A DNA stretch of 64,000 nt from positions 82,709 to 146,708 of the IMG/VR virus record IMGVR_UViG_3300027287_000002; one strand, given 5' to 3'. Both the position numbers and the translations under genes were made by a program. This DNA comes from a virus. How positions within the stretch are numbered: position 1 is the stretch's first letter; each line of letters starts with the position of its first letter. Under the pieces are notes generated by a model, which saw nothing but the letters and a program-made list of their open reading frames with translations, was not told the origin of the DNA and made no database searches. Of the stretch, positions 1 to 64,000 are shown piece after piece.

Positions 1-1291
1 CACTCATCATTGGTATCGCTGAATCAGGCTGTGTTGAATATGGTGCATCATTTCTAGCTGAATATGTATCTCTAATTGTTTGATATGTGTATTTTGTCTT
101 ATGCCATAACACAGGCACACCATCCATAGGTACTGAATATCTAATATCTGCTGGCTCAAAATATCCCAAATTAAAATGCTGTTGTAATACATTTCCTCTT
201 GCATTTGGTCTTCTTACCGGTCCTATTGAATACCTGTCATTATTTTGCTTAACTATAAAATCCCTTTGAGATACAATAGGTGAGGGTCCAATATACACTT
301 CATATGAATGCTCTTTTTTCCTACCTTGAGTTGCTTGACTTATTCTTCTTTCTGCATCATCAGGTGCAACAATAATATCATAGGGTCCATCATATCCACC
401 TATTAATCCTGTGCCAAAGCACCTAATACATCTTGAATCAGGTTGCTTTCCATATTCTAATGTAAACCTATTAAATGCTCCACACTCGCATGGCTGTCCT
501 ACTACTTTCTTTAAGAATAATCTTACTCGTTCACCACCTTGCTCTAATGCCCATTGATTTCTTCTCACACCTTCCCTCCACATCCAATCTACTTTCTCAA
601 TCTCAATATCACTAAATGGCTGTGTATAATCTAATGGACTTTCATGCAATGCACTTGTTAATGGATCTTCTGCCACTGTTGTTACTCTATAATATGTCTT
701 TTTATCTATAATAGAACTAATTATGCCTTCAGGTAAATAAGATAAATAAGAACAAGTAACAACACTTGTATTCGGATCAAAGGCAAGCTGGATGTCATTC
801 ATTAAAGTAATAACATTTGTGGTTGCACCTTGTCTTAATACAATATCACCTGTTTGACCAAAGACACTAGCAGGATATGCTACTTGTCCATCTATTTTAA
901 CAACCACATCTCTATATGAAGTAGAAGGCTCAATCGCACTGCCTATTCTAGCTATTGGTCTAGCTGTTCTAAAACGATATGAACCATCTGCATTACTGCC
1001 TTTGCTTATCCAATTTGTAATCACTTCATCATAGATCATTTCTGTGATATTTGTATCTCTATAAAAGGTAGCAGATATAGGCTGTTGATTTATTCTTTGG
1101 TAAGGTCCCCGATCTGATGTATTTGATCTATATATATTAACACCACGAATGATCCAGCCTTCATTTTCATGAATGAAAGAAGGACTATCCCATCTTAAAT
1201 CTATTGCACCTTTAAGAAAAGGTGAATTAGCTGATGTGTTTCTAGGTGGCATAGGATAAGGTGATCTTGAATATTCCCAACCTGCTGGCAT
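1..1291 (-). CDS. Partial virion-type protein with four-cysteine zinc site (C-terminus cut by window edge)
   Basis: An open frame of 430 codons starts at the ATG at 1291 and runs off the left edge of the window without a stop. AAAGGA lies 9 bases before the ATG. The product begins MPAGWEYSRSPYPMPPRNTS and is rich in Arg, Tyr, Pro and Thr with no membrane segment. Cys268, Cys270, Cys288 and Cys291 form a CxC...CxxC set, the second half reading CIRCFGTG, which looks like a structural zinc site. Its position in a phage beside a baseplate cassette suggests a head-tail connector, neck or baseplate component, but I cannot name a family. The baseplate protein starting at 3151 has a related CxRCxxTG motif. 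The function is an inference; the reading frame itself is certain. Confidence 0.85.
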   Translation of the reverse strand, partial: MPAGWEYSRSPYPMPPRNTSANSPFLKGAIDLRWDSPSFIHENEGWIIRGVNIYRSNTSDRGPYQRINQQPISATFYRDTNITEMIYDEVITNWISKGSNADGSYRFRTARPIARIGSAIEPSTSYRDVVVKIDGQVAYPASVFGQTGDIVLRQGATTNVITLMNDIQLAFDPNTSVVTCSYLSYLPEGIISSIIDKKTYYRVTTVAEDPLTSALHESPLDYTQPFSDIEIEKVDWMWREGVRRNQWALEQGGERVRLFLKKVVGQPCECGAFNRFTLEYGKQPDSRCIRCFGTGLIGGYDGPYDIIVAPDDAERRISQATQGRKKEHSYEVYIGPSPIVSQRDFIVKQNNDRYSIGPVRRPNARGNVLQQHFNLGYFEPADIRYSVPMDGVPVLWHKTKYTYQTIRDTYSARNDAPYSTQPDSAIPMMS

Positions 1292-1306
1292 GATATGTAT
1301 CCTTTA

Positions 1307-1321
1307 TTTAGAGCATATATA
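1307..1321 (-). promoter_or_regulatory. Candidate late promoter motif
   Basis: On the minus strand this reads TATATATGCTCTAAA and ends 15 bases before the ATG at 1291. It fits TAWATRYTCTWW, which is also found before the structural units starting at 3151, 29019 (minus) and 48606. The start point would have to lie very close to the ribosome binding site, so this is the weakest of the four copies. Confidence 0.35.
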
Positions 1322-1342
1322 AAGGATTTAGATATAAATATT

Positions 1343-1768
1343 TTATTCGTTAGCCATCTCAAATAAGATTTGATCTGCAAGACCATCTTCTAAGGTTTTT
1401 TGTTTTAAGACAAGCTGTCTATATAAGACATCAAAGATGTAGTGTTTATTGTAAGAGATGTCTTGTTTTCCTAATAAGTTTTTTCTTAATTCAGATAGAA
1501 AAATAAAACACCATGATTGAAATGTACTAGGTGTATCAAGATTTGACTGCATCAAATCTGTTATTGTATAAAAGTTAAGTTCTATTGTGATCTGTGGTGG
1601 ATGAAAGACACGATTTAAAAGGTATTCAAATAAATGAATTTCAGTTTGATCTAAAAACTTGCCTGCTAGAACACGATTTAATAAATGCTCAACTTTATTT
1701 TTAGTCCATATAGAAGTACTGCATATCAAAATAGATTTTGCATTATTGATAAAGGACTGTATATCCAT
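1343..1768 (-). CDS. Small protein, paralogue of its upstream neighbour
   Basis: This 141-residue protein of unknown function is a clear paralogue of the protein at 1770-2207. Both begin with the pattern xFxNNAKxxI, then TxxWTKxxV, a Gly-Leu turn, and a VxxPP segment near residues 55-60. The second half has diverged: the EKQ-type motif seen twice in the neighbour is not recognisable here. Its ATG lies in TAATATG, touching the neighbour's stop codon, and no good ribosome binding site is visible. Translation is therefore probably coupled. It is predicted to be soluble and helical. Gene duplication is seen directly; no function can be assigned. Confidence 0.8.
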   Translation of the reverse strand: MDIQSFINNAKSILICSTSIWTKNKVEHLLNRVLAGKFLDQTEIHLFEYLLNRVFHPPQITIELNFYTITDLMQSNLDTPSTFQSWCFIFLSELRKNLLGKQDISYNKHYIFDVLYRQLVLKQKTLEDGLADQILFEMANE

Positions 1769-1769
1769 A

Positions 1770-2207
1770 TTAATTTATATCATCCAAAGAAACCCAAGAT
1801 TCAAAATCAATACCTTCAACATCTTCATCCTGTTCTACTTTTTTAGGTTTAATTTTCAAAACTAATCTGTCATATTTGCTTTGAAAACAATCTTTTTGTT
1901 TTTCTGTTAATGCTTTGCCTGCTTTCATTTGTTTTTCTAAACTTTCTAAGAAACCTAATAACCATTCGGATTTGGTCTTTTTTCTTAAAGTTTCAAGTTT
2001 AGTAACAAATTCAGGATCAATCTCTACAGGTGCAGGTGGATTTAAGACTGCATCTAATTTTGCATTAAAAATAGTCATTTGTTTTTCAGATAATGTTCTA
2101 CCTGAGTTCACTTGCTCAATAAGAGAACTTACGAAACCTTTAGTCCATTCATCTGTGGTGATCATGATTAATGCTTTTGCATTGTTTAAAAAGGCTTGGT
2201 CTGCCAT
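1770..2207 (-). CDS. Small protein with an internally duplicated EW...GF...EKQ motif
   Basis: This 145-residue protein starts at an ATG preceded by AGGAGT. Two stretches, about residues 15-55 and 73-113, share the pattern (T/S)xEWxxGFxxSLxxQxxxGxxLxEKQxxxFxxKxDxxL, so the protein is an internal tandem repeat of a roughly 42-residue helical unit. The C-terminal tail is acidic (EQDEDVEG). It is the first gene after the promoter-like element at 2243-2276 and is followed by its own diverged copy at 1343-1768. Phage replication proteins sometimes carry short terminal helices of similar look, which would suggest protein-protein contact, but that is a guess. Function unknown. Confidence 0.82.
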   Translation of the reverse strand: MADQAFLNNAKALIMITTDEWTKGFVSSLIEQVNSGRTLSEKQMTIFNAKLDAVLNPPAPVEIDPEFVTKLETLRKKTKSEWLLGFLESLEKQMKAGKALTEKQKDCFQSKYDRLVLKIKPKKVEQDEDVEGIDFESWVSLDDIN

Positions 2208-2242
2208 TTTTTTACTCCTATGGTTGGTTTGTTGATACTACC

Positions 2243-2276
2243 TAAACACTTGCTCTAAAGGTTTATTGCAAGTTCA
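2243..2276 (-). promoter_or_regulatory. Conserved TTGCAA-17-TGTTTA promoter-like element (copy 1)
   Basis: Read on the minus strand, TGAACTTGCAA (the TTGCAA at 2266-2271) is followed by 17 bases and TGTTTA (2248-2243), then GGTAGTAT. The same arrangement with the same spacing occurs at four other gene-unit heads in the window. It lies 36 bases before the gene starting at 2207. Confidence 0.7.
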
Positions 2277-2283
2277 CTTATAT

Positions 2284-2424
2284 TTATTGGTGCTTTAAAA
2301 GTTTTGTCTTTAAAGCAGTCAAGGTTTTTATGCTGAGTTTGTTTTTAACTAGAACCAATTCAACTTCCATTCGGATTTGAGAATTTTTACAAGTATATAA
2401 CAAACGATATACTTCGTTTAACAT
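2284..2424 (-). CDS. Small 46-residue basic protein
   Basis: A short frame begins at the ATG at 2424, which overlaps the stop codon of the preceding gene as TAATG. AAGGG lies 6 bases before it. A second possible ATG at 2430 would add two residues but sits too close to that site. The product starts MLNEVYRLLYTCKNS and is rich in Lys and Leu with no known motif. The tight coupling and ribosome binding site support it as a real gene at the end of the three-gene unit that starts at 3019. Function unknown. Confidence 0.55.
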   Translation of the reverse strand: MLNEVYRLLYTCKNSQIRMEVELVLVKNKLSIKTLTALKTKLLKHQ

Positions 2425-2714
2425 TACCATCCCTTCTTGCTCAACAAAAATTTGAGTTTTGGTTTTACTGAATCAGGATCAGTCTGGTCAATGTAGAAAG
2501 TCCTAGACTTTGTAAAGTCACCATTTATTTGAATGACTTGCACAAGGATATAGGTTTTACCTTTTTGGATTTGTTTCATCCCATGTATGTGGATTTTGGT
2601 ATTAACATCCAAGTGAATGTCAATACTGCCATTCTGCAAAATATCAGATTTGATATCTGCATAGACAGAAGAAAGAGTAGAGATGATGGATTGATTTAAA
2701 ATTTGAGTTAACAT
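2424..2714 (-). CDS. Unknown 96-residue protein
   Basis: GGAGT precedes the ATG at 2714 by a normal distance. The protein alternates short charged and hydrophobic stretches (for example IDIHLDVNTKIHIHG), which suggests a small beta-rich fold. It is the second gene of the unit transcribed from the element at 3052-3085. Size and general layout resemble the gene before it (both begin with a NQxIIST-like segment), so they may be distant paralogues, though the similarity is too weak to be sure. No function is recognised; small genes at the head of such units in large phages often act on host processes. Confidence 0.75.
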   Translation of the reverse strand: MLTQILNQSIISTLSSVYADIKSDILQNGSIDIHLDVNTKIHIHGMKQIQKGKTYILVQVIQINGDFTKSRTFYIDQTDPDSVKPKLKFLLSKKGW

Positions 2715-2725
2715 AGTAATACTCC

Positions 2726-3019
2726 TTATTTGATGTTTTTTGGTAAAAGTTTGGTGATGACTTTTTGACTATCTTCTGATTTGCAGGACTCAAATCTATC
2801 TTCGATTTGAATGCCATCTTTATCATAGATAGATAAAGTAAAGGTGCAGATTGCTTTATTTACAGGTGTTCTGTAAATAAGATTTACTCTTGTTTGGTCT
2901 TTGTGTTTACCTGTGTACTCACAAGTAAAGATATAACCATCGAAACTACACACGGATGTGATTTCGAGGTTGCTGTATTTAGTAGAGATGATTTGGTTTA
3001 GTGTAGAAAAGTGGATCAT
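2726..3019 (-). CDS. Unknown 97-residue protein, first gene after a conserved promoter
   Basis: The ATG at 3019 is preceded by AAAGGAT at good spacing and lies 32 bases after the TGTTTA of the promoter-like element at 3052-3085. The protein has four cysteines, in CSFDG, FTCEY, ICTF and ESCKS contexts, and a predicted beta-strand pattern. It is soluble and has no recognised family. Being first in its unit suggests early expression. The 11 bases between it and the next gene show an operon. Function unknown. Confidence 0.75.
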   Translation of the reverse strand: MIHFSTLNQIISTKYSNLEITSVCSFDGYIFTCEYTGKHKDQTRVNLIYRTPVNKAICTFTLSIYDKDGIQIEDRFESCKSEDSQKVITKLLPKNIK

Positions 3020-3051
3020 TTTTTTATCCTTTGGTTTGTTGTTGTACTAGA

Positions 3052-3085
3052 TAAACACTTAAGATTAAAACTTATTGCAAGTTCA
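3052..3085 (-). promoter_or_regulatory. Conserved TTGCAA-17-TGTTTA promoter-like element (copy 2)
   Basis: On the minus strand, TGAACTTGCAA (TTGCAA at 3080-3075) is followed by a 17-base spacer and TGTTTA (3057-3052), then TCTAGTAC. The spacer ends AATCTTAAG, as in copy 4. It drives the small-gene unit that starts at 3019. Confidence 0.7.
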
Positions 3086-3104
3086 TTAAATTTTTTATTT
3101 TAAA

Positions 3105-3118
3105 TATAAATGTTCTTT
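3105..3118 (+). promoter_or_regulatory. Candidate late promoter motif for the baseplate/fibre cassette
   Basis: TATAAATGTTCTTT ends 32 bases before the ATG at 3151. It shares the 12-mer TAAATGTTCTTT exactly with the minus-strand copy at 29044-29058. It lies divergent to the early-type element at 3052-3085. Confidence 0.45.
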
Positions 3119-3150
3119 GTAGCTAAACTTATTATGTGAAAGGCATACAG

Positions 3151-4179
3151 ATGAGTAAAGACATTCATGTTTCACACCAATGTCCACATTACATTAGGTT
3201 TGAATCCTATACTTTAGATAATATCACTGATGTTGTCACTAGATCACCTATCAATGGTTCTAGTCTTTTTACCATCACTAAAAATAATATTACCATAAAC
3301 CAAGAAGGTCTTTACTCACCTGCTGAAATTATCTTCCCTGCTAATGCTCCATATAAAATCCTAAATCCTAACTACACTTTTGTTTATCAAAATGTATCTT
3401 ATCCTGTGAAATTTGATACAGGTCTTTTATCTGCATCTCAAATCCAAAACACTCTTATTAAATACCTGCCTATGAATAAAGTAGAAGTCAATCTTGTAAA
3501 CCAATCTATTCAGATAAAAGATAAATCCACAGGTCTATCTTCAAGACTAGAAATACAAGGTGATTTAAATAAGTTTGGATTTACTTATGAGAAATTTAAA
3601 GCACAAGGTAAACAAGTGCATACAGGCTGGAAACTTTTTAAAAGAGATGATGGCTTAGGCTATTTCATTCGCTTTAATGAAAATGTAAAAGGTAATTATC
3701 TTATTTCATACACTACAGAAAAGAATTATTGTAATCGATGTGCAAGCACAGGCATTGAAAATGATTTAAGATTTAATGAGTATGGTGAAATTAAACAAGT
3801 GGAAAAACACGATCTACTTTATCAGCAGGTTGCCAAAGTTTGCCTTACTAAAATTAATACTAATCCTCAACACTCTTGGTATGGTACTAATGCTTTTGAT
3901 TTTGTAGGTGCTAAACAAGGCAACCTAGCTAAACTTAGCATTCAAGAATCTGTAAGACAAGCACTCAATCAGCATATCAATATTCAAAATCAAGTTGGTA
4001 AAATACAAAAGCTATCTTTAGAAGAACAAATTGCATCTGTTCGGAAAATTGATGTGCAACAAGTTCCTAATACTAATAATGCCTACCTTGTTGATATTGG
4101 TCTTGTTAGCAGAGCAAATACACCTGTTAATCTTAACATTGTGTTTGCAGTCCCCGGCTCTATTGACTTAACAAATTGA
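3151..4179 (+). CDS. Baseplate protein with gp25-like C-terminal half
   Basis: This 342-residue protein probably belongs to the baseplate wedge. The C-terminal half has the look of the gp25/W family: a Lys-Ile-Asn-Thr-Asn-Pro segment followed by WYGTNAFDFVGAK, then a run of helices and a final VDIGLV...VNLNIVF strand pair. Before it sits CNRCASTGIENDLRFN, with one CxxC. Its place directly before the J-like gene matches the W-J order of many contractile tails. The frame is also open from a GTG at 3136, but AAAGG lies 7 bases before the ATG at 3151, so I chose 3151. It is the first gene of the long cassette to 22182. Confidence 0.72.
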   Translation: MSKDIHVSHQCPHYIRFESYTLDNITDVVTRSPINGSSLFTITKNNITINQEGLYSPAEIIFPANAPYKILNPNYTFVYQNVSYPVKFDTGLLSASQIQNTLIKYLPMNKVEVNLVNQSIQIKDKSTGLSSRLEIQGDLNKFGFTYEKFKAQGKQVHTGWKLFKRDDGLGYFIRFNENVKGNYLISYTTEKNYCNRCASTGIENDLRFNEYGEIKQVEKHDLLYQQVAKVCLTKINTNPQHSWYGTNAFDFVGAKQGNLAKLSIQESVRQALNQHINIQNQVGKIQKLSLEEQIASVRKIDVQQVPNTNNAYLVDIGLVSRANTPVNLNIVFAVPGSIDLTN

Positions 4180-4192
4180 AAGATAAAATAAA

Positions 4193-7100
4193 ATGATACA
4201 AATTATTTCACCTAGTGGTTCTTTACTAGATAGTCCTGCTAACTATTCCACTACTCAAAAAGCTATCTTTATTAAAGGTATTACTGATGATCCAAGCAAT
4301 CTTAGTATCACTATTGAAAACCAAACCTATACAGGCATGGATATTTTCTTTGATGGTAATTACTTTACCTTTCCTAATCCTGCTCTTAGTCCTGATGGTC
4401 TTATTCTCTATAATGGTAATAACAATCTTATTCTTAATCTTTCTACTACTGAAACCTTTTATCTTAATGTTATCCAACCTATCGTCAATCTCTACCAACC
4501 ACCTGCTCAACCACAAGGCATCTATATTGAAAGACTTGCACAAGATGTTCTTATTAAATTCCAACATACAGACAGTGAAGTCAAATATTATAACTTGTAT
4601 GCTAGTGTTTCTTCAGGTGGTGGCATCAATGGTTATCAAAAAATTAACTTTGAACCTTTAGATCCTATTAGCTATGGCATAGGTAAAGAAGTTTTAACTA
4701 CCATTGCAGATGAAACCTTTAATGCAAATACTCAAACTGCTGATCCTTTATATGCTAAATTAAATTTCATCCAAACTGATGGTTCTACTAATTTAGCCAG
4801 CGATGTCATTTTTAATAGTGAAGTCAGTGAAGCTATTAAACGATTGAGATTGACTGCTACTTTATCTGCTATTGATATCCAAACTGAAATCGTCTTTAAA
4901 CATAATAGACAAGCTACTCAAAATTCTACACCACCTACTATTCAATTTGGTGCTTTCGCTTCTCTTTCTAATGAAAATGTTCTTTACTATGTTGCCACTG
5001 CTGTTAAAGTTGTTAATGGTACTGAAATTGAAAGTGCATATTCTTTAGAAGTAGTAGGCAAGCCTGTCAATATTAATCAATCTAATGTTTCTTTACCTGT
5101 AGTCAATCGTCAAACCTTAACTACAGAAATGATTACTACCATCCATAAATTACAACCTGATGCTTTAGTGAACCCGGGCTCTGTTACTAGAGATGTCATT
5201 ATTGATCCTTTTGTTAATGAAATGGAAAGAACTAGATTCTTATTAGACTTTACCTACCGTGCTATGTCTTTTACTACTTTACTCACTATTGATGATCCTA
5301 GAAACACAGGTAAAAGTATTGCAGTCAGTAATTCAAATTATAAAACTGCTCTTGGACAAGCTCTTTTCTTTAGTGAACAAAATAGAGTACAAGCAGTTAT
5401 TGATTCAGCCTTTGATAAACTTGCATATAACTTTGGCATTAAAAGAAGATTAGGTAGTCGTGCAATTGGTGAAGTAGTTTTCTTTGTTAAGACTGCTCCT
5501 ACTAGAACTATCAATATTCCTTCATACACTACGATTTATGCAGGCAGTATTCCTTTTCAAACTACACAATTCGCTAGAATTTCAATAGATACATTATCTT
5601 CTTTTTATGATCCTGTTAAAGATAGATATGCAGTTTATGTACCTGTGCAAGCATTAAATATAGGTATTGCAGGCAATGTCACTAGCAACCAAATCAGAAA
5701 CTCTTCTATTAATGGTCTTTCTGTGAATAATGAAAATCCTACCTTTGGTGGATCAGAAGTAGAATCAAATTTAGATTTAAGTTCAAGAGCAATTAATACT
5801 CTTGCTAGTGTAGATACAGGTACTAAATCAGGTATTGAAAGAATAGCTAGTGCAACTGCTGGTGTTACTGAAGTTTTTGTCGCAGGTGCTGAATCACCTT
5901 ATCAATTTAGAGGTGATGGCAAAGTTGATGTGTGGATTCGTGGTGTGTCTTTAGCTACTGCTACTGATTTATATGCTCCAAATTTCCAAACACATAAAGA
6001 TAGTCTTTTCATTCCTATTGCTGAAGGCATCTATCAATTTAAATTAGGTGATCTCAATTTGTCTTTATATAAAATGATAGATAACCAAACATTAGGATAT
6101 GGTTTAAAAAATGCCACAACAGGTGAATGGTTTGATCTCACTAACCATACTATAACAAATGACAATATTGTTATTTTAGATACTAGCTTAACACAGCCTG
6201 ATTACAATATCACAGATGTTATCATAGGTGATTGGCAAGAAAATATTAGTGAAATCATTTATCTCACTAGACAGCCTGTTGAAAGCATCTCTACTTTAAT
6301 AGATGAAAATAATGTAGAATATGCACAAGGTACTGATTATCTTTTTAAGAAAACACAAGATCCTTTACTTGAAGGATATTCCACCAAAGCTAAAGATAAT
6401 ATCTTAATCAATAATGGTGCTATCACTTCTGATTTCTATTCCACAAGCGAAGTGTTTAGCTTTATTGGTTTTTATCCATATCAATTGACTAAAAAAGGTG
6501 TAGATGCTTTAAGCATCCAGCTTAGACTTGATTCGAGTGGTGATGGTGAAACAGGCTATACTTTCTATAATTCATCTTATGTTGCTAATCCTGATTTCAT
6601 TATTGAAACTACAGATGAAGGATATACTACTTTAACTAGAACATCTAATTCTGACATCCCTGAAAATGTCACAGTCAAAGTCAATTATAGCTATCTCTTA
6701 AATCTTGAAGTCACTTATTCATATAATCAAGTACTGCAAAATGTTCAATCTCAAATTAATAACTCAAAACATTTGACTGCTGATATACTTGTTAAACAGT
6801 GCATTCCCTGTCCTATAGATGTAAAAGCAAATATTGTTATCCGAAAAGGCTATCAAGTTAGCCAAATCGATCTTGCTATTAGAAACAATGTACAAAATTA
6901 TATTTCTTATCTTAATCTAGGTGCTAACCTAAGAGTGAGTGATATTGTAAGAGTGCTGGATAATGCAGATGGTGTTGCTTTTATTGACTTGCCTTTAACA
7001 CAGCTTTCTTTTTCAGTAAATACTCTTGTCATTAGAGAAGAAATCATACCTAATAACTCATACACTCAAATTGTATCTTTAACTACAGGTGTTGCAGTCG

Positions 7101-7462
7101 CATGGCTTATTGATGTAAACCTAGCACAACCTGCATCTACAGATGGTGGTGAAATAGGTCGTGTTTATGGCAATGGTTTAGAATTTAATCTAGTTTCCCA
7201 ATCACTGATCACTACTTTGGGGAATAAACCAAATAGTGTTTGCATTATAGGCAATACTGATCTTGTAATAGGTGGCAATCCTATTACAAACAGTAAAAAT
7301 AAAATCCTTGTTGCTTTGCCTATTGGTAAATCACCAAGTGATTACACCTTTCATGTAAATTACCAAACAGCAGATGGCTCAGGCTTTGTTAATAACTTAT
7401 CCTTAAATCCATTCTCTTATTTCACTGTTGGCAACTTAAACTTCACTTACAGAGCAGAGTAA
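4193..7462 (+). CDS. Baseplate J-like (gp6-like) wedge protein
   Basis: This 1089-residue protein carries the features of the baseplate J family, which builds the baseplate ring. PGSVTRDVIIDP is near residues 327-338. SGIERIASATAGVTEVFVAG is near residue 546, the position where J proteins have their GV-x-V motif. A C-terminal segment near 886-940 (IDLAIRNNVQNYISYLNLG, then LRVSDIVRVL and DGVAFIDL) is typical of the family end. It is much longer than P2 J (about 300 residues) and closer to the large wedge proteins of big myoviruses. The N-terminal 300 residues look like beta-sandwich repeats. It follows the gp25-like gene by 13 bases. Confidence 0.82.
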   Translation: MIQIISPSGSLLDSPANYSTTQKAIFIKGITDDPSNLSITIENQTYTGMDIFFDGNYFTFPNPALSPDGLILYNGNNNLILNLSTTETFYLNVIQPIVNLYQPPAQPQGIYIERLAQDVLIKFQHTDSEVKYYNLYASVSSGGGINGYQKINFEPLDPISYGIGKEVLTTIADETFNANTQTADPLYAKLNFIQTDGSTNLASDVIFNSEVSEAIKRLRLTATLSAIDIQTEIVFKHNRQATQNSTPPTIQFGAFASLSNENVLYYVATAVKVVNGTEIESAYSLEVVGKPVNINQSNVSLPVVNRQTLTTEMITTIHKLQPDALVNPGSVTRDVIIDPFVNEMERTRFLLDFTYRAMSFTTLLTIDDPRNTGKSIAVSNSNYKTALGQALFFSEQNRVQAVIDSAFDKLAYNFGIKRRLGSRAIGEVVFFVKTAPTRTINIPSYTTIYAGSIPFQTTQFARISIDTLSSFYDPVKDRYAVYVPVQALNIGIAGNVTSNQIRNSSINGLSVNNENPTFGGSEVESNLDLSSRAINTLASVDTGTKSGIERIASATAGVTEVFVAGAESPYQFRGDGKVDVWIRGVSLATATDLYAPNFQTHKDSLFIPIAEGIYQFKLGDLNLSLYKMIDNQTLGYGLKNATTGEWFDLTNHTITNDNIVILDTSLTQPDYNITDVIIGDWQENISEIIYLTRQPVESISTLIDENNVEYAQGTDYLFKKTQDPLLEGYSTKAKDNILINNGAITSDFYSTSEVFSFIGFYPYQLTKKGVDALSIQLRLDSSGDGETGYTFYNSSYVANPDFIIETTDEGYTTLTRTSNSDIPENVTVKVNYSYLLNLEVTYSYNQVLQNVQSQINNSKHLTADILVKQCIPCPIDVKANIVIRKGYQVSQIDLAIRNNVQNYISYLNLGANLRVSDIVRVLDNADGVAFIDLPLTQLSFSVNTLVIREEIIPNNSYTQIVSLTTGVAVAWLIDVNLAQPASTDGGEIGRVYGNGLEFNLVSQSLITTLGNKPNSVCIIGNTDLVIGGNPITNSKNKILVALPIGKSPSDYTFHVNYQTADGSGFVNNLSLNPFSYFTVGNLNFTYRAE

Positions 7463-7466
7463 AAAC

Positions 7467-9833
7467 ATGAGTGATAAAATTCCTTTTTATCCTGATTTCC
7501 CAATTGCCAATACAGATCCGATTGGCAGTAAAAGTGAAGAAAAAAAAGCATTACAGGATTCACTTGTAGTCGCTTATGCTAATGCTCTTTCAGGTTCTTT
7601 AGCATCTAACTACCTTTCCGAATATGGTAGCAATAATAGAATTTTATATGAAGGTCTAGGTAAAACTCTTTCTAGTCTTTTATTAGATTGCTTAGACCTT
7701 GTAAATGAAGTGGACTACTCTCAAATTAGACCTGAGTTTTTTAATGATAGACTTTATGGACTACTTTTTCCTAAATCTGTAGATAGACCTTCTTTTAATA
7801 ATGAAACAGAATTGAGATATACGATTTTAAATCTTATCCAAGCATTATTACAAGGTAGCACAGGTAAAGCTATTTTATATCTTCTTAATAAAGTTCAAGC
7901 GAATAGTCTTGTTGAGATTTCAGAAATAGGTGATTTTTTAATTGACTGTCTTATCTCATCTTATGCTTTGACAACAGAAGTGAATGGACATAAACATTAT
8001 GTATATGCACCTATTTTAGGTTTAGGTAAAACATCTGCACCTATAGGATATAAATGGGGTGATGATCTACACCAACATGATGTTTTAGATGGCATCGTTC
8101 AAACTGCTAGTGGACATACACATGAAGTCTTATATGGTTTTCAACAGGATGTGATTACACTACAGGATAATTTATATAAGCTACTCTTAAAAACTAAACC
8201 TGCTCATGTCAATATAGGTAATAGACCAAGTACTTTATTTAAAGAAGTTATTAATAAACCTACCTTTGATTTTTCTTTGACTGCTGGTTTAATGTTTCAA
8301 GAGGATTTAAGAAAGACAGATCAAGGCATTTATTTATCTAGTGTTTATGGATATACTCTTACAAACTCTAAATTCCTAAGAGTGTATGATAGTGGTTTTA
8401 GGATAAATGATCGTATCCGTGTAAATAATCAAGAGAGAAAGATTGTTGCCATTAATACTGTTTTGGCAGATGATGCACCTAGTGTTTCTTATTCTGTACC
8501 AAGACTTAACTTAACAGGCACAGGTTCTATTGTAAACCATTGCTTAATTGCATCTATGTTAGTTATGCAAGAAGGTGAATTAGTCTTAATAGGTGCATCT
8601 GCTTATTTCATCTTAAAAGTAAATCCTTATACATATAAATTATCTGCACAGGTTTTCACTTTGGATAGACCTTTGACTGCTACCACAGCTAACTTATATC
8701 TATTAGAAAATCTACAATCTTCTTTTAAGACAAGACCATTGAGATATAAAACATATAGTCAAACTTTCCCTGTCTTAACAAGTCAATTTACTTTACCTTT
8801 TTCTACACCATATACAATTTATGGTATGCCTATCCTACCAAGTGATTTTACTAGCAGTGTAGAAATTACAGAATACAATCCATTTACTCGTGTTATTTCT
8901 TTAAGTACATCCACTACTGAAATTGAAATCACTTATCCTTATGATGAAACAGATCAAGTATGTTTCACTGCTTTAAATGATACTAGCTTTGTGCTTAATT
9001 CATATAGACCTAGAAACCAAAGACCAACAACAAATCTTTTGCCTGCGAATAGAATTGAAAAAAGAAATGCACAGGTCTTATTTCACCATAAGAATACATA
9101 TCCATTAGTAAAAGAATGGGTAAGATCATTTTATGCACATAGTAATACAGATACTCTTAATAACTCATCTTTGCTTTTAAATTCTAAAAATAAATTAAAC
9201 AGACACAATGTTATTAATGCTGTGCATAGAGTATTAGCACCTGCTAGTGCAAGTGTATCTGTCTTAGATGGTAAAGTGATTTTACCTTTTCATGTGAAAC
9301 GAATGATATCTGTTAAGCAAGGATTGACAAATATCACTGCATATAAAGTAAATGGCAATGCAATTACTTTTAATGGCATAGCAGATGGCATAGTGATAGA
9401 TGTTGTATGCTTAACAAATCGTTCAGTTAGTCAAAGTGGTGATTGGTTTAGACCTGATGATTTAAATGAAGGCATGATACCATTTAAGAATATTGTTAAG
9501 CAGGTTGCTTTTAATGTGGATGAATTTATGGCAAATCCATTAGGCAATGCAAATCCACCTGAAAAGCCTAGACAAACTAAAATTAAAGATACAGTAACAG
9601 ACAATAGTGGTTTAGCTAGTGAGTTTAGTTTTTTTAAAGATGAGTGGATAGGCTTAGAGCAAACCTTTGTTTTTGAGGATGTTTGTCCTGTGTTTAAGAG
9701 CAGTGGTGTAAATAATGCACCTTTCTTATTAAATAATGGCATCTTAAATCTTGAGCAATATGTATTAAATAATAACACTCAAGTTATATATGATGGTACT
9801 GCAAGTGTTGAAATAATACTCATATCGCTTTAA
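7467..9833 (+). CDS. Large baseplate/tail protein with three HxH motifs
   Basis: This 788-residue protein follows the J-like gene by 4 bases, the place where gpI/gp7-like proteins that connect wedge to fibres are encoded. The first 170 residues are helical, with a repeated pattern of Leu-rich segments. Three HxH motifs follow in a short span: HKH at 175-177, HQH at 202-204 and HTH at 217-219. In known tail fibres and spike tips, HxH motifs bind iron and lock strands together. The remaining 550 residues look like beta-rich modules. I do not recognise a named family; baseplate location is inferred from gene order. Confidence 0.68.
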   Translation: MSDKIPFYPDFPIANTDPIGSKSEEKKALQDSLVVAYANALSGSLASNYLSEYGSNNRILYEGLGKTLSSLLLDCLDLVNEVDYSQIRPEFFNDRLYGLLFPKSVDRPSFNNETELRYTILNLIQALLQGSTGKAILYLLNKVQANSLVEISEIGDFLIDCLISSYALTTEVNGHKHYVYAPILGLGKTSAPIGYKWGDDLHQHDVLDGIVQTASGHTHEVLYGFQQDVITLQDNLYKLLLKTKPAHVNIGNRPSTLFKEVINKPTFDFSLTAGLMFQEDLRKTDQGIYLSSVYGYTLTNSKFLRVYDSGFRINDRIRVNNQERKIVAINTVLADDAPSVSYSVPRLNLTGTGSIVNHCLIASMLVMQEGELVLIGASAYFILKVNPYTYKLSAQVFTLDRPLTATTANLYLLENLQSSFKTRPLRYKTYSQTFPVLTSQFTLPFSTPYTIYGMPILPSDFTSSVEITEYNPFTRVISLSTSTTEIEITYPYDETDQVCFTALNDTSFVLNSYRPRNQRPTTNLLPANRIEKRNAQVLFHHKNTYPLVKEWVRSFYAHSNTDTLNNSSLLLNSKNKLNRHNVINAVHRVLAPASASVSVLDGKVILPFHVKRMISVKQGLTNITAYKVNGNAITFNGIADGIVIDVVCLTNRSVSQSGDWFRPDDLNEGMIPFKNIVKQVAFNVDEFMANPLGNANPPEKPRQTKIKDTVTDNSGLASEFSFFKDEWIGLEQTFVFEDVCPVFKSSGVNNAPFLLNNGILNLEQYVLNNNTQVIYDGTASVEIILISL

Positions 9834-9850
9834 AGGATAGATAAGAAAAA

Positions 9851-10474
9851 ATGATTAGTGAAAATATTAAAAGACCACAAAGTTCAGTAGCTTTTGGATT
9901 TGGATTTAATGAAACTACATACCGTGTAAAAGGTGAAGTGTTTATTAAGCTGGATGATCAAGAGATTAAAGTAAATAATGTTTACACTTTAGATGGTAGC
10001 TTGCTTGCATCTATTCTCTTTTCAGGATTATATCCAACACGATCACCTATTACAATGTTAGCAGTAGGTACAGGTGCAACAGGTACAAGTTTAGTACCTA
10101 GTGTTGCAGATCAAAGACAAAGAAGATTAAATACTGAAATTGCTCGTAAAGAATTTGCATCTGTCTTATTTAGAAATCCTACAACATTTGCAGTCAGTAC
10201 AATTCCTACGAATGTTGTAGATTTCACAACTGTTTATAATGAGGGTGAAGCAGTAGGTGCTTTAAATGAAATGGGATTGGTTAGTCCTTATGATGCAAGT
10301 CCTTTATCTAATTATCCTTTATTAGATGGTAATGGTGATCCTGTTAGTTTTCCTGATTATGATACTACTTTAGATGTTACGAATTATGACATTCTGATTA
10401 ACTATTTGACTTTCCCTGTGATCAATAAGCCATCTAATTCTGTTTTAGCAATTACTTGGCGATTGACTTTTTAA
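9851..10474 (+). CDS. Tail/baseplate structural protein
   Basis: This 207-residue protein has AAAGGAT upstream of its ATG. It contains the segment MLAVGTGATGTSLVPS followed by QRQRRLNTEIARKEF, an arrangement I have seen in tail accessory and fibre-connecting proteins of other large phages. It is beta-rich, soluble and has no cysteine. Gene order, between the large HxH protein and the first fibre-type protein, suggests a baseplate-to-fibre adaptor. Function is an inference from context only. Confidence 0.65.
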   Translation: MISENIKRPQSSVAFGFGFNETTYRVKGEVFIKLDDQEIKVNNVYTLDGSLLASILFSGLYPTRSPITMLAVGTGATGTSLVPSVADQRQRRLNTEIARKEFASVLFRNPTTFAVSTIPTNVVDFTTVYNEGEAVGALNEMGLVSPYDASPLSNYPLLDGNGDPVSFPDYDTTLDVTNYDILINYLTFPVINKPSNSVLAITWRLTF

Positions 10475-10490
10475 AAGGTAGATAAGTAAA

Positions 10491-13385
10491 ATGGCAAAAT
10501 ATATTACTACTACATCCAGAAACCTTGATCCTAGTTTAACAAATTATGAGAGTGTTGTCTTTCAAACAGGCAAACCTTTACTTGATAGCGAATTAAACTT
10601 AGTTCAAGATATTAGTCTAGTCAATTCCAAACCTAGTGGCATCATTTCAAATAAAAAAGACATCTTTTCTGATTATGTTTTTAACACTACTCCAAATACC
10701 TTAACTTTAAGTGCTTTTGATGTCCGTGTTAAAAATAAAGTCATTAGAATTGCTTATGCAAATGATAACACAGGCTCAAATAAAATCTCTTTATCTAGTC
10801 CACCAGCTACTCAAAAATCTACAACCTTTGTCTTTTTAGAAATTTGGAAAGCATTAGTTAGTCCTGCTACTTTACCTAATGCTAGATTAAGAATAGGTGA
10901 TAATGTTGCCAATGGTGATACGATTACCATTGATACAGATACAATTACTTGTGGTGTGGATTTTGTCTTAGGTGCTGATAAATATGTCACTGCTTTAAAT
11001 ATTGCTACTGCTTTAAGTAGCTTATCTAATGTAGTCAGTTCAGATAGCAAAGGTACAGATTTTATTTTCTTAACTTTAGATACTACTGTTTCCATTAGTA
11101 CAACATCACTTGCTATTACTGTAACACCTGCCACAGGTGAATCAAGTGGTTTAAATATTCCTGCGAATAATAAGATATACATTTATGGCAATGTGCAATC
11201 TTTAACAGGTGCTTGGTTAGATGATGATATTTATGATACTACTTTAAATGCAGAGTCCACTAAGAGAATACAATATCAATATCGTTTCCGAACAGTAGAT
11301 AACTTTGCAGTAGATACATATCAAGATGGTTTTTCAGATACTACTAATGTTAAAGCACAAGGTACTAATGGATCACCTACTTCTTATTCTTTTAGTGCAA
11401 GCTCAACAGATAATGGCTTATGGATTGCAGGCTCAGGTAATGAAGCATCTGCTACTGATTTAGGTACTGTAGATGGATATGTATATGCTTTACCTATTTG
11501 TTTTGTCAATCGTAGAAATAGTGGTGGTTTTAATCCTGTTAATCCTAATGGTGCTTTATTATCTACACATACAGGTGCAACAGAAAATTGGCTAGATCTT
11601 GATCCTATTATTATTCCTGCTGGATTAAGCGACAGACCTGATGGTTTATTTGCTGATTTAATATCTGATGTGGATATCACAGACATGAGAAAGAAAGTGA
11701 TTGATATTTTAGACAGTGAAAAGCTATTAACAGAGCAAACACATTATCTTTTTGACAATAACATTAAGACAGTTCAAAGAGATGGTAGAAATAGATTTTA
11801 TATAGGCAATCAAATTACAGATGGTGATCGCAGTACAGAACCTTTGGTTTGTGATGCGATTGAATATTATGGTGTTACTCAACCAAATACCTATGGCAAT
11901 TTAATCGGATATGCAGATGGTTTAAGACGAAGATTTTCAGGCTATCCAAATGTAGAGAAAGTAATCGCAACAATAACAATTTCAGATGATGATCCGACAG
12001 CTTTTGCTTATGTAGATAAAGTAGTAGGTACTTTTAATTGGTATGAAAATGATGAGATCATTTTAGACTTTGGCAACTATTATAATGCAGGCTTTTTTAA
12101 TCCTGTTACTGATTCATTCCCAACAAGTACAAAAATCATTGATGTCTTAAGAGCATGGCATGATGATGGACACACAACTACAGCAGTTAGTCAAAATATT
12201 CAATTTAAGAAAATAGAATTTATCTCTGCAACAAAGGTTTCTTTAATCTTAGATAAAAATGACTTCACTGTAAATGGTGGTCTATCTGCTACAAGTAATT
12301 ACCAAATGACAGGCAATACTACAGATGGTGATGTAGGCAGTCCTAGAAATATCTTTATTGAACTTGCTTTATGTTATCCTGAAGGTAATGGTTTAAGTGC
12401 AACACCTATTTTATTAAATCCTGATTCAAGTGTTTATCCACAAGGTAGTGTTATTAACGAATCTAGTCTTTTCTTTTCAGAATTTGAAGATGGTGTTTTA
12501 GCATCTTTTAATGATACGAATAGAGAAATTGCTTTAGAGTATGTTAAGAAAATACAGACAATAGAACTTGTAAGTAAGTCTGCCACAGAAATCTTAACTC
12601 CTTTTAAATTCTATGGTGATGGCATTACTTATTTTGTGCAATATGAAGATCAAGAAGTAGGTGCTGGATATTCAGATGTACTTAATACATCTGATTACAA
12701 TAAATCCGATGCGAGTGTTTTGGTAAATGCTTTAACAAATGCAGGTCAAACTTTAGTTAGCTTAAAATATTATCCTTTACTAGCAAACAAAGCTAGAACG
12801 ATGGTCTATTATAGATACCTAGCATCTCAAACTACAATCCCATCAGGATTAACGATTGATGTTGAGCCTATTTATATTTCTAAATCTATGTATGCTATTC
12901 AAACAAGCAAAGGCAGTTTAAGTGTATCTTATCCTTATCCGAGTGCAAGTGACATGGTAGGTATCCATAGTGATTTTGACTTAGACGAATGGGATTTAAG
13001 AGCAAATGCACAGATCTCTATTAGTGATTTTAATATTGATGCTGGTATGTTAAGTCTTAATAACTTTATGCCTATTGATATTAACACGGATTTGACTTTT
13101 ACAAGCAAGACAACAGACTCACAAGGCAATACAATTTATGAAGGTGGTTCAGGATATTTACCTGTCACTTATTCATCACCTTTCTCTAGTGAAGTAAGTC
13201 ATAAAAATGTATTACCTTTATTATGTAAAGCGAAATCAAACACTTTATATTTCAGAAAAGGTGAAGTGCTTTTGGTTTTGATTAGTAGATATGCAGAATT
13301 GGATAGTGAGAATAAAATTACATTAGGTAGTAATTACACGATTGCAAGTATCTACAACACTAAAAACAGATTGATGATGGAGTAA
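10491..13385 (+). CDS. Tail fibre-type protein, paralogue of the 1714-residue fibre protein
   Basis: This 964-residue protein is beta-rich and Ser/Thr/Asn-rich, as fibres are. Its first 400 residues match those of the protein at 17038-22182: both have FQTGKPLLDSELN / WQSGKPPLDSELN, then a KPSG or TPSG segment, SSPPAT or SAPPAT, VFLEIWKALVSP / VFLEVWRSLVSP, a TKRIQYQYR / TKRVQIQYR segment and RPDGLFAD / RPDGLYAD. The two are therefore duplicates of one attachment module with different distal parts. The shared N-terminal block most likely docks the fibre on the baseplate. AAAAGGT precedes the ATG. Confidence 0.78.
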   Translation: MAKYITTTSRNLDPSLTNYESVVFQTGKPLLDSELNLVQDISLVNSKPSGIISNKKDIFSDYVFNTTPNTLTLSAFDVRVKNKVIRIAYANDNTGSNKISLSSPPATQKSTTFVFLEIWKALVSPATLPNARLRIGDNVANGDTITIDTDTITCGVDFVLGADKYVTALNIATALSSLSNVVSSDSKGTDFIFLTLDTTVSISTTSLAITVTPATGESSGLNIPANNKIYIYGNVQSLTGAWLDDDIYDTTLNAESTKRIQYQYRFRTVDNFAVDTYQDGFSDTTNVKAQGTNGSPTSYSFSASSTDNGLWIAGSGNEASATDLGTVDGYVYALPICFVNRRNSGGFNPVNPNGALLSTHTGATENWLDLDPIIIPAGLSDRPDGLFADLISDVDITDMRKKVIDILDSEKLLTEQTHYLFDNNIKTVQRDGRNRFYIGNQITDGDRSTEPLVCDAIEYYGVTQPNTYGNLIGYADGLRRRFSGYPNVEKVIATITISDDDPTAFAYVDKVVGTFNWYENDEIILDFGNYYNAGFFNPVTDSFPTSTKIIDVLRAWHDDGHTTTAVSQNIQFKKIEFISATKVSLILDKNDFTVNGGLSATSNYQMTGNTTDGDVGSPRNIFIELALCYPEGNGLSATPILLNPDSSVYPQGSVINESSLFFSEFEDGVLASFNDTNREIALEYVKKIQTIELVSKSATEILTPFKFYGDGITYFVQYEDQEVGAGYSDVLNTSDYNKSDASVLVNALTNAGQTLVSLKYYPLLANKARTMVYYRYLASQTTIPSGLTIDVEPIYISKSMYAIQTSKGSLSVSYPYPSASDMVGIHSDFDLDEWDLRANAQISISDFNIDAGMLSLNNFMPIDINTDLTFTSKTTDSQGNTIYEGGSGYLPVTYSSPFSSEVSHKNVLPLLCKAKSNTLYFRKGEVLLVLISRYAELDSENKITLGSNYTIASIYNTKNRLMME

Positions 13386-13391
13386 AGAAAA

Positions 13392-16373
13392 ATGCCTACA
13401 AGTTCATTTACAGGTGGCAATGCAGGTAGTGGTACAAATAAGAATGTAAATAATGTGATTTATGTTCAAGATAAAGGCAATACTACATTTGATGGGTATA
13501 TAACAATAGATGGAAATTTGACTGTTAATGGTACAACTACAACAATAGATAGTGTTACTTTGACAATAGAAGATCCTGTGATTACATTAGCTAAAAATGC
13601 TAATCTTAATCCTACTGCTAGTACAGATGCAGGCTTGTTTTTACAAAGAGGAAGTACAGAAAATCCTGCTGTTTTTATTTGGAATGAAACTTTAAATCAA
13701 TTTGAACTTGCAACAGTAGCAGGTGCAACGAGTGCAACAACAAATTTCACAAGTCTTACAAAAACATATTCTACTTTAAAAGCAGGTATTTTTAGTGGAT
13801 CATCTGCTACCTTTACAGGTGTAGTTACTTCAAATGGTCTATCTTTAACAACAGATGGTCAAGTTTCAATTAAAAAACCAACAGACACTTCTACTACACC
13901 TGCTATTTTATTAAATGCAGATAGAACAGGTAATGGACAACAAGCAGATATTATTGCTCTTGAAGTAGAGAGAGGTGCATTAACAAATGCTAAAATTAAA
14001 TGGGATGAAACAAATGATTGGTGGGATTTTAATTCCAATGTTTATTTTTCTGAAAATTTGACAATAGGCAGTGATGATACAAAAGATTTAACAATTCTTT
14101 CTGAAACCACTATCTCAAATAATCTCATTCCTGTCTATATTTATGTTAAGTATAATGCTACATCCTTTACAGACAATGAGTATTTTTATATCTTTAGTAC
14201 AGACGATAATGGTCTTACAAGAGAAGTCATTCCGATAAAAGTTAATTTTAGTTCGCCAAAACTAAAATTAAATCAAAGTGCTGGATATAATCGTTATATT
14301 GCATATTCAGCATCAACATATAATAACACCACACCACCTACTATCAATGGTATTGTCTATATTAATCCAAATAAAACTTATTATTTTCATATGGTGAGTG
14401 ATGCAATAGACTTGTCTAATTTAGATTTTCAAATTTATGCAAGTAATTCTATTTTAGGATATGCTCCAACATATTGGAAAGTATTTGACGGATATGATGT
14501 AAATACTACAACTGCTATCGTAACATATACATTTGTCAGAGGTTCTACTTGGAAAGAAAGTGATGTTGTTTACAAAGCAGGGATTTTAGGTGGATTTGGA
14601 TTTATAGATGTTTCTGATATAAGTAGTCCTACTTCTGTGAGTGATATTCAAGCTAAGACTTCTTTAAAAATCCAAAAAGGTAAAAATGCAATTTTATTAA
14701 ATAGTGATTACACAGGCAATCCTAATGTAGATGGTTCAAATGTCATTGCTCTCGAAGTAGAGAGAGGGATAGGCACTAATAGTTATATTGAATGGAATGA
14801 AGAAAATCAAAGATGGGATATAGAACCAAGTTCTTTTTCTACATCTTTCGCAACAGATACTTTAGATGCTACTACTACTACAATAAATATGTTAGATGCT
14901 AATAACATTACAACAGAACAAATTGAGATTGAAAACAATCATTTCCCTGTTTATATTTATGTTAAGTATAATTCTTTATCTTTAGGTGATAGTGAGTATT
15001 TTTATATTTTTAGTACAGATGACAATGGTATTACAAGAGATGTTGTTCGTTTATCTAATTTAGATCATCTTTCCGAAAACACAGGTGCTGGTTATTATCG
15101 TTATATTGCAAGTGCAGGTTCAACATATAATAACACAACACCTACACCTACTGTAAATGCTATTGCTTATTTAGATCCAAATAAAACTTATTATTTTAAT
15201 ATGGACAGTACTGATATTGAATCTTTAGTGCCTGATTTTTATGCTTATGTAAGTACAACAGAATTAGGATCAGGAGAATTACCTTCTTATGCACTTGTAT
15301 TGAGTGGTTTTAGTTCAAGCACTACTACTTCGGCAAATATTGTTTATACTCTAATTACCAATGCTCAATGGAATGGCAATAATATAGTTCGTAGAGTAGA
15401 TAATGGTACAGTAGAAATTAGTACAATGAATGGTGCAACCACAGTAGATGATATTGATACCATACCTCTTAGAATACACTCTAAAAAAGAAAATCAATCT
15501 ACTACTGCTATCTTATTAAATAGTGATGAAACAGGATCACCTACAAAAAGTGTACAAATTGAAGTAGAGAGGGGTACAAGTACTAACAGCTATATTAAAT
15601 GGGATGAAACAAATGACAGATGGGAAATATTCAATGATCTTAAAGTTTTAGATTCATCTTCAAATACTACTTTACTAACAGATACTTCTTTTATTTATAC
15701 CTATAAGCCTTTAAGTTTAAATAATAGTCTATTCTATAAAGTACAAAGAATATCCTCTACACCAACTAATATCACCTCAGATGTGTCTTTTGTAGTTATA
15801 GAAAATGGTGCTTTAGGTAGTGCTGTTTTCCAAATGAATCTTCCTAATTTAAATGATGATACAATAGGTGGAAGAGTTATTAATATTGCAGTCAAAAATG
15901 CAAACTATGCAGAGATTTACACAGGTGGTACAGGACAAAATATTAGACATGGTGGTACTATATACTCACCATCAGATGCTTTTATTTTAAGTGGATATAG
16001 TTCTGTTCAATTAATATCTCATATTGTAGGTGGTGTTAAAGATTGGTATGTCACAGCTATATCTAATTCAGATATGATAGATTATATCACTGCTAGTGGT
16101 GCTATTACTATTTTTAATGGCAAGACCTATCACTGCAATCCTGCAGGTACTATTGCTTTAACTTTAGGTGTTGCACCTAATGGTACACAACTTACATTTA
16201 GATCTAGATCTAATCAAACCACTACAATCACTACTGCAAATAGTGGTATTGAAGGTACACATAATACAATCACCTTCAATTCAGATGCAAAAGGTTTAAG
16301 TATATATTATTATGGTACTAGCTGGTGGGTTTCTAGTATGTATGGCAATGTCGGCATAACCACAGTCCCTTAA
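13392..16373 (+). CDS. Tail fibre protein with tandem repeats
   Basis: This 993-residue protein starts with a fibre-type N-terminus: GYITIDGNLTVNGTTTTID followed by LTIEDPVITLAKN, a motif common in T4-like and cyanophage fibres. The middle contains two copies of a roughly 270-residue unit, beginning near residues 247 and 520 (YIYVKYN, then EYFYIFSTDDNG, ASTYNNTTP or GSTYNNTTP, NPNKTYYF). A shorter motif, AILLNxDxTG...VERGxxTNxxIxW, occurs three times, near residues 172, 433 and 707. The C-terminal 150 residues (SGAITIFNGKTYHCNPAG) look like a receptor-binding head. Repeated modules fit a long trimeric fibre. It lies 6 bases after the previous fibre gene. Confidence 0.8.
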   Translation: MPTSSFTGGNAGSGTNKNVNNVIYVQDKGNTTFDGYITIDGNLTVNGTTTTIDSVTLTIEDPVITLAKNANLNPTASTDAGLFLQRGSTENPAVFIWNETLNQFELATVAGATSATTNFTSLTKTYSTLKAGIFSGSSATFTGVVTSNGLSLTTDGQVSIKKPTDTSTTPAILLNADRTGNGQQADIIALEVERGALTNAKIKWDETNDWWDFNSNVYFSENLTIGSDDTKDLTILSETTISNNLIPVYIYVKYNATSFTDNEYFYIFSTDDNGLTREVIPIKVNFSSPKLKLNQSAGYNRYIAYSASTYNNTTPPTINGIVYINPNKTYYFHMVSDAIDLSNLDFQIYASNSILGYAPTYWKVFDGYDVNTTTAIVTYTFVRGSTWKESDVVYKAGILGGFGFIDVSDISSPTSVSDIQAKTSLKIQKGKNAILLNSDYTGNPNVDGSNVIALEVERGIGTNSYIEWNEENQRWDIEPSSFSTSFATDTLDATTTTINMLDANNITTEQIEIENNHFPVYIYVKYNSLSLGDSEYFYIFSTDDNGITRDVVRLSNLDHLSENTGAGYYRYIASAGSTYNNTTPTPTVNAIAYLDPNKTYYFNMDSTDIESLVPDFYAYVSTTELGSGELPSYALVLSGFSSSTTTSANIVYTLITNAQWNGNNIVRRVDNGTVEISTMNGATTVDDIDTIPLRIHSKKENQSTTAILLNSDETGSPTKSVQIEVERGTSTNSYIKWDETNDRWEIFNDLKVLDSSSNTTLLTDTSFIYTYKPLSLNNSLFYKVQRISSTPTNITSDVSFVVIENGALGSAVFQMNLPNLNDDTIGGRVINIAVKNANYAEIYTGGTGQNIRHGGTIYSPSDAFILSGYSSVQLISHIVGGVKDWYVTAISNSDMIDYITASGAITIFNGKTYHCNPAGTIALTLGVAPNGTQLTFRSRSNQTTTITTANSGIEGTHNTITFNSDAKGLSIYYYGTSWWVSSMYGNVGITTVP
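13900..15640 (+). repeat. Diverged in-frame tandem repeat inside the fibre gene
   Basis: Two units of about 270 codons start near 14130 and 14950. The associated AILLN...VERG block recurs near 13899, 14689 and 15510. The copies are clearly related at protein level but have drifted in DNA, so this is an old duplication under selection rather than recent copying. Confidence 0.7.
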
Positions 16374-16389
16374 AAAATGAAAGTATAAA

Positions 16390-17025
16390 ATGATAATCGT
16401 AAACAGAAAAGATGATAAAATCATCCAAAGGTCTAGTGAAATCACAATCACAGATATGAATGGCAAATACCTTTTAGATGAACCTGAAACCACTAAAGTT
16501 TCTTTAGCTAATTCTATTCCTACCATCCAATCCGATATTCAAGATAGCTTCCTTGCTCTTTATCCAGATTACACAGATATAACCTTTAAATCTTTACCTG
16601 TGCAATCCGATTTTGATGCTAGTGCTTTATATACTACTTATCCATCAAGATGTCAGTTAGGTAGTGATTATAATACCTGTGCTATTTTACCTAAAAATGA
16701 AAACACTAATGCTTATGGTGTGCTTATCACAGATACAATCACTACTACAAGTAAAGATAAATTCCTTGTCTATTGGAAGGTTGCTATTGTTAGCTATGGT
16801 CAAGAGCAATCAGTAAATGTAAATGTACCAAGCACAATGACATATGAAATTTTAGAACCTAGTGATATTCAAGTGTATATTTCTAATGATGACGGTGTAT
16901 CTTATACAGAGGCGAATTATTTGACACCTGTGAGTTTTCCGAGTGCATCCACTACTCTAAGACTAGCATTTATCAATAATTCATTAAATAAAATACACTT
17001 ATTAGGATATGCAATACTTTACTAG
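16390..17025 (+). CDS. Fibre-associated structural protein or chaperone
   Basis: This 211-residue protein sits between two fibre genes and begins with a short beta-strand segment (MIIVNRKDDKIIQRSSEITI). The rest is beta-rich, with a DIQVYISNDDGVSYTEANY segment that resembles strand pairs in fibre domains and a C-terminal LRLAFINNS...LLGYAILY. It has no catalytic motif or membrane span. Placement suggests a fibre component, fibre-tip adhesin or assembly factor. I cannot choose among them from sequence. Confidence 0.62.
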   Translation: MIIVNRKDDKIIQRSSEITITDMNGKYLLDEPETTKVSLANSIPTIQSDIQDSFLALYPDYTDITFKSLPVQSDFDASALYTTYPSRCQLGSDYNTCAILPKNENTNAYGVLITDTITTTSKDKFLVYWKVAIVSYGQEQSVNVNVPSTMTYEILEPSDIQVYISNDDGVSYTEANYLTPVSFPSASTTLRLAFINNSLNKIHLLGYAILY

Positions 17026-17037
17026 GAGATAATTAAC

Positions 17038-20000
17038 ATGGCTGATAATTTTGGAACAGAAGTCAGTAGAGTTCTCAATAATCAAAACACTAAATTTACA
17101 CATCTCATTTGGCAATCAGGTAAACCACCTTTGGATTCTGAATTAAACTTTGTTGGACAGCTTGCCAATGATTCTTTAATTGATGCAATTAAACAAACTA
17201 CACCTAGTGGTTTTCTTGCTGATCCTATTAGTGCGATTGATTTTGAATGTAATCCTTTAGATAGCAATCAGTTCAGATTAAATTCTATTGATGCTATTGT
17301 TAATGGTATGCCTATTCGTATTCGTGGCTGTAATACGAATAGTGAAACCTCTAACATCATTAAATTATCTGCACCACCTGCCACAGGCAATCGTGTAGAT
17401 TTTGTTTTCTTAGAAGTTTGGCGATCTTTAGTTAGTCCAAATCCTTCTACTGATTATAAACCTAGTGCTATTACTTTCTATAAATATGGCAACACTCAAT
17501 TTGGTGGTACTAATATTACAGATGATCTTATTGATAATGACATAGGATTTGAAACCACTAAACGAGTTCAAATTCAATATCGTTTAAGAGTAGAAACTAA
17601 TATTGATATTGACACTTATCCACAAGGCTTAGGTGATCCATCTGTTTTTGGTCAAGGTAATTCTATTAATCCTGTGACAAGTGCAGTATATACTAATATG
17701 GCAAGCGAAGGTGATCCATCCTGCTGGAAAGCATCATCTGTTGATTTTGAATCAACAGATAATTATTCCTATGCTATTCCTATTTGTGCTGTCTTTAGAC
17801 GATCTACTTCTTCTTATATTGCTGTTCTTAATGGTTCATCACCTACACATAATGGTGCATCTGTAAGATCATCATCTACACCTAAAACCTTAACACAAGC
17901 TATTTTATCTGCAAGTTTGACTTCATCTGCTACTACTTTAAATTTAGGCAGTTCTATTGTAGGCAGTGGTTTAGATGAAGGTAATTCTGTAGGTGATTAT
18001 CTAGTTTTAAACACAGGCATTAATAAAGAGATTGTTTTGATCTCTAGTGTGAATGTAGGCACAGGTGCTATTGTTATTGTTCGTGGTCAATTAGGTACTC
18101 AAGCTAAATCTCATCTAGCATCTACACAAGTGAGTTTATATAATGCAAGACCTGATGGTTTATATGCAGATCAAATTCATGAACAAGATATTTTAGATTT
18201 GATGAATAGCATTTCTTTAACAGGATTTGATTATTCACAGCTATTGCAAAATGCAGTAAATGACTTGATCACAAATAATTTAAGAACAACTTGGAAATCA
18301 AGTGCTACAGGCAGTGATAGTAAAGGTATTACTTTGGCTCAAGTGGATGTTATTGGTAATCCTAATACAACAAGACCATATACTGAAATTTTAGATGCTC
18401 CAAATGGTATTAGAACAGTATGGTCAGATAGTGCAGTGGTTGAGAAAAATGTAAATATCATTATTGATCCAGCTACAGCTTTAAATGATGATGGTACTAC
18501 TGTTGGATATTTTGATAGTGGCTTAACAGACAATTGGACGATTAGTGCAGATTTAAAACCAACAGGTTTTATGCCTAGTGTAGATATTGGTGGTGGTACA
18601 TATCAACAAGCATGGTCAAGTGGTGCTGTCATTTTCTTAAACTTAGGTGGTCTTGATGGTCAAAGTGGTGCAAGAAAAGGTTTTAAGAATAATCAAAAAG
18701 CAGTTCGTTTCTTAACTGAATCAGAGGAAGATTTAAAGCTATATCTTATTAATGATAATGGATATACCGATCCATTCACCAAAAAAACTCTTTTGCCTGT
18801 ACTATCAACTTTTGCAGGTTATCCATCTAAAGTAGAAATCTTTGGTGGTCTTGTACACTCATCTTTAAAAGTTACAGGTATTTCAACAGTCTTAGCTGAT
18901 CTTCAAATTAAAAGAATTTCTAATAGTGCAGATGTCAATCTTGAATATTATTATGAAATTGATTTAGGTGTAAATCTTGCAAGTTTACTTGATGGTACTA
19001 CTAAAGTTTTAGGTAATGAATCAGTAGCTGATCTTCTTACAAACTATGGTAAAGATAATACAGGCTTTAGTTCTGAATTATTTGCTATTGTTTATGGATC
19101 ACCTAAAACACAAAACAACCAATCCTTTCAAATTATAGGCATGGGAAAAGATGGTTTAACTTCTAGTGAAACTGATGCTAGTGGTTTAAATACAAATTCT
19201 ACCATTCGCTTACTTCGTTTAAATGGTGCTTTCTCTAATTGGACAGAAGATACAGATGGCAATACTTTAACAGTAGAAATCAGAACTAGAAGAACTTATG
19301 CTTTTGATGGTACTACTGCTACTGATCCTTCTTTATGTATCGTCTTGCCTTATCATACTGTTTATGAAAATAATGCAGTATCTCAAATTTATGCTACTGA
19401 AGGCACATACTCTACATCTAAACTTTTAATTAATGCTACTTTACAATATGCACCCGGTCACAGTGGTCTTGCTCGTTCACCTGATCAAATCCATAATGTG
19501 TCTTTAAGAAATAAAAGCACAGCTTATCTTAGAAATGCTATTAGTGATCTTGATGCTACTCAAACTATTTTTGAAACAGACCTTGTTAAATATGATGCCA
19601 ATACTCATATTCAATTATGGAATGCTTTAGCATCTAAAAATGCTGATCCTAGTCCTACAGGTAATCTTAATACTTTTGGTGGCAGTGTTATTGGTGGTGC
19701 AGATATTGATCGTAATAATGAAATCTTTGCTGATCCAAATTCTAAAACTTTAATTCTTAAACCTTTTAAGCAACATAATCTATTATTGCAATCCTTCCGT
19801 GCAAGTACATCTACTGATTTGCTTTTAAGTCAATATTATCAAGATGGTGTCACTGATAAAGATGGTGCAGGCATCTTCACAGGTGCTGGATTGCCTCAAG
19901 ATTATTTTGAATTTCCACCTATGCACCTACCTAAATTTGGTAGACAGGATATTCCTTTCCATACAAACACAGGTTTAGGTGATCCTTTCTTAAATGGTTT

Positions 20001-22182
20001 ACATCATCTCTTTATTGACACTAATACAAATACAGATGATGTCTATAATATCATTGGTGGTGATAGTAATGAGGGTTCAGCTGGTGTTGAGCCTATGCTT
20101 TTCTACACTGCTATTGATTATGGTACAAGTGATGATATTACTACAGGTCATCCATCTTTAGGTGCTAGAAAAGTTTCTCTTGAAATCCCAAGTACAGACT
20201 TTGGCAATATCTTAAATGGTATTGAACTGCCACCTTATCATGGTCTTGCTCGTGTTTATGGTGTATATGAAAAAACAGATTACCTTGCTAAAGTAGGTTC
20301 ATCTGTAGCTGGTGGACATGAATCAGATCGTGTTACTCCTATTGCAAATCCACCTATTAATTTATTAAGAACAGATGCTACTAAATACACTATGTTTATT
20401 AGACAAGATGGTGCAAGTGATGTAGCAGACACAACAGGCAGTCATACTTATATCTTAACAGAACATTCTCTTGATATTCGTAAAATTCCTACTTATGTAG
20501 CAGGCGATGAATTTGCAGATTTTGATTATGTAGTAGAATGCTGTGTCTTTGGCTTTGCAAATGGATTTATTAATAAGAATAGCTTTATTCTCATTCGTAA
20601 ATATGATGGTGCTGGTGTTGAGAATGTAAATCTCACTACCTTACCAACAGAATTACAAAATGTGGATGTTGTTATCCCTTCACCTTTTGGATCAGCAGAT
20701 GAACTTTATGTAGAGTATTCAAGAACAGCATATCAAGGTGATATTTACCATACAAGAGGAGGATCAGTTGCAAATTATAATGATGAAGTTATTAGACAAG
20801 GACAACTTAATCCAAATGATCACTATTATGGTGGACTTACAAGAAAACAATTTAATACAGATGGTTCATCAGCTATTACAATCACTAATCCAAGAGGATT
20901 TGCAGTGCTTGCATCTATGGATTTTTATTTGACATTAGGTACAGGTAATATCGGTGGTACTCTTTATGAGAACACAGTAACAGATATTGGATATGAATCT
21001 ACACATACACCACCAACTGCCTTAAATCAAGAATTGATCCATATCAAAGCAAAAGCCTTTAATGGAAAAGAAATTGGATTAACAAATGCTACTGCTACTT
21101 TAGTTTATGTAAAAAATAAAATTGTAGATGGTGTCTTACAAGTAAACCATTGCTATATTACAATCACATTGCCTAATGGTACAATTAAATCAGATGACTT
21201 TGCGATCACTAATGTTTTCACAGATGAGAGTTTAGCATCTACCATTATTGACACAGTAGGCATTTTATCTGACTACATTATTAGTGGATCATATACAATA
21301 GATCTTTATGTAAATAGAATTGTGTTTACATATATGGAAAAAGGTGTGATTGGGAATCAAGCTCAAATCTCTATTTATTTTACCTTCCCTGTAAATCAAA
21401 ATAAGTTCACATATAAATTAGGTGTAGATACTTTATATGCCACAACAAAAGTGTATATGACAGGTGGCACAGGTATTCAAAATAATGCAGGCAATGGATC
21501 ACTTGACTCATCTTTAATAGGCTTAACATCTCGATTGCCATTAGGTTTACTTGTAAATGATTATGATTTCTTATGTGAAGATATTCTTAATGATGGATCA
21601 AGCTATTTACAATCTACTTTAGGTAGTGTTAAGACTGCTAATATCTCTTTACCTATTGGTAGCAATGGTCTTGCTTATTCTAAAGTGAATGGTGTTGCTG
21701 GTGATGCTCTTATTATGAGTGAAGCAGTAAATGATACATATATTGCTTTTACTGATCTTAGTCCATCAGGTACTAAAACCTATAGAACACATCGTGGTGC
21801 TGTTTTATTTGGAGCATCAGGTAAAGTTAAAGGTGGTGCTGTTTCTTATGTTGTCACTAGCTTTCCTACAAGTGTACAACCTGTCCTTAAAGGTGGTGTT
21901 TTAGCTTGTAAAGCTATGCTCGTTCAAAACTTTGATGAAACTGCATTTACTACAGATGATGAAGTATCTTATGGTAGTGAATTACAATTAGTTATCATTA
22001 CACAGGCAATTTACAGATCAGATGTGAATCAGGCAATTACTTTACAAGGTAGTATTTCACCAAGTGGATATGGTGAAGGATATGCAAGTGCAGATAGATT
22101 TAATATTAAAGGTAGACCTGTGATTAAGAATAAAATTCAGAAACCTGATTTAACAATTAGTCCTGCACCATTTACAAGGTAA
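17038..22182 (+). CDS. Very long tail fibre-type protein (1714 residues)
   Basis: The longest fibre-type gene in the window starts at an ATG preceded by AGGAGAT. The first 400 residues are paralogous to the protein at 10491-13385 (QSGKPPLDSELN, SAPPAT, VFLEVWRSLVSP, TKRVQIQYRLR, RPDGLYAD). An insertion near residues 285-380 (ILSASLTSSATTLNLGSSIV...) is absent from the shorter paralogue. The remaining 1300 residues are beta-rich with many Gly, Asn and Thr and no enzyme motif that I recognise, although a depolymerase cannot be excluded. It is the last gene of the plus-strand baseplate cassette and converges on the SspB-like gene 13 bases later. Confidence 0.78.
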   Translation: MADNFGTEVSRVLNNQNTKFTHLIWQSGKPPLDSELNFVGQLANDSLIDAIKQTTPSGFLADPISAIDFECNPLDSNQFRLNSIDAIVNGMPIRIRGCNTNSETSNIIKLSAPPATGNRVDFVFLEVWRSLVSPNPSTDYKPSAITFYKYGNTQFGGTNITDDLIDNDIGFETTKRVQIQYRLRVETNIDIDTYPQGLGDPSVFGQGNSINPVTSAVYTNMASEGDPSCWKASSVDFESTDNYSYAIPICAVFRRSTSSYIAVLNGSSPTHNGASVRSSSTPKTLTQAILSASLTSSATTLNLGSSIVGSGLDEGNSVGDYLVLNTGINKEIVLISSVNVGTGAIVIVRGQLGTQAKSHLASTQVSLYNARPDGLYADQIHEQDILDLMNSISLTGFDYSQLLQNAVNDLITNNLRTTWKSSATGSDSKGITLAQVDVIGNPNTTRPYTEILDAPNGIRTVWSDSAVVEKNVNIIIDPATALNDDGTTVGYFDSGLTDNWTISADLKPTGFMPSVDIGGGTYQQAWSSGAVIFLNLGGLDGQSGARKGFKNNQKAVRFLTESEEDLKLYLINDNGYTDPFTKKTLLPVLSTFAGYPSKVEIFGGLVHSSLKVTGISTVLADLQIKRISNSADVNLEYYYEIDLGVNLASLLDGTTKVLGNESVADLLTNYGKDNTGFSSELFAIVYGSPKTQNNQSFQIIGMGKDGLTSSETDASGLNTNSTIRLLRLNGAFSNWTEDTDGNTLTVEIRTRRTYAFDGTTATDPSLCIVLPYHTVYENNAVSQIYATEGTYSTSKLLINATLQYAPGHSGLARSPDQIHNVSLRNKSTAYLRNAISDLDATQTIFETDLVKYDANTHIQLWNALASKNADPSPTGNLNTFGGSVIGGADIDRNNEIFADPNSKTLILKPFKQHNLLLQSFRASTSTDLLLSQYYQDGVTDKDGAGIFTGAGLPQDYFEFPPMHLPKFGRQDIPFHTNTGLGDPFLNGLHHLFIDTNTNTDDVYNIIGGDSNEGSAGVEPMLFYTAIDYGTSDDITTGHPSLGARKVSLEIPSTDFGNILNGIELPPYHGLARVYGVYEKTDYLAKVGSSVAGGHESDRVTPIANPPINLLRTDATKYTMFIRQDGASDVADTTGSHTYILTEHSLDIRKIPTYVAGDEFADFDYVVECCVFGFANGFINKNSFILIRKYDGAGVENVNLTTLPTELQNVDVVIPSPFGSADELYVEYSRTAYQGDIYHTRGGSVANYNDEVIRQGQLNPNDHYYGGLTRKQFNTDGSSAITITNPRGFAVLASMDFYLTLGTGNIGGTLYENTVTDIGYESTHTPPTALNQELIHIKAKAFNGKEIGLTNATATLVYVKNKIVDGVLQVNHCYITITLPNGTIKSDDFAITNVFTDESLASTIIDTVGILSDYIISGSYTIDLYVNRIVFTYMEKGVIGNQAQISIYFTFPVNQNKFTYKLGVDTLYATTKVYMTGGTGIQNNAGNGSLDSSLIGLTSRLPLGLLVNDYDFLCEDILNDGSSYLQSTLGSVKTANISLPIGSNGLAYSKVNGVAGDALIMSEAVNDTYIAFTDLSPSGTKTYRTHRGAVLFGASGKVKGGAVSYVVTSFPTSVQPVLKGGVLACKAMLVQNFDETAFTTDDEVSYGSELQLVIITQAIYRSDVNQAITLQGSISPSGYGEGYASADRFNIKGRPVIKNKIQKPDLTISPAPFTR

Positions 22183-22194
22183 CAAAGTAAATGA

Positions 22195-22623
22195 TCATTG
22201 TGGTTTGTCATTATATTGACCAACAGTAATATCATCTCTTTCAAATTGTTTTTGTAAATCTGAAATAAATTTCATTGCATCAATATCACCTAATTCAATT
22301 AAAGGAATCAATCTCTTTGTGGAATCAGGAATTGCATCATCAAAAAGAACTGCATCTTCAAGTGATGCACCTGCAATGAAAACTGCAAAGATTGCATTGT
22401 ATGGAATATGACATTCAAAAGGTACACCACCAAAGGATAAAGTTGCCACGACTTTATCATCTCTAAACTGCATAGGATATGAAAAGTGATTTGAAAGATT
22501 TAATCGTACATTATCTTTACTCATTAAATCTTTTGGTAATTTAACACCTTCATAGGTAGGATTAATTGCAACAGTGGTTTTTGCTATTGCTAAGTGATCT
22601 AAAAGGATTTGCTTTCTATCCAT
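22195..22623 (-). CDS. sspB: SspB-like ClpXP adaptor
   Basis: This 142-residue protein resembles SspB, the adaptor that binds ssrA-tagged proteins and hands them to ClpXP. Residues 24-33 (YEGVKLPKDL) fit the family's 'G-V-x-LP-x-x-L' entry and 40-46 the 'xLNLSxx' strand. Residues 61-80 read TLSFGGVPFECHIPYNAIFA, the family signature (SFGG-x-P, then C/V-x-[IV]-P-x-x-A[IV]). The tail differs: bacterial SspB ends in a short hydrophobic-basic ClpX-docking peptide, but this one ends ITVGQYNDKPQ with none visible. It may bind ClpX differently, or capture tagged proteins without delivering them. It is the first gene after the element at 22684-22717. Identity is from recognised motifs; effect on proteolysis is inference. 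Confidence 0.75.
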   Translation of the reverse strand: MDRKQILLDHLAIAKTTVAINPTYEGVKLPKDLMSKDNVRLNLSNHFSYPMQFRDDKVVATLSFGGVPFECHIPYNAIFAVFIAGASLEDAVLFDDAIPDSTKRLIPLIELGDIDAMKFISDLQKQFERDDITVGQYNDKPQ

Positions 22624-22683
22624 TTGTATTTTCCTTCGTTATTGAAGTTTGAGTTCTCAAAGAACTTATTGTCTACATATACC

Positions 22684-22717
22684 TAAACACTAAAGATAAA
22701 TTTTTATTGCAAGTTCA
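22684..22717 (-). promoter_or_regulatory. Conserved TTGCAA-17-TGTTTA promoter-like element (copy 3)
   Basis: On the minus strand, TGAACTTGCAA (TTGCAA at 22712-22707), 17 bases, then TGTTTA (22689-22684) and GGTATATG. It overlaps the stop codon of the ligase gene and lies 60 bases before the SspB-like gene, giving that gene its own promoter. Confidence 0.7.
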
Positions 22718-24547
22718 TTTACACATATTTAAAAATTCTTGTTCTGTGATAACCTTAATGCCAAGTGCATTTGCTTTATCTAGTTTACTGCCAGCTTTTT
22801 CACCTGCTACAAGATAACTTAAATTCTTGCTTACTGATGATGCTACATTGCCACCTAACTCTAATACCTTTGCTTCTGCATCATTTCTCTTTAAGGTAGT
22901 CAATGTACCTGTGAAAAGAAATGATTTGTTTTTAAAGATACCTGTCTTTTCACTGCCATTGTCAATTTGGATATATTGCAAAAGATCAGTAATAACATTT
23001 ACATTTGCTTTAAGACCATTAACAATATCCTGTGCTGTGATACTGCCAAAACCATCTAGTTTTTCAATATCAGATGTCTTTAATGCTAAAACTGCATCTA
23101 AGGTTTTAAATTGACTTGTTAAAACATCACTTGCTTTTTTACCTAAACTGTGAATGCCAAGAGATATTAAAAACTTATCTAAAGATAATCTAGTGCTTTT
23201 GGTAATGCTAGATAACCAATTATCTGCTCTAGTTTCACCAACACTTTCAATCTTTAATAAATCTTCTCTTTTAAGTCTATATAGATCAGCAAAGTTATTG
23301 ACAAGACCTTCTTCTATTAACTTTTCAATCCATACATTGCCTATGCCTTCAATACCTACTTTTTCCATAAAGTAACTTACCTTTGTAGATAAACTACAAT
23401 TCGCTGTGCAATATAGAAAATCTTCTTTTTGTTCTGTTGCTGATGAACAGAATGGACAACATACAGGAATTTCAATAGATGTATCACCTGCATTAATGAC
23501 TTTTTCAAGGTGTGGAATAACACCACCTCTTCTTATTGCCAAAACATCTGCATTAAGAGTTAAACCTTTTGTCTTAATCATACCTGCATGATGCAAAGTA
23601 ATCCTGCCTACCATTGCACCACTTAATTTCACAGGTTGGACGATTGCTACAGGTGTTAAGATACCTGATCTGCTAATTTGCCATTCAACATTTAAAAGTT
23701 TAGTTGTACCAAACTCACCTTGAAATTTATATGCTATTGCTCCTTTAGGGTGATGTGATGTATATCCTGCATTTTCATATGCTTGATTATCATTTACACG
23801 ATAAACAACACCATCTAGTTCATAGTCCAAACTATCTTTAATGTTTAGGATATGATCATAACCTGCTTGTAGATGATCAATACCATTAAAGACAGTATAA
23901 AATGGGATTTCAAAACCTAATGCTTTAAGTGCATCTATTTTATCAGAAAATAGATTAAACTCACTGCCTATGAAATCGTATGCAAGAAACTTGATGCCTT
24001 GTACATTGCCATCTTTTCTCTTAATAATACCTGCTACTGCATTTCTAGGATTTGCAAAGATATCCTTTTGAGTATTAAATACAGAAATAGGCATATATAA
24101 TTCACCACGAATTTCTACAGGTGTTGTTATGCTAATTTGCTTTGGTACGATGTTGATAATGTTTTGTGTAATATCTTCACCTATATTGCCATCACCTCTT
24201 GTTGCACCTTGTACCAAAATGCCATTTTCATATTTGATACTGCAAGCCATACCATCAATTTTAGGTGTGCATACATAAGATGAAAAAGACCTAGACCATT
24301 TCTTTAAGTCATCTTCATTATAACACTTGTCTAATGACAACATAGGTTTAGAATGTTGTACTTCCATACCAATTTCTGCGAATGTGCCTAAACTGCTTAA
24401 GACAGGTGATGTAGGTGCAACTGCTCTTAATTGCTCTACAAGTGCATCATACTCTACATCAGAGATTTCAGGTGCATTCAAATCCCAATAAAGAGAATTG
24501 TGTTTCTTAACTAGATTTTCAAGTTCTGTGATAGATAACATTTTCAT
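22715..24547 (-). CDS. ligA: NAD-dependent DNA ligase
   Basis: This 610-residue enzyme seals nicks using NAD+. Domains in order: Ia (residues 3-60, with PEISDVEYDALVEQL), adenylation domain with catalytic lysine in KIDG at 96-99 and RGDG at 117-120, OB domain, zinc finger Cys364, Cys367, Cys380, Cys384, helix-hairpin-helix region with GVxG-like loops near 395-525, and a BRCT domain at about 539-610. All parts are present, so it is slightly shorter than the roughly 670 residues of bacterial LigA but intact. Two ATGs (MKM) are possible; AAAGGA lies 3 bases before the first and 9 before the second, which may be the true start. Phages more often carry ATP-dependent ligases. Confidence 0.96.
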   Translation of the reverse strand: MKMLSITELENLVKKHNSLYWDLNAPEISDVEYDALVEQLRAVAPTSPVLSSLGTFAEIGMEVQHSKPMLSLDKCYNEDDLKKWSRSFSSYVCTPKIDGMACSIKYENGILVQGATRGDGNIGEDITQNIINIVPKQISITTPVEIRGELYMPISVFNTQKDIFANPRNAVAGIIKRKDGNVQGIKFLAYDFIGSEFNLFSDKIDALKALGFEIPFYTVFNGIDHLQAGYDHILNIKDSLDYELDGVVYRVNDNQAYENAGYTSHHPKGAIAYKFQGEFGTTKLLNVEWQISRSGILTPVAIVQPVKLSGAMVGRITLHHAGMIKTKGLTLNADVLAIRRGGVIPHLEKVINAGDTSIEIPVCCPFCSSATEQKEDFLYCTANCSLSTKVSYFMEKVGIEGIGNVWIEKLIEEGLVNNFADLYRLKREDLLKIESVGETRADNWLSSITKSTRLSLDKFLISLGIHSLGKKASDVLTSQFKTLDAVLALKTSDIEKLDGFGSITAQDIVNGLKANVNVITDLLQYIQIDNGSEKTGIFKNKSFLFTGTLTTLKRNDAEAKVLELGGNVASSVSKNLSYLVAGEKAGSKLDKANALGIKVITEQEFLNMCK

Positions 24548-24562
24548 TCGTCCTTTCGTTTT

Positions 24563-24961
24563 TTAACAATCTACTTGATTGACACTCATTTTTGTTAGTC
24601 TTTTTATTTGTAATCCATCAGGTACTTTATCGCTAGGATTGTTTCTACATTCCCATGATAAGTAAGATAGGATGAAATCTATATCACTTGTCACAAATTT
24701 ACCATCTGTGAAAAGAGGATAATTATTATCATTTTCTGTGAAGGATAATAAATTTTTGTGATTGACTACTAGACCTGTGACATATTTACCATCTTCTGTT
24801 GTCCTAATGGTGATACTTTCAAATCCCATTGCTACAAAATCATGAAGAATTACTTCATTCTTTTTGATTGAGAAGTTTAAACCTTTCATGGTCAATCTTT
24901 CTTTGATGTATGTCTTTTCCTTGAGAACAGTAATACCTTTTGATCTTCTTGCCATTTTCAT
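24563..24961 (-). CDS. Unknown 132-residue protein, first gene of the ligase unit
   Basis: The product starts MKMARRSKG and has a basic first 25 residues followed by a mixed alpha/beta region with VAMGFESITIRTTEDGKYVTGLVV. There is no zinc motif or membrane span. As in the ligase gene, two ATGs lie six bases apart after AAGGA; the second (24955) has better spacing. It is 15 bases before the ligase gene and directly downstream of the element at 25004-25036, so the two are probably expressed together. Function unknown. Confidence 0.78.
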   Translation of the reverse strand: MKMARRSKGITVLKEKTYIKERLTMKGLNFSIKKNEVILHDFVAMGFESITIRTTEDGKYVTGLVVNHKNLLSFTENDNNYPLFTDGKFVTSDIDFILSYLSWECRNNPSDKVPDGLQIKRLTKMSVNQVDC

Positions 24962-25003
24962 TTTCCTTTTTTTGAAAAGTGGTTTTGTCTTATTGATACT
25001 ACT

Positions 25004-25036
25004 TAAACACTTAAGATTAAGATTTATTGCAAGTCA
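25004..25036 (-). promoter_or_regulatory. Conserved TTGCAA-17-TGTTTA promoter-like element (copy 4)
   Basis: On the minus strand, ACTTGCAA (TTGCAA at 25032-25027), 17 bases ending AATCTTAAG, then TGTTTA (25009-25004) and AGTAGTAT. The upstream flank is CTGACTTG rather than TGAACTTG. It drives the unit with the unknown protein and the ligase. Confidence 0.7.
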
Positions 25037-25078
25037 GATAAAAAAGATTATAAGAAAAAAAAGAAAGCAGGTGTTTAA

Positions 25079-25423
25079 TTGATTAAACTTTACTTACCTT
25101 TTACACAAGATTTGATAAAAGTGCCTTATTCCGAACAGGATATGTATTTGATCCAAGCTAAAGGATCAGGTTCTATTAAAATAGGTGTAGCTAAAGATTG
25201 TGATGCTCGTATAAAGCAATTACAGACAGGCAATGCTGTAGAATTAAGATTGATTCATGTCTTTAAAGGATATGGCAATGTAGAAAGACCACTGCATAAA
25301 GAATTGAAAAAGTTTAGAGAAAAAGGTGAATGGTTTTCCTATAAATGTGTTGGCTCACTGCCTGTTGAGATATATGAACAGATACCTTATGGTGCATTAG
25401 ATTCATGGTGGCTTTCTATATAA
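25079..25423 (+). CDS. T5orf172/MUG113-type GIY-YIG-like protein
   Basis: This 114-residue protein has the compact layout of the T5orf172 domain, a branch of the GIY-YIG nuclease fold. YLIQAKGSGSIKIGVAKD near residues 23-40 supplies the strand pair, a conserved Arg follows in DARIKQLQTGN, then a Glu in GNVERPLHKEL and the usual GEWF near the end. It is a stand-alone domain. The likely start is TTG, with AGGTG 5 bases upstream; the next ATG (residue 22) would remove the first strand. It is a single gene between two minus-strand units, which is typical of a mobile or recently inserted gene. Nuclease activity is not proven by these motifs. Confidence 0.75.
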   Translation: MIKLYLPFTQDLIKVPYSEQDMYLIQAKGSGSIKIGVAKDCDARIKQLQTGNAVELRLIHVFKGYGNVERPLHKELKKFREKGEWFSYKCVGSLPVEIYEQIPYGALDSWWLSI

Positions 25424-25510
25424 GAGCCAAGCAAACCTACTAGATATATAAATAATGCCTCTTTACTTAAAAAGAATAAAGCTAAACAAATTAAAAGATG
25501 CTTAATCATT

Positions 25511-26347
25511 TTACAAAGCTGTCCATTTCTCTTCATTATTAGGTGCATTATCTACTAATGTAGGAAAAGCACTTTCTACTGTTGTTATTCGTGGATTATT
25601 AAAATCCCTGCTTAGATTTGTATCTAAATTAGGATAAACAATATTGTCTATGTTATTTACAATGAAACTTAAATGATGTGTATCTGAATATGATTCACTA
25701 TCAAATAAAAGACTTGGTGTGACACCACCTACTGCACCTAATAAGATTTCATCTCTTTCTTTGACCAGCTGTTCTCTTAAATCGCATAGCTTAATAATTC
25801 TTGCCTCAAGATCATTTCTCAATTCTTTAATTTCCTGTGGCAACCATCTTTTAGCTGATTCGACTGCATCACTAATCTCTTTGCCAAAGTCATACATATT
25901 TAAATTCTTGCCAAACTTTCTAGGTGGAAATTTCCATAATGGCAACCAACCACCTGTACTTAATGTACCTGTTTGTGGATTTTTATCTGGCTGTGGTGCA
26001 ATGATACCCGTGTAAGGCTGTGTTTCAATAATTTGTTCATCACTGTAAAAATATGAATCTGGTTTTAAGAACATAGAAATATCAAAAGGATTTCCACCTT
26101 GCACAACATAAGCAATAATGAGTTTATGCAGGCTTGATCCTTTATTGACTTCAAATCCTATTCTTCTTTCTGTCATTTTACTTGTAGAACCATCTTTTAA
26201 AAAAGATACACGGATATATCCTATTTGTGAAAGTTCATTGTTAATAACTTTCAATCGTGCTTCGACATTTCTTCTTTGGTTTAAAGCAAAGTTTCTGAAC
26301 TCATACCAACTACCTTCTCTAAAATAAACAGACCAAGCAAAAGACAT
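25511..26347 (-). CDS. Probable virion structural protein
   Basis: This 278-residue protein starts MSFAWSVYFREGSWYEFRN and has a charged coiled-coil-like helix at about residues 165-205 (EIKELRNDLEARIIKLCDLREQ), then a low-complexity Asp/Asn-rich tail. GGAGG from the end of the previous gene serves as its ribosome binding site. It forms a tight unit with the 826-residue protein and the small coiled-coil protein upstream, all behind a candidate late promoter. That context makes a virion role likely. No family is recognised. Confidence 0.65.
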   Translation of the reverse strand: MSFAWSVYFREGSWYEFRNFALNQRRNVEARLKVINNELSQIGYIRVSFLKDGSTSKMTERRIGFEVNKGSSLHKLIIAYVVQGGNPFDISMFLKPDSYFYSDEQIIETQPYTGIIAPQPDKNPQTGTLSTGGWLPLWKFPPRKFGKNLNMYDFGKEISDAVESAKRWLPQEIKELRNDLEARIIKLCDLREQLVKERDEILLGAVGGVTPSLLFDSESYSDTHHLSFIVNNIDNIVYPNLDTNLSRDFNNPRITTVESAFPTLVDNAPNNEEKWTAL

Positions 26348-26352
26348 TTTTA

Positions 26353-28833
26353 TTATCCTCCAAAGATAGCAGAGAAAAGATCAATAACAATTTGTGGTGG
26401 ACCGGGGATGACAACACATTGACCAATACCTAAAGAAGGAGCATTAGGTTTTTTAGTAGCAGATAAGAAATCAGCAAGTAAACCATCTGTACCTTGTGAA
26501 ACAACAAAAAGCATACCGACAGTTGCACCTAGATCTAAAGCGAAATTTAAGATAGCATCTATAAATGCTTTTAGTTTAGCAATGATTCTTTGAATTTCTT
26601 GTATTCTCTTTTGCAAGACTTCAATAAAATCTTTAATCGCTTTAATAAGACCTTCTAAACCTAAAGTTAAGGTTTCTACAAAAGCAATAATTTCATTTAA
26701 ATAAGCTGTGAAATCAGGAAAGCCATCAATAAAGAATTTCACATTAAACCAAGCACCTGTTTCATTTAATACCTTCTGTGGTAAAGAAGTAAGCATCCGT
26801 CTAGCATTATCTACAATATCTTGATCTACCAAATCATACATAAGAGAAAGTTTAGCAGTAGTCTTTACTTGTTCTTTTTCTGAAACACCTAATTTCTTTT
26901 CTGTGTATGCAGTAGGAAACAAAGGTTCGATTCTTCTTTCAAGACCTGTAGTTAAGTAGATGATGTTATTAAATGCAGATCCTTCAACACGAGGTTTATT
27001 TGCCTTTAGAACTTCATCAAAAGAAGTATCGCCAAAGCTACCATAATTATTAGCATTCCCATGCACACCATACATATTATCTTCTATTAAGAAATCATAA
27101 AAACTTTTCTTTTGAATTTGATCGCCTACTTTAACATCTATTCTTTTTTCAGAAAGAAATTCAATTGGCTCTTGCAATGCTATCAGTTGTGCTTCTGTTG
27201 GAAAAGGTAATTTATTTACTATGTTCTGAATGACAGCTAAAACATCTGATCTAAAGCTATTCGCATCTTGATCAAATTTCACAAAGCTGGTGGCATTTGC
27301 CTGTCTATTGGCATATGCCATAAGATTGAATTTCACTTGTGATGGCAAATTGAAAAAATGAAACTTACTTGTACCATATAAATATGATTTGGCAAACTCA
27401 GCACTTTTTACACCAGCCTCTTGACCATTCAAATAATTCTTTTCATTTAAATAATCACCTAAAATGAAAATAGCTAATGCCTCTCTTAAAGCATTGATAT
27501 AATCTACACGATCATATTTAGGTAGCTTGGTTGAGATAGCATTAGAATTAGTAGAAACCAAACCTGTAACAATCCCATTAGAAACAATAGAGTTCCATAA
27601 GTATAAAGGAAGATTTTCTACAAGATCACTATCACTAAAACCTAAATCTGAACTTAAAGATAAAACTTCTACATATAAATCTTCTGCTTCACTTTCAGTT
27701 TGTTTATCAATAACAGTGATGCCATTTGTTGTATTGCCATCTACTTCATATGGTTTACTTGAATATGTGATTTTTTTAGGCAAATCTTTATATGGTATGG
27801 TTAAGCTATATGAATTACCTGTTAAGAAAGCACCTACTGCGAAAGGATTGTAGTAAAAAGATTTATTTGTCTTTTCTACCAAGTCTTGTGGCAGGATCAC
27901 TTTATCATTAAAAAAATACTGATAACTAAAGGGATAACCTTTTTTAATAATGTCATCAATAAAGTTTTCAAAATAAGGTATTACACGACTATCTTGAATG
28001 AGTGTTGGACTACTTAATAATGTAAATGACTTTCCATTTACAGTAACAGGCTTATATAAACTTGCACCTATTTCTTGTGCAAGTTCAATATTAGTAGTTG
28101 TCTGTGCAGATTTAGTTCTTCTTAATAAACCTACTTTCACAGGCATAGTACTTATATTTACTAAGAAAGCATCAGGTGGTACTACAAAAGATGGAAAAAA
28201 ACTGTCTTGACTATTAGAAGGTGGTGTTAATTCCCAAGAGATTTTTAAACCTTCAGGTGTTTTAAGTTTTGAATTAGAGAAAGGAACTCCGAACTTTGAA
28301 ACAAGTGTTGCTTTAACATTGGATGCGACTGGCAAACCACTATCTTCTAAAATTCCTGTAAATAGCTTTTTCAAATCATTAAATATTTTGATGAGTCTTA
28401 AAATCCCTTCTATATTAGAACCTGCGAATTGAAAAATACCAAGCACAACACTATCTTTACTGATAACAGGTCTTGTTGTATCAGCTGGATTAGTAAACTT
28501 GTTTACCATCCTTTGCTCAAATGCTTGATATCCACCAGCATACACTTTATAGCCTTCATCAAAAACTCTTGGCAACATATCCAAATCGGTAGTTAAATAA
28601 AGACCTAAGTTTTGAAGATCTGAAATGATATTTTTAATAAGTGCAATAAGCTCTTTCAAAAGCAATAACAAAGGATTACTGAAATCTATTAGAAAGGCTT
28701 TCACAAATTCTAACACATTATTAAGAAAGGTAAGAAAGATATTAAGAGTAGCAAAGATGTTATCTACAATTGGTCTAACTTCTTTAAAGATGTCAGGTAT
28801 TTTAGGTGTTTTAATAATTGACCATTCTGCCAT
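26353..28833 (-). CDS. Large virion structural protein with amphipathic ends
   Basis: This 826-residue protein has hydrophobic, amphipathic helices at both ends. Residues 20-75 include IFLTFLNNVLEFVKAFLID and LLLLLKELIALIKNIIS; residues 715-790 include TAYLNEIIAFVETLTLGLEG and LIKAIKDFIEVLQKRIQEIQ. The middle is mixed alpha/beta with several TxxxEVDGNTTNG-like loops. The ends could insert in membrane or pack as coiled coils along a tail or inside a head. It starts immediately after the stop codon of the small coiled-coil gene. Large proteins of this type occur near tail genes in other big myoviruses, but I cannot name a function. Confidence 0.66.
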   Translation of the reverse strand: MAEWSIIKTPKIPDIFKEVRPIVDNIFATLNIFLTFLNNVLEFVKAFLIDFSNPLLLLLKELIALIKNIISDLQNLGLYLTTDLDMLPRVFDEGYKVYAGGYQAFEQRMVNKFTNPADTTRPVISKDSVVLGIFQFAGSNIEGILRLIKIFNDLKKLFTGILEDSGLPVASNVKATLVSKFGVPFSNSKLKTPEGLKISWELTPPSNSQDSFFPSFVVPPDAFLVNISTMPVKVGLLRRTKSAQTTTNIELAQEIGASLYKPVTVNGKSFTLLSSPTLIQDSRVIPYFENFIDDIIKKGYPFSYQYFFNDKVILPQDLVEKTNKSFYYNPFAVGAFLTGNSYSLTIPYKDLPKKITYSSKPYEVDGNTTNGITVIDKQTESEAEDLYVEVLSLSSDLGFSDSDLVENLPLYLWNSIVSNGIVTGLVSTNSNAISTKLPKYDRVDYINALREALAIFILGDYLNEKNYLNGQEAGVKSAEFAKSYLYGTSKFHFFNLPSQVKFNLMAYANRQANATSFVKFDQDANSFRSDVLAVIQNIVNKLPFPTEAQLIALQEPIEFLSEKRIDVKVGDQIQKKSFYDFLIEDNMYGVHGNANNYGSFGDTSFDEVLKANKPRVEGSAFNNIIYLTTGLERRIEPLFPTAYTEKKLGVSEKEQVKTTAKLSLMYDLVDQDIVDNARRMLTSLPQKVLNETGAWFNVKFFIDGFPDFTAYLNEIIAFVETLTLGLEGLIKAIKDFIEVLQKRIQEIQRIIAKLKAFIDAILNFALDLGATVGMLFVVSQGTDGLLADFLSATKKPNAPSLGIGQCVVIPGPPQIVIDLFSAIFGG

Positions 28834-29019
28834 TTATTTTTTCTCTCTTTGATTTCTTTTTTGTGCTTCTAATCTTTCTAATTCCATTTGTGCTTTACTT
28901 AATTCCATTAAGTCTTTATCCAGCATAGATTGAAACATCTGCTTTAAACTTTCTAACTGATCTGTAAAGGATTTAACTTTTTCTTGATCTGGATTGATCT
29001 TGCTTTTCCATTCTGTCAT
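28834..29019 (-). CDS. Small coiled-coil protein
   Basis: This 61-residue, highly charged protein is helical throughout: from residue 15 it shows a heptad-like pattern (VKSFTDQLESLKQMFQSML) and ends in a Lys/Arg/Glu-rich tail. The frame is also open from a GTG at 29031, but AAGGTGAG lies 7 bases before the ATG at 29019, so I chose the ATG. Its stop codon abuts the ATG of the 826-residue protein. It may be a scaffold or binding partner for that protein. Function is inference. Confidence 0.75.
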   Translation of the reverse strand: MTEWKSKINPDQEKVKSFTDQLESLKQMFQSMLDKDLMELSKAQMELERLEAQKRNQREKK

Positions 29020-29043
29020 TTTTAATCTCACCTTTTTTCACAT

Positions 29044-29058
29044 AAAGAACATTTAATA
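29044..29058 (-). promoter_or_regulatory. Candidate late promoter motif
   Basis: On the minus strand this reads TATTAAATGTTCTTT and ends 24 bases before the ATG at 29019. The 12-mer TAAATGTTCTTT is identical to that before the baseplate cassette (3107-3118). Confidence 0.45.
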
Positions 29059-29108
29059 AAACAAATATAGTATAAGATACATATCTCTTTTAAATAAAGG
29101 AAAAGAAA

Positions 29109-29471
29109 ATGGCTTTAAAAACTCGTAAAGCAATACAAGTTCAAAATGCAATCCTACAAGACCTGCATCAAATCTTCTTAGAACTCGAAGAACCTGTAAG
29201 ACCTTTCGTTTCTAATAATGAAACAAAAGAAGATCGTGATGGACAAACTTATATTGTAGTGAAAAAAGACGACTTTGAAGATTACTTGGTGCTATGGATT
29301 AAAGAATATCAACATGACATTATTAATGTTAAGCATCCTATTGTGTCTGTTGGTTTTCCACTTGAAAACTTTGAAGTGAATGAAATTTCTCATATTCATA
29401 ATGCAGATGACTATTACTTTTGGAAACAGGATGTCTTAAGAGAAAGGATTAAAAAAATTTTAGAAATTTAA
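29109..29471 (+). CDS. Unknown 120-residue acidic protein
   Basis: The ATG has AAAGGAAAA in front of it. The protein is soluble and acidic, with a helical N-terminus (QVQNAILQDLHQIFLELEEP), a middle with VKKDDFEDYLVLWIKEYQHD and a helical end (VLRERIKKILEI). No motif is recognised. It opens a plus-strand run of small genes. A TATAGTATAAGATAC stretch at 29067-29081 could serve as a promoter core, but I have no comparison for it. Function unknown. Confidence 0.75.
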   Translation: MALKTRKAIQVQNAILQDLHQIFLELEEPVRPFVSNNETKEDRDGQTYIVVKKDDFEDYLVLWIKEYQHDIINVKHPIVSVGFPLENFEVNEISHIHNADDYYFWKQDVLRERIKKILEI

Positions 29472-29473
29472 AT

Positions 29474-29506
29474 GAACTTGCAATAATATCTTATGCAAAG
29501 TGTTAT
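29474..29506 (+). promoter_or_regulatory. Conserved TTGCAA-17-TGTTAT promoter-like element (copy 5)
   Basis: GAACTTGCAATAA (TTGCAA at 29478-29483), a 17-base spacer ending GCAAAG, then TGTTAT (29501-29506) and ATAAGTAC. It is the only plus-strand copy and lies 32 bases before the ATG at 29539. Confidence 0.68.
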
Positions 29507-29538
29507 ATAAGTACAAACCTAAACAAAAAGGAGTTCTT

Positions 29539-29808
29539 ATGAACACTATCTTAAATCAAATCAAATCTGTTGATCTAATCTCTTCTATTGATGTACTTGA
29601 CTGTTCCGATACTGAACTAGAAAGTCTTCTTTACTGTGATAAAGGTAGTTTTTACCTTTACAGTTATATATCTGATAATAACAAAATCGAAATCTCTTTA
29701 GATGTAGATGACAGTGAAAATGATGATATGTATCAAGTGTATCATAAGTCTTATGATACATCTGATGATATTGCACAAGACCTTAAAACTTTTTTCTCTA
29801 ACCTATAA
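29539..29808 (+). CDS. Unknown 89-residue acidic protein
   Basis: AAAGGAG lies 5 bases before the ATG at 29539; an upstream in-frame GTG at 29500 falls inside the promoter and is not used. The protein is very acidic (LDVDDSENDDM) with strands around SFYLYSYISDNN and a helical end. Small acidic proteins of this kind can mimic DNA or bind basic host proteins, but nothing specific supports that here. It is first after the conserved promoter element and probably early. Function unknown. Confidence 0.75.
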   Translation: MNTILNQIKSVDLISSIDVLDCSDTELESLLYCDKGSFYLYSYISDNNKIEISLDVDDSENDDMYQVYHKSYDTSDDIAQDLKTFFSNL

Positions 29809-29819
29809 GGACAAAAAAA

Positions 29820-30365
29820 ATGATCAAGTCAATCGATATTCTCTTTACTCTCTTATCTATGTTAAACACCGAAACACCTGTCTTAGATACAGATGAAATC
29901 TGTAAACTAAACCAACTCTCAAATGTTATCTATTCCTATAGTGTAGAGAACACATACTTTACTCAAGAGCAATCTGTGCAACATTTAATTGCACTTGCAT
30001 GGAATGAAACTAGATTTTCTTTTGATACAGATCATATCACACCAAACTACTATGGTGAGGCTTGTGGTGTGTTTCAACAGACAGATAAATTAAGCATGAA
30101 TAAATTTGATTGTGTTGATCTTTTACATCCTACTAGAGCAACCAAAGAGGCATTAGATCAATTGAAATACATAAAAGAAAGATGGGATGGCAAACTAGAT
30201 AAAACCATCTGTCATTACTTTAGTGGCAATAGATGTGATGATAAAGCATCTGAAACCTATGCAAGTAATCATAAAAATGCAAGACTTAAAGCAGTAGAGT
30301 TTTTAAAGAAATCTAAAAATATTGATCATTCTGAAATTAAGAAAGTAATAGAAACCTGTCTTTAA
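29820..30365 (+). CDS. Lysozyme/lytic transglycosylase-like protein (candidate endolysin)
   Basis: This 181-residue protein has a single SLT/lysozyme-like domain. Residues 56-65 (LIALAWNETR) match the helix that carries the catalytic glutamate of lytic transglycosylases, making Glu63 the candidate. CGVFQQTDK at 82-90 matches the G-x-[FM]-Q-x strand, and an ICHYFSGNRC segment (130-139) replaces the usual AxxxYNxG. No signal peptide or transmembrane start is clear; the N-terminal IDILFTLLSML stretch is mildly hydrophobic. It would cleave the glycan strands of peptidoglycan. The gene sits among small early-looking genes, away from the tail cassette, which fits a free endolysin better than a virion part. 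No holin is recognised next to it. Confidence 0.72.
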   Translation: MIKSIDILFTLLSMLNTETPVLDTDEICKLNQLSNVIYSYSVENTYFTQEQSVQHLIALAWNETRFSFDTDHITPNYYGEACGVFQQTDKLSMNKFDCVDLLHPTRATKEALDQLKYIKERWDGKLDKTICHYFSGNRCDDKASETYASNHKNARLKAVEFLKKSKNIDHSEIKKVIETCL

Positions 30366-30403
30366 TATAATGAATTTGAATTTTTATAAAGGAGTACTTA
30401 AAA

Positions 30404-30571
30404 ATGAATTGCACGATCTGTGGCAAAAAATACCACGACCTGCCTAATGCTATCAAATGGACTGAAAGAGATGGTGGTGCTTGTGAACCTTGTGTACATA
30501 GACTTAGAAAAACCTTTGGCAAATACCATGAACATTTCATTACACATGAAAATAAGAAAGCTAAAAAATGA
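30404..30571 (+). CDS. Small 55-residue zinc-ribbon-like protein
   Basis: A short frame begins at the ATG at 30404, after AAAGGAG. The product starts MNCTICGKKYHDL and has CxxC at residues 3-6 and a second CxxC (CEPC) at residues 27-30, followed by a basic helix (HRLRKTFGKYHEH) and a Lys-rich end. This is a typical mini zinc ribbon, possibly nucleic-acid binding. Its TGA overlaps the ATG of the primase gene (ATGA), so the two are translationally coupled and may work together. Confidence 0.78.
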   Translation: MNCTICGKKYHDLPNAIKWTERDGGACEPCVHRLRKTFGKYHEHFITHENKKAKK

Positions 30572-31245
30572 ATTGGCTAGATGATTTTATCTCAATCCTG
30601 CCTTTAAGCACAGAGCATCAAAACTACTTAAATAAAAGAGGTGTGGATCAAAACACTAATGTTAATTTTAAAACCTTTGATATGGTAAACTTTAACATTC
30701 CGTGTGATCGATTTAAAGCAACCTTTGGCAAAGCAGGTGAAAAATTAAAAGACTGTTTAATCATCCCTGCTACCTGTCCAAAAGGTGAAACCTATGGATT
30801 TGAAGCAAGGTCTTGGGATGCAAATGGTAATAAAAAAGTTTTTAAATATATGCTAGATCGCAGTCAATGGATACCTTCTTTACTTAATGGACATGAAGTA
30901 GCTGAATCATTATGGTCTAATGGTGATGTTTATTTTGTTGAAGGTGTCTTTGATATGGTTGCTCTTAAAAAGGTTATCTCATATCCCAATGCAGTAGGCT
31001 GTACTATGAGAGCAGGTGTAGATGAATTAACAATCTCTTTAATCCAAAGGTTTGCTAATAAGATCAGTACTATTTATATGGCATACGATAATGACAACAC
31101 AGGTAGATTGAAATCTAGTGATGCTATTTATAAATTCAAAAAGTTAGGTATTCGTGCTGTGGAATGTAAATATCGTGGCAAAGATCCAAATGAATTATGG
31201 ACGATACAAGGAGATGCAGGTCTAAAAAGATACTTCCTATTTTAA
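30568..31245 (+). CDS. TOPRIM primase domain protein (split DnaG-type primase)
   Basis: This 225-residue protein matches the catalytic half of DnaG-type primases. Residues 64-80 (LIIPATCPKGETYGFEA) resemble the RNA-polymerase subdomain strand with its G-F-x-x-R. VEGVFD at 124-129 supplies the TOPRIM glutamate (Glu125), AYDNDNTGR at 172-180 supplies Asp174 and Asp176, and KDPNELW at 205-211 matches the family's DPDE-type end. The N-terminal zinc domain of DnaG is missing; a separate CHC2 zinc protein is encoded at 43214-43738. Together they would make one primase that synthesises primers for replication. The gene overlaps the zinc-ribbon gene by 4 bases. Confidence 0.88.
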   Translation: MNWLDDFISILPLSTEHQNYLNKRGVDQNTNVNFKTFDMVNFNIPCDRFKATFGKAGEKLKDCLIIPATCPKGETYGFEARSWDANGNKKVFKYMLDRSQWIPSLLNGHEVAESLWSNGDVYFVEGVFDMVALKKVISYPNAVGCTMRAGVDELTISLIQRFANKISTIYMAYDNDNTGRLKSSDAIYKFKKLGIRAVECKYRGKDPNELWTIQGDAGLKRYFLF

Positions 31246-31300
31246 TAATTCTTTTATCTTATTATATTTAGATATGAACACAATATGAAAGGTAATCAAA

Positions 31301-31699
31301 ATGAAGTATCTTATTTCATCTTTAAAGAATCGTTTAAATAAAATAGCAGGTGTTGAAAAGATTGCAGGTGGTCTTTTTAGTGAGATTTTTTTTAAGACTG
31401 TAGAAAAGCAATTGAAGTCTAATCCTGTGATTAAAAAATCAGAATATAAAGTAGCTGTGGATGATGATGCAGAAAGTATTGTTATTTATAAAGATGATCA
31501 AGAACTTGCATTAGTTTTTAGATTGATGTTAGAAAGTCCTAAAATTAATGGTTATGCCATCTCTTGGGAAATCGCAGGATTTTCAAAGGTTTGGGATGGT
31601 AAAGAAAGCAATCTTACATCTGATGAAATTGAACAAGAACTCGTAGGTTATATTGTAAAGATGTTTAAACTCTCTTGGCAAAAAGGCTACCTTCAATAA
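31301..31699 (+). CDS. Unknown 132-residue protein
   Basis: AAAGG precedes the ATG. The protein has a basic, helical N-terminus (MKYLISSLKNRLNKIAG), two short strands with IVIYKDDQELALVF, and a helical C-terminus. It has no cysteine or known motif. It ends six bases before the perfect hairpin at 31705-31743 and precedes the three tandem paralogues, with which it may share a transcript. Function unknown. Confidence 0.75.
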   Translation: MKYLISSLKNRLNKIAGVEKIAGGLFSEIFFKTVEKQLKSNPVIKKSEYKVAVDDDAESIVIYKDDQELALVFRLMLESPKINGYAISWEIAGFSKVWDGKESNLTSDEIEQELVGYIVKMFKLSWQKGYLQ

Positions 31700-31704
31700 A
31701 ATTT

Positions 31705-31743
31705 TGATATTCCCTTCTATTATAAAATAAAAAGGGAATATCA
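31705..31743 (+). promoter_or_regulatory. Perfect 12-bp hairpin covering a ribosome binding site
   Basis: TGATATTCCCTT (31705-31716) and AAGGGAATATCA (31732-31743) are perfect inverted repeats with a 15-base AT-rich loop. The right arm contains AAGGGA, the only ribosome binding site for the ATG at 31745, 7 bases away. No T-run follows, so it is not a standard terminator. It could hold translation off in long transcripts, be an RNase III site, or bind a protein as DNA. Confidence 0.75.
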
Positions 31744-31744
31744 G

Positions 31745-32617
31745 ATGAGTAGACAAGTTTTAATAAATAATGTAGTCAAAAGACATATCATTCGTTTAGC
31801 ATCTATTGATGCTATTCGTGAAAGTAAAAAATATAAAACAGCTAGTGCTGGATATGTTCGTTCTGAAATCACACCTGAAGTTTTAGAAGTTTTAGGCAAT
31901 CATCTTTTCTATAAGACTGCTTTTATTAAAGACATTACTTCTTTATATGAAAACACTAAAAATTCTTTAATCCATATCTATGAAGAAATACAAAAGAAAC
32001 CAAACAAATGGGAAGAAATTAAAAAAACCTTAAATCTCGATCCTAAAAATATTGGTTCTATGCTAATGGACTTGCCTAATTTTAAATCCAATTTTGGCAA
32101 GTGGTTAGAAAGTGTTATTAAAGATATACCTTTCTTAAACATCATGTATAAAGTGTCTAAATTAGAATATACACAAGCGAAACAATGGTTAGAGAACTTA
32201 TATGCTAAACTACCTGCTAAAATCCAACAAGGTATAGATAAACTTAAAAATATGGCTACATCTGTTAAGGATTGGTTAGGAAAGATTTGGGATTTATTAA
32301 AAGAAAAAATTAAAAAGACAGATAACAAAGCAGTAAACATAGCTGTGTTTTTAGTCTATTTAGGTATTTCAAGAAAAATAGATGATGATACCTTTGCAAA
32401 GAAAAATCTAGTATCAGGACTAACAGGCAAATTAGATAGTGATCAGATACTAGATGATTTACCTATGGATAAGTTAAGTGATTTCATATCTGCTCTTTTA
32501 GAGGATTTCATAGATATTGAAGATATTGTGAAATATAAGACTTTACCTTTTCAGATTTATTTCCTTTATCAAGAAGGATATTTAGATGAAGAACTAAGAA
32601 TATTGAAAGGACATTAG
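31745..32617 (+). CDS. Tandem paralogue 1 of 3 (unknown family, possibly virion-associated)
   Basis: This 290-residue protein shares an N-terminal plan with the next two: IRLASIDAIRESKKYKTAS, then a short Val/Arg segment (VRSEITPEVLEVLGN), a helix with LYENTKNSLIHIYEE, and a P-x-x-W-x-x-x-K motif near residue 90 (KKPNKWEEIKKTL). A middle stretch has amphipathic helices. It is the most diverged of the three. Similar short 'TAS' N-termini occur in many large-phage proteins thought to be packaged in the virion, but this is a recollection, not proof. It is the first gene after the hairpin that masks its ribosome binding site. Confidence 0.72.
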   Translation: MSRQVLINNVVKRHIIRLASIDAIRESKKYKTASAGYVRSEITPEVLEVLGNHLFYKTAFIKDITSLYENTKNSLIHIYEEIQKKPNKWEEIKKTLNLDPKNIGSMLMDLPNFKSNFGKWLESVIKDIPFLNIMYKVSKLEYTQAKQWLENLYAKLPAKIQQGIDKLKNMATSVKDWLGKIWDLLKEKIKKTDNKAVNIAVFLVYLGISRKIDDDTFAKKNLVSGLTGKLDSDQILDDLPMDKLSDFISALLEDFIDIEDIVKYKTLPFQIYFLYQEGYLDEELRILKGH

Positions 32618-32619
32618 GA

Positions 32620-33495
32620 ATGAAAAGAGAAATTTTAATAAAACTTGCCTGTCAAATAGCAGTACATAAAAGCATTAAATATAAAACTGCATCACATTTA
32701 AGACAAGAACTTAATGCGACTACTTTAATACCTTTTGGCAATCAAATTGTTAAGTATGGTTCTATTAAAGGTCTTGTTGGTAAAATTAAACAAATCTATG
32801 AAGGTTTTCAAAAGATGCCAAACCTTTGGGAAAAGTTTAAAGAAAAATTAGGTATCACTGCGACTAATGTTGTTTCTCTATATAAGCAACTTAATGAAAA
32901 GTTATCTGAATATCTTGAAGAAGGTAAAAAATGGATTGATGGACATAAACAGAAACTAGCAAAAGAAAACAAGCTAATTTATTTTATGTTCTTATATGCA
33001 GAGAATGCACCTACAATAACAGGTTCTATAAAAACACTACTTGAAAAGATCAATCCTGATAATTCATCTAAGCTGTCTAAAAAACTTAAACAATTATCAG
33101 ATGGATTTGGAAACCTAAAAGACACAATAGATGAGTTCTTTAAAAAACATCCTGTTCTACATACAATCAGTATTCCTGCTAAAGCATATTTATTTTGGAT
33201 CATTTGGGTCAATGTAGCTGAAGTCAGTTGGAAAATCACAGATATTATTAAAGGTTTTCTAGGTCAAATCTCATGGGGTGATCTTTTAGAATCACTACCT
33301 GAAAGTGGTTTAGGTTTTCTTATCCAAATCTTTATGCCTTTCATCCCAAGTGGCATGGTTGCATCTTCTTTAAAGATAGGTTGGAATGCACTGATCATCC
33401 CTGCTATGGGTATACAATTTTATTATCTGTATCAACAACACTTAATAGATGAACATGGTAAACTGATTGAAAGTGAAGTAGAGAAACTAACATGA
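32620..33495 (+). CDS. Tandem paralogue 2 of 3
   Basis: This 291-residue protein is closely related to the next gene along its whole length: KYKTASHLRQELNATTLIPF, P-x-x-W-x-x-F-K near residue 70, GHKQKLAKEN, IPAKAYLFWIIWVNVAEVSW, SWGDLLESLPESGLGFLIQ and IPSGMVASSLKIGWNAL. The last 110 residues hold several hydrophobic, amphipathic segments that could associate with membrane or pack in a helical bundle. Two bases separate it from paralogue 1, so the three form one operon. No enzymatic motif is visible. Function unknown. Confidence 0.75.
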   Translation: MKREILIKLACQIAVHKSIKYKTASHLRQELNATTLIPFGNQIVKYGSIKGLVGKIKQIYEGFQKMPNLWEKFKEKLGITATNVVSLYKQLNEKLSEYLEEGKKWIDGHKQKLAKENKLIYFMFLYAENAPTITGSIKTLLEKINPDNSSKLSKKLKQLSDGFGNLKDTIDEFFKKHPVLHTISIPAKAYLFWIIWVNVAEVSWKITDIIKGFLGQISWGDLLESLPESGLGFLIQIFMPFIPSGMVASSLKIGWNALIIPAMGIQFYYLYQQHLIDEHGKLIESEVEKLT

Positions 33496-34364
33496 AATAT
33501 ATAAAACTTGCCTGCATACAAGCAATAAAAGAAAGTAAAAAGATAAGGACAGCTAGTGCATATCAAGTTAGAAAAGAACTTAATGCGACTACCTTAATAC
33601 CTTTTGCTAACCAAATTGTTAAACATGGTTCTCTTTTTGGACTAACAAGTAAACTCAAAGATATTTATGAAAAGTACCAAGAGCAACCACAGATGTGGAA
33701 TCTTTTTAAAAAGACTTTAGGTATTAATGCTATAGATAATGTTTCTCTATATCACCAGCTTAATGATAAATTAGCAGGATATCTTGAACAAGGTAAAGAA
33801 TGGGTCAATAAGCATAAACAACAGCTATCGGAAAAAAATAAGTATTTGTACTTTATGTTCTTATATGCAGATAAAGCACCAACAGTAACAAGTTCAATAA
33901 ACTATTTACTTGAAAGAGTAGATAGTGAAGAAAAGCAAATTATCATGCAGGCATTTAAAAAATACAATGGTGGTTTTAATACCTTTGCAGAAATTATTGA
34001 AGATTTTTTTGATCATCATCCTGTTTTTGATGTCATGTCTATGCCTGCTAAAGCATATGTATTTTGGTTAGTTTGGACAAATGTAACAGAAATAAGTTGG
34101 AAGGTTACAGATATCACTAAAGGATTTTTAGGTTTAATGTCATGGGGTGATCTTATTCGTACTTTACCTGAAACAGGTTTAGGTTTACTTATTCAAGTAT
34201 TTTGTCCTTTTATCCCAAGTGGAATGATTGCATCCTCTTTGAAGATAGGATGGAATGCTTTAATAATACCTGCTATGGGTGCTCAATTTTATTATCTGTA
34301 TCGCAGGCATTTAATAGATGAAAAAGGTAATCTAATTGAAAGTGAAGTTTTAAAATTAGAATAG
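33492..34364 (+). CDS. Tandem paralogue 3 of 3
   Basis: This 290-residue protein overlaps the end of paralogue 2 by 4 bases (ATGA). It repeats the same elements: KIRTASAYQVRKELNATTLI, EQPQMWNLFKKTLGI, MPAKAYVFWLVWTNVTEISW, SWGDLIRTLPETGLGLLIQ, IPSGMIASSLKIGWNALI. The near-identical hydrophobic end is the best-conserved part, so it is probably the functional core. Paralogues 2 and 3 clearly arose by a later duplication than the split from paralogue 1. Function unknown. Confidence 0.75.
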   Translation: MKYIKLACIQAIKESKKIRTASAYQVRKELNATTLIPFANQIVKHGSLFGLTSKLKDIYEKYQEQPQMWNLFKKTLGINAIDNVSLYHQLNDKLAGYLEQGKEWVNKHKQQLSEKNKYLYFMFLYADKAPTVTSSINYLLERVDSEEKQIIMQAFKKYNGGFNTFAEIIEDFFDHHPVFDVMSMPAKAYVFWLVWTNVTEISWKVTDITKGFLGLMSWGDLIRTLPETGLGLLIQVFCPFIPSGMIASSLKIGWNALIIPAMGAQFYYLYRRHLIDEKGNLIESEVLKLE

Positions 34365-34444
34365 CATTTTTTAAGTAAATCAAATCCTTAATAATATAAG
34401 TAAATGGACAACAAAACTCTTCTTTTGTCAAAAGGAAAAAACAA

Positions 34445-35494
34445 ATGGAAGTCCATTTTCATGTTAAACAAAACAGACAACATTTAAGATCATTGATCAG
34501 TTTGTCTAAAAAAAATAAAACATCTCGTGCAGTAAAATTTGAATGTTTTAATAACACCATTAAAGCAACTGCTACAAATAATGATTTCATCTTGTCATGT
34601 ATTTTAGACGGATCTATCTATGATGATGGTATTGTCTTTTTACCTACTGATGTTTTAGATAAAGCTATGAGATCATCTACTATCATTTTAAAAGATGATC
34701 GCATCTCTTATGGTGAAGAACCTGATGGTCTTTTCTCTCAAGGTGATATTGAAACTGTTGAGTTTACTCAATTAGAATTTACTAGCAAAGAAGATGATTT
34801 TGAAACCTTTACAGGTAAAAAGATCAATCAAGCACAAGCGATTGAACTCGGATATGCTCTTAAAAATGCTGTTCGTTTCTTATCCAAAGAAGAAGGAAAG
34901 AATAAAATCACAGGTGTTTATTATGATCCAACCAATCGTAATATCGTATCTACTGATGGTACTAAACTCTTTACTCAAAAGCTAACATTTGAATTTGTCA
35001 ATCAAAAGGCTTTGATCCCTGCTGATGCTATTCCTATTCTTGCTGATAACCTTATTAATGCTCATGCTAGTGTTAAGGATTGTCATTTGAATATCCAAAA
35101 TGCGACTACAAGATATTCAATTTTGCTGGTGAATGAAAGTTTTCCAAACTACTTAAATGTCATGCCTAAAGATGCTGATCTTGAAAAGATCAATATCTCT
35201 GCTCGTGGCAAACAAGCATTATATGAAAGCGAAAAAGTGATTGATACACCTATTATGAAAATAGATGTAGATGAAAGATCCACATTGAGATTGACCAATA
35301 CAGAAAGTCAATATGTATGGCAAGAGAATGAATTTCAAGGTAAAGAACGATCTGTTAATTTCAATATTAACAACCTCACTCAAGTTCTAGCTTTAACTGA
35401 AAACATTTACTGCAATCCTAGAAACTTTTCATCTGCACCATTCTTATTTACAAAAGATAATGTTAAAATCTTATTGATGCCTACAAAAGTTTAA
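34445..35494 (+). CDS. dnaN: DNA polymerase III beta-type sliding clamp
   Basis: This 349-residue protein has the three-domain length and landmarks of DnaN, the ring that tethers the replicative polymerase. The middle domain reads GYALKNAVRFLSKEEGKNK, then an ITGVYYD...VSTDGTKLF segment typical of clamp domain 2. ESFPNYLNVMP near residue 235 matches the family's FPDYxxxxP, and the last residues LLMPTKV match the MPxxL end. AAAAGGAAA precedes the ATG, 80 bases after the tandem paralogues. No polymerase is in the window. It likely serves a phage or host polymerase, with the primase and ligase encoded nearby. Confidence 0.88.
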   Translation: MEVHFHVKQNRQHLRSLISLSKKNKTSRAVKFECFNNTIKATATNNDFILSCILDGSIYDDGIVFLPTDVLDKAMRSSTIILKDDRISYGEEPDGLFSQGDIETVEFTQLEFTSKEDDFETFTGKKINQAQAIELGYALKNAVRFLSKEEGKNKITGVYYDPTNRNIVSTDGTKLFTQKLTFEFVNQKALIPADAIPILADNLINAHASVKDCHLNIQNATTRYSILLVNESFPNYLNVMPKDADLEKINISARGKQALYESEKVIDTPIMKIDVDERSTLRLTNTESQYVWQENEFQGKERSVNFNINNLTQVLALTENIYCNPRNFSSAPFLFTKDNVKILLMPTKV

Positions 35495-35540
35495 AAAGTG
35501 ATGGTATAATATAAAAAGATAGGCAATGTTGCTTATTAAA

Positions 35541-35552
35541 ACACACACACAC
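35541..35552. repeat. Short (AC)6 dinucleotide run
   Basis: ACACACACACAC lies between the clamp gene and the next small gene. It is unusual in this AT-rich sequence and may be prone to slippage. It falls upstream of the chosen start at 35574, so length changes would alter only the leader. Confidence 0.8.
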
Positions 35553-35573
35553 TTTTTTATAGGAATAATGATC

Positions 35574-35795
35574 ATGTCTGACAAAGTAAATGGTTATCAA
35601 ATTCGTACAGATCTTTTACATTTAGCAACTCGTATTGTAGAAGAACAATCTCAAACACAGCTTAAATTATTTGAAGCAAAATTACATATGGCAAAGTCTT
35701 TAGAAGATTTAGCCAAGCTAAATGCACCTGCCAATACAATTGAAGAAATTTTATCTGTTGCTGATAAATTAAATCAATTCGTGCAAACTAAGTAG
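35574..35795 (+). CDS. Small conserved-type phage protein with GYQIRTDLLHLA motif
   Basis: This 73-residue helical protein begins MSDKVNGYQIRTDLLHLA. Similar 'GYxIRTDLLxxA' openings are, from memory, found in small proteins of T4-like and cyanophages with no settled function. The frame is open from ATGs at 35526 and 35568, but AGGA lies 9 bases before the ATG at 35574, and the motif is near the N-terminus in relatives, so I chose this start. Its end overlaps the converging gene at 35788 by 8 bases. Confidence 0.68.
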   Translation: MSDKVNGYQIRTDLLHLATRIVEEQSQTQLKLFEAKLHMAKSLEDLAKLNAPANTIEEILSVADKLNQFVQTK

Positions 35796-36060
35796 CATCA
35801 TCAGGCAAACTTGTAGGATTAAGGATAGACTTATAATCTACTAAAATCCCATCATACATAGGAATCCTGCGACCATCTTCTTGAAATCTTAAAGCAAATG
35901 CTTTGTGAATCTTAAAAATATCATCACTTGAATATCCATCTTCTGTAAGCATATTGATAAAAACTTGAGTGCCTGCATATTTAGCTTGCACAATTAAATC
36001 TTCATCTGAAATTTGTGATACATACAAAATCCATTCTTTTAGTGTCTTTGGATCTTCCAT
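35788..36060 (-). CDS. Unknown 90-residue protein at the end of the replication operon
   Basis: The ATG at 36060 lies 2 bases after the stop codon of the 1948-residue protein, so it is the last gene of that operon. The product has a helical N-terminus (KTLKEWILYVSQISDEDLIV) and a FINMLTEDGYSSDDIFKIH segment, with no cysteine or membrane span. It converges on and overlaps the plus-strand gene ending at 35795. Function unknown. Confidence 0.74.
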   Translation of the reverse strand: MEDPKTLKEWILYVSQISDEDLIVQAKYAGTQVFINMLTEDGYSSDDIFKIHKAFALRFQEDGRRIPMYDGILVDYKSILNPTSLPDDAT

Positions 36061-36062
36061 TT

Positions 36063-39000
36063 TTATTTATTGCCTTTCTTGCTTAGATCAAAAGGATTTA
36101 AAACAGGTTTCAAATCACCTCTCAATACTGCAATTTCTTTTTGTGTATTTTCTAAAGTTTTTTCATTTTCTAGTTCTTTAGTAATAGTAGTAAAAAGAGC
36201 ATCGTCTTGTACTGCTAACATTCCCATTAAACTTTCAGATGATACTTCTTGATCTTCATCTGCATACTTTTTAGATGCTAATTTCATAGATGAAAGTTCA
36301 GGATTATTTTCTTTAAACATTTTTAAACTATCTAGAATAGCTACTCTTTCATTCATATTAGCTTTGACAAGAACTTCTTTTAAGTCTTTCATATAAGTTT
36401 TTACAAGAGTAGATTTTTCTGATTTTGTTAACTGTGTTAAGATTTGATCTCTAAAGAACAAAAACCAACATTCAGTACTTTTAGTATCAAATGGATCTGT
36501 AGGTGCTGATAAATATTCTTCTAAAGTTTCAAAGCCTGCCTCTTTAACTTTTGCATCTACATATTTAGTTAAATGCTTATATGACTTAGAATTGTCATCT
36601 AAAGATAAAGTAAGTTTTGTAGTACTACCAAAGAATTTCCATAGTTCTTCACCTGCTTTAACAACATTACCTTCAGAATCTGTAAAAGTGATTGCATAAA
36701 GATCTAAAAGACTATAAGTTTGTTGCTTGTAAACATCTGTCATTTCGGAAACAAGATAATAACATTTAGCTAGTTTTAAAAGCCACCAACCTGCACCATC
36801 TCTAAGGAAAGTAACAATTTGATGTTTTTGTTGAGAATTAAGTCCTTTAGTATCAGGATTTTTTAGTTTTGAAATTAAATCCAAAACACTTTCTTTATCT
36901 ACTTTTACATCTACTGCTTTTGTTTTTAAACTTGCATTGTGTTCTTCGACTTTTTCAATATAGTTTTTCAATTCTTCCTGAAAAACCAATTGTGATTGTG
37001 CATCATTTCCTGCTGGTAGTGGTGAAACTAGATTAGTTGGATTTAAGAATTTTAATACCAAATCAAAATTCTGTTGTAAAGGAGGATACTGTAGTGTAAG
37101 TATTAGCACAGTAGCATCATATCCAAACTTGGGCCAGATATAATAACCAATCATAGGATTATGTCCTTGACCTTTTTTACCAAGTCCTGTTTCAGGATCA
37201 AAGCTATTAAAAGAACCACCACCATCTGTTACAAGTTCTTTTTTACCTGCCTTTTTACAAGCTACTAATTGAGAAAACAATGCTTTGTTTCCAATACTCT
37301 TTGGGGCACAAGTTGTTGTAAAAAACTCACAATTTTTTACTGAATCAGAATTGACTGCTCTAATTTGTGATGCAATCCAATCGCCTTTTAACCTAATATG
37401 CTTTACATCAGGTACAGAAACACTACTTGTAATTTCAGCAGGTGTTACATTCAAAACACCTGATATACCTGAAACATCTAACTTTTCTTTCAATTCAGGT
37501 GTCAATACAGTAGTGCCTAATTGTTGTAGTATAGTTTTAATTGATGGATGATTAAAACGATTTGGATCTAAAACTGTATGCTTAACAGGATCTTCCTTCT
37601 TATTCTTAAAGTATTCATCAATTTCATTTGATGCTTCTCTTGTAGGCAAAATCGCTCTTGTAAATTCTTCTAAGTTTGGTGTTGTCATTTTATCACTTAC
37701 AACACCATGTTCAATCGCACTGTAGTTTTCAGATAACTTGATAGCACCACTTTTTTTAATAATGTCATTAAAGAACTTCTGATCTGTTTCATGTACTAGA
37801 CCTCTCAATTCATCTATTGACACTGTTGGTTTGCCTTTTTCATCATTAGGTGCTACTGCATCTACCATCACTTCAAGAACTTCATTCTCCTGTCCTTGTC
37901 TAAATGCTCTTGCTGTTCTTTGCTTAATTTCTTCACTATCCCAACCATCTCTATCTAAATGCACAACAGCTTTAAATTTTTGTAAATTAAATCCTCTTGC
38001 ATAAGATGAATTACATACCATTGTAACTACTTGATCATTTTCTGCAATAAAGTTCTTAACAATCTTAATTGCCCATGTCATATCTACAGGCATATTTTTT
38101 ACAGAAGGTTTAGCTACTGCACCTGTCTTTGACATTCTTTCTCTTTCAATCGCTTCAATTTGTTCTTCTGTTAAACGATTGATCTTAAAATTCTCTACAT
38201 TGGTTTTTTTAGTAGCACGACCTTTCTTTAAAGGAACACCTGCCTGATAAAACACAATCATATTAGATAAACAAAGAGCATGAATTTTTGTACGATGTCT
38301 CATAGAAATAGAAATGACTGTTTGTTTTGCTACATCATTATCTTCTGTGAAATAAATTGTTCGTTTAGATTCCTGTAAGAATTTAGTAGCTAAAGCTGTT
38401 GCTTGTTCTACCTTTGGATTTACAAAAGTATAAGTTTTTGGCTCAATGCCTTTCATCTTATTATATTTTGCCATTGCTTTATGTGGATTTAAACTAAACA
38501 AGTGTAATAAAGCAATCTTATCCTTTAAATTACCAACTGCAATATCTTTTTCTTTTTGCAAGGTTACTGAAATATCTTCAGCATTTTGTGTCAATAAAGC
38601 AGAATACCTGTCTTTCATTTCTTTAAGCTGGTTTTTAATGCCACTTGCTACTTCTACATATGCCTTACCTACTTCAGGTGGCATATTTACAGCTGTGTTT
38701 AATTTCACTAAAGGTTTAAGTTGTTTTTTACCTACTGCCTCGTAATCCACATCCATCTTATCTGCAAAGTAAGCATTTTGCTTTAACCAAATATTAAATT
38801 GATGTCTTGCTTCAGGTTTAATACCTACAAACTTGCCACCAATATTGATTGCATATTTATCTGCAAATGCTTTTTCTTTTGCAGGTTCAATAGGATTACC
38901 TGTAGATAAAGATACAAATCTAAATAAATCCATAGGTGATGTTTCTAATGCAGATGCAGTTAGTAAAATCTTTCTTTTATGTTTTACTCCACTAATCGCT

Positions 39001-41909
39001 TGTGCTTTCTTTCCTGTTAAGGCTTCATTCACTTCATCAAAAATCATGCAGTAATATTCATTTTCAAAATCAAACTTGCTTTCGTACATCTTAACAAATT
39101 CGGTATATCCAATTTCTTTTGCACGACTATCAATCTTTTTTTCTACATTCCCAGCTAATCCATCTGCTACATCTTCTGTTAAAAACTTTCTCACTTCACT
39201 TAAAAAGTTTCCTCTTAAAGCATCAGGACCCACAATTAAAAACTTTGCATCCTTTTCTTTTTTTGATCCCAATTGCATTGCAGTCACACCTACTAAGGTT
39301 TTACCTACACCTGTGTCTAATGCCATCACACCTTTTAAATCATTTGCATCTAACCAAGCTAATGCCTCAACTTGCTTATTGTTAAATACAATGTTATCTT
39401 TAAATCCACCTATTGATACAGGTTTATATTTTTCTAAATTCTGTGCATTTAATGCTTTGTCTTTCTGTAAGACAATACCATAATACTTTTCTAATTCTTC
39501 ATGTGCTTTTCTAGTCATCAAACAAGATCCTAAAGAATCTTTGATTGACTCATAATCATCACCATCAAAATAATAAGTTACTCTTGTACCACTAATATTT
39601 TCAATTTCTTCAACTGATGCTCTTGTCTTCTTTAAATTCTTTAAAGCACCTCTTTCACCTTTAAAAGCATCACCTTTTGGTAATGCAATTACAAACCTGC
39701 CTTTAAACCATGTGATATATGGTTCTTCCAAAACATTATAATTGATCTTAATATCACCACTCTCTACTTTAATACCTTCATAGATATTAATAATTTTACC
39801 ATTTGCTCCAACAGAATAACATTTATTTTCGCTTGTTAATCTTCCTGTTGCATTTGCTAAATCTTCCACAGAGAAACCTTTCATTGGTCCCCTTGTGATA
39901 ATATCTTTAGTAACACCTTTAATAGTAGTAGTCTTTACTTTGACCCAATGTGCAAATCTTAAAGGATTTGATGCCTTTGGTGTTGTATCATCAGATAATT
40001 CTACTTCTCTTTCTTCGCCCGGAAGTGCATCTACTACTGAATCAGGTAAATGATCTATCACAATAGGTGGAATATTCATATCCAAATCTTCTGTTAATGG
40101 AATAGGATTTCCAATCTCATCAAATTTAAGTGTACCATCTTTTTTGGTTTCATATTTAGGTACAGGCTCACCATTTTTAAAAATTACATTTCCTAATTCA
40201 TCTTTTTCATAAATCACTCTTCTCTTGATATGCTTAAAGATTAATTGCTTTTGTTGTACTTCTTCACCATTTTGGTTTGTTACTGTAATCGTTCTGATTT
40301 CAGGAAAAGCATCTCTTAAAACCTTTGACTTAATTTGGACATCAAATTTCTTTTGTTGATAAACTTCATATGCAGATAAACCATTTTCGGATTCAATCAC
40401 ACCTAGCTTTTCACTATAAATGGTATGTGCTTTATCTAAAAAGTTCTTTTGTTCTTCTTTGATAGCTACCTTTAAAGTTTTACCTTTGACAATAGAATTT
40501 GGTTTTTCAAGTTCTTTAAGCTGTCCATATAATTGCTTTACTGCTCGCTTATTGATTTGCATATCTGAATCAATAATTTCTTTTTCCATATTATATTCAT
40601 CTAAAACATATTTAAATGAAGGCACATCCACTAAAGACACTAATTTTTCAAACATCTCTTTATATGGATCTTGATCAATATCCCAACCTTGACTCAGAAA
40701 ATAGTTTTGGCAAATTTGAGATAGCTTAAGATTACTATCAATCTTAAATTGCTTAAATTTTGTGATCAATGGTTTTAAAGATAGACCAATTGGTACAATA
40801 TTGTTTTTTGCTATCATATATTCCATAAGATTAGCAAAGGTCAAATCCATATCTGTTTGAGATAAAATCTTTTTAATTACATCTTCTGTTGTACCTACGA
40901 CTGATGTACTTAATAATTTGGCACTTAACTTCTTTTTAGCTAATTGATCCATTTTTACTAAGTAATCTTCTTCTTTGACTTCCGACATCGTATCAATGTC
41001 TAAATCAACAGGCAAATTCATTGTCTGTAAAAAGTCTAGTTTTCTTTTTTTAATAACACCTGCAATCGTAGGCATATTTTTTGGATCATTTAAATATAAA
41101 TCAAGACGATCACCATCTTCTAATTTAACTTCTGTAAATGCTCCGATTCCTGATAACTTAGTCTTTAATTGAGCTTTTTCATACTCAACATATTTCTTCT
41201 TAATCGTATTTGCATTTTCTGCAATCACAACAGCAGGTATTGCTCCTGATACTTCTTTAAACACATCGTATTTTACACCTGTGCTTGTTACTTTTTGTGT
41301 GATCTCATATTGCAAACCTTTTGCTTTGCAAATTAAAGCAATCCATCCTGATAATGACTTCAAACTTTCTTTGAAAAATGCTTGCTTACCTAAACGATTT
41401 GCCACATCAAAAGCACCTGCCATTAAAACAACTTTAGCTTTCTTAAAGACTTCTTCTTGTGAATTACTTGTTGGATTTCCTTGTCTCACAATGAACTCTA
41501 AATATCCTTCCCATACCTTTTGTAAATTCGTTTCAATGAAAGCATCTACTTTTTGAATATTTACTTTCAAGTCAATCCAAAGGTTTTTCAATTCCTCATC
41601 TTGTTCTTTTTCTCTGAAAAATCCCAAATAATACAGATATGCTTTTTCCATATCTTCATCTAAAGACCACTTAACTAAAGACTTATCTTTCGCTACCTGT
41701 GATACTCGATCATTAATATAATCGATTAAGTAATCTTCAAACTCTACCAATTGCTGGTAGTGATTAAAAACATAATTGCCATTTCCTTCGATCTTGCCTC
41801 TAGTAGTATCTCTACTAGACAATTGTGGAACTTTAAAAGCTAATAGAAAATTAGATTTAAATGGATTGGCACTGCGATTTGGATTGTTTATCAATTTCAC
41901 AACAGGCAT
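36063..41909 (-). CDS. Giant 1948-residue SF2/SNF2-type helicase polyprotein
   Basis: A superfamily 2 helicase core lies in the middle of a very long protein. Walker A DTGVGKT ends at residue 871 (GVGKT 867-871), the DEVN Walker B starts at 958, LLTASALETSPMDLFRF is motif III, and QRTARAFRQGQ near residue 1335 is motif VI. About 850 residues precede the core with no recognised domain. After it, near residues 1555-1600, is a separate segment with DGGGSFNSFDPETG and NPMIGYYIWPKFGYDA, which may be another domain. Multi-domain proteins of this kind in phages can protect or remodel entering DNA (DarB-like 'polyvalent' proteins), or act in replication. It sits at the end of the replication operon. 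The helicase call is firm; the role is not. Confidence 0.85.
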   Translation of the reverse strand: MPVVKLINNPNRSANPFKSNFLLAFKVPQLSSRDTTRGKIEGNGNYVFNHYQQLVEFEDYLIDYINDRVSQVAKDKSLVKWSLDEDMEKAYLYYLGFFREKEQDEELKNLWIDLKVNIQKVDAFIETNLQKVWEGYLEFIVRQGNPTSNSQEEVFKKAKVVLMAGAFDVANRLGKQAFFKESLKSLSGWIALICKAKGLQYEITQKVTSTGVKYDVFKEVSGAIPAVVIAENANTIKKKYVEYEKAQLKTKLSGIGAFTEVKLEDGDRLDLYLNDPKNMPTIAGVIKKRKLDFLQTMNLPVDLDIDTMSEVKEEDYLVKMDQLAKKKLSAKLLSTSVVGTTEDVIKKILSQTDMDLTFANLMEYMIAKNNIVPIGLSLKPLITKFKQFKIDSNLKLSQICQNYFLSQGWDIDQDPYKEMFEKLVSLVDVPSFKYVLDEYNMEKEIIDSDMQINKRAVKQLYGQLKELEKPNSIVKGKTLKVAIKEEQKNFLDKAHTIYSEKLGVIESENGLSAYEVYQQKKFDVQIKSKVLRDAFPEIRTITVTNQNGEEVQQKQLIFKHIKRRVIYEKDELGNVIFKNGEPVPKYETKKDGTLKFDEIGNPIPLTEDLDMNIPPIVIDHLPDSVVDALPGEEREVELSDDTTPKASNPLRFAHWVKVKTTTIKGVTKDIITRGPMKGFSVEDLANATGRLTSENKCYSVGANGKIINIYEGIKVESGDIKINYNVLEEPYITWFKGRFVIALPKGDAFKGERGALKNLKKTRASVEEIENISGTRVTYYFDGDDYESIKDSLGSCLMTRKAHEELEKYYGIVLQKDKALNAQNLEKYKPVSIGGFKDNIVFNNKQVEALAWLDANDLKGVMALDTGVGKTLVGVTAMQLGSKKEKDAKFLIVGPDALRGNFLSEVRKFLTEDVADGLAGNVEKKIDSRAKEIGYTEFVKMYESKFDFENEYYCMIFDEVNEALTGKKAQAISGVKHKRKILLTASALETSPMDLFRFVSLSTGNPIEPAKEKAFADKYAINIGGKFVGIKPEARHQFNIWLKQNAYFADKMDVDYEAVGKKQLKPLVKLNTAVNMPPEVGKAYVEVASGIKNQLKEMKDRYSALLTQNAEDISVTLQKEKDIAVGNLKDKIALLHLFSLNPHKAMAKYNKMKGIEPKTYTFVNPKVEQATALATKFLQESKRTIYFTEDNDVAKQTVISISMRHRTKIHALCLSNMIVFYQAGVPLKKGRATKKTNVENFKINRLTEEQIEAIERERMSKTGAVAKPSVKNMPVDMTWAIKIVKNFIAENDQVVTMVCNSSYARGFNLQKFKAVVHLDRDGWDSEEIKQRTARAFRQGQENEVLEVMVDAVAPNDEKGKPTVSIDELRGLVHETDQKFFNDIIKKSGAIKLSENYSAIEHGVVSDKMTTPNLEEFTRAILPTREASNEIDEYFKNKKEDPVKHTVLDPNRFNHPSIKTILQQLGTTVLTPELKEKLDVSGISGVLNVTPAEITSSVSVPDVKHIRLKGDWIASQIRAVNSDSVKNCEFFTTTCAPKSIGNKALFSQLVACKKAGKKELVTDGGGSFNSFDPETGLGKKGQGHNPMIGYYIWPKFGYDATVLILTLQYPPLQQNFDLVLKFLNPTNLVSPLPAGNDAQSQLVFQEELKNYIEKVEEHNASLKTKAVDVKVDKESVLDLISKLKNPDTKGLNSQQKHQIVTFLRDGAGWWLLKLAKCYYLVSEMTDVYKQQTYSLLDLYAITFTDSEGNVVKAGEELWKFFGSTTKLTLSLDDNSKSYKHLTKYVDAKVKEAGFETLEEYLSAPTDPFDTKSTECWFLFFRDQILTQLTKSEKSTLVKTYMKDLKEVLVKANMNERVAILDSLKMFKENNPELSSMKLASKKYADEDQEVSSESLMGMLAVQDDALFTTITKELENEKTLENTQKEIAVLRGDLKPVLNPFDLSKKGNK

Positions 41910-41978
41910 TTTGCTTATCCTTTGTTTTAAGTGAAAATATGCTCTTTTATAATTATGCTTGTAAATATAGATTTAATA

Positions 41979-42359
41979 TTAAATTTTCTCAATCTCATTC
42001 GTAATAGATAACTTGTCTGTACGATCCATCATAAACCATTCCACACTCACAGGTTCAAATTGTGCAAACTTTGCAAACACTGTTTCTTTGTCAAATTCCT
42101 TGCATGAATATACATCCAATTGAATTAAGCCGGGCACTGCTTCATCCCACACATGAATCGCAATATGTGATGTTTCAATAATAGTCACTGCTGTTAAACC
42201 TCTATTGCCTGCCTTGTCAAGATACACAGCATGGGGTCCACTTAAAATCTTCATGTCAATCGCTTGGATCAAATCCTTTAACCATGATTCAATCACATCT
42301 GTTGCCATAGGTGGCTTATTTACATAAGCACGGATTACAATATGTTGGTGTTGTAGCAT
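41979..42359 (-). CDS. speD: SpeD-like (S-adenosylmethionine decarboxylase family) protein
   Basis: This 126-residue protein resembles bacterial class 1B SpeD, a self-cleaving enzyme of polyamine synthesis. IIETSHIAIHVWDE at 60-73 matches the cleavage-site strand (family: ESHxxIHTWPE), and LDVYSCKEF at 81-89 matches the VDVFTCG segment. The three key residues are present: Ser64 (becomes pyruvoyl), His69 and Cys86. However, the residue before Ser64 is Thr, where the family has Glu. Phage SpeD homologues are known and some act on other substrates such as ornithine or arginine, so substrate is open. It lies between the helicase polyprotein and a Cys-rich protein, in the replication operon. Confidence 0.78.
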   Translation of the reverse strand: MLQHQHIVIRAYVNKPPMATDVIESWLKDLIQAIDMKILSGPHAVYLDKAGNRGLTAVTIIETSHIAIHVWDEAVPGLIQLDVYSCKEFDKETVFAKFAQFEPVSVEWFMMDRTDKLSITNEIEKI

Positions 42360-42430
42360 TTTACTACGACCTTTCTTTTTCTATTAAAAAAAATGAGTTT
42401 TTGCTTTATACAAATTTCTTTTAATCATTA

Positions 42431-42865
42431 TTAAAATTCTAACATCCGAACCACTATATATCCCATTCGCCATGCTTGTATTAAATTCCTCTTTACCATA
42501 CTCACATCACCATCTACACTAAAACACTCAGGACAATCCTTATTCCTAAAATCACATTTTACTGTATATGATGGACATCCTTTCTTATCTGCACATACAC
42601 TATTCTTTATCGGTATTAACTTTAAACATCCTTTCGGATCTCTTAATCCCTGCGACTGCATTAATGTTTTCGCATCACCTCTTAATGCTCTGTCTATCAC
42701 TTCCTCTGATATGACAGGCAATAATCTTTCCCATTCACTATCTTTTAATTCTATATACTCACCCCAATTGTCTACATTCTCTTTTGGTATTATTCTAGCT
42801 ACCTTTGGATTACCATATCTCTCATCTGTTATCACACAAAAGATCATTCCATTTTCTCTATACAT
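42431..42865 (-). CDS. Unknown cysteine-rich protein
   Basis: This 144-residue protein has a beta-rich first half (MIFCVITDERYGNPKVARII) and a cluster of five cysteines in CADKKGCPSYTVKCDF and NKDCPECF near residues 90-114, likely binding zinc. A helical end follows (LIQAWRMGYIVVRMLEF). AAAGGAT from the end of the gene before serves as ribosome binding site. It is cotranscribed with the replication genes, so a nucleic-acid role is plausible. No family is recognised. Confidence 0.74.
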   Translation of the reverse strand: MYRENGMIFCVITDERYGNPKVARIIPKENVDNWGEYIELKDSEWERLLPVISEEVIDRALRGDAKTLMQSQGLRDPKGCLKLIPIKNSVCADKKGCPSYTVKCDFRNKDCPECFSVDGDVSMVKRNLIQAWRMGYIVVRMLEF

Positions 42866-42867
42866 TT

Positions 42868-43230
42868 TTAATTATATCCTTTTTTCTTATCTTCTATTGC
42901 CTTTACTGACTGCTCTACCATGTCTTGATCAAATATATCATGATCTGTGATCTGCTCTAATACCTTTTTACTTGCACATAAAATATAAGATAAGATTTTG
43001 GTTTGACCTTCTTCATTATTCACTATTAACTTATGATGTGGCAAAACATGAAATATATTTAAAAGCTGTCCTATCTTAATCCATACATTTAATAATTCCT
43101 GTTCACCTTCAAAATCATTTTGTCCAAAGTAATATGTCTGTGCTAACTGTGATATTAAAAACTCAAATCCTTCTTGATTAAATACATCACTCGGTAGTAG
43201 TTCTTTATCTTCTTCATTGTTGTCTGTCAT
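42868..43230 (-). CDS. Unknown 120-residue acidic protein in the replication operon
   Basis: The ATG at 43230 has AGGAAA 7 bases upstream, inside the end of the CHC2 gene; an in-frame TTG at 43236 is less likely. The N-terminus is acidic (MTDNNEEDKELLP), followed by helical segments including FEFLISQLAQTYYFG and VEQSVKAIEDKKKGYN. There are no zinc or catalytic motifs. It overlaps the CHC2 gene by 17 bases, so coupling is tight. It could be an accessory replication factor, but nothing specific shows this. Confidence 0.72.
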   Translation of the reverse strand: MTDNNEEDKELLPSDVFNQEGFEFLISQLAQTYYFGQNDFEGEQELLNVWIKIGQLLNIFHVLPHHKLIVNNEEGQTKILSYILCASKKVLEQITDHDIFDQDMVEQSVKAIEDKKKGYN

Positions 43231-43738
43231 TTTCAAGTTTCCTGTATATCTTTATCCATAGTTCAGGTTCTGTCTTTTTGGCAAACAATAAAAAATCTAC
43301 TGCTTCCCATAACTTTAAACATTCCTTTAAAGATAATACTTTTTCTTTTGTAATCCTTGACAACTTATTTATTGTTTTCGCCTGCCAATCAATTTCACTA
43401 TCTTCTATATCCACATCTTTAAACACATCAGGTTTCTCATATTCCTGCCATTCGCTTAAACCATATTTCTTTTCTATCATCCTGCAAGCTACATTAAATT
43501 CCACACCTTCTTTTTCCATTACTGTTGATACTACATCTCTTACCTTGCCACAAGCAAAGCAATACCATGTCTTTGTATTATGGTAATATCTTGCACTAGG
43601 TTTTGTATCTACACCACTACCATGTAAATCACATGAAAATTGTTGATCAGATCCATTCGTTCTTACATTATATCCATAAGCACCTAACACTTGATCTAAA
43701 GGTACTTGGTTTTTAATACGATCTGATCTTTTACTCAT
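43214..43738 (-). CDS. CHC2 zinc-domain protein (second half of a split primase)
   Basis: This 174-residue protein carries the N-terminal zinc-binding domain of DnaG-type primases, which recognises the template. Cys36 and His39 (CDLH), then Cys60 and Cys63 (YCFACG) form the CHC2 site. GSGVDTKPSARYYHNTKTWYC has the usual K-P-S-x-x-Y-x-x-x-K order, and DVVSTVMEKEGVEF follows as in the family. The catalytic TOPRIM part is absent and is encoded at 30568-31245 on the other strand. The rest (100-174) is a helical tail. It follows the DnaB-type helicase gene by 4 bases, fitting a primase-helicase partnership. Confidence 0.88.
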   Translation of the reverse strand: MSKRSDRIKNQVPLDQVLGAYGYNVRTNGSDQQFSCDLHGSGVDTKPSARYYHNTKTWYCFACGKVRDVVSTVMEKEGVEFNVACRMIEKKYGLSEWQEYEKPDVFKDVDIEDSEIDWQAKTINKLSRITKEKVLSLKECLKLWEAVDFLLFAKKTEPELWIKIYRKLENDRQQ

Positions 43739-43742
43739 TTTT

Positions 43743-45251
43743 CTATATCACATCTGTTAATGGATCTGCTTTTGCATTACCTGTTAATGGCAATAATGAC
43801 AAATTATCACTGTTTGTGATTTTACCTGCAGGAAACAAAATGTTTGCATTAAATGTAGGAAAGCCTGCTTGATCTCTACTCTTTAAACATTGATACTTAA
43901 TTTGTTTCTGTTCTCTCACATCATTACCAAACCAATTTGCTATCACTATATCTGCTGATCGTTCTGCTTCATTTGCATAAGACAAGTGTGTTAATTGATA
44001 CTCACCATTCTTTTTAAGAGCATCATTATAGCCATCACGACTAATCTGAAATAAACATAACACAGGAATACCTTGACCACGATTAAAATTCATTGCCATT
44101 CTCTTTAAATCTCTAATGACTTCATTTAATCTTTCTGTGGTTGATCCATATTTAGTTCTACTTGCTAGTAACAAAGCATGGTCTACTACGATCAAATCTA
44201 TCTTTTCTTTTTGACTTAATAACTCTGCTTTTGCTCTTAAATCTTCTACTGTGAAATCAAAGCTATCAGGATTATCTCCTTCTATATGAATTGCTCCATA
44301 TTCACCATTTTCTCTACATTTCTTTAAATCAGGTACTACATAATTAAAAAAGAAATCTTTCTCTTCTGCTGTTAGCTTGCCACCACGAACTTTAGATGGA
44401 TCAATCCCTTCATATAATTCTACATTAGGTTTCTGTAATCCTAATGCTAAACGAATATTCTTAAATTTAGAATGACAAGAATGAATACAATAAATTGATC
44501 TTCTTACTTGTGGATAGTGCATTTCTAATGAGAAATATAAAGTATTGGTCTTATCCCAAGTAGCTTGTGAATATGCCCAATTTAATGCTGTCTTTGATTT
44601 AGCATGACCTGTAAAGCCAGCTAAAATATATAACTCTTTTTTTCTAAATCCACCTATCGCATCATCTATAATCTTAATACCTGTTGTAGGAATGACTTCT
44701 CTACCTGCCTCTTCTGCTTTTTGATATTCTTCTGCAAGGTCTTCTACATCTGTTAATACTTCACCACCTAGCTTTGATCCAAATGTAGGTGTCATCACTT
44801 CTACTAACTTATTAGATAAGAAACGACCTGCATCTCTTGCTCCTTTAAGAATAGTTTTATGGTTGCCTTTTTCTTTGACTTCTAAACCACTTTTAATAAT
44901 TGTCTTAACATCTGTAATGGTATTTGACAATTTAATGATACGAGCCTCTTCTACAAGGTTTTCAATTTCACTTAGGAAATTACCTTTATAGATAGGTGTA
45001 ATAGATGCTAATGCACGAACACGATCTGAACATTCAAATTCATTTTGTGTTTCAAAGTGTTGTGTAATAGTAGCATGATCAGGTAAATGTCCGTGATTTG
45101 ACATAAAACCTTTTACATAAGACCAAATCGCATTATCTTCTTTTGTTTCAAAGTTAAAAATGCTTTCTCTTAATGCCATGTAATTCATCTGCATTTGATT
45201 AATATCATCACCTAATCTTTGATCAGGCAATATACTTCTTAAAATCTTCAT
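43743..45251 (-). CDS. dnaB: DnaB-type replicative helicase
   Basis: This 502-residue protein is a RecA-fold hexameric helicase of the DnaB/gp41 type. Walker A is GFTGHAKSKT at 212-221, slightly unusual in having KSKT in place of KTA/KST. SLEM at 241-244 holds the catalytic glutamate (Glu243), IVVDH at 354-358 is Walker B, and LFQISRDG near 400-407 is the H3 (SQLSR-like) motif. The first 170 residues form the helical N-terminal domain with NHGHLPDHATI, as in phage DnaB-like proteins. It would unwind DNA at the fork and recruit the CHC2 primase encoded next. Confidence 0.93.
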   Translation of the reverse strand: MKILRSILPDQRLGDDINQMQMNYMALRESIFNFETKEDNAIWSYVKGFMSNHGHLPDHATITQHFETQNEFECSDRVRALASITPIYKGNFLSEIENLVEEARIIKLSNTITDVKTIIKSGLEVKEKGNHKTILKGARDAGRFLSNKLVEVMTPTFGSKLGGEVLTDVEDLAEEYQKAEEAGREVIPTTGIKIIDDAIGGFRKKELYILAGFTGHAKSKTALNWAYSQATWDKTNTLYFSLEMHYPQVRRSIYCIHSCHSKFKNIRLALGLQKPNVELYEGIDPSKVRGGKLTAEEKDFFFNYVVPDLKKCRENGEYGAIHIEGDNPDSFDFTVEDLRAKAELLSQKEKIDLIVVDHALLLASRTKYGSTTERLNEVIRDLKRMAMNFNRGQGIPVLCLFQISRDGYNDALKKNGEYQLTHLSYANEAERSADIVIANWFGNDVREQKQIKYQCLKSRDQAGFPTFNANILFPAGKITNSDNLSLLPLTGNAKADPLTDVI

Positions 45252-45264
45252 GTTTTCTTATCTC

Positions 45265-45933
45265 TTAAATTTTAAGTGTTGGTACTTTTTTGTTTTCAAC
45301 TTCTTGTTGCTCTACAAGTCTTATATTATTCCATCCTAATAATACATCTTCTACACCTCTTGACCATGCAATATGTCCTTCACATAATGGTCTGTTTGGA
45401 TCAACTACAATCCAAGTAGGTTTATTAAGATGTTGTCTTAATTCTATTGTTTCTATTAAGACTTCAGGCATAGCTGAATTTCTTGCCATCTTAACACCTA
45501 ATCTCACTATTAAAAGACTTGGTGCTTCAGCCATATCTTCTAAACCACGAACTGTAATTTCTCTAGTGAAATCAGGATCAATAATATCACTTTGTGCTAA
45601 TGAGATATTAGAAAGCCATGCACTCATTAAATTTGCATCAGATACAACTTTAATAAAAAAGCTAGGATTCTTTTCTAAAAAGATTGCTCCTTTCAGATGA
45701 GAACATAATTCTGTTTTCTCTGCATGAACAATAATGTTTTCTTTTAGTTTACCTTTTAAAGGTGTAGCTTTTTTCGCTGGAAATTGACTTAAACCTGTCC
45801 AAGCTCTTTCACATTGATTTTTCAAATGTTCTTTTAATACACATGAACATTGAGCCATGATAGGTTCATTTCTATAATATTGACCACTAGGTACTAAACC
45901 TATGCCACCACATTTTTCACAAACTTTAGCCAT
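45265..45933 (-). CDS. Zinc-finger helicase loader-like protein
   Basis: Just upstream of the helicase gene, this 222-residue protein has CEKCGG near its start and CSC near residue 30, a compact zinc site like that at the head of DnaC/DnaI-type loaders and their phage cousins. The rest has the strand-helix rhythm of an AAA+ core (SFFIKVVSDANLMSAWLSN; LLIVRLGV; KPTWIVVDPNRP), but no Walker A is present, so ATP binding looks lost. A loader or helicase accessory role is inferred from position and architecture. The start at 45933 overlaps the previous gene's stop region; an ATG at 45945 would add 4 residues. Confidence 0.6.
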   Translation of the reverse strand: MAKVCEKCGGIGLVPSGQYYRNEPIMAQCSCVLKEHLKNQCERAWTGLSQFPAKKATPLKGKLKENIIVHAEKTELCSHLKGAIFLEKNPSFFIKVVSDANLMSAWLSNISLAQSDIIDPDFTREITVRGLEDMAEAPSLLIVRLGVKMARNSAMPEVLIETIELRQHLNKPTWIVVDPNRPLCEGHIAWSRGVEDVLLGWNNIRLVEQQEVENKKVPTLKI

Positions 45934-47524
45934 TGTCTTTTGCATCCTCTAGTAAGCCATTGAAAATATCTTTGAGTTCTGTATCAGATACTCCTTCTAT
46001 CTTATCTGATTCTTCATCGTTTTTCAGTCTTTTACCTAAAACATTTTCAATTAAATCCATTTTACTTGCTAAGGCTTTCATTACACGATCATCAATAGTC
46101 TTTGGACAAACTAAATGATAACAAAATACACGATCATGAATACTACCGATACGAATCATTCTACCAATGATTTGAAGATAATCACCTGCACTCCATGGGG
46201 AGTCATAAAAGATAACTGCTTTAGCTAACTGTAAATTAATACCTTCTGCCGCCGCCATTGTAATCAAGACGACCTTTACATCAGAATTTTCATCTTGAAA
46301 TGCCTCTTGTGATTTCTTTCTCTCATCATCCTTTTCACCACCTGTAATTCTTACACTCTTAATTTTCTTTGCTGTTAGTTCTCTTTCCAAAACATCTATC
46401 ATCTTCCTAAACCTTGAAAAGATAATTACCTTTTCTCCATCTAGTTCATCTTCTAGTAACTCAAATAAAGCATCCATTTTGCCACTATCACCTGTCGCAT
46501 CTACAAGTTCTAAATGGTTTACAATCTGTTGACAATACATAACTGCTGTGAGTTTTGTTACTTCCTTTTGTTTGATCTCACCTGATTCAGCATCATATTT
46601 TTCTAATAGACCACTTAATGCTTCTTTATATTTTGATCTTTGTTGATCAGATAATTCACATTCAATTCTCTTAGTAGTCAATGGTGGCAATTCACTCGCT
46701 ACTTCATGTTTTGGTCTACCTACAAAGAAAGGATCAATCTTTTCTTTAAATGCTTCAATATCAGATTTCCTATGACCTACTACAAACTTAATTCTCTTTC
46801 TACCTATTTGCTTATCTACACATACACAGTAATTAGACATGAATACATTCTTGCTAGGCATAAGTCCGGGGACAGTTACTTTATAGATTGCCCATGCTTC
46901 CATAAGTCTATTTTTAATAATAGTAGCTGATAAAGACCATACCTTTTCTGCACTACCAGATAAATGAGAACAAACTTGATGGATTTGAGAAGTATCGTTT
47001 TTAAAAGCAGTTGCCTCGTCAAAGACCATAACATTACCTGTGATAGGTTGAATAATATCAAAATCAATCACACCTGTTCTATAACCTAAAATAAGAACTT
47101 TAGTAGTAGTACAGGCAAAGTAAGCATCATAAACCTTTTGTCTTTTCTTTTTATCTCCACTGACAACAAAACAAGAGATACTACCATTGGTAAATTTCTC
47201 AAATTCACTTGCCCATTGGTTTAGAGCAGATTTAGTAGTCATAATGACAGCAGGCATATCAGGTCTTTTTTCCCATACATAGCATAGAGATGCTATGGTT
47301 TGAATCGTTTTACCTAACCCCGTGTCATCGCCAAGTACAAATCGTGGCATTGCAAGTAAATGCAGAATGCCTTGTAATTGATAGTTTCTTAATGTTAAAG
47401 GTTTGCCATTTGCCAAATGAGTTCTCAAGAATGAGTTTGCAGGCATTTTGATTTCTTGTTTAACACGAACTTCTCTTAATTTTTCAATAGTAGCAAGTAG
47501 CTTTGGATCTTTTAAATAATTCAT
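45926..47524 (-). CDS. SNF2-family DNA helicase/translocase
   Basis: This 532-residue SF2 protein has the full helicase set: QxxGI Q-motif region, Walker A GDDTGLGKT at about 65-73, DEAT at 169-172, SLSATIIKNR motif III, IIFSRFRKM and MAAAEGINLQ in the second lobe, and QIIGRMIRIGS as motif VI. It would translocate on duplex DNA, as in branch migration or DNA remodelling during replication and repair; the exact job is unknown. The frame is open from a TTG at 47545, but that codon has no ribosome binding site, so I used the ATG at 47524; the core is unaffected. Confidence 0.9.
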   Translation of the reverse strand: MNYLKDPKLLATIEKLREVRVKQEIKMPANSFLRTHLANGKPLTLRNYQLQGILHLLAMPRFVLGDDTGLGKTIQTIASLCYVWEKRPDMPAVIMTTKSALNQWASEFEKFTNGSISCFVVSGDKKKRQKVYDAYFACTTTKVLILGYRTGVIDFDIIQPITGNVMVFDEATAFKNDTSQIHQVCSHLSGSAEKVWSLSATIIKNRLMEAWAIYKVTVPGLMPSKNVFMSNYCVCVDKQIGRKRIKFVVGHRKSDIEAFKEKIDPFFVGRPKHEVASELPPLTTKRIECELSDQQRSKYKEALSGLLEKYDAESGEIKQKEVTKLTAVMYCQQIVNHLELVDATGDSGKMDALFELLEDELDGEKVIIFSRFRKMIDVLERELTAKKIKSVRITGGEKDDERKKSQEAFQDENSDVKVVLITMAAAEGINLQLAKAVIFYDSPWSAGDYLQIIGRMIRIGSIHDRVFCYHLVCPKTIDDRVMKALASKMDLIENVLGKRLKNDEESDKIEGVSDTELKDIFNGLLEDAKDNG

Positions 47525-47596
47525 TTTTAAGTAGTCATCTTTCAAAGTGATAATGAATGATCTACTTATAAGATATTTATCTATGCTTTACATCTA

Positions 47597-48043
47597 TTAA
47601 AGCACTTGTTTTTTTACAACACCTGTCATTGGTTTCCAAGTCAAAATAATATTAAACAGGATAGCATATTCAGTAGCTAGTGGTCTATTAGAATGTAAAA
47701 GTTTAAATGTTTGTTCTTGAATATAATCTGACTTGATATTAATTTGTTTTTGTTTTTCTTTAAGCCATGTTTTTTGAATCCATTTAATAATTTTACGAAC
47801 AGCTGTGATTGCTCTTAAATAGATATCACCTGTATAGACAGGTTTTCTCTTAATAGTACCATATTTAAGTTTAGCTATTCTAGTTAGCATAATATATGCT
47901 TGTGTTTGCTCGGATTTACCAACCTTTCTTTTAATAAAGAAGTACCAAGCAACATTTGCTGAATCGGCATCACGACCAAAAAACTCTAAAATAAACTTAA
48001 ACAGTTCATCTGTTTCAACATCTGTAAATTTAAAAATATCCAT
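47597..48043 (-). CDS. Unknown 148-residue basic protein
   Basis: This helical, Lys-rich protein begins MDIFKFTDVETDELFKFIL and contains AVRKIIKWIQKTWLKEKQKQ, a strongly basic amphipathic helix. It lies one base after the gene at 48045-48509. A gap of 72 bases to the SNF2 gene holds a possible TTATAAGTA promoter core, so the SNF2 unit may have its own start. A DNA-binding role is possible from charge and context. No family recognised. Confidence 0.72.
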   Translation of the reverse strand: MDIFKFTDVETDELFKFILEFFGRDADSANVAWYFFIKRKVGKSEQTQAYIMLTRIAKLKYGTIKRKPVYTGDIYLRAITAVRKIIKWIQKTWLKEKQKQINIKSDYIQEQTFKLLHSNRPLATEYAILFNIILTWKPMTGVVKKQVL

Positions 48044-48044
48044 T

Positions 48045-48509
48045 TTAACCTACCATCCTTAGTCCAAGTTTGTTAATAAGTCTAATGTATAAATTCTTTA
48101 CTTCGATTGCGACTTCTTTGCTTTTTGGATGATCTGCTTGATCTAAAGCACCTTCCCAATCACCTGCTAATAAAAGTTGAATGACTACATCACCATTCAT
48201 TGGTTCATGAATCATGATCTTATTTCTTCTTTTTTCATTTAGAATTGTAGCAATAATTCTATCTCTTGCTTGTTTTACTCTTGCACTATGCTTTTGAATA
48301 TTGCCTATCAATATTCTACAGGTTTCATTTGATGCCATCTTAATAGCTGTATCATAATCATTTGCCATTAAGACATCTACAATCTTTGGATCATCAAACT
48401 TTTCAATCGTAGCATATATATCTAATAAGGTTGCTATATTGTCTTCAGCATTTCTTGTAGGTAAAGAATGTGTTGAATATCCACCATAGGCTTTTTCTGA
48501 TCTGTTCAT
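48045..48509 (-). CDS. Unknown 154-residue protein, first gene of the replication operon
   Basis: AAAGGAG lies upstream of the ATG at 48509. The N-terminus is flexible (MNRSEKAYGGYSTHSLPTR) and the rest is a string of helices (NIATLLDIYATIEKF, VKQARDRIIATILNEKRRNK). There is no cysteine or known motif. It opens the minus-strand run of replication genes, divergent from the tail tube gene across a 96-base gap. Function unknown. Confidence 0.72.
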   Translation of the reverse strand: MNRSEKAYGGYSTHSLPTRNAEDNIATLLDIYATIEKFDDPKIVDVLMANDYDTAIKMASNETCRILIGNIQKHSARVKQARDRIIATILNEKRRNKIMIHEPMNGDVVIQLLLAGDWEGALDQADHPKSKEVAIEVKNLYIRLINKLGLRMVG

Positions 48510-48566
48510 TTTAAAACTCCTTTATGCAAAAGTAGTTTTCAATAAATATTTTATTATTTTCTTAAG

Positions 48567-48581
48567 TATTAAATACTCTAA
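48567..48581 (+). promoter_or_regulatory. Candidate late promoter motif for the tail operon
   Basis: TATTAAATACTCTAA ends 24 bases before the ATG at 48606. It fits TAWATRYTCTWW, as do the copies at 1307, 3105 and 29044. The core AGTATTAAATACT is nearly palindromic, so another protein could bind here instead. Confidence 0.4.
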
Positions 48582-48605
48582 TTTCAGAAAAAAGGATAGA
48601 TCACC

Positions 48606-49379
48606 ATGTCTAAGAATCCAGATCAAAATCCACAAAATGTGGGTGGCTTTGATATGCAAGGTACTAGCGAACTTTACAAATTTAATACATCACCAAATAC
48701 TCGTGTTGCTCTTTCTCAAAAGGTAAGAATCCTAGCACCTACTTATGGTAAAACAGGACAAACTGCTTTAAAGAAATATCAGTTAGGTGTTGTAGAAACT
48801 TTTTCTTATGAAGGTAATAGTAGATCTACAGAAGCTAGAAGAGGTATTGGTTTTGGTGATCAGATTGCAGAACTTGTACCCGGGCTCACTGATCCACCAA
48901 CCATTTCTTTCACTCGTGCTTTATTTTATTTATCTAATGCTTTCCAAACGATTGGTTTTGCAGGTGGTGTAGACGGACCCGTAAGAAGTGTTAAGCATAC
49001 TCGCTGGCCCTTTGATGTTGAAGAACAACTTGTGTTTAGTGATATTGCAGATAATGAATCAGATGGTACAGATGGCAATACATATACTCAAGGTATTGTT
49101 AATGTAGATTACTCTGCTCAAAATGTTACTGAACCTGATGTCTCAGCATTTAGATATTCTAAAAAAGTACACAAAGCTATTTTAACTTATTTTGAAACCT
49201 GTTGGTTGCACTCTATTGATCACTCTGTTGATATTAGTTCTGCACATATTATGGAAAATGTTGCTTGTGGTGTTACAGATGTACACGATGGTCTTTCTAC
49301 TTATGGTGAGTTCTTATCTACAGGTAATAATCCTTATCTTGGTCAAGTTGCATCTAAACGATTCCCTGCATCTCGTTGA
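48606..49379 (+). CDS. Probable tail tube protein
   Basis: This 257-residue protein heads the tail operon in the order tube, assembly chaperones, tape measure that is typical of myovirus tails. It is beta-rich, soluble and has the GVVETFSYEGNSRSTEARRG and GLTDPPTISFTRALFYL segments, which look like the strands of a gp19-like tube fold with an inserted loop. A neck or sheath-related protein cannot be excluded; sheath proteins are usually much longer. AAAGGAT precedes the ATG. It is followed by a 7-bp hairpin at 49396-49413, which could favour high expression of this gene relative to the next. Confidence 0.68.
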   Translation: MSKNPDQNPQNVGGFDMQGTSELYKFNTSPNTRVALSQKVRILAPTYGKTGQTALKKYQLGVVETFSYEGNSRSTEARRGIGFGDQIAELVPGLTDPPTISFTRALFYLSNAFQTIGFAGGVDGPVRSVKHTRWPFDVEEQLVFSDIADNESDGTDGNTYTQGIVNVDYSAQNVTEPDVSAFRYSKKVHKAILTYFETCWLHSIDHSVDISSAHIMENVACGVTDVHDGLSTYGEFLSTGNNPYLGQVASKRFPASR

Positions 49380-49395
49380 TAATTTTATTGTATGA

Positions 49396-49413
49396 TATAG
49401 ATGACGATCTATA
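49396..49413 (+). promoter_or_regulatory. Short hairpin after the tail tube gene
   Basis: TATAGAT, GACG, ATCTATA is a perfect 7-bp stem with a 4-base loop, 17 bases after the tube gene stop and directly before the AAGGGAG of the chaperone gene. It has no T-run, so it may stabilise the tube message end rather than stop transcription. Confidence 0.5.
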
Positions 49414-49429
49414 AAGGGAGAATATAAAT

Positions 49430-50035
49430 ATGTTTTTAAATGAAATCGCATCTGCATTTGATGATCTTATTAAAATTGGTAATCTCGAAAGACAAGTTAC
49501 TATTGGCAATATTTCTTTAGTGCTTAAAACACTCACACCAGCTGATGAAATTGAAATCCAAAAAGTCATTAGTGCTTTTAGAAATGATGATACACTCGCA
49601 GTTGAGTTTATTGATGTGTTTAGAAAAGAAACTCTTTCAAGAGCAATCATTGAAGTGAATGGTAAAAATCTAAGAAATCTCACAGTCATTGAAACTGAAG
49701 AAAATTTAGATAATGGTGTTTCCATTAAGATCACCAAACAAGAAGCTATTATGAAAATGCTTGATAAATTACCTAAAGGTATTCTTGCACACCTGTTTAA
49801 TGAAATGACTGCTTTAACAGAGCAATCTGAAAAACAAGTGGAAAGTTTATTGCAGGTTAAAGAAAAAGATAATCTTGTTGAGGCAGATTTATTAGAAAAT
49901 AGAGCAAATACTTTAAGACAACAAGAAATTCAGAAAAAGAATGAAGAAAAGACCAAGCAAAGTTTGGCAACTTTAAATAATATTAAGCAACCAAATTTTA
50001 GTGATGCTTTAAAGGAAATCGGATCTGTTGAATAA
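49430..50035 (+). CDS. Probable tail assembly chaperone 1
   Basis: This 201-residue, helical and charged protein sits between the tube and tape measure genes. Residues 30-60 resemble the start of T4 gp26-like/TAC proteins (SLVLKTLTPADEIEIQKVIS), and the C-terminal third is a coiled coil (LLENRANTLRQQEIQKKNEEK). Chaperones here coat the tape measure during tail assembly. AAGGGAG precedes the ATG. The next gene starts 2 bases after the stop; I checked for a -1 frameshift joining them and did not find one (see rejected). Confidence 0.62.
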   Translation: MFLNEIASAFDDLIKIGNLERQVTIGNISLVLKTLTPADEIEIQKVISAFRNDDTLAVEFIDVFRKETLSRAIIEVNGKNLRNLTVIETEENLDNGVSIKITKQEAIMKMLDKLPKGILAHLFNEMTALTEQSEKQVESLLQVKEKDNLVEADLLENRANTLRQQEIQKKNEEKTKQSLATLNNIKQPNFSDALKEIGSVE

Positions 50036-50037
50036 AA

Positions 50038-51096
50038 ATGATAGATCATTATCAAGATTTAAGACAAGTCATTGAATATGGCTTTCTTTCTTTTAAAATA
50101 CTTATCAATCACAGATATATTACTTTCAGATCACCATCTCTTAAAGATTTTGAATTGATGGAATCTTATTCTTTAAGATCTGTAAGAGATATTATTCTTA
50201 TCGCAAGGTGTATCTATTCTATTGGTTATGTCAAAATCAATCAAGACAGAGATTTCTATCAAATGATAGAATTTTGTAAAACCATTCCTATGTCATGTTT
50301 TAATAAGATTGTGCTTTATATATATGCAATCACTAATCGTTTAAGAAATGCAGGTATTTTACTTGAAGGATTTTGCTATGAAACTGAATCAAGACAGCTT
50401 TGGAAAACTTGGATGTCTAAAAATAGATTTCAAAAAGAAGTATCTGATGGTGCTTTTGATACTTTGCAACTCGCTTGGATTATATGGAATGAAAGTGAAG
50501 ATTTAAAAGCTATAGAAGATTCACATTGGCAAAGGTCATTATTTGTAGCTAGTGCTATGGCATCAGGTGTAGATAAAATTAAAGCCAAATGGAAAAATCA
50601 AGAAGAATTGGAAAACAAGAGAAGAGAAGAAGTAAAGAAATATGCTCGCATGGGAAAACCTATGCCTAAAGATGCTAAAGGAGCTGTCCTAGATCAAAAT
50701 GAAAAATTGATTGAAGAAATGAGAAGGTGGTTAGCTGGTGAAGAAGATGAACATGATAAAGTGATTAGAGAACATAAAGAATTTATGAAAGAGCAAATCA
50801 CTAAAGCTAAAACCTATGCAGAAGAACAAAGACAAATTGCTATTGAGAAAAAGGAAGAAATACAAGCTATACCATTGGTTGGTTATTCCTTAGATGATAT
50901 AAAACAAAAGACAGGTGGAATAACACAATCAACAACAATAGGTGTGCATTTAAGTAAAGACAATGAAAAAGTATTAAATAAAATTATGGCAGATGCTCTT
51001 GTACCTGAGCCTTTAAATCCTGAACAAGATTCAATTTTCAATCAATCAAAAACATCATTAATGGATAAAATTACACAAAGGCAACCAAAGATATAG
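50038..51096 (+). CDS. Probable tail assembly protein 2
   Basis: This 352-residue protein lies between chaperone 1 and the tape measure. Its first 180 residues are helical with aromatic-rich segments (YITFRSPSLKDFELMESYS, SRQLWKTWMSKNRF); the rest is a long charged coiled coil (NQEELENKRREEVKKYAR, KEFMKEQITKAKTYAEEQ) and a flexible end. In other tails a second chaperone or tail-length factor is encoded here, sometimes made by frameshift; in this phage it is a separate gene. Function from context. Confidence 0.6.
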   Translation: MIDHYQDLRQVIEYGFLSFKILINHRYITFRSPSLKDFELMESYSLRSVRDIILIARCIYSIGYVKINQDRDFYQMIEFCKTIPMSCFNKIVLYIYAITNRLRNAGILLEGFCYETESRQLWKTWMSKNRFQKEVSDGAFDTLQLAWIIWNESEDLKAIEDSHWQRSLFVASAMASGVDKIKAKWKNQEELENKRREEVKKYARMGKPMPKDAKGAVLDQNEKLIEEMRRWLAGEEDEHDKVIREHKEFMKEQITKAKTYAEEQRQIAIEKKEEIQAIPLVGYSLDDIKQKTGGITQSTTIGVHLSKDNEKVLNKIMADALVPEPLNPEQDSIFNQSKTSLMDKITQRQPKI

Positions 51097-51105
51097 GTAA
51101 AGAAC

Positions 51106-54100
51106 ATGGCAATTCCAAAGATGCAAATGACAATGGATCAGCTGAAAGATCTAACCAAAAAAATTTCTGATACCGATAAAAGTCTTTTAGGTGTGATGAA
51201 TACTATTGTGCATCAAGCAGAACTTGTGAAAAAAGCATCTGCTAATTTTAATGATACTCTTGCTAAAGTGAATAGTAGAACTTTAGGTGATTATGAAGCT
51301 CAAAAGAAAAAACTAAAAGAAATCAATAAAATCAATAAGGATTTCCAAAAATCCGAAATGGAAATTTTAAATAATATCAAAAACCTTCAAGCAGTAGGAT
51401 CTAAAGAATCAAGAAAACAAATCATTGAACAAAGACTTGAATTAAAGAATTTACAAAAAGAACATGAAAAAATGTTTAATACTCAAAGGAGAGCATATGA
51501 AGAAATTGCCAAACAGAATTTAAAGATCATTAAAGACTTTGAAGATGGTATTGAAGAAATTAATCAAAATTTAGATAGTGCTTTTAAAGATGGAAATCTT
51601 TTCAAACAAATTTCTTCAATAGGTAGCGAATTACAAGAAGTTATAGAAACTGCTATGGATGGTGGTATTGCAGGAATGGAAAAAATCCTATCATCTTCTT
51701 TAGGTGGCATCACTAAAGTCTTTCAAATAAGAGCATTAAAACTAGCTGAACAAGGTAAAAAAGATTTAGCTAGAATTACTGAATTAAAAAAAAGAGGTGC
51801 TAAATCAGGTGGTTCATCCGATGATGATAAAGAACTTACTACATTAGAATCAAGTAGAGTTAGTTCTGAAAAAGATGCTACAGGTATGTTAGCTATGAGT
51901 AAAGGTATGCAGATGCTTTCTGTAGGTGTAATGGGTGTTGTCACTGCCTTTAAAATGATGATTGATGCTGAATCTAAAGTTAAAGAATTTAATAAAGATA
52001 TGTTGAACGATGCAGGTGGTTCTTTATCTTTTCTTAAACATAGTCAAGAAGGTTTAGCTAGTAGTTTAAATACCTATCGTGAAGGTTTTGCTAAAATGGC
52101 AAACACTGTAGGTATGAAAGCTGATGAGATCAAATCTCAATTTATTGCTCTACAAGACACTACTTTCTTCAATAAAGAAACACTTAAAGATTTTGATGGT
52201 TTTGAAAGAGCATTTAAAACACTATCTACTTATTCTAAAGGTCTTGGTCTTTCTATTTCTGAAACAACAGAAATTGCTGAATCTTTTGTTGATAGTATGG
52301 CTATCGATACATCTACACAAGATGGTATGGAAACTTTATCTTCTGCTTTTCAAAGTATTGGTTTCTTTGCAAGCAAATCTAATATCTCTACCAAAGCATT
52401 TACCAACCAGCTTAAAGAGGCTAATGCTAAATCTACTAGCTTTAATAAGTCTATTGTTCAAACTGCATCTGTTATGTTTAAAGTTAATAAAGCATTAGGT
52501 GCAAATCGAGCAAAAGACTTCTTTGAAGGATTTGAGGATCAAAAAGAAAAAGAATATGCAGATCTTATTAAAAACCTTGCAATGGCTGGAGGTCCCGCAA
52601 GCGAAACGATGCAAAAAATTATGCGACAAAATGCTATTACAAGTGCAGGTGGTCTTCAAAAAGCAATTAGCAGTGATGAAGAAAAAAAAGCATTTGAAAA
52701 AGCATCTAAAGAATCAGGTTTAAATCTCGATCTCACTAAAAGTAATGAAGAAATTATGACACAATTACAAGGTGTTGATCTAACAAGCGATGCTTTTGTT
52801 AAATTCATAAGTACTTTAGAAGATTCAGGTATTGGTAATGCCTCTGCTTTAATTGAAAAAGTACAAGCAGGTGTTAGATCTGCTCAAGGTGTTGGTAAAG
52901 ATAAAGGATTTGAAGAACAATCATTAGCTTTAAGAGAACTTTCTATGGGTGGTCAATATGCAATGAAATTTGCTGAAGCAAAAGCTATTATTGAAACAGG
53001 TGCAGGTAAAGGTAAAACAATTAGTCAATTAGATGAAAAAGTTTTAGAAACAGTTAAAACTGCTCTCAAAGGTCAAGGCAAAACTGAAAAAGAAATCAAT
53101 ACTTTAATTTCTTTAGATCAAAGAGCAAGAGGTGATTTTAGCAAAGCACAAGAAATCCAAGCTAAATATGCAAGTGCTAGTGCTGAGGACAAACAAAAAA
53201 TGGATGAAGATTTAGCTAAAATGGGTTTAATGATGAATGCTCAAGGTGAACTTGTTACTAAAAATACACAGCAACTCGTTAAATCTACTGAAGATATGTA
53301 TGTCGCAACAGGTGAAATTTTTAGTGAGGAACAAAAAGCAAGAGAACCTAAAGTTAAATCTGAACAGGATCTTATGAAAGATCAAATAGATGCTACTTGG
53401 GGTATGGGTGATCGTCTTGAAGCTACCTTCGGTGTTTATCTTGAACAGCTTAATACTTATGTTGCTAAAATCTTATCTTATATTTCATCTTGGTTTGGCA
53501 CTCAAACAAATCAAGAAATGAAAACTCAACAAAGACTACAAGAAGAAAAAATTGACCAACAAAAGCGATACGATAAACAAATTAAAGAAGAAACAGATAA
53601 AATCGCTCAACTTAAAAAGACAGGTGGCAGTGCAGATGAAGTTGCGAAAAGTGAAAAAAGAATTGCTGAACTTTCTAAACTTAAAGAATCTAGTCAAAGC
53701 GAACTAGAACTTCTACAAAAAGGTGCTACTTTATTAGGAAATAAAAAACAACAAGAACTCCAACTTGCTACTACTAAAAGAGATGTTGCTAGTAAAGCAT
53801 TTGGTGCTGGCACAGCAGGTGCTAAATTAGGTGCTTTAAAAGAAAGTTTAGGCAAATCTACAGATCAAGAAGTTTTAGATTTATTAGATGAAATGAGAGA
53901 TATTTATGAAAACAAAGATGATGAAGATGCTACTGAAGAAGAATTAAAAAAACTTGCTGACTTTGAAGAAAAAGTTAAAGCATCAGGTCTACAATTACAA
54001 CTCGATTCTACTTTAGGTACTGAATATGCTAAAATCTTTGATGATCAAGGTAGAGCTTTATTTGAATCTATTGAAGGTTATATGAGTGATACAAATAAAG

Positions 54101-54876
54101 TGAACACGGATGTTTTACATAAAGAACTTCTTAGTTCACAAAATAATCAAAAAGAAATTTCAGGTTTCTTTGAAGAAATTGGTGCTAAAACTCAAGAGGA
54201 TGCTCTAAAAATATTAGAGTCTTATCGTAGTGATATTTTAGAGCAAGAAAATGATCCTTACTTTAATAAACTTACTAAAGAACAGGAAGAACAAAAAAAG
54301 AAAATTGAAGATGCTATGAAAAAGCATGGCATCCAAACTAATTTTGAATCCGATTATCTAACTTCAAATTTATCCTTATCTAAAGGCGATGAAAAGTTTC
54401 TTCGAACAAGTCATGGTGAAGGTCAATATGTATCAGACACAATGAAAGATGTTTTTAATCCAGCTTTATTTGCTAAAGCACAAACAGAAGAAAATAAAAA
54501 AAATAGAAAAGAAACTGTCGATACTACTGCTGAAGGTATTCAACAAGGTTTAGAAAAACACGAACTTAGTAAAACTCAATTTGATGCAAGTGGCAATCCT
54601 ATACCTGCTCTACCTATGCAGGATTTTATTTGGCGAGAAAAAGGTGGTCTACAATCATTCTCACCTCAAGATAATGTCATTGGTTTTAAAGATCAAGGTA
54701 AAATGGGTTCTGCTATCAATTCTATGATGGCAGGCAATACTACTAATAATAACAATAATGCTCGTGCTATGTTTAATATCAATATCAATGGTGGTAATAA
54801 AGATGAAGTTCTTAAAACTATTACTGATGCTCTTAAAAGAGCAGGTGTTGTTACTGAACGAACTTCTTATGCTTAA
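51106..54876 (+). CDS. Tail tape measure protein
   Basis: This 1256-residue protein is mostly helical and is the long gene after the chaperones, as expected for the tape measure, whose length sets the tail length. It has long coiled coils near residues 50-150 (KKKLKEINKINKDFQKSEME) and 805-890 (a Lys/Glu/Gln run with RLQEEKIDQQKRYDKQIK), and a short hydrophobic stretch near 266-287 (GMQMLSVGVMGVVTAFKMMI). The end (NININGGNKDEVLKTITDAL) matches the usual C-terminus of such proteins. No lysozyme or peptidase motif is visible within it. Confidence 0.88.
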   Translation: MAIPKMQMTMDQLKDLTKKISDTDKSLLGVMNTIVHQAELVKKASANFNDTLAKVNSRTLGDYEAQKKKLKEINKINKDFQKSEMEILNNIKNLQAVGSKESRKQIIEQRLELKNLQKEHEKMFNTQRRAYEEIAKQNLKIIKDFEDGIEEINQNLDSAFKDGNLFKQISSIGSELQEVIETAMDGGIAGMEKILSSSLGGITKVFQIRALKLAEQGKKDLARITELKKRGAKSGGSSDDDKELTTLESSRVSSEKDATGMLAMSKGMQMLSVGVMGVVTAFKMMIDAESKVKEFNKDMLNDAGGSLSFLKHSQEGLASSLNTYREGFAKMANTVGMKADEIKSQFIALQDTTFFNKETLKDFDGFERAFKTLSTYSKGLGLSISETTEIAESFVDSMAIDTSTQDGMETLSSAFQSIGFFASKSNISTKAFTNQLKEANAKSTSFNKSIVQTASVMFKVNKALGANRAKDFFEGFEDQKEKEYADLIKNLAMAGGPASETMQKIMRQNAITSAGGLQKAISSDEEKKAFEKASKESGLNLDLTKSNEEIMTQLQGVDLTSDAFVKFISTLEDSGIGNASALIEKVQAGVRSAQGVGKDKGFEEQSLALRELSMGGQYAMKFAEAKAIIETGAGKGKTISQLDEKVLETVKTALKGQGKTEKEINTLISLDQRARGDFSKAQEIQAKYASASAEDKQKMDEDLAKMGLMMNAQGELVTKNTQQLVKSTEDMYVATGEIFSEEQKAREPKVKSEQDLMKDQIDATWGMGDRLEATFGVYLEQLNTYVAKILSYISSWFGTQTNQEMKTQQRLQEEKIDQQKRYDKQIKEETDKIAQLKKTGGSADEVAKSEKRIAELSKLKESSQSELELLQKGATLLGNKKQQELQLATTKRDVASKAFGAGTAGAKLGALKESLGKSTDQEVLDLLDEMRDIYENKDDEDATEEELKKLADFEEKVKASGLQLQLDSTLGTEYAKIFDDQGRALFESIEGYMSDTNKVNTDVLHKELLSSQNNQKEISGFFEEIGAKTQEDALKILESYRSDILEQENDPYFNKLTKEQEEQKKKIEDAMKKHGIQTNFESDYLTSNLSLSKGDEKFLRTSHGEGQYVSDTMKDVFNPALFAKAQTEENKKNRKETVDTTAEGIQQGLEKHELSKTQFDASGNPIPALPMQDFIWREKGGLQSFSPQDNVIGFKDQGKMGSAINSMMAGNTTNNNNNARAMFNININGGNKDEVLKTITDALKRAGVVTERTSYA

Positions 54877-54898
54877 TAGAAAGAAAGGATATGTTTAA

Positions 54899-55495
54899 AT
54901 GCCTAGCTTAAATGATCTTAATAATGGATCAGGTGTTAGACCTGTCATTTTTGATATTGTTGCTCCTGATGGATACACTTCTCTCTTAAATGATGGTCAA
55001 TCTGATCTTAGACTTGTTCTTCAAGTCAATCCATCCAATCTTAAATTCTCTTACACTAAAAAAATCACTCGTACTCAAACCTTTGGTGGATTTATTGAAA
55101 CTCATTGGGGCGATGAACCTATCACCACTAATATCGAAACTGCTACAGGTGGTTTTATCCGTGTAGGTACAGGTACATCTGCTATCACAGGTGCTGTTCC
55201 TAGTGTAGGTGGTTCTAATTTAGATACAGGTACTCGAATGGATACTCTTGCCTATGATAAATATTTAGATTTCCTTGCTCTATTCCATAACAATGGTGCT
55301 TTATATGATGCCTTTGGCAATATTGTTGTGCATGGTAGAATTAAAATGTCTTTTAATGGTGGTACATGGTTTGGTTGGTTTCAAACCTTTACTGTTACTG
55401 ATAGTATTGAAACTCCATATAGCTTTGCTTTAAGTGCAGGCTTTCAAATCGAAAGAGAAGTACATGAAATCCGAACTCAAATGGGAGGTTTTTAA
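54899..55495 (+). CDS. Tail/baseplate hub protein A (paralogue of the next gene)
   Basis: This 198-residue protein and its neighbour share a fold: NPSNLKFSYTKKITR then TFGGFIETHWGDEPI, TGGFIRVGTG, a YDKYLDFLALFHNNGALYD helix, GRIKMSFNGG...WFGWFQTFTV and a final FQIEREVHEI. Such NP-x-x-[LF]-x-[FIV]-x-x-x-K proteins with 'GGF-x-x-x-x-WG' sit near the hub or tail tip in several large phages and may connect tube to hub or cap the tape measure. AAAGGAT is upstream. Name is by context. Confidence 0.68.
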   Translation: MPSLNDLNNGSGVRPVIFDIVAPDGYTSLLNDGQSDLRLVLQVNPSNLKFSYTKKITRTQTFGGFIETHWGDEPITTNIETATGGFIRVGTGTSAITGAVPSVGGSNLDTGTRMDTLAYDKYLDFLALFHNNGALYDAFGNIVVHGRIKMSFNGGTWFGWFQTFTVTDSIETPYSFALSAGFQIEREVHEIRTQMGGF

Positions 55496-55498
55496 AAT

Positions 55499-56566
55499 AT
55501 GAAACCTACTCTTGATATTAGTCAATTTTCCCAATTGGCAACAGGTGAACTCTTTCAAATGTATAGCAATGAAGTATCTAATGGTGGTTATCCTGTAGAT
55601 ACTGCTGATCCTGTTGCTCGTTCTTATTCACCTTTTGTTATGTATATCGAACCACCTGCTATTATCTTTCCTAAAACAATAAGAAAACAAAGTGAAATCT
55701 CTTCTACTAAAATCCCACCTTTTGCATCACCTTTAAGAAATAGAGCATATCTAGCTACTAATGTTAATAGTCTTAATGGTGCATCTATTTCTTCTAATGC
55801 TAAAAATCCTATTTACTCTTTTAATAGTCAAGTTACTGAAAATAATACTTCTCAAGCTGGTCTTTCAGATCGTTTAATGGCTTTAGATATTGTAGATCAA
55901 TTTAAACAATTAAGAGATTTGCCACCACTCGTCTTTCTTTCTAATCCACAATCACTAGGCTTAACCTTTACTAAAGTCCAACAATATTCCGAACGAACTA
56001 GATTTGGTTATGTTTTTCAAGCATGGGGTGAAGATTTACCTGATCTCGATATTCAATGCAAATCAGGTGCTTTTATTGCCTATGGTGATCCAAGTAAAAC
56101 TGCCACAGGTTTGCAATTCGCATCTATGAGAGATAGTGCCAGCTTTAGACAAATACTTGCTATCCTTGCCATGTATCGTAATGGTGCTACCATCCGTGAT
56201 CGTGTTGGTAGATCTGAAATGATACATGAAGTTGGTCGCTTTGTTATTGAATATGATGGTACTAGATATAAAGGCAGTCTTGAATCCTTTGACTATGGTT
56301 ATGATGAAGCACAAATGCTTGGTGGTATGGATTTTAACTTTAAAATGAAAGTTCATGAAATGACTTATTTTGAGCCTACTAAAGCACAAAATACTGCCAC
56401 ACCTAAAACAAATCTTGATGCTGATAAAATAGAACTTACTCAAAACGATATTATTGAGGATAACCAAACTACTAAACCTGTTGGATCAGGTGTTTTACTT
56501 CCTACAGAGCAAAGCCAACAAACTCAAGTCAATGCTTTGTTTACTTCATCCCAACAAGGACAATAA
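55499..56566 (+). CDS. Tail/baseplate hub protein B (longer paralogue)
   Basis: This 355-residue protein repeats protein A's core at about residues 145-300: NPQSLGLTFTKVQQYSERT, YVFQAWGEDLPDL, SGAFIAYG, FRQILAILAMYRNGATI, RFVIEYDGTRYKGSLESFDY and a FNFKMKVHEM end. It adds an N-terminal 130 residues and a Thr/Gln-rich tail. GGGAGG in the end of the previous gene is its ribosome binding site. The pair probably forms a heteromeric ring at the tail end. Confidence 0.68.
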   Translation: MKPTLDISQFSQLATGELFQMYSNEVSNGGYPVDTADPVARSYSPFVMYIEPPAIIFPKTIRKQSEISSTKIPPFASPLRNRAYLATNVNSLNGASISSNAKNPIYSFNSQVTENNTSQAGLSDRLMALDIVDQFKQLRDLPPLVFLSNPQSLGLTFTKVQQYSERTRFGYVFQAWGEDLPDLDIQCKSGAFIAYGDPSKTATGLQFASMRDSASFRQILAILAMYRNGATIRDRVGRSEMIHEVGRFVIEYDGTRYKGSLESFDYGYDEAQMLGGMDFNFKMKVHEMTYFEPTKAQNTATPKTNLDADKIELTQNDIIEDNQTTKPVGSGVLLPTEQSQQTQVNALFTSSQQGQ

Positions 56567-56567
56567 C

Positions 56568-59500
56568 ATGAGTACTACTACTAAAGGCACTAGCTTTGTT
56601 AATACTTCAAGAATTGAAAATAGACCTTATGCAGGATCATGGAAACCTAATTTTAGAAAAGTACATACATGGTCACCCGATGCTCTTGTCTATATTAATG
56701 GTGATACTGCTTTAATAGGCTGTCAAGAATGTAAAAATAAAATAGATTTCCAACCTTTTATTACATCTGTTAATGTTGAAGCAGGTAATACATCTTCATC
56801 ATCATCATCTTCTATTAATTTTTCTATACCTAAACATCATGGTGATAGCATCTTTAAAGATGGTACTTTTATTTTATGTGTAGGCTTAGAGATCAATGTC
56901 TATTATCGTGGTTTTTTTAATGTCCAGAATTTAGTTGAATCAGAAATCATTGATTATGGTGATGAAGAATATGATTTAGCTGATCTACAAATGAAACCTT
57001 ATTATCCTGTCTTTCATGGTGTTGTTACAAGTGTAAATTACACATATAGTGGTGGCTTTTATTCAGGCAGTTTATCGTGTAATGGTTTATTACATTTTTG
57101 GCAATATCAACATATCATCACACAATCAGCATCACTTGAATCTGTACCTAATGCTCAAATGCAACCTACAGGTCATGTGTTCACAGGCTGGACACCACAT
57201 CAAATTATTAAATATCTATTTAAAGATCGTGGTGGGGCTCAAAAAAATGATTTAGGTTATGTAATCAATGGTGTTAGTAATTTATCTTCTCAAGGTGGTG
57301 ATGAACTTTGGCAACAAGCATTACAATATTGGGAAACTAGATTTTCTCAAGGTCTTTATAATTTAAGAATGTATGGTGCATCAGGCAATCTTCTTACTAA
57401 TGGTGCAGATGCTTATATAGATCAGCTTATTGTTAATAGTGGTTCTTTAAGTCCTAGATCTCAAAATGGTTTACCTACAATGAACTCTCAACAAAGAGTA
57501 GATAACACTCTTGATCCTAGAGTTCTTAGACAATATGATTTAATTGAAGTACCTTTGACAGGTACAGACACAGAACAAATACAACCTTTTACTTTAGATG
57601 TTGGCAGTGTTGGTCAATTTGATTCTTATCAATCTACTTATGAAACTAAATTAGGTATTGCAGATACTGTCGTTGAAAAAACAAATTGGGAATTTTTTCA
57701 AGATGTAGATGGTGATCTTGTTTTTAAACCACCTATGTTTAATCTTAATGTTAAAGGTAATCGTGTCTATACTATTAAACCTGAAGATATTGTAGATTTA
57801 GGTTTTACTCAAAAAGAACCTAATGCTACCTATGTTGTCTGTAAAGGTAGTATGTTTGGCAATATGACAGGTCTTGTAGATAACCAACAAATTGCACCTC
57901 AAGCACAATATGTAGATTATCGTTTAGTTGCTAAATTTGGATGGCGAGAAAATCAATTTGATGCCACTCATATTAAAGATCCTAAATCTGCTTTCTATAT
58001 GGCATCTGCTAAACTTGATCTTCTTAATAAAGATGTTGAAGGCTGTACACTCACTATTCCTTTAAGACCTGAATTAAAAGCAGGTTATCCTATCTATATT
58101 GAACATATAGATTGCTTTTATTATGTAGAAGCTGTTAGTCATTCTTTTTCTTTTGGTGGTGATTGCACTACTTCTTTAACTCTTGTTTGCAGAAGAAAGA
58201 AATTTATCCTGCCCGGCAGTTCTAACACTTCTTATGCACAAGACAGTAGTAAAGCTGTCGATCTAGCTAATATCTCTCAGCCTAATAAATATCTCAATTC
58301 TTTAGACACGGAAGGCAATGTTCGTGTCTGTGGTTTTCCTAATGTAGTTATGGCTATTGACCAAACTAAAATCAATCCTACTTCTTTACCATCAGGTCAA
58401 GATAATATTGAAATCTCTACACCTGAACATCTTAATATGCTTATCCTTGAAGCACATAATGCAGGTATTTTACAAATTGCACCTCAAGCATCTAGTGATT
58501 TAAATAAAGGTAATCCTCTATTTAATGGACCCTTCTTTGTTAGAAATCCTGCTAGTACAGATGGTGAAGGTGAAATCATAGGTATTCTTGATGTTAAAGA
58601 TGCTACAAGTCAATTAGGAACACAAGCTAGTATATCACCTAATAACTCTACTAATGCAGTCCAACCTAAAGATAATTCTATTAAAGGTAATGATTTGAGC
58701 CAAGATCAAATTGCTAGTAATGAACTTAATGTACAAAACCAATCTCTACCTGATGAAATACCTACTACATCTGTAGATATTGGACAACAACAATCTATTG
58801 CAGATAAGAAAGTCACTTTAAGTCAATTGGTAGATCTTGTTAAATCATATAGATCATCAAATACAACAGCTTTTGGTCAAGGCAGTAAAGCAAATATCCT
58901 TGCAAATTTAGCTACAAGAAAATCTACCTTTGGTGGTGCTGTCGCTGGACATTATAGATATTATAGTTGCTCTCATCCTGATGTTCAAATGCAAGGTGCA
59001 ATTGAAATATCAGTAAAGAAAGGCAAAGTAGATTTTAAGCAACCACCTAGAATAGAGGCTAATCCCAATCTTAAAAATGTAAATGTTGTAATGCCTGATC
59101 CTACTAATGCTAATACTGATGGTAATCTTATTGAATTTGTAGATGATCCTAATTTTGTTAAGACAGGTATTCGTATCTTTAAGAACATTGGACAACCACA
59201 GGAAATTGTACCTACAAGTGAAATCAAAGGTCTTGCTTTTCAAAAGATAGATTTAGAGATACCTACTACTGTTATTACAGAGCAAACTCAAGGCACACCT
59301 ATGGGAAAAATGACAGGTATTTCTTATTCTCAAATTGCCAAAATTATCCGTGATCAATTATTTAGTAATGGTAGACCTTTATTAAGAGAAAAGAAGATTG
59401 GTGCTAATGATCCACAAATCAATAAGAATATTTGCGAAGTTTTATTTGATAAAGATAAAATAGATGATATAAATGAGGATATTTTCCAAGCATATGCAAA

Positions 59501-61025
59501 TGGTTCTTTATGTGATGGTGATGGCAAATCTCTTGTAGGTGATTATATAGAAATTAATGGTGAAGGTATCCAAAGGATTCTAGGTGTTGCGATTAGAGAA
59601 TGGTCAAGAGATATTTATGATGCACCTGTATCACCTGATAAAATAGGTGTTGCAAATGCTCGTCTTGATCCTGCTAATCAAAGATGGTGTGCAACACCAA
59701 GTAAAACATATTTAGATATATATACAGGACGAGATTATCGTTATGATTGTCAAGTCGCATGGTGTGGTCTTTTTGCTCAATATTGCATTAAAGAAAGTGG
59801 TGCAATTAAACCTAGTGTTTATGATGGTGGATTTTTAGGTGGATGTGGTGGCATTTTTAGTAAATGGGGAAATACTCCTAGATTTATCGATTACTATAAA
59901 AATAAAAATGCAGAAATCAAAGTAGGTGATATTGTTATCTTTAATGGTATTGATAGTGAAACAGGTGCACCCACTAATAAATCTGCTGAACATGGTAAAC
60001 ATATTGCTCTTTGTGCTGAAATCCATCAAGATTATATTATCTGTGTAGATGGTAATTCGTTTGGACTACATCCAGATGGTAAAGAAGGTACAGGTGTTGT
60101 TAAAACTAAACGAAAAAAAGATATTATTTGGTATCTTTATCGTTTCCTTCCTGAAGATTTTATTCCACCTGCTCAAACTCCAAAAGCTAATCCTAATGAC
60201 AGTGTCTATAAAATTAAACTTAATAACATTGTTACTAACCTTATGGCTAAACTAGAAAAAAAACATTCTGTACTTACTGATCTTAAAAAAGCTAAAGAAA
60301 ATCCACAAGCTGTCCAAAATGTCTTTAATACTCAAGGTGAAAATATTGATAAACTTCAAAAAGATTTAAAAATCCTTTTAAGTCTTACAGGTGGTTTTAA
60401 TCTCACTCCAAGTAATAGTCTTGCTAGTGGTGCAGGTGCTTATAATAATGATCCTACTGTTATGCCTGTTTTCCCTGTATCTGATGAATATGGTTATGAA
60501 GTATTTGGTAGTTATCCTTATGGCAGAGGATTGACTTTAAGAAAAAATGGATCTTTTGAAAAACTATTAAAGAAAGATAAAACATCTTCTGTAAATTTAG
60601 AGGACACTAAAGAAGATGTTGCAGGCAGTGAACTTGCTAATGTCACTATTCAAGAAGGTAGCAATACAATTAAAAATGCAGTCAATTCAGATGCGAATTT
60701 AAATAAAGAAATGTCTACAAATATTATTGATAGTGGTCTTGCTAACCAGCCTGTAAATCAAACTTCTGTTGATCAAGGTCTTATTATTGAATCCGTGCCA
60801 AAGAAACTTCAAGATATTACTCCAAACTTTGATCAAAAAGGTAATGTCTGTGATTGTAGATCTTATGATAGAGATTTACAGCTTTTAGGTATAAGTCTTG
60901 ATGGTGCATATAACTATGTCAATGTTGGTCAAGAACAACTTGTTAAGAAAATGGCTAACGATAACTTCTCTAAAGCTGAAGTTTGGCAATCTAACCAAAG
61001 CAAATTAATAGGTGGTGGCAAATGA
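56568..61025 (+). CDS. Baseplate hub protein with embedded CHAP-like peptidoglycan hydrolase
   Basis: This 1485-residue protein begins with a gp27/gpD-like hub region (DFQPFITSVNVEAG, a Ser run near residue 75, then INFSIPKHHGDSIFKDG and a PVFHGVVTSVNYTYSGG strand pair). Near 1060-1150 it carries a CHAP/NlpC-type cysteine peptidase: Cys1066 in AWCGLFAQYC, a GDIVIFNG strand, and His1145 in HGKHIALCAE. It would cut cell-wall peptide while the tail passes. The C-terminus is low-complexity. The frame is open from a TTG at 56454, inside the previous gene, but AAGGA is 8 bases before the ATG at 56568. Its end overlaps the spike gene by 4 bases (ATGA). Confidence 0.82.
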   Translation: MSTTTKGTSFVNTSRIENRPYAGSWKPNFRKVHTWSPDALVYINGDTALIGCQECKNKIDFQPFITSVNVEAGNTSSSSSSSINFSIPKHHGDSIFKDGTFILCVGLEINVYYRGFFNVQNLVESEIIDYGDEEYDLADLQMKPYYPVFHGVVTSVNYTYSGGFYSGSLSCNGLLHFWQYQHIITQSASLESVPNAQMQPTGHVFTGWTPHQIIKYLFKDRGGAQKNDLGYVINGVSNLSSQGGDELWQQALQYWETRFSQGLYNLRMYGASGNLLTNGADAYIDQLIVNSGSLSPRSQNGLPTMNSQQRVDNTLDPRVLRQYDLIEVPLTGTDTEQIQPFTLDVGSVGQFDSYQSTYETKLGIADTVVEKTNWEFFQDVDGDLVFKPPMFNLNVKGNRVYTIKPEDIVDLGFTQKEPNATYVVCKGSMFGNMTGLVDNQQIAPQAQYVDYRLVAKFGWRENQFDATHIKDPKSAFYMASAKLDLLNKDVEGCTLTIPLRPELKAGYPIYIEHIDCFYYVEAVSHSFSFGGDCTTSLTLVCRRKKFILPGSSNTSYAQDSSKAVDLANISQPNKYLNSLDTEGNVRVCGFPNVVMAIDQTKINPTSLPSGQDNIEISTPEHLNMLILEAHNAGILQIAPQASSDLNKGNPLFNGPFFVRNPASTDGEGEIIGILDVKDATSQLGTQASISPNNSTNAVQPKDNSIKGNDLSQDQIASNELNVQNQSLPDEIPTTSVDIGQQQSIADKKVTLSQLVDLVKSYRSSNTTAFGQGSKANILANLATRKSTFGGAVAGHYRYYSCSHPDVQMQGAIEISVKKGKVDFKQPPRIEANPNLKNVNVVMPDPTNANTDGNLIEFVDDPNFVKTGIRIFKNIGQPQEIVPTSEIKGLAFQKIDLEIPTTVITEQTQGTPMGKMTGISYSQIAKIIRDQLFSNGRPLLREKKIGANDPQINKNICEVLFDKDKIDDINEDIFQAYANGSLCDGDGKSLVGDYIEINGEGIQRILGVAIREWSRDIYDAPVSPDKIGVANARLDPANQRWCATPSKTYLDIYTGRDYRYDCQVAWCGLFAQYCIKESGAIKPSVYDGGFLGGCGGIFSKWGNTPRFIDYYKNKNAEIKVGDIVIFNGIDSETGAPTNKSAEHGKHIALCAEIHQDYIICVDGNSFGLHPDGKEGTGVVKTKRKKDIIWYLYRFLPEDFIPPAQTPKANPNDSVYKIKLNNIVTNLMAKLEKKHSVLTDLKKAKENPQAVQNVFNTQGENIDKLQKDLKILLSLTGGFNLTPSNSLASGAGAYNNDPTVMPVFPVSDEYGYEVFGSYPYGRGLTLRKNGSFEKLLKKDKTSSVNLEDTKEDVAGSELANVTIQEGSNTIKNAVNSDANLNKEMSTNIIDSGLANQPVNQTSVDQGLIIESVPKKLQDITPNFDQKGNVCDCRSYDRDLQLLGISLDGAYNYVNVGQEQLVKKMANDNFSKAEVWQSNQSKLIGGGK

Positions 61026-63244
61026 GTAATACTACTCTCACTAATAATTTAAGAAATGAACTTGCTCCTAAATCATCTTCTCAAGGATGGTCTAAACTTT
61101 CTATCTCTCTCGCAAGCATTATTAAAGTTTATGCTGAAGAACTTAGATGTGATATTAAAGTTGTGCAAGGTGAAAAAGATGAACCTATTTATTCAGGTGT
61201 TGAAATTATCCTGCCTGCTTTTGGTGCTAGACATTTCTTAGGTGCTATTCCTGATATTAATGATCTTTGTATTGTAGGCTGGATGTCTGCTGATCAAGAT
61301 GGGAAAAGAAAACCTGCTATTTTAGGTTGGTTTCCCAAATCACCTTTTCTAGGACATGATTGGTTGCCTACTCAATCTACTACTACTGAAGAAGGTATGC
61401 TCAATACACCTAAAGATAGAATTGAACTTAAAGGTATTAGTCATCGTATTAGAAATAAATTAAGACACTTTCAAGCTGGCAATATTGGTGCATCTTCATC
61501 TCAAGGCTCTGATCTTGTTTTAGATGAAAGTGTTTTATTATCTAATAGGCGAGCAAATGAAATTAGATTGAGAGATCAAGATCAAGCATTTGTTGTAAGA
61601 TCCCAACAACAATTCCATACAATGAGTGGTGCTAGAATTTATGGTGGCATTGTTCAAAGAGATGCTAGAACTTTACCTAAAGAACTTATCTCTGATGGTA
61701 GTGATTGGTCTGATCCATATCAATTAGATGTAGATGGCAAACCTAAAAGAAATTTTAAAAATGATACTGTTTCACAGGATAACTATAAACCACACCATCT
61801 TTTTAGAAAAGAAAGTCTTAATGAAAAAAACAACTTTGAGAAAGATGATGGTTTCATCACTGTTGATCCATATAAATTCGTTTACAATGCTAACCTTGTT
61901 AATGAGTTTTTTGAAAATGAAAGTGAAACTAGAAGTCTTGTTTATGGTGGCAAAGCTATTCTTAGATTAAATACAGAAGGCAAAGCATCTTTTAATACTA
62001 ACATGGCTACTGAATATCGTATCGAACTTAATCACTTAACTGATGGCACTTTACCTGTATCTGAACAGACAGATGGTTTTGATTCTGATAGACTGCCTGA
62101 TGTTAAAGAAAGCAAAGATAAATTACCTTTTGTTGAATTTGTTTTAGGTTCTGTAGTCGGTAATGAAGCATTTACTTTAACAGGTAAAGATTTATATGGT
62201 AAACCTTTATCACCTAAAATTGAATTTGGTGCAGGTTCTTCTCTTGTAGATGCTTCTACTTTAGATTTACAAGAACATTCTGCTACTTTATTAAAAGTAC
62301 AACCTGTTGTTGGTGGTGATCCTGCATCTTTTATTTCTTTTACCAAAGGTGGTGCTTTAAGAGCATTTATAGGTAATGCTACTACTGAATATGGCATTAA
62401 GGCTAAAGTCAATAGTGGTGTTGGTCTATCTGCTCAAAAAGTAAATGTTCAAACTACAGGTAATTTGGATATGAACTTAGGTGGACAGGTTTCTCTTAAT
62501 GCTGGCAACAATGTAGATTTAAAATCCAATAAAGTTATTAATATTAATGCAGTCAATACGATCAATCTTAGCTCTAATGAAAGAATAAACTTATCTGCTC
62601 CTGTTGTAAATTTAGCTGATGCAGGTCAAGTTGTACTTAAATCTCAAAGTGCTTTAAATTTTGGTAGTGCTGAATCAATCAATATTTCAGCTAAAGGTAA
62701 AAATGAAACCATTATGGGTGGTTCAAGTACTACCATTAGTGGACCCAAAGACTTTAATATGTTAAGTGGACCGCCACGATCTACAAAGATTTTGGCATCA
62801 CCTGCAACAGGTCAAGTCGCAGGTATTGTAGATGAAAAGGTTGTTGCTTTTGGTGATGAACTTAATACTTATTTGACTACTAGCAATATTACCGATCTCA
62901 TTACATCAGGTACTAAAAATACTGTCATTGGTGCAGGTGCTTTAAATATGACTGTTGGAGCAAATGCTATTAATCTTACACCTGCAAGTGCAATAATAAA
63001 TGCTACTGCAGGTGTAGCTACTGTGAATGCTTTAAGTGGTATTGCTACTCTCAATGGTGTTGCTAGTGCAGTAGTTAATAGTGAAGTTGTTACTACCATT
63101 CGTGGTGGTGGTGCTTTAGTTTTATCTAGTAAAGGTACAAGTGTTGGTTTTATTATGTGTGGATCAGATAGAGATACTGTCACAGGCTTGCCATATGTAG
63201 CATTAGGTTTAATCCCAAGAGGTCATGTTTTAGCTATTGGTTGA
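61022..63244 (+). CDS. Tail spike (gp5/VgrG-like puncturing protein)
   Basis: This 740-residue protein begins with a possible OB-fold (YSGVEIILPAFGARHFLGAI, then LCIVGWMSADQDGKRKPAIL), as in the gp5/VgrG spike. A central extension with no known enzyme motif follows. From about residue 470 to 560 short repeats alternate hydrophobic and polar residues (GQVSLNAGNNVDLKS, NKVININAVNTINLSS, ERINLSAPVVNL), the pattern of a triple-stranded beta-helix. The end (GFIMCGSDRD...GLIPRGHVLAIG) would be the tip or its cap. No lysozyme domain is seen here, since hydrolase activity is in the hub protein. It is coupled to the hub gene. Confidence 0.8.
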   Translation: MSNTTLTNNLRNELAPKSSSQGWSKLSISLASIIKVYAEELRCDIKVVQGEKDEPIYSGVEIILPAFGARHFLGAIPDINDLCIVGWMSADQDGKRKPAILGWFPKSPFLGHDWLPTQSTTTEEGMLNTPKDRIELKGISHRIRNKLRHFQAGNIGASSSQGSDLVLDESVLLSNRRANEIRLRDQDQAFVVRSQQQFHTMSGARIYGGIVQRDARTLPKELISDGSDWSDPYQLDVDGKPKRNFKNDTVSQDNYKPHHLFRKESLNEKNNFEKDDGFITVDPYKFVYNANLVNEFFENESETRSLVYGGKAILRLNTEGKASFNTNMATEYRIELNHLTDGTLPVSEQTDGFDSDRLPDVKESKDKLPFVEFVLGSVVGNEAFTLTGKDLYGKPLSPKIEFGAGSSLVDASTLDLQEHSATLLKVQPVVGGDPASFISFTKGGALRAFIGNATTEYGIKAKVNSGVGLSAQKVNVQTTGNLDMNLGGQVSLNAGNNVDLKSNKVININAVNTINLSSNERINLSAPVVNLADAGQVVLKSQSALNFGSAESINISAKGKNETIMGGSSTTISGPKDFNMLSGPPRSTKILASPATGQVAGIVDEKVVAFGDELNTYLTTSNITDLITSGTKNTVIGAGALNMTVGANAINLTPASAIINATAGVATVNALSGIATLNGVASAVVNSEVVTTIRGGGALVLSSKGTSVGFIMCGSDRDTVTGLPYVALGLIPRGHVLAIG

Positions 63245-63309
63245 TCTTAATAATTTATTTATATCTTTGTGATTAACAAAAACCAATTCTTTTTTAAAGG
63301 ACATAACAA

Positions 63310-64000
63310 ATGGTAATCAATGAAATCTATCGTATTGCAAAACAAACCAAAGGCAGTAGTGCTTTACAAAAGGCTTGTTTAAGAGCATTAACAGCTAAAC
63401 CAAATATGAGAAGAAAAGCTAATGTTGGCAATATTGATGGTCAACTACAAGCATTAACAGAACTTCCTGCAAATGAACAAAAAGAAGTCAAAGTAGGTGT
63501 TTTAAGTGAAATCGTAAATAAAGTTAAAGTCCAAATGCAATCTCATATAGATGCAGGTGCTTTAGATACCTTTAAAGATCTAATCAAAGAAACAGGTCTT
63601 GCGAATAAAATTCGTAGAGGTGAAAAGATTATTACTGCACCTTCAAATCCACTTGAAAAAAAGATTAGTGAAAAAGCTAAAAGTTTTGCAGATGTTTCAG
63701 ATAGCATTGCTTTTCTAGGTCGTATTACTCAAGCAGAATCACCTGAAGAAATTGTTAAAGCACTTGATATTTCTATGGATGAATTTGAAGGATACCTTTC
63801 TGTACTTTTAGGTAAAAAAGTCACAGGTCTTATTGGTGGTGGTTGGAGAAAGTTTTACTCTGCTATTGCTGAAATTAAAGAAGTATATAAGTTATTTACT
63901 GTTGAACTTGCAATGACACTTTTAGAAGCTAGTGTTTTTAGTTTTGTAGTTATGGCTTTTGGTGGTGGTTCTTTTATGGATATTCTTCATAGTATCGGAC
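63310..64000 (+). CDS. Partial unknown protein at window end
   Basis: An open frame of 230 codons starts at an ATG preceded by AAAGGACA and runs off the right edge. It begins MVINEIYRIAKQTKGSSALQ, is basic and helical through residue 90, and ends in the window with a hydrophobic stretch (LLEASVFSFVVMAFGGGSFM). The N-terminal QKACLRALTAKPNMRRKAN is strongly basic. It follows the spike gene by 65 bases, in which I saw no clear promoter. A tail or head-associated role is likely from position; the family is not recognised. Confidence 0.75.
   Translation, partial: MVINEIYRIAKQTKGSSALQKACLRALTAKPNMRRKANVGNIDGQLQALTELPANEQKEVKVGVLSEIVNKVKVQMQSHIDAGALDTFKDLIKETGLANKIRRGEKIITAPSNPLEKKISEKAKSFADVSDSIAFLGRITQAESPEEIVKALDISMDEFEGYLSVLLGKKVTGLIGGGWRKFYSAIAEIKEVYKLFTVELAMTLLEASVFSFVVMAFGGGSFMDILHSIG

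Follow-up and report, generated by a model that had tools for sequence, protein, structure and literature searches.

The window analysed here is a 64-kb stretch of DNA corresponding to bases 82,709-146,708 of a 146.7-kb viral contig. Exact pattern matching finds in it five copies of a two-box element, TTGCAA followed after a 16-bp spacer by GTGTT (box 2), with the coordinates and strands given in a preliminary description of the sequence. The copies and the genes behind them are:

2243..2276, minus strand: copy 1, flank TGAAC, TTGCAA at 2266-2271, spacer 16 bp, GTGTT at 2245-2249, tail TTAGGTAGTAT
1770..2207, minus strand: 145-aa gene, first gene after copy 1
3052..3085, minus strand: copy 2, TTGCAA at 3075-3080, spacer 16, GTGTT at 3054-3058
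2726..3019, minus strand: 97-aa gene, first gene after copy 2
22684..22717, minus strand: copy 3, TTGCAA at 22707-22712, spacer 16, GTGTT at 22686-22690
22195..22623, minus strand: 142-aa gene, first gene after copy 3
25004..25036, minus strand: copy 4, flank TGAC, TTGCAA at 25027-25032, spacer 16, GTGTT at 25006-25010
22715..24961, minus strand: unit behind copy 4, a 130-132 aa gene (24563-24961), then NAD-dependent DNA ligase (22715-24547)
29474..29506, plus strand: copy 5, TTGCAA at 29478-29483, spacer 16, GTGTT at 29500-29504
29539..29808, plus strand: 89-aa gene, first gene after copy 5

The start codons lie 28-60 bases from these copies, as previously measured, and the upstream flank of copy 4 does deviate, with one base of the GAAC flank missing relative to TGAAC. 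The five matches to TTGCAA-N16-GTGTT compare with 0.11 expected in 64 kb, and 0 of 100 dinucleotide shuffles of the window reached five; the copies are confirmed as real elements. The site of copy 1 is shared by contigs G001, G003 and G004. From their spacing and common strand, the two genes behind copy 4 are presumably co-transcribed. The 97-aa gene is a paralog of the gene behind another copy on the contig, at 43813(+).

The boxes had originally been drawn differently. A scan for GAACTTGCAATAA-N11-GTGTTTA, the pattern put forward in the preliminary description, returns no match even with three mismatches, because the true gap before GTGTTTA is 13 bases and not 11. The looser form TTGCAA-17-TGTTTA, searched with two mismatches, occurs 31 times against 24.5 expected, which is chance; the signal is carried by exact TTGCAA together with GTGTT. 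The geometry, described as fixed, is so in the window's five copies, but five other copies on the contig carry one extra spacer base. Likewise, the supposed family of five is five in the window only, with at least 31 copies across ~226 kb of the phage. This span combines the 146.7-kb contig with a second IMG/VR contig (G001, 195.7 kb), which is 99.9% identical to it where compared and extends 79 kb past the window's right end. Of the 31 exact two-box copies, 26 have a 16-bp spacer and the other five a 17-bp one, and a one-mismatch variant exists besides.

On the 146.7-kb contig all 27 copies are intergenic, contrary to what would be expected were they equally common inside genes. Intergenic sequence makes up only ~14% of this contig, giving P ~1e-23 assuming independence, a figure to be read as an order of magnitude only because some copies arose by duplication. 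In 24 of the 27 copies a start codon follows 26-61 bp past box 2; the other three face short reading frames, or none, kept by the crude gene caller, a simple script and not a trained one. A weighted motif scan showed a clean score gap, with nothing above 9 bits within genes, and revealed few variants of GTGTT, which the exact search had required. Twelve of the 27 copies sit between divergent genes and ten are tandem, beginning 2-15 bp past a gene on the same strand. Since these abutting and divergent copies leave little room for another promoter, promoter activity most likely resides in the element itself. Sequence upstream of the two-box core is A/T-rich. The distance from TTGCAA to TGTTWW is 17 or 18 bp, as in -35/-10 pairs; with TGTTTW at 17 or 18 bp, TGTTTA is plausibly the -10 box.

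Among the genes led by the motif are those of the DNA ligase and ThyX units, one for an AAA ATPase and many small genes without known function; the virion genes examined lack it upstream. Nucleotide-metabolism genes in the phage comprise those for adenylosuccinate synthetase (putative, by batch Pfam match; L074:10744-12081), adenylosuccinate lyase (L025:5281-6513), ThyX and thymidine kinase. At L025:12111-15146, two neighbouring genes match eukaryote-type (type IB) DNA topoisomerase I, with the weaker match in the second. Two phage tRNAs are found here and one in the related phage G006. A second recurrent upstream motif, TAATATAAG, is present at 19 intergenic sites in G006 and in the 34402-34410 region of the window, upstream of 34445-35494. 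It lies ~30-50 bp ahead of a clamp-like gene, a multi-HTH gene and others, and is possibly another promoter class.

The relatives of this phage include G006 (316 kb), whose virion proteins are mostly 84-90% identical to those of this phage. G006 carries 45 exact copies, all with spacer 17 and all (45/45) intergenic, and a few more with one base changed; G007 (72 kb) carries 14 copies, again all with spacer 17 and all (14/14) intergenic. A search of both at spacer 16 did not find the motif, which is present there at spacer 17. A few copies each occur in G002, G005, G012 and G013. When IMG/VR was searched with the right pattern, G006, G007 and G012 were found among several single-match contigs; a negative control with the pattern one base too long gave 32 single, chance-like matches. 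Many of the genes behind the motif here have orthologs in G006 and G007 that it also precedes, among them those of the 145-aa gene in both phages and that of the 97-aa gene in G007. Flanks are alike among the copies of one phage and unlike between phages: in G006 conservation spans GTTGCAAAGATAGC via ACAAGTGTTATAnnTATGTC to TAATGAC, whereas only TTGCAA, the spacer to within one base and (A)AGTGTT are kept between phages. As spacer 17 is commoner across the clade, spacer 16 is probably a derived state in this phage's lineage, at 26 of its 31 sites. Box 2 is directly followed in G006 by a small inverted repeat, GTCR-ATAA-YGAC. All four of its pairs can form in 31 of the 47 G006 copies listed, and the closing pair is A-T, G-C or G-T, i.e., with compensating changes; it likely lies at the 5' end of the transcript.

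A more distant relative is the 485-kb huge phage LR745208.1; the virion proteins in common are mostly ~25-50% identical, rising to 87% in the best conserved. The TTGCAA/GTGTT motif was not found in LR745208.1, which has its own family of ~47 intergenic sites, CTAAA-N17-CGATAGG, mostly 14-25 bp ahead of small genes (loci L207-L216). Read as TAAAAAGT-n11-GCCGATAG, these sites match the bacterial sigma-28 (FliA) consensus, and near-identical sites can also be written TAAAAAGT-n11-GCCGATAGG, in sigma-28 (FliA) geometry. Repeated two-box promoters before small genes therefore recur in wholly different sequence, and lineages appear to exchange their promoter specificity as a whole. Two proteins of LR745208.1 match Sigma70 region 4 above the cut-off. 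The shift from spacer 17 to 16, the flank changes and the unrelated sigma-28-like family form a natural series in which a whole promoter set changes together, and we consider this regulon-wide change between lineages the most interesting side of the family.

The preliminary claim of a dedicated phage promoter family ahead of first genes is borne out by the intergenic placement in all three phages, the tight orientation and distance, and the conservation in sister phages. In its arrangement, two boxes that recur ahead of genes at a nearly constant distance from each other, the motif agrees with the phage-sigma class typified by phage 7-11. At the position of a canonical sigma70 -10, TGTTTA, TGTTAT or TGTTTT is found, with G at position 2. 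No consensus sigma70 -10 lies at the distance expected of a T4-type middle promoter, and the window's motif does not match the sigma-28 form TAAA-n15-GCCGATAA. The ECF consensus GAACTT-16-TCTGA and those of sigma-32, sigma-54 and the Bacteroidota TTG/TAnnTTTG pair, all compared by eye, misfit in spacing. A literature search found no published account of this motif, and no cultured member of this jumbo phage genus was found.

It had also been suggested that a phage factor or a modified polymerase would be needed. By Pfam profile search, PF00623 was not found in G000, G001, G002 or G005, nor PF00562 in G000, G001 or G006, and large unassigned proteins had no RNAP match in PHROGs. These beta/beta' profiles, which do not directly cover a very divergent or single-subunit polymerase, thus revealed no phage-encoded RNA polymerase of the sort that serves the phage-RNAP promoter class (single-subunit or phiKZ/AR9 multisubunit). 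The modified polymerase has no support, as no beta/beta' domain was found, and the phage factor gains indirect support from a sigma-like protein and the lineage-specific change of the motif. The sigma-like protein is the leading candidate reader, and a multi-HTH protein is its rival:

G001:28019-28750, minus strand, outside the window: sigma-like protein, 243 aa
L025:18350-19462, L026:1018-2217 and L125:14694-15806: multi-HTH proteins, about eight tandem units as modelled, clade-restricted

Residues 92-240 of the 243-aa protein match the PHROG sigma-factor family (1.3e-6), and two orthologs match Sigma70_r2 at 0.003 and 0.006, under the Pfam curated cut-off. Its structural model is poor overall (mean pLDDT 49.5) but improves in the C-terminal third, and many ECF sigma factors appear in the Foldseek list, none with a significant E-value. 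Its G006 ortholog is 90% identical, yet the spacers are 17 in G006 and 16 here, which argues against a sigma role. In LR745208 a homolog with 25% identity is accompanied by a different promoter family; co-evolution would account for this, and a role elsewhere, e.g., at late genes, would do so equally well. Since the contigs may be incomplete, the gene set could lack a further factor.

On balance we favour, with some reserve, the view that the five elements are members of a class of phage-specific promoters to which host RNA polymerase is redirected by a phage-encoded specificity factor. The conserved 243-aa protein is the likeliest such factor: TTGCAA would serve as a -35 box for the region-4-like HTH at its C terminus, TGTTWW as a -10 box for its region-2-like part, and transcripts would be expected to start 6-9 bp downstream of TGTTWW. 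If factor and sites change together, copies would be alike within one phage and different between phages. It also seems rather probable that across an uncultured genus of jumbo myophages this class drives ~30-48 transcription units of small unknown genes and some nucleotide- or DNA-metabolism genes, but not the virion genes examined.

A different division of labour is possible, if somewhat unlikely: in activator-type middle promoters, a multi-HTH phage activator would bind TTGCAA...GTGTT and host sigma would contact a degenerate A/T-rich -10 (TATAnn) downstream. The ~45 bp conserved in G006 are longer than the usual -35/-10 pair, and TAT begins 21 bp past TTGCAA in G006 and in the main class of this phage, although this distance is not kept in the G007-type element. 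The multi-HTH proteins are found only in motif-bearing phages and are modelled with eight HTH units, but confidence in the overall fold is low (pTM 0.32) and phage HTH-repeat proteins are often tied to endonucleases. In PHROGs they resemble the HTH repeats of HNH endonucleases and D5-like regulators, and a fold search of the PDB gave no significant match. Two paralogs accompany two spacer classes here and one of each occurs in G006, but this correlation consists of two genomes. A more specific version, in which the eight-HTH protein touches all 40-45 bp of the element and brings in host polymerase, the second paralog having co-evolved with the shorter spacer, strikes us as doubtful; were it true, ~26 promoters would have changed geometry together.

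The promoters could instead be served by a host sigma factor, whether primary or alternative, that has gone unrecognised, and would then need no phage protein at all, which we judge quite improbable. TTGCAA is similar to TTGACA, and the LR745208 sites match the bacterial sigma-28 consensus, so phages of the wider group may exploit host-type sigma promoters. Nevertheless, TGTTTA and TGTTAT lack the A at position 2 of TATAAT, a reader encoded by the phage would better account for the genome-wide, lineage-specific drift of flanks and spacer, and the pattern was not found in three MAGs, none of them an established host. An attempt to assign a host by MAG co-binning placed three portal relatives in Actinomycetota, Verrucomicrobiota and Altiarchaeales MAGs, which are contradictory and motif-free. 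Least credible of all is a non-promoter function, as a repressor operator (stoperator-like), RNA leader element or processing site. The inverted repeat after the element in G006 would suit such a role, but the hairpin is missing from most copies in this phage, orientation and distance to start codons are fixed, and the 12 divergent and ten abutting tandem copies leave scant room for a separate promoter. Rfam gave no match in the window.

Under the favoured reading of a phage-directed promoter class, the family provides a jumbo phage genus with a regulon defined by sequence and with a candidate sigma factor, and its sites flag transcription units rich in small unknown genes, good candidates for host-takeover functions. 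Among known systems, bacterial sigma-28 promoters (TAAAGTTT-n11-GCCGATAA; PMC2859248) share the two-box alternative-sigma architecture, with ~47 such sites in analogous position in LR745208, but the window's motif has neither consensus box. T4 middle promoters combine a MotA box at about -30 with a sigma70 -10 (PMC6755090); they resemble the present class in their phage-specific upstream box and their replication and nucleotide-metabolism genes, but have an excellent TATAAT -10 that is lacking here. Nor did a MotA or AsiA homolog come to light incidentally during the analysis. The middle and late promoters of phiEco32 (tAATGTAtA) are read by the phage sigma gp36 (PMC8948821), which redirects host RNAP to a phage-wide motif, as may happen here, although that motif is a single box and the present one has two. 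The nearest parallel is in the late promoters of Salmonella phage 7-11 (GTAAtg-16-aCTA), which use host RNAP and the phage sigma SaPh711_gp47 (PMC8948821). The boxes differ, 7-11 has eight copies before late genes compared with 31-48 before small and metabolic genes here, and recognition by sigma, proven in 7-11, is putative in the present case. In both, short paired boxes stand 16-17 bp apart and occur many times per phage, without likeness to the host consensus and in a sequence that varies among related phages; the phage-encoded sigma factor of 7-11 has a candidate, sigma-like counterpart here. We thus regard the phage promoter family as real; its sequence and its clade are new but its kind is known, that of phage-factor-directed promoters as in phage 7-11.
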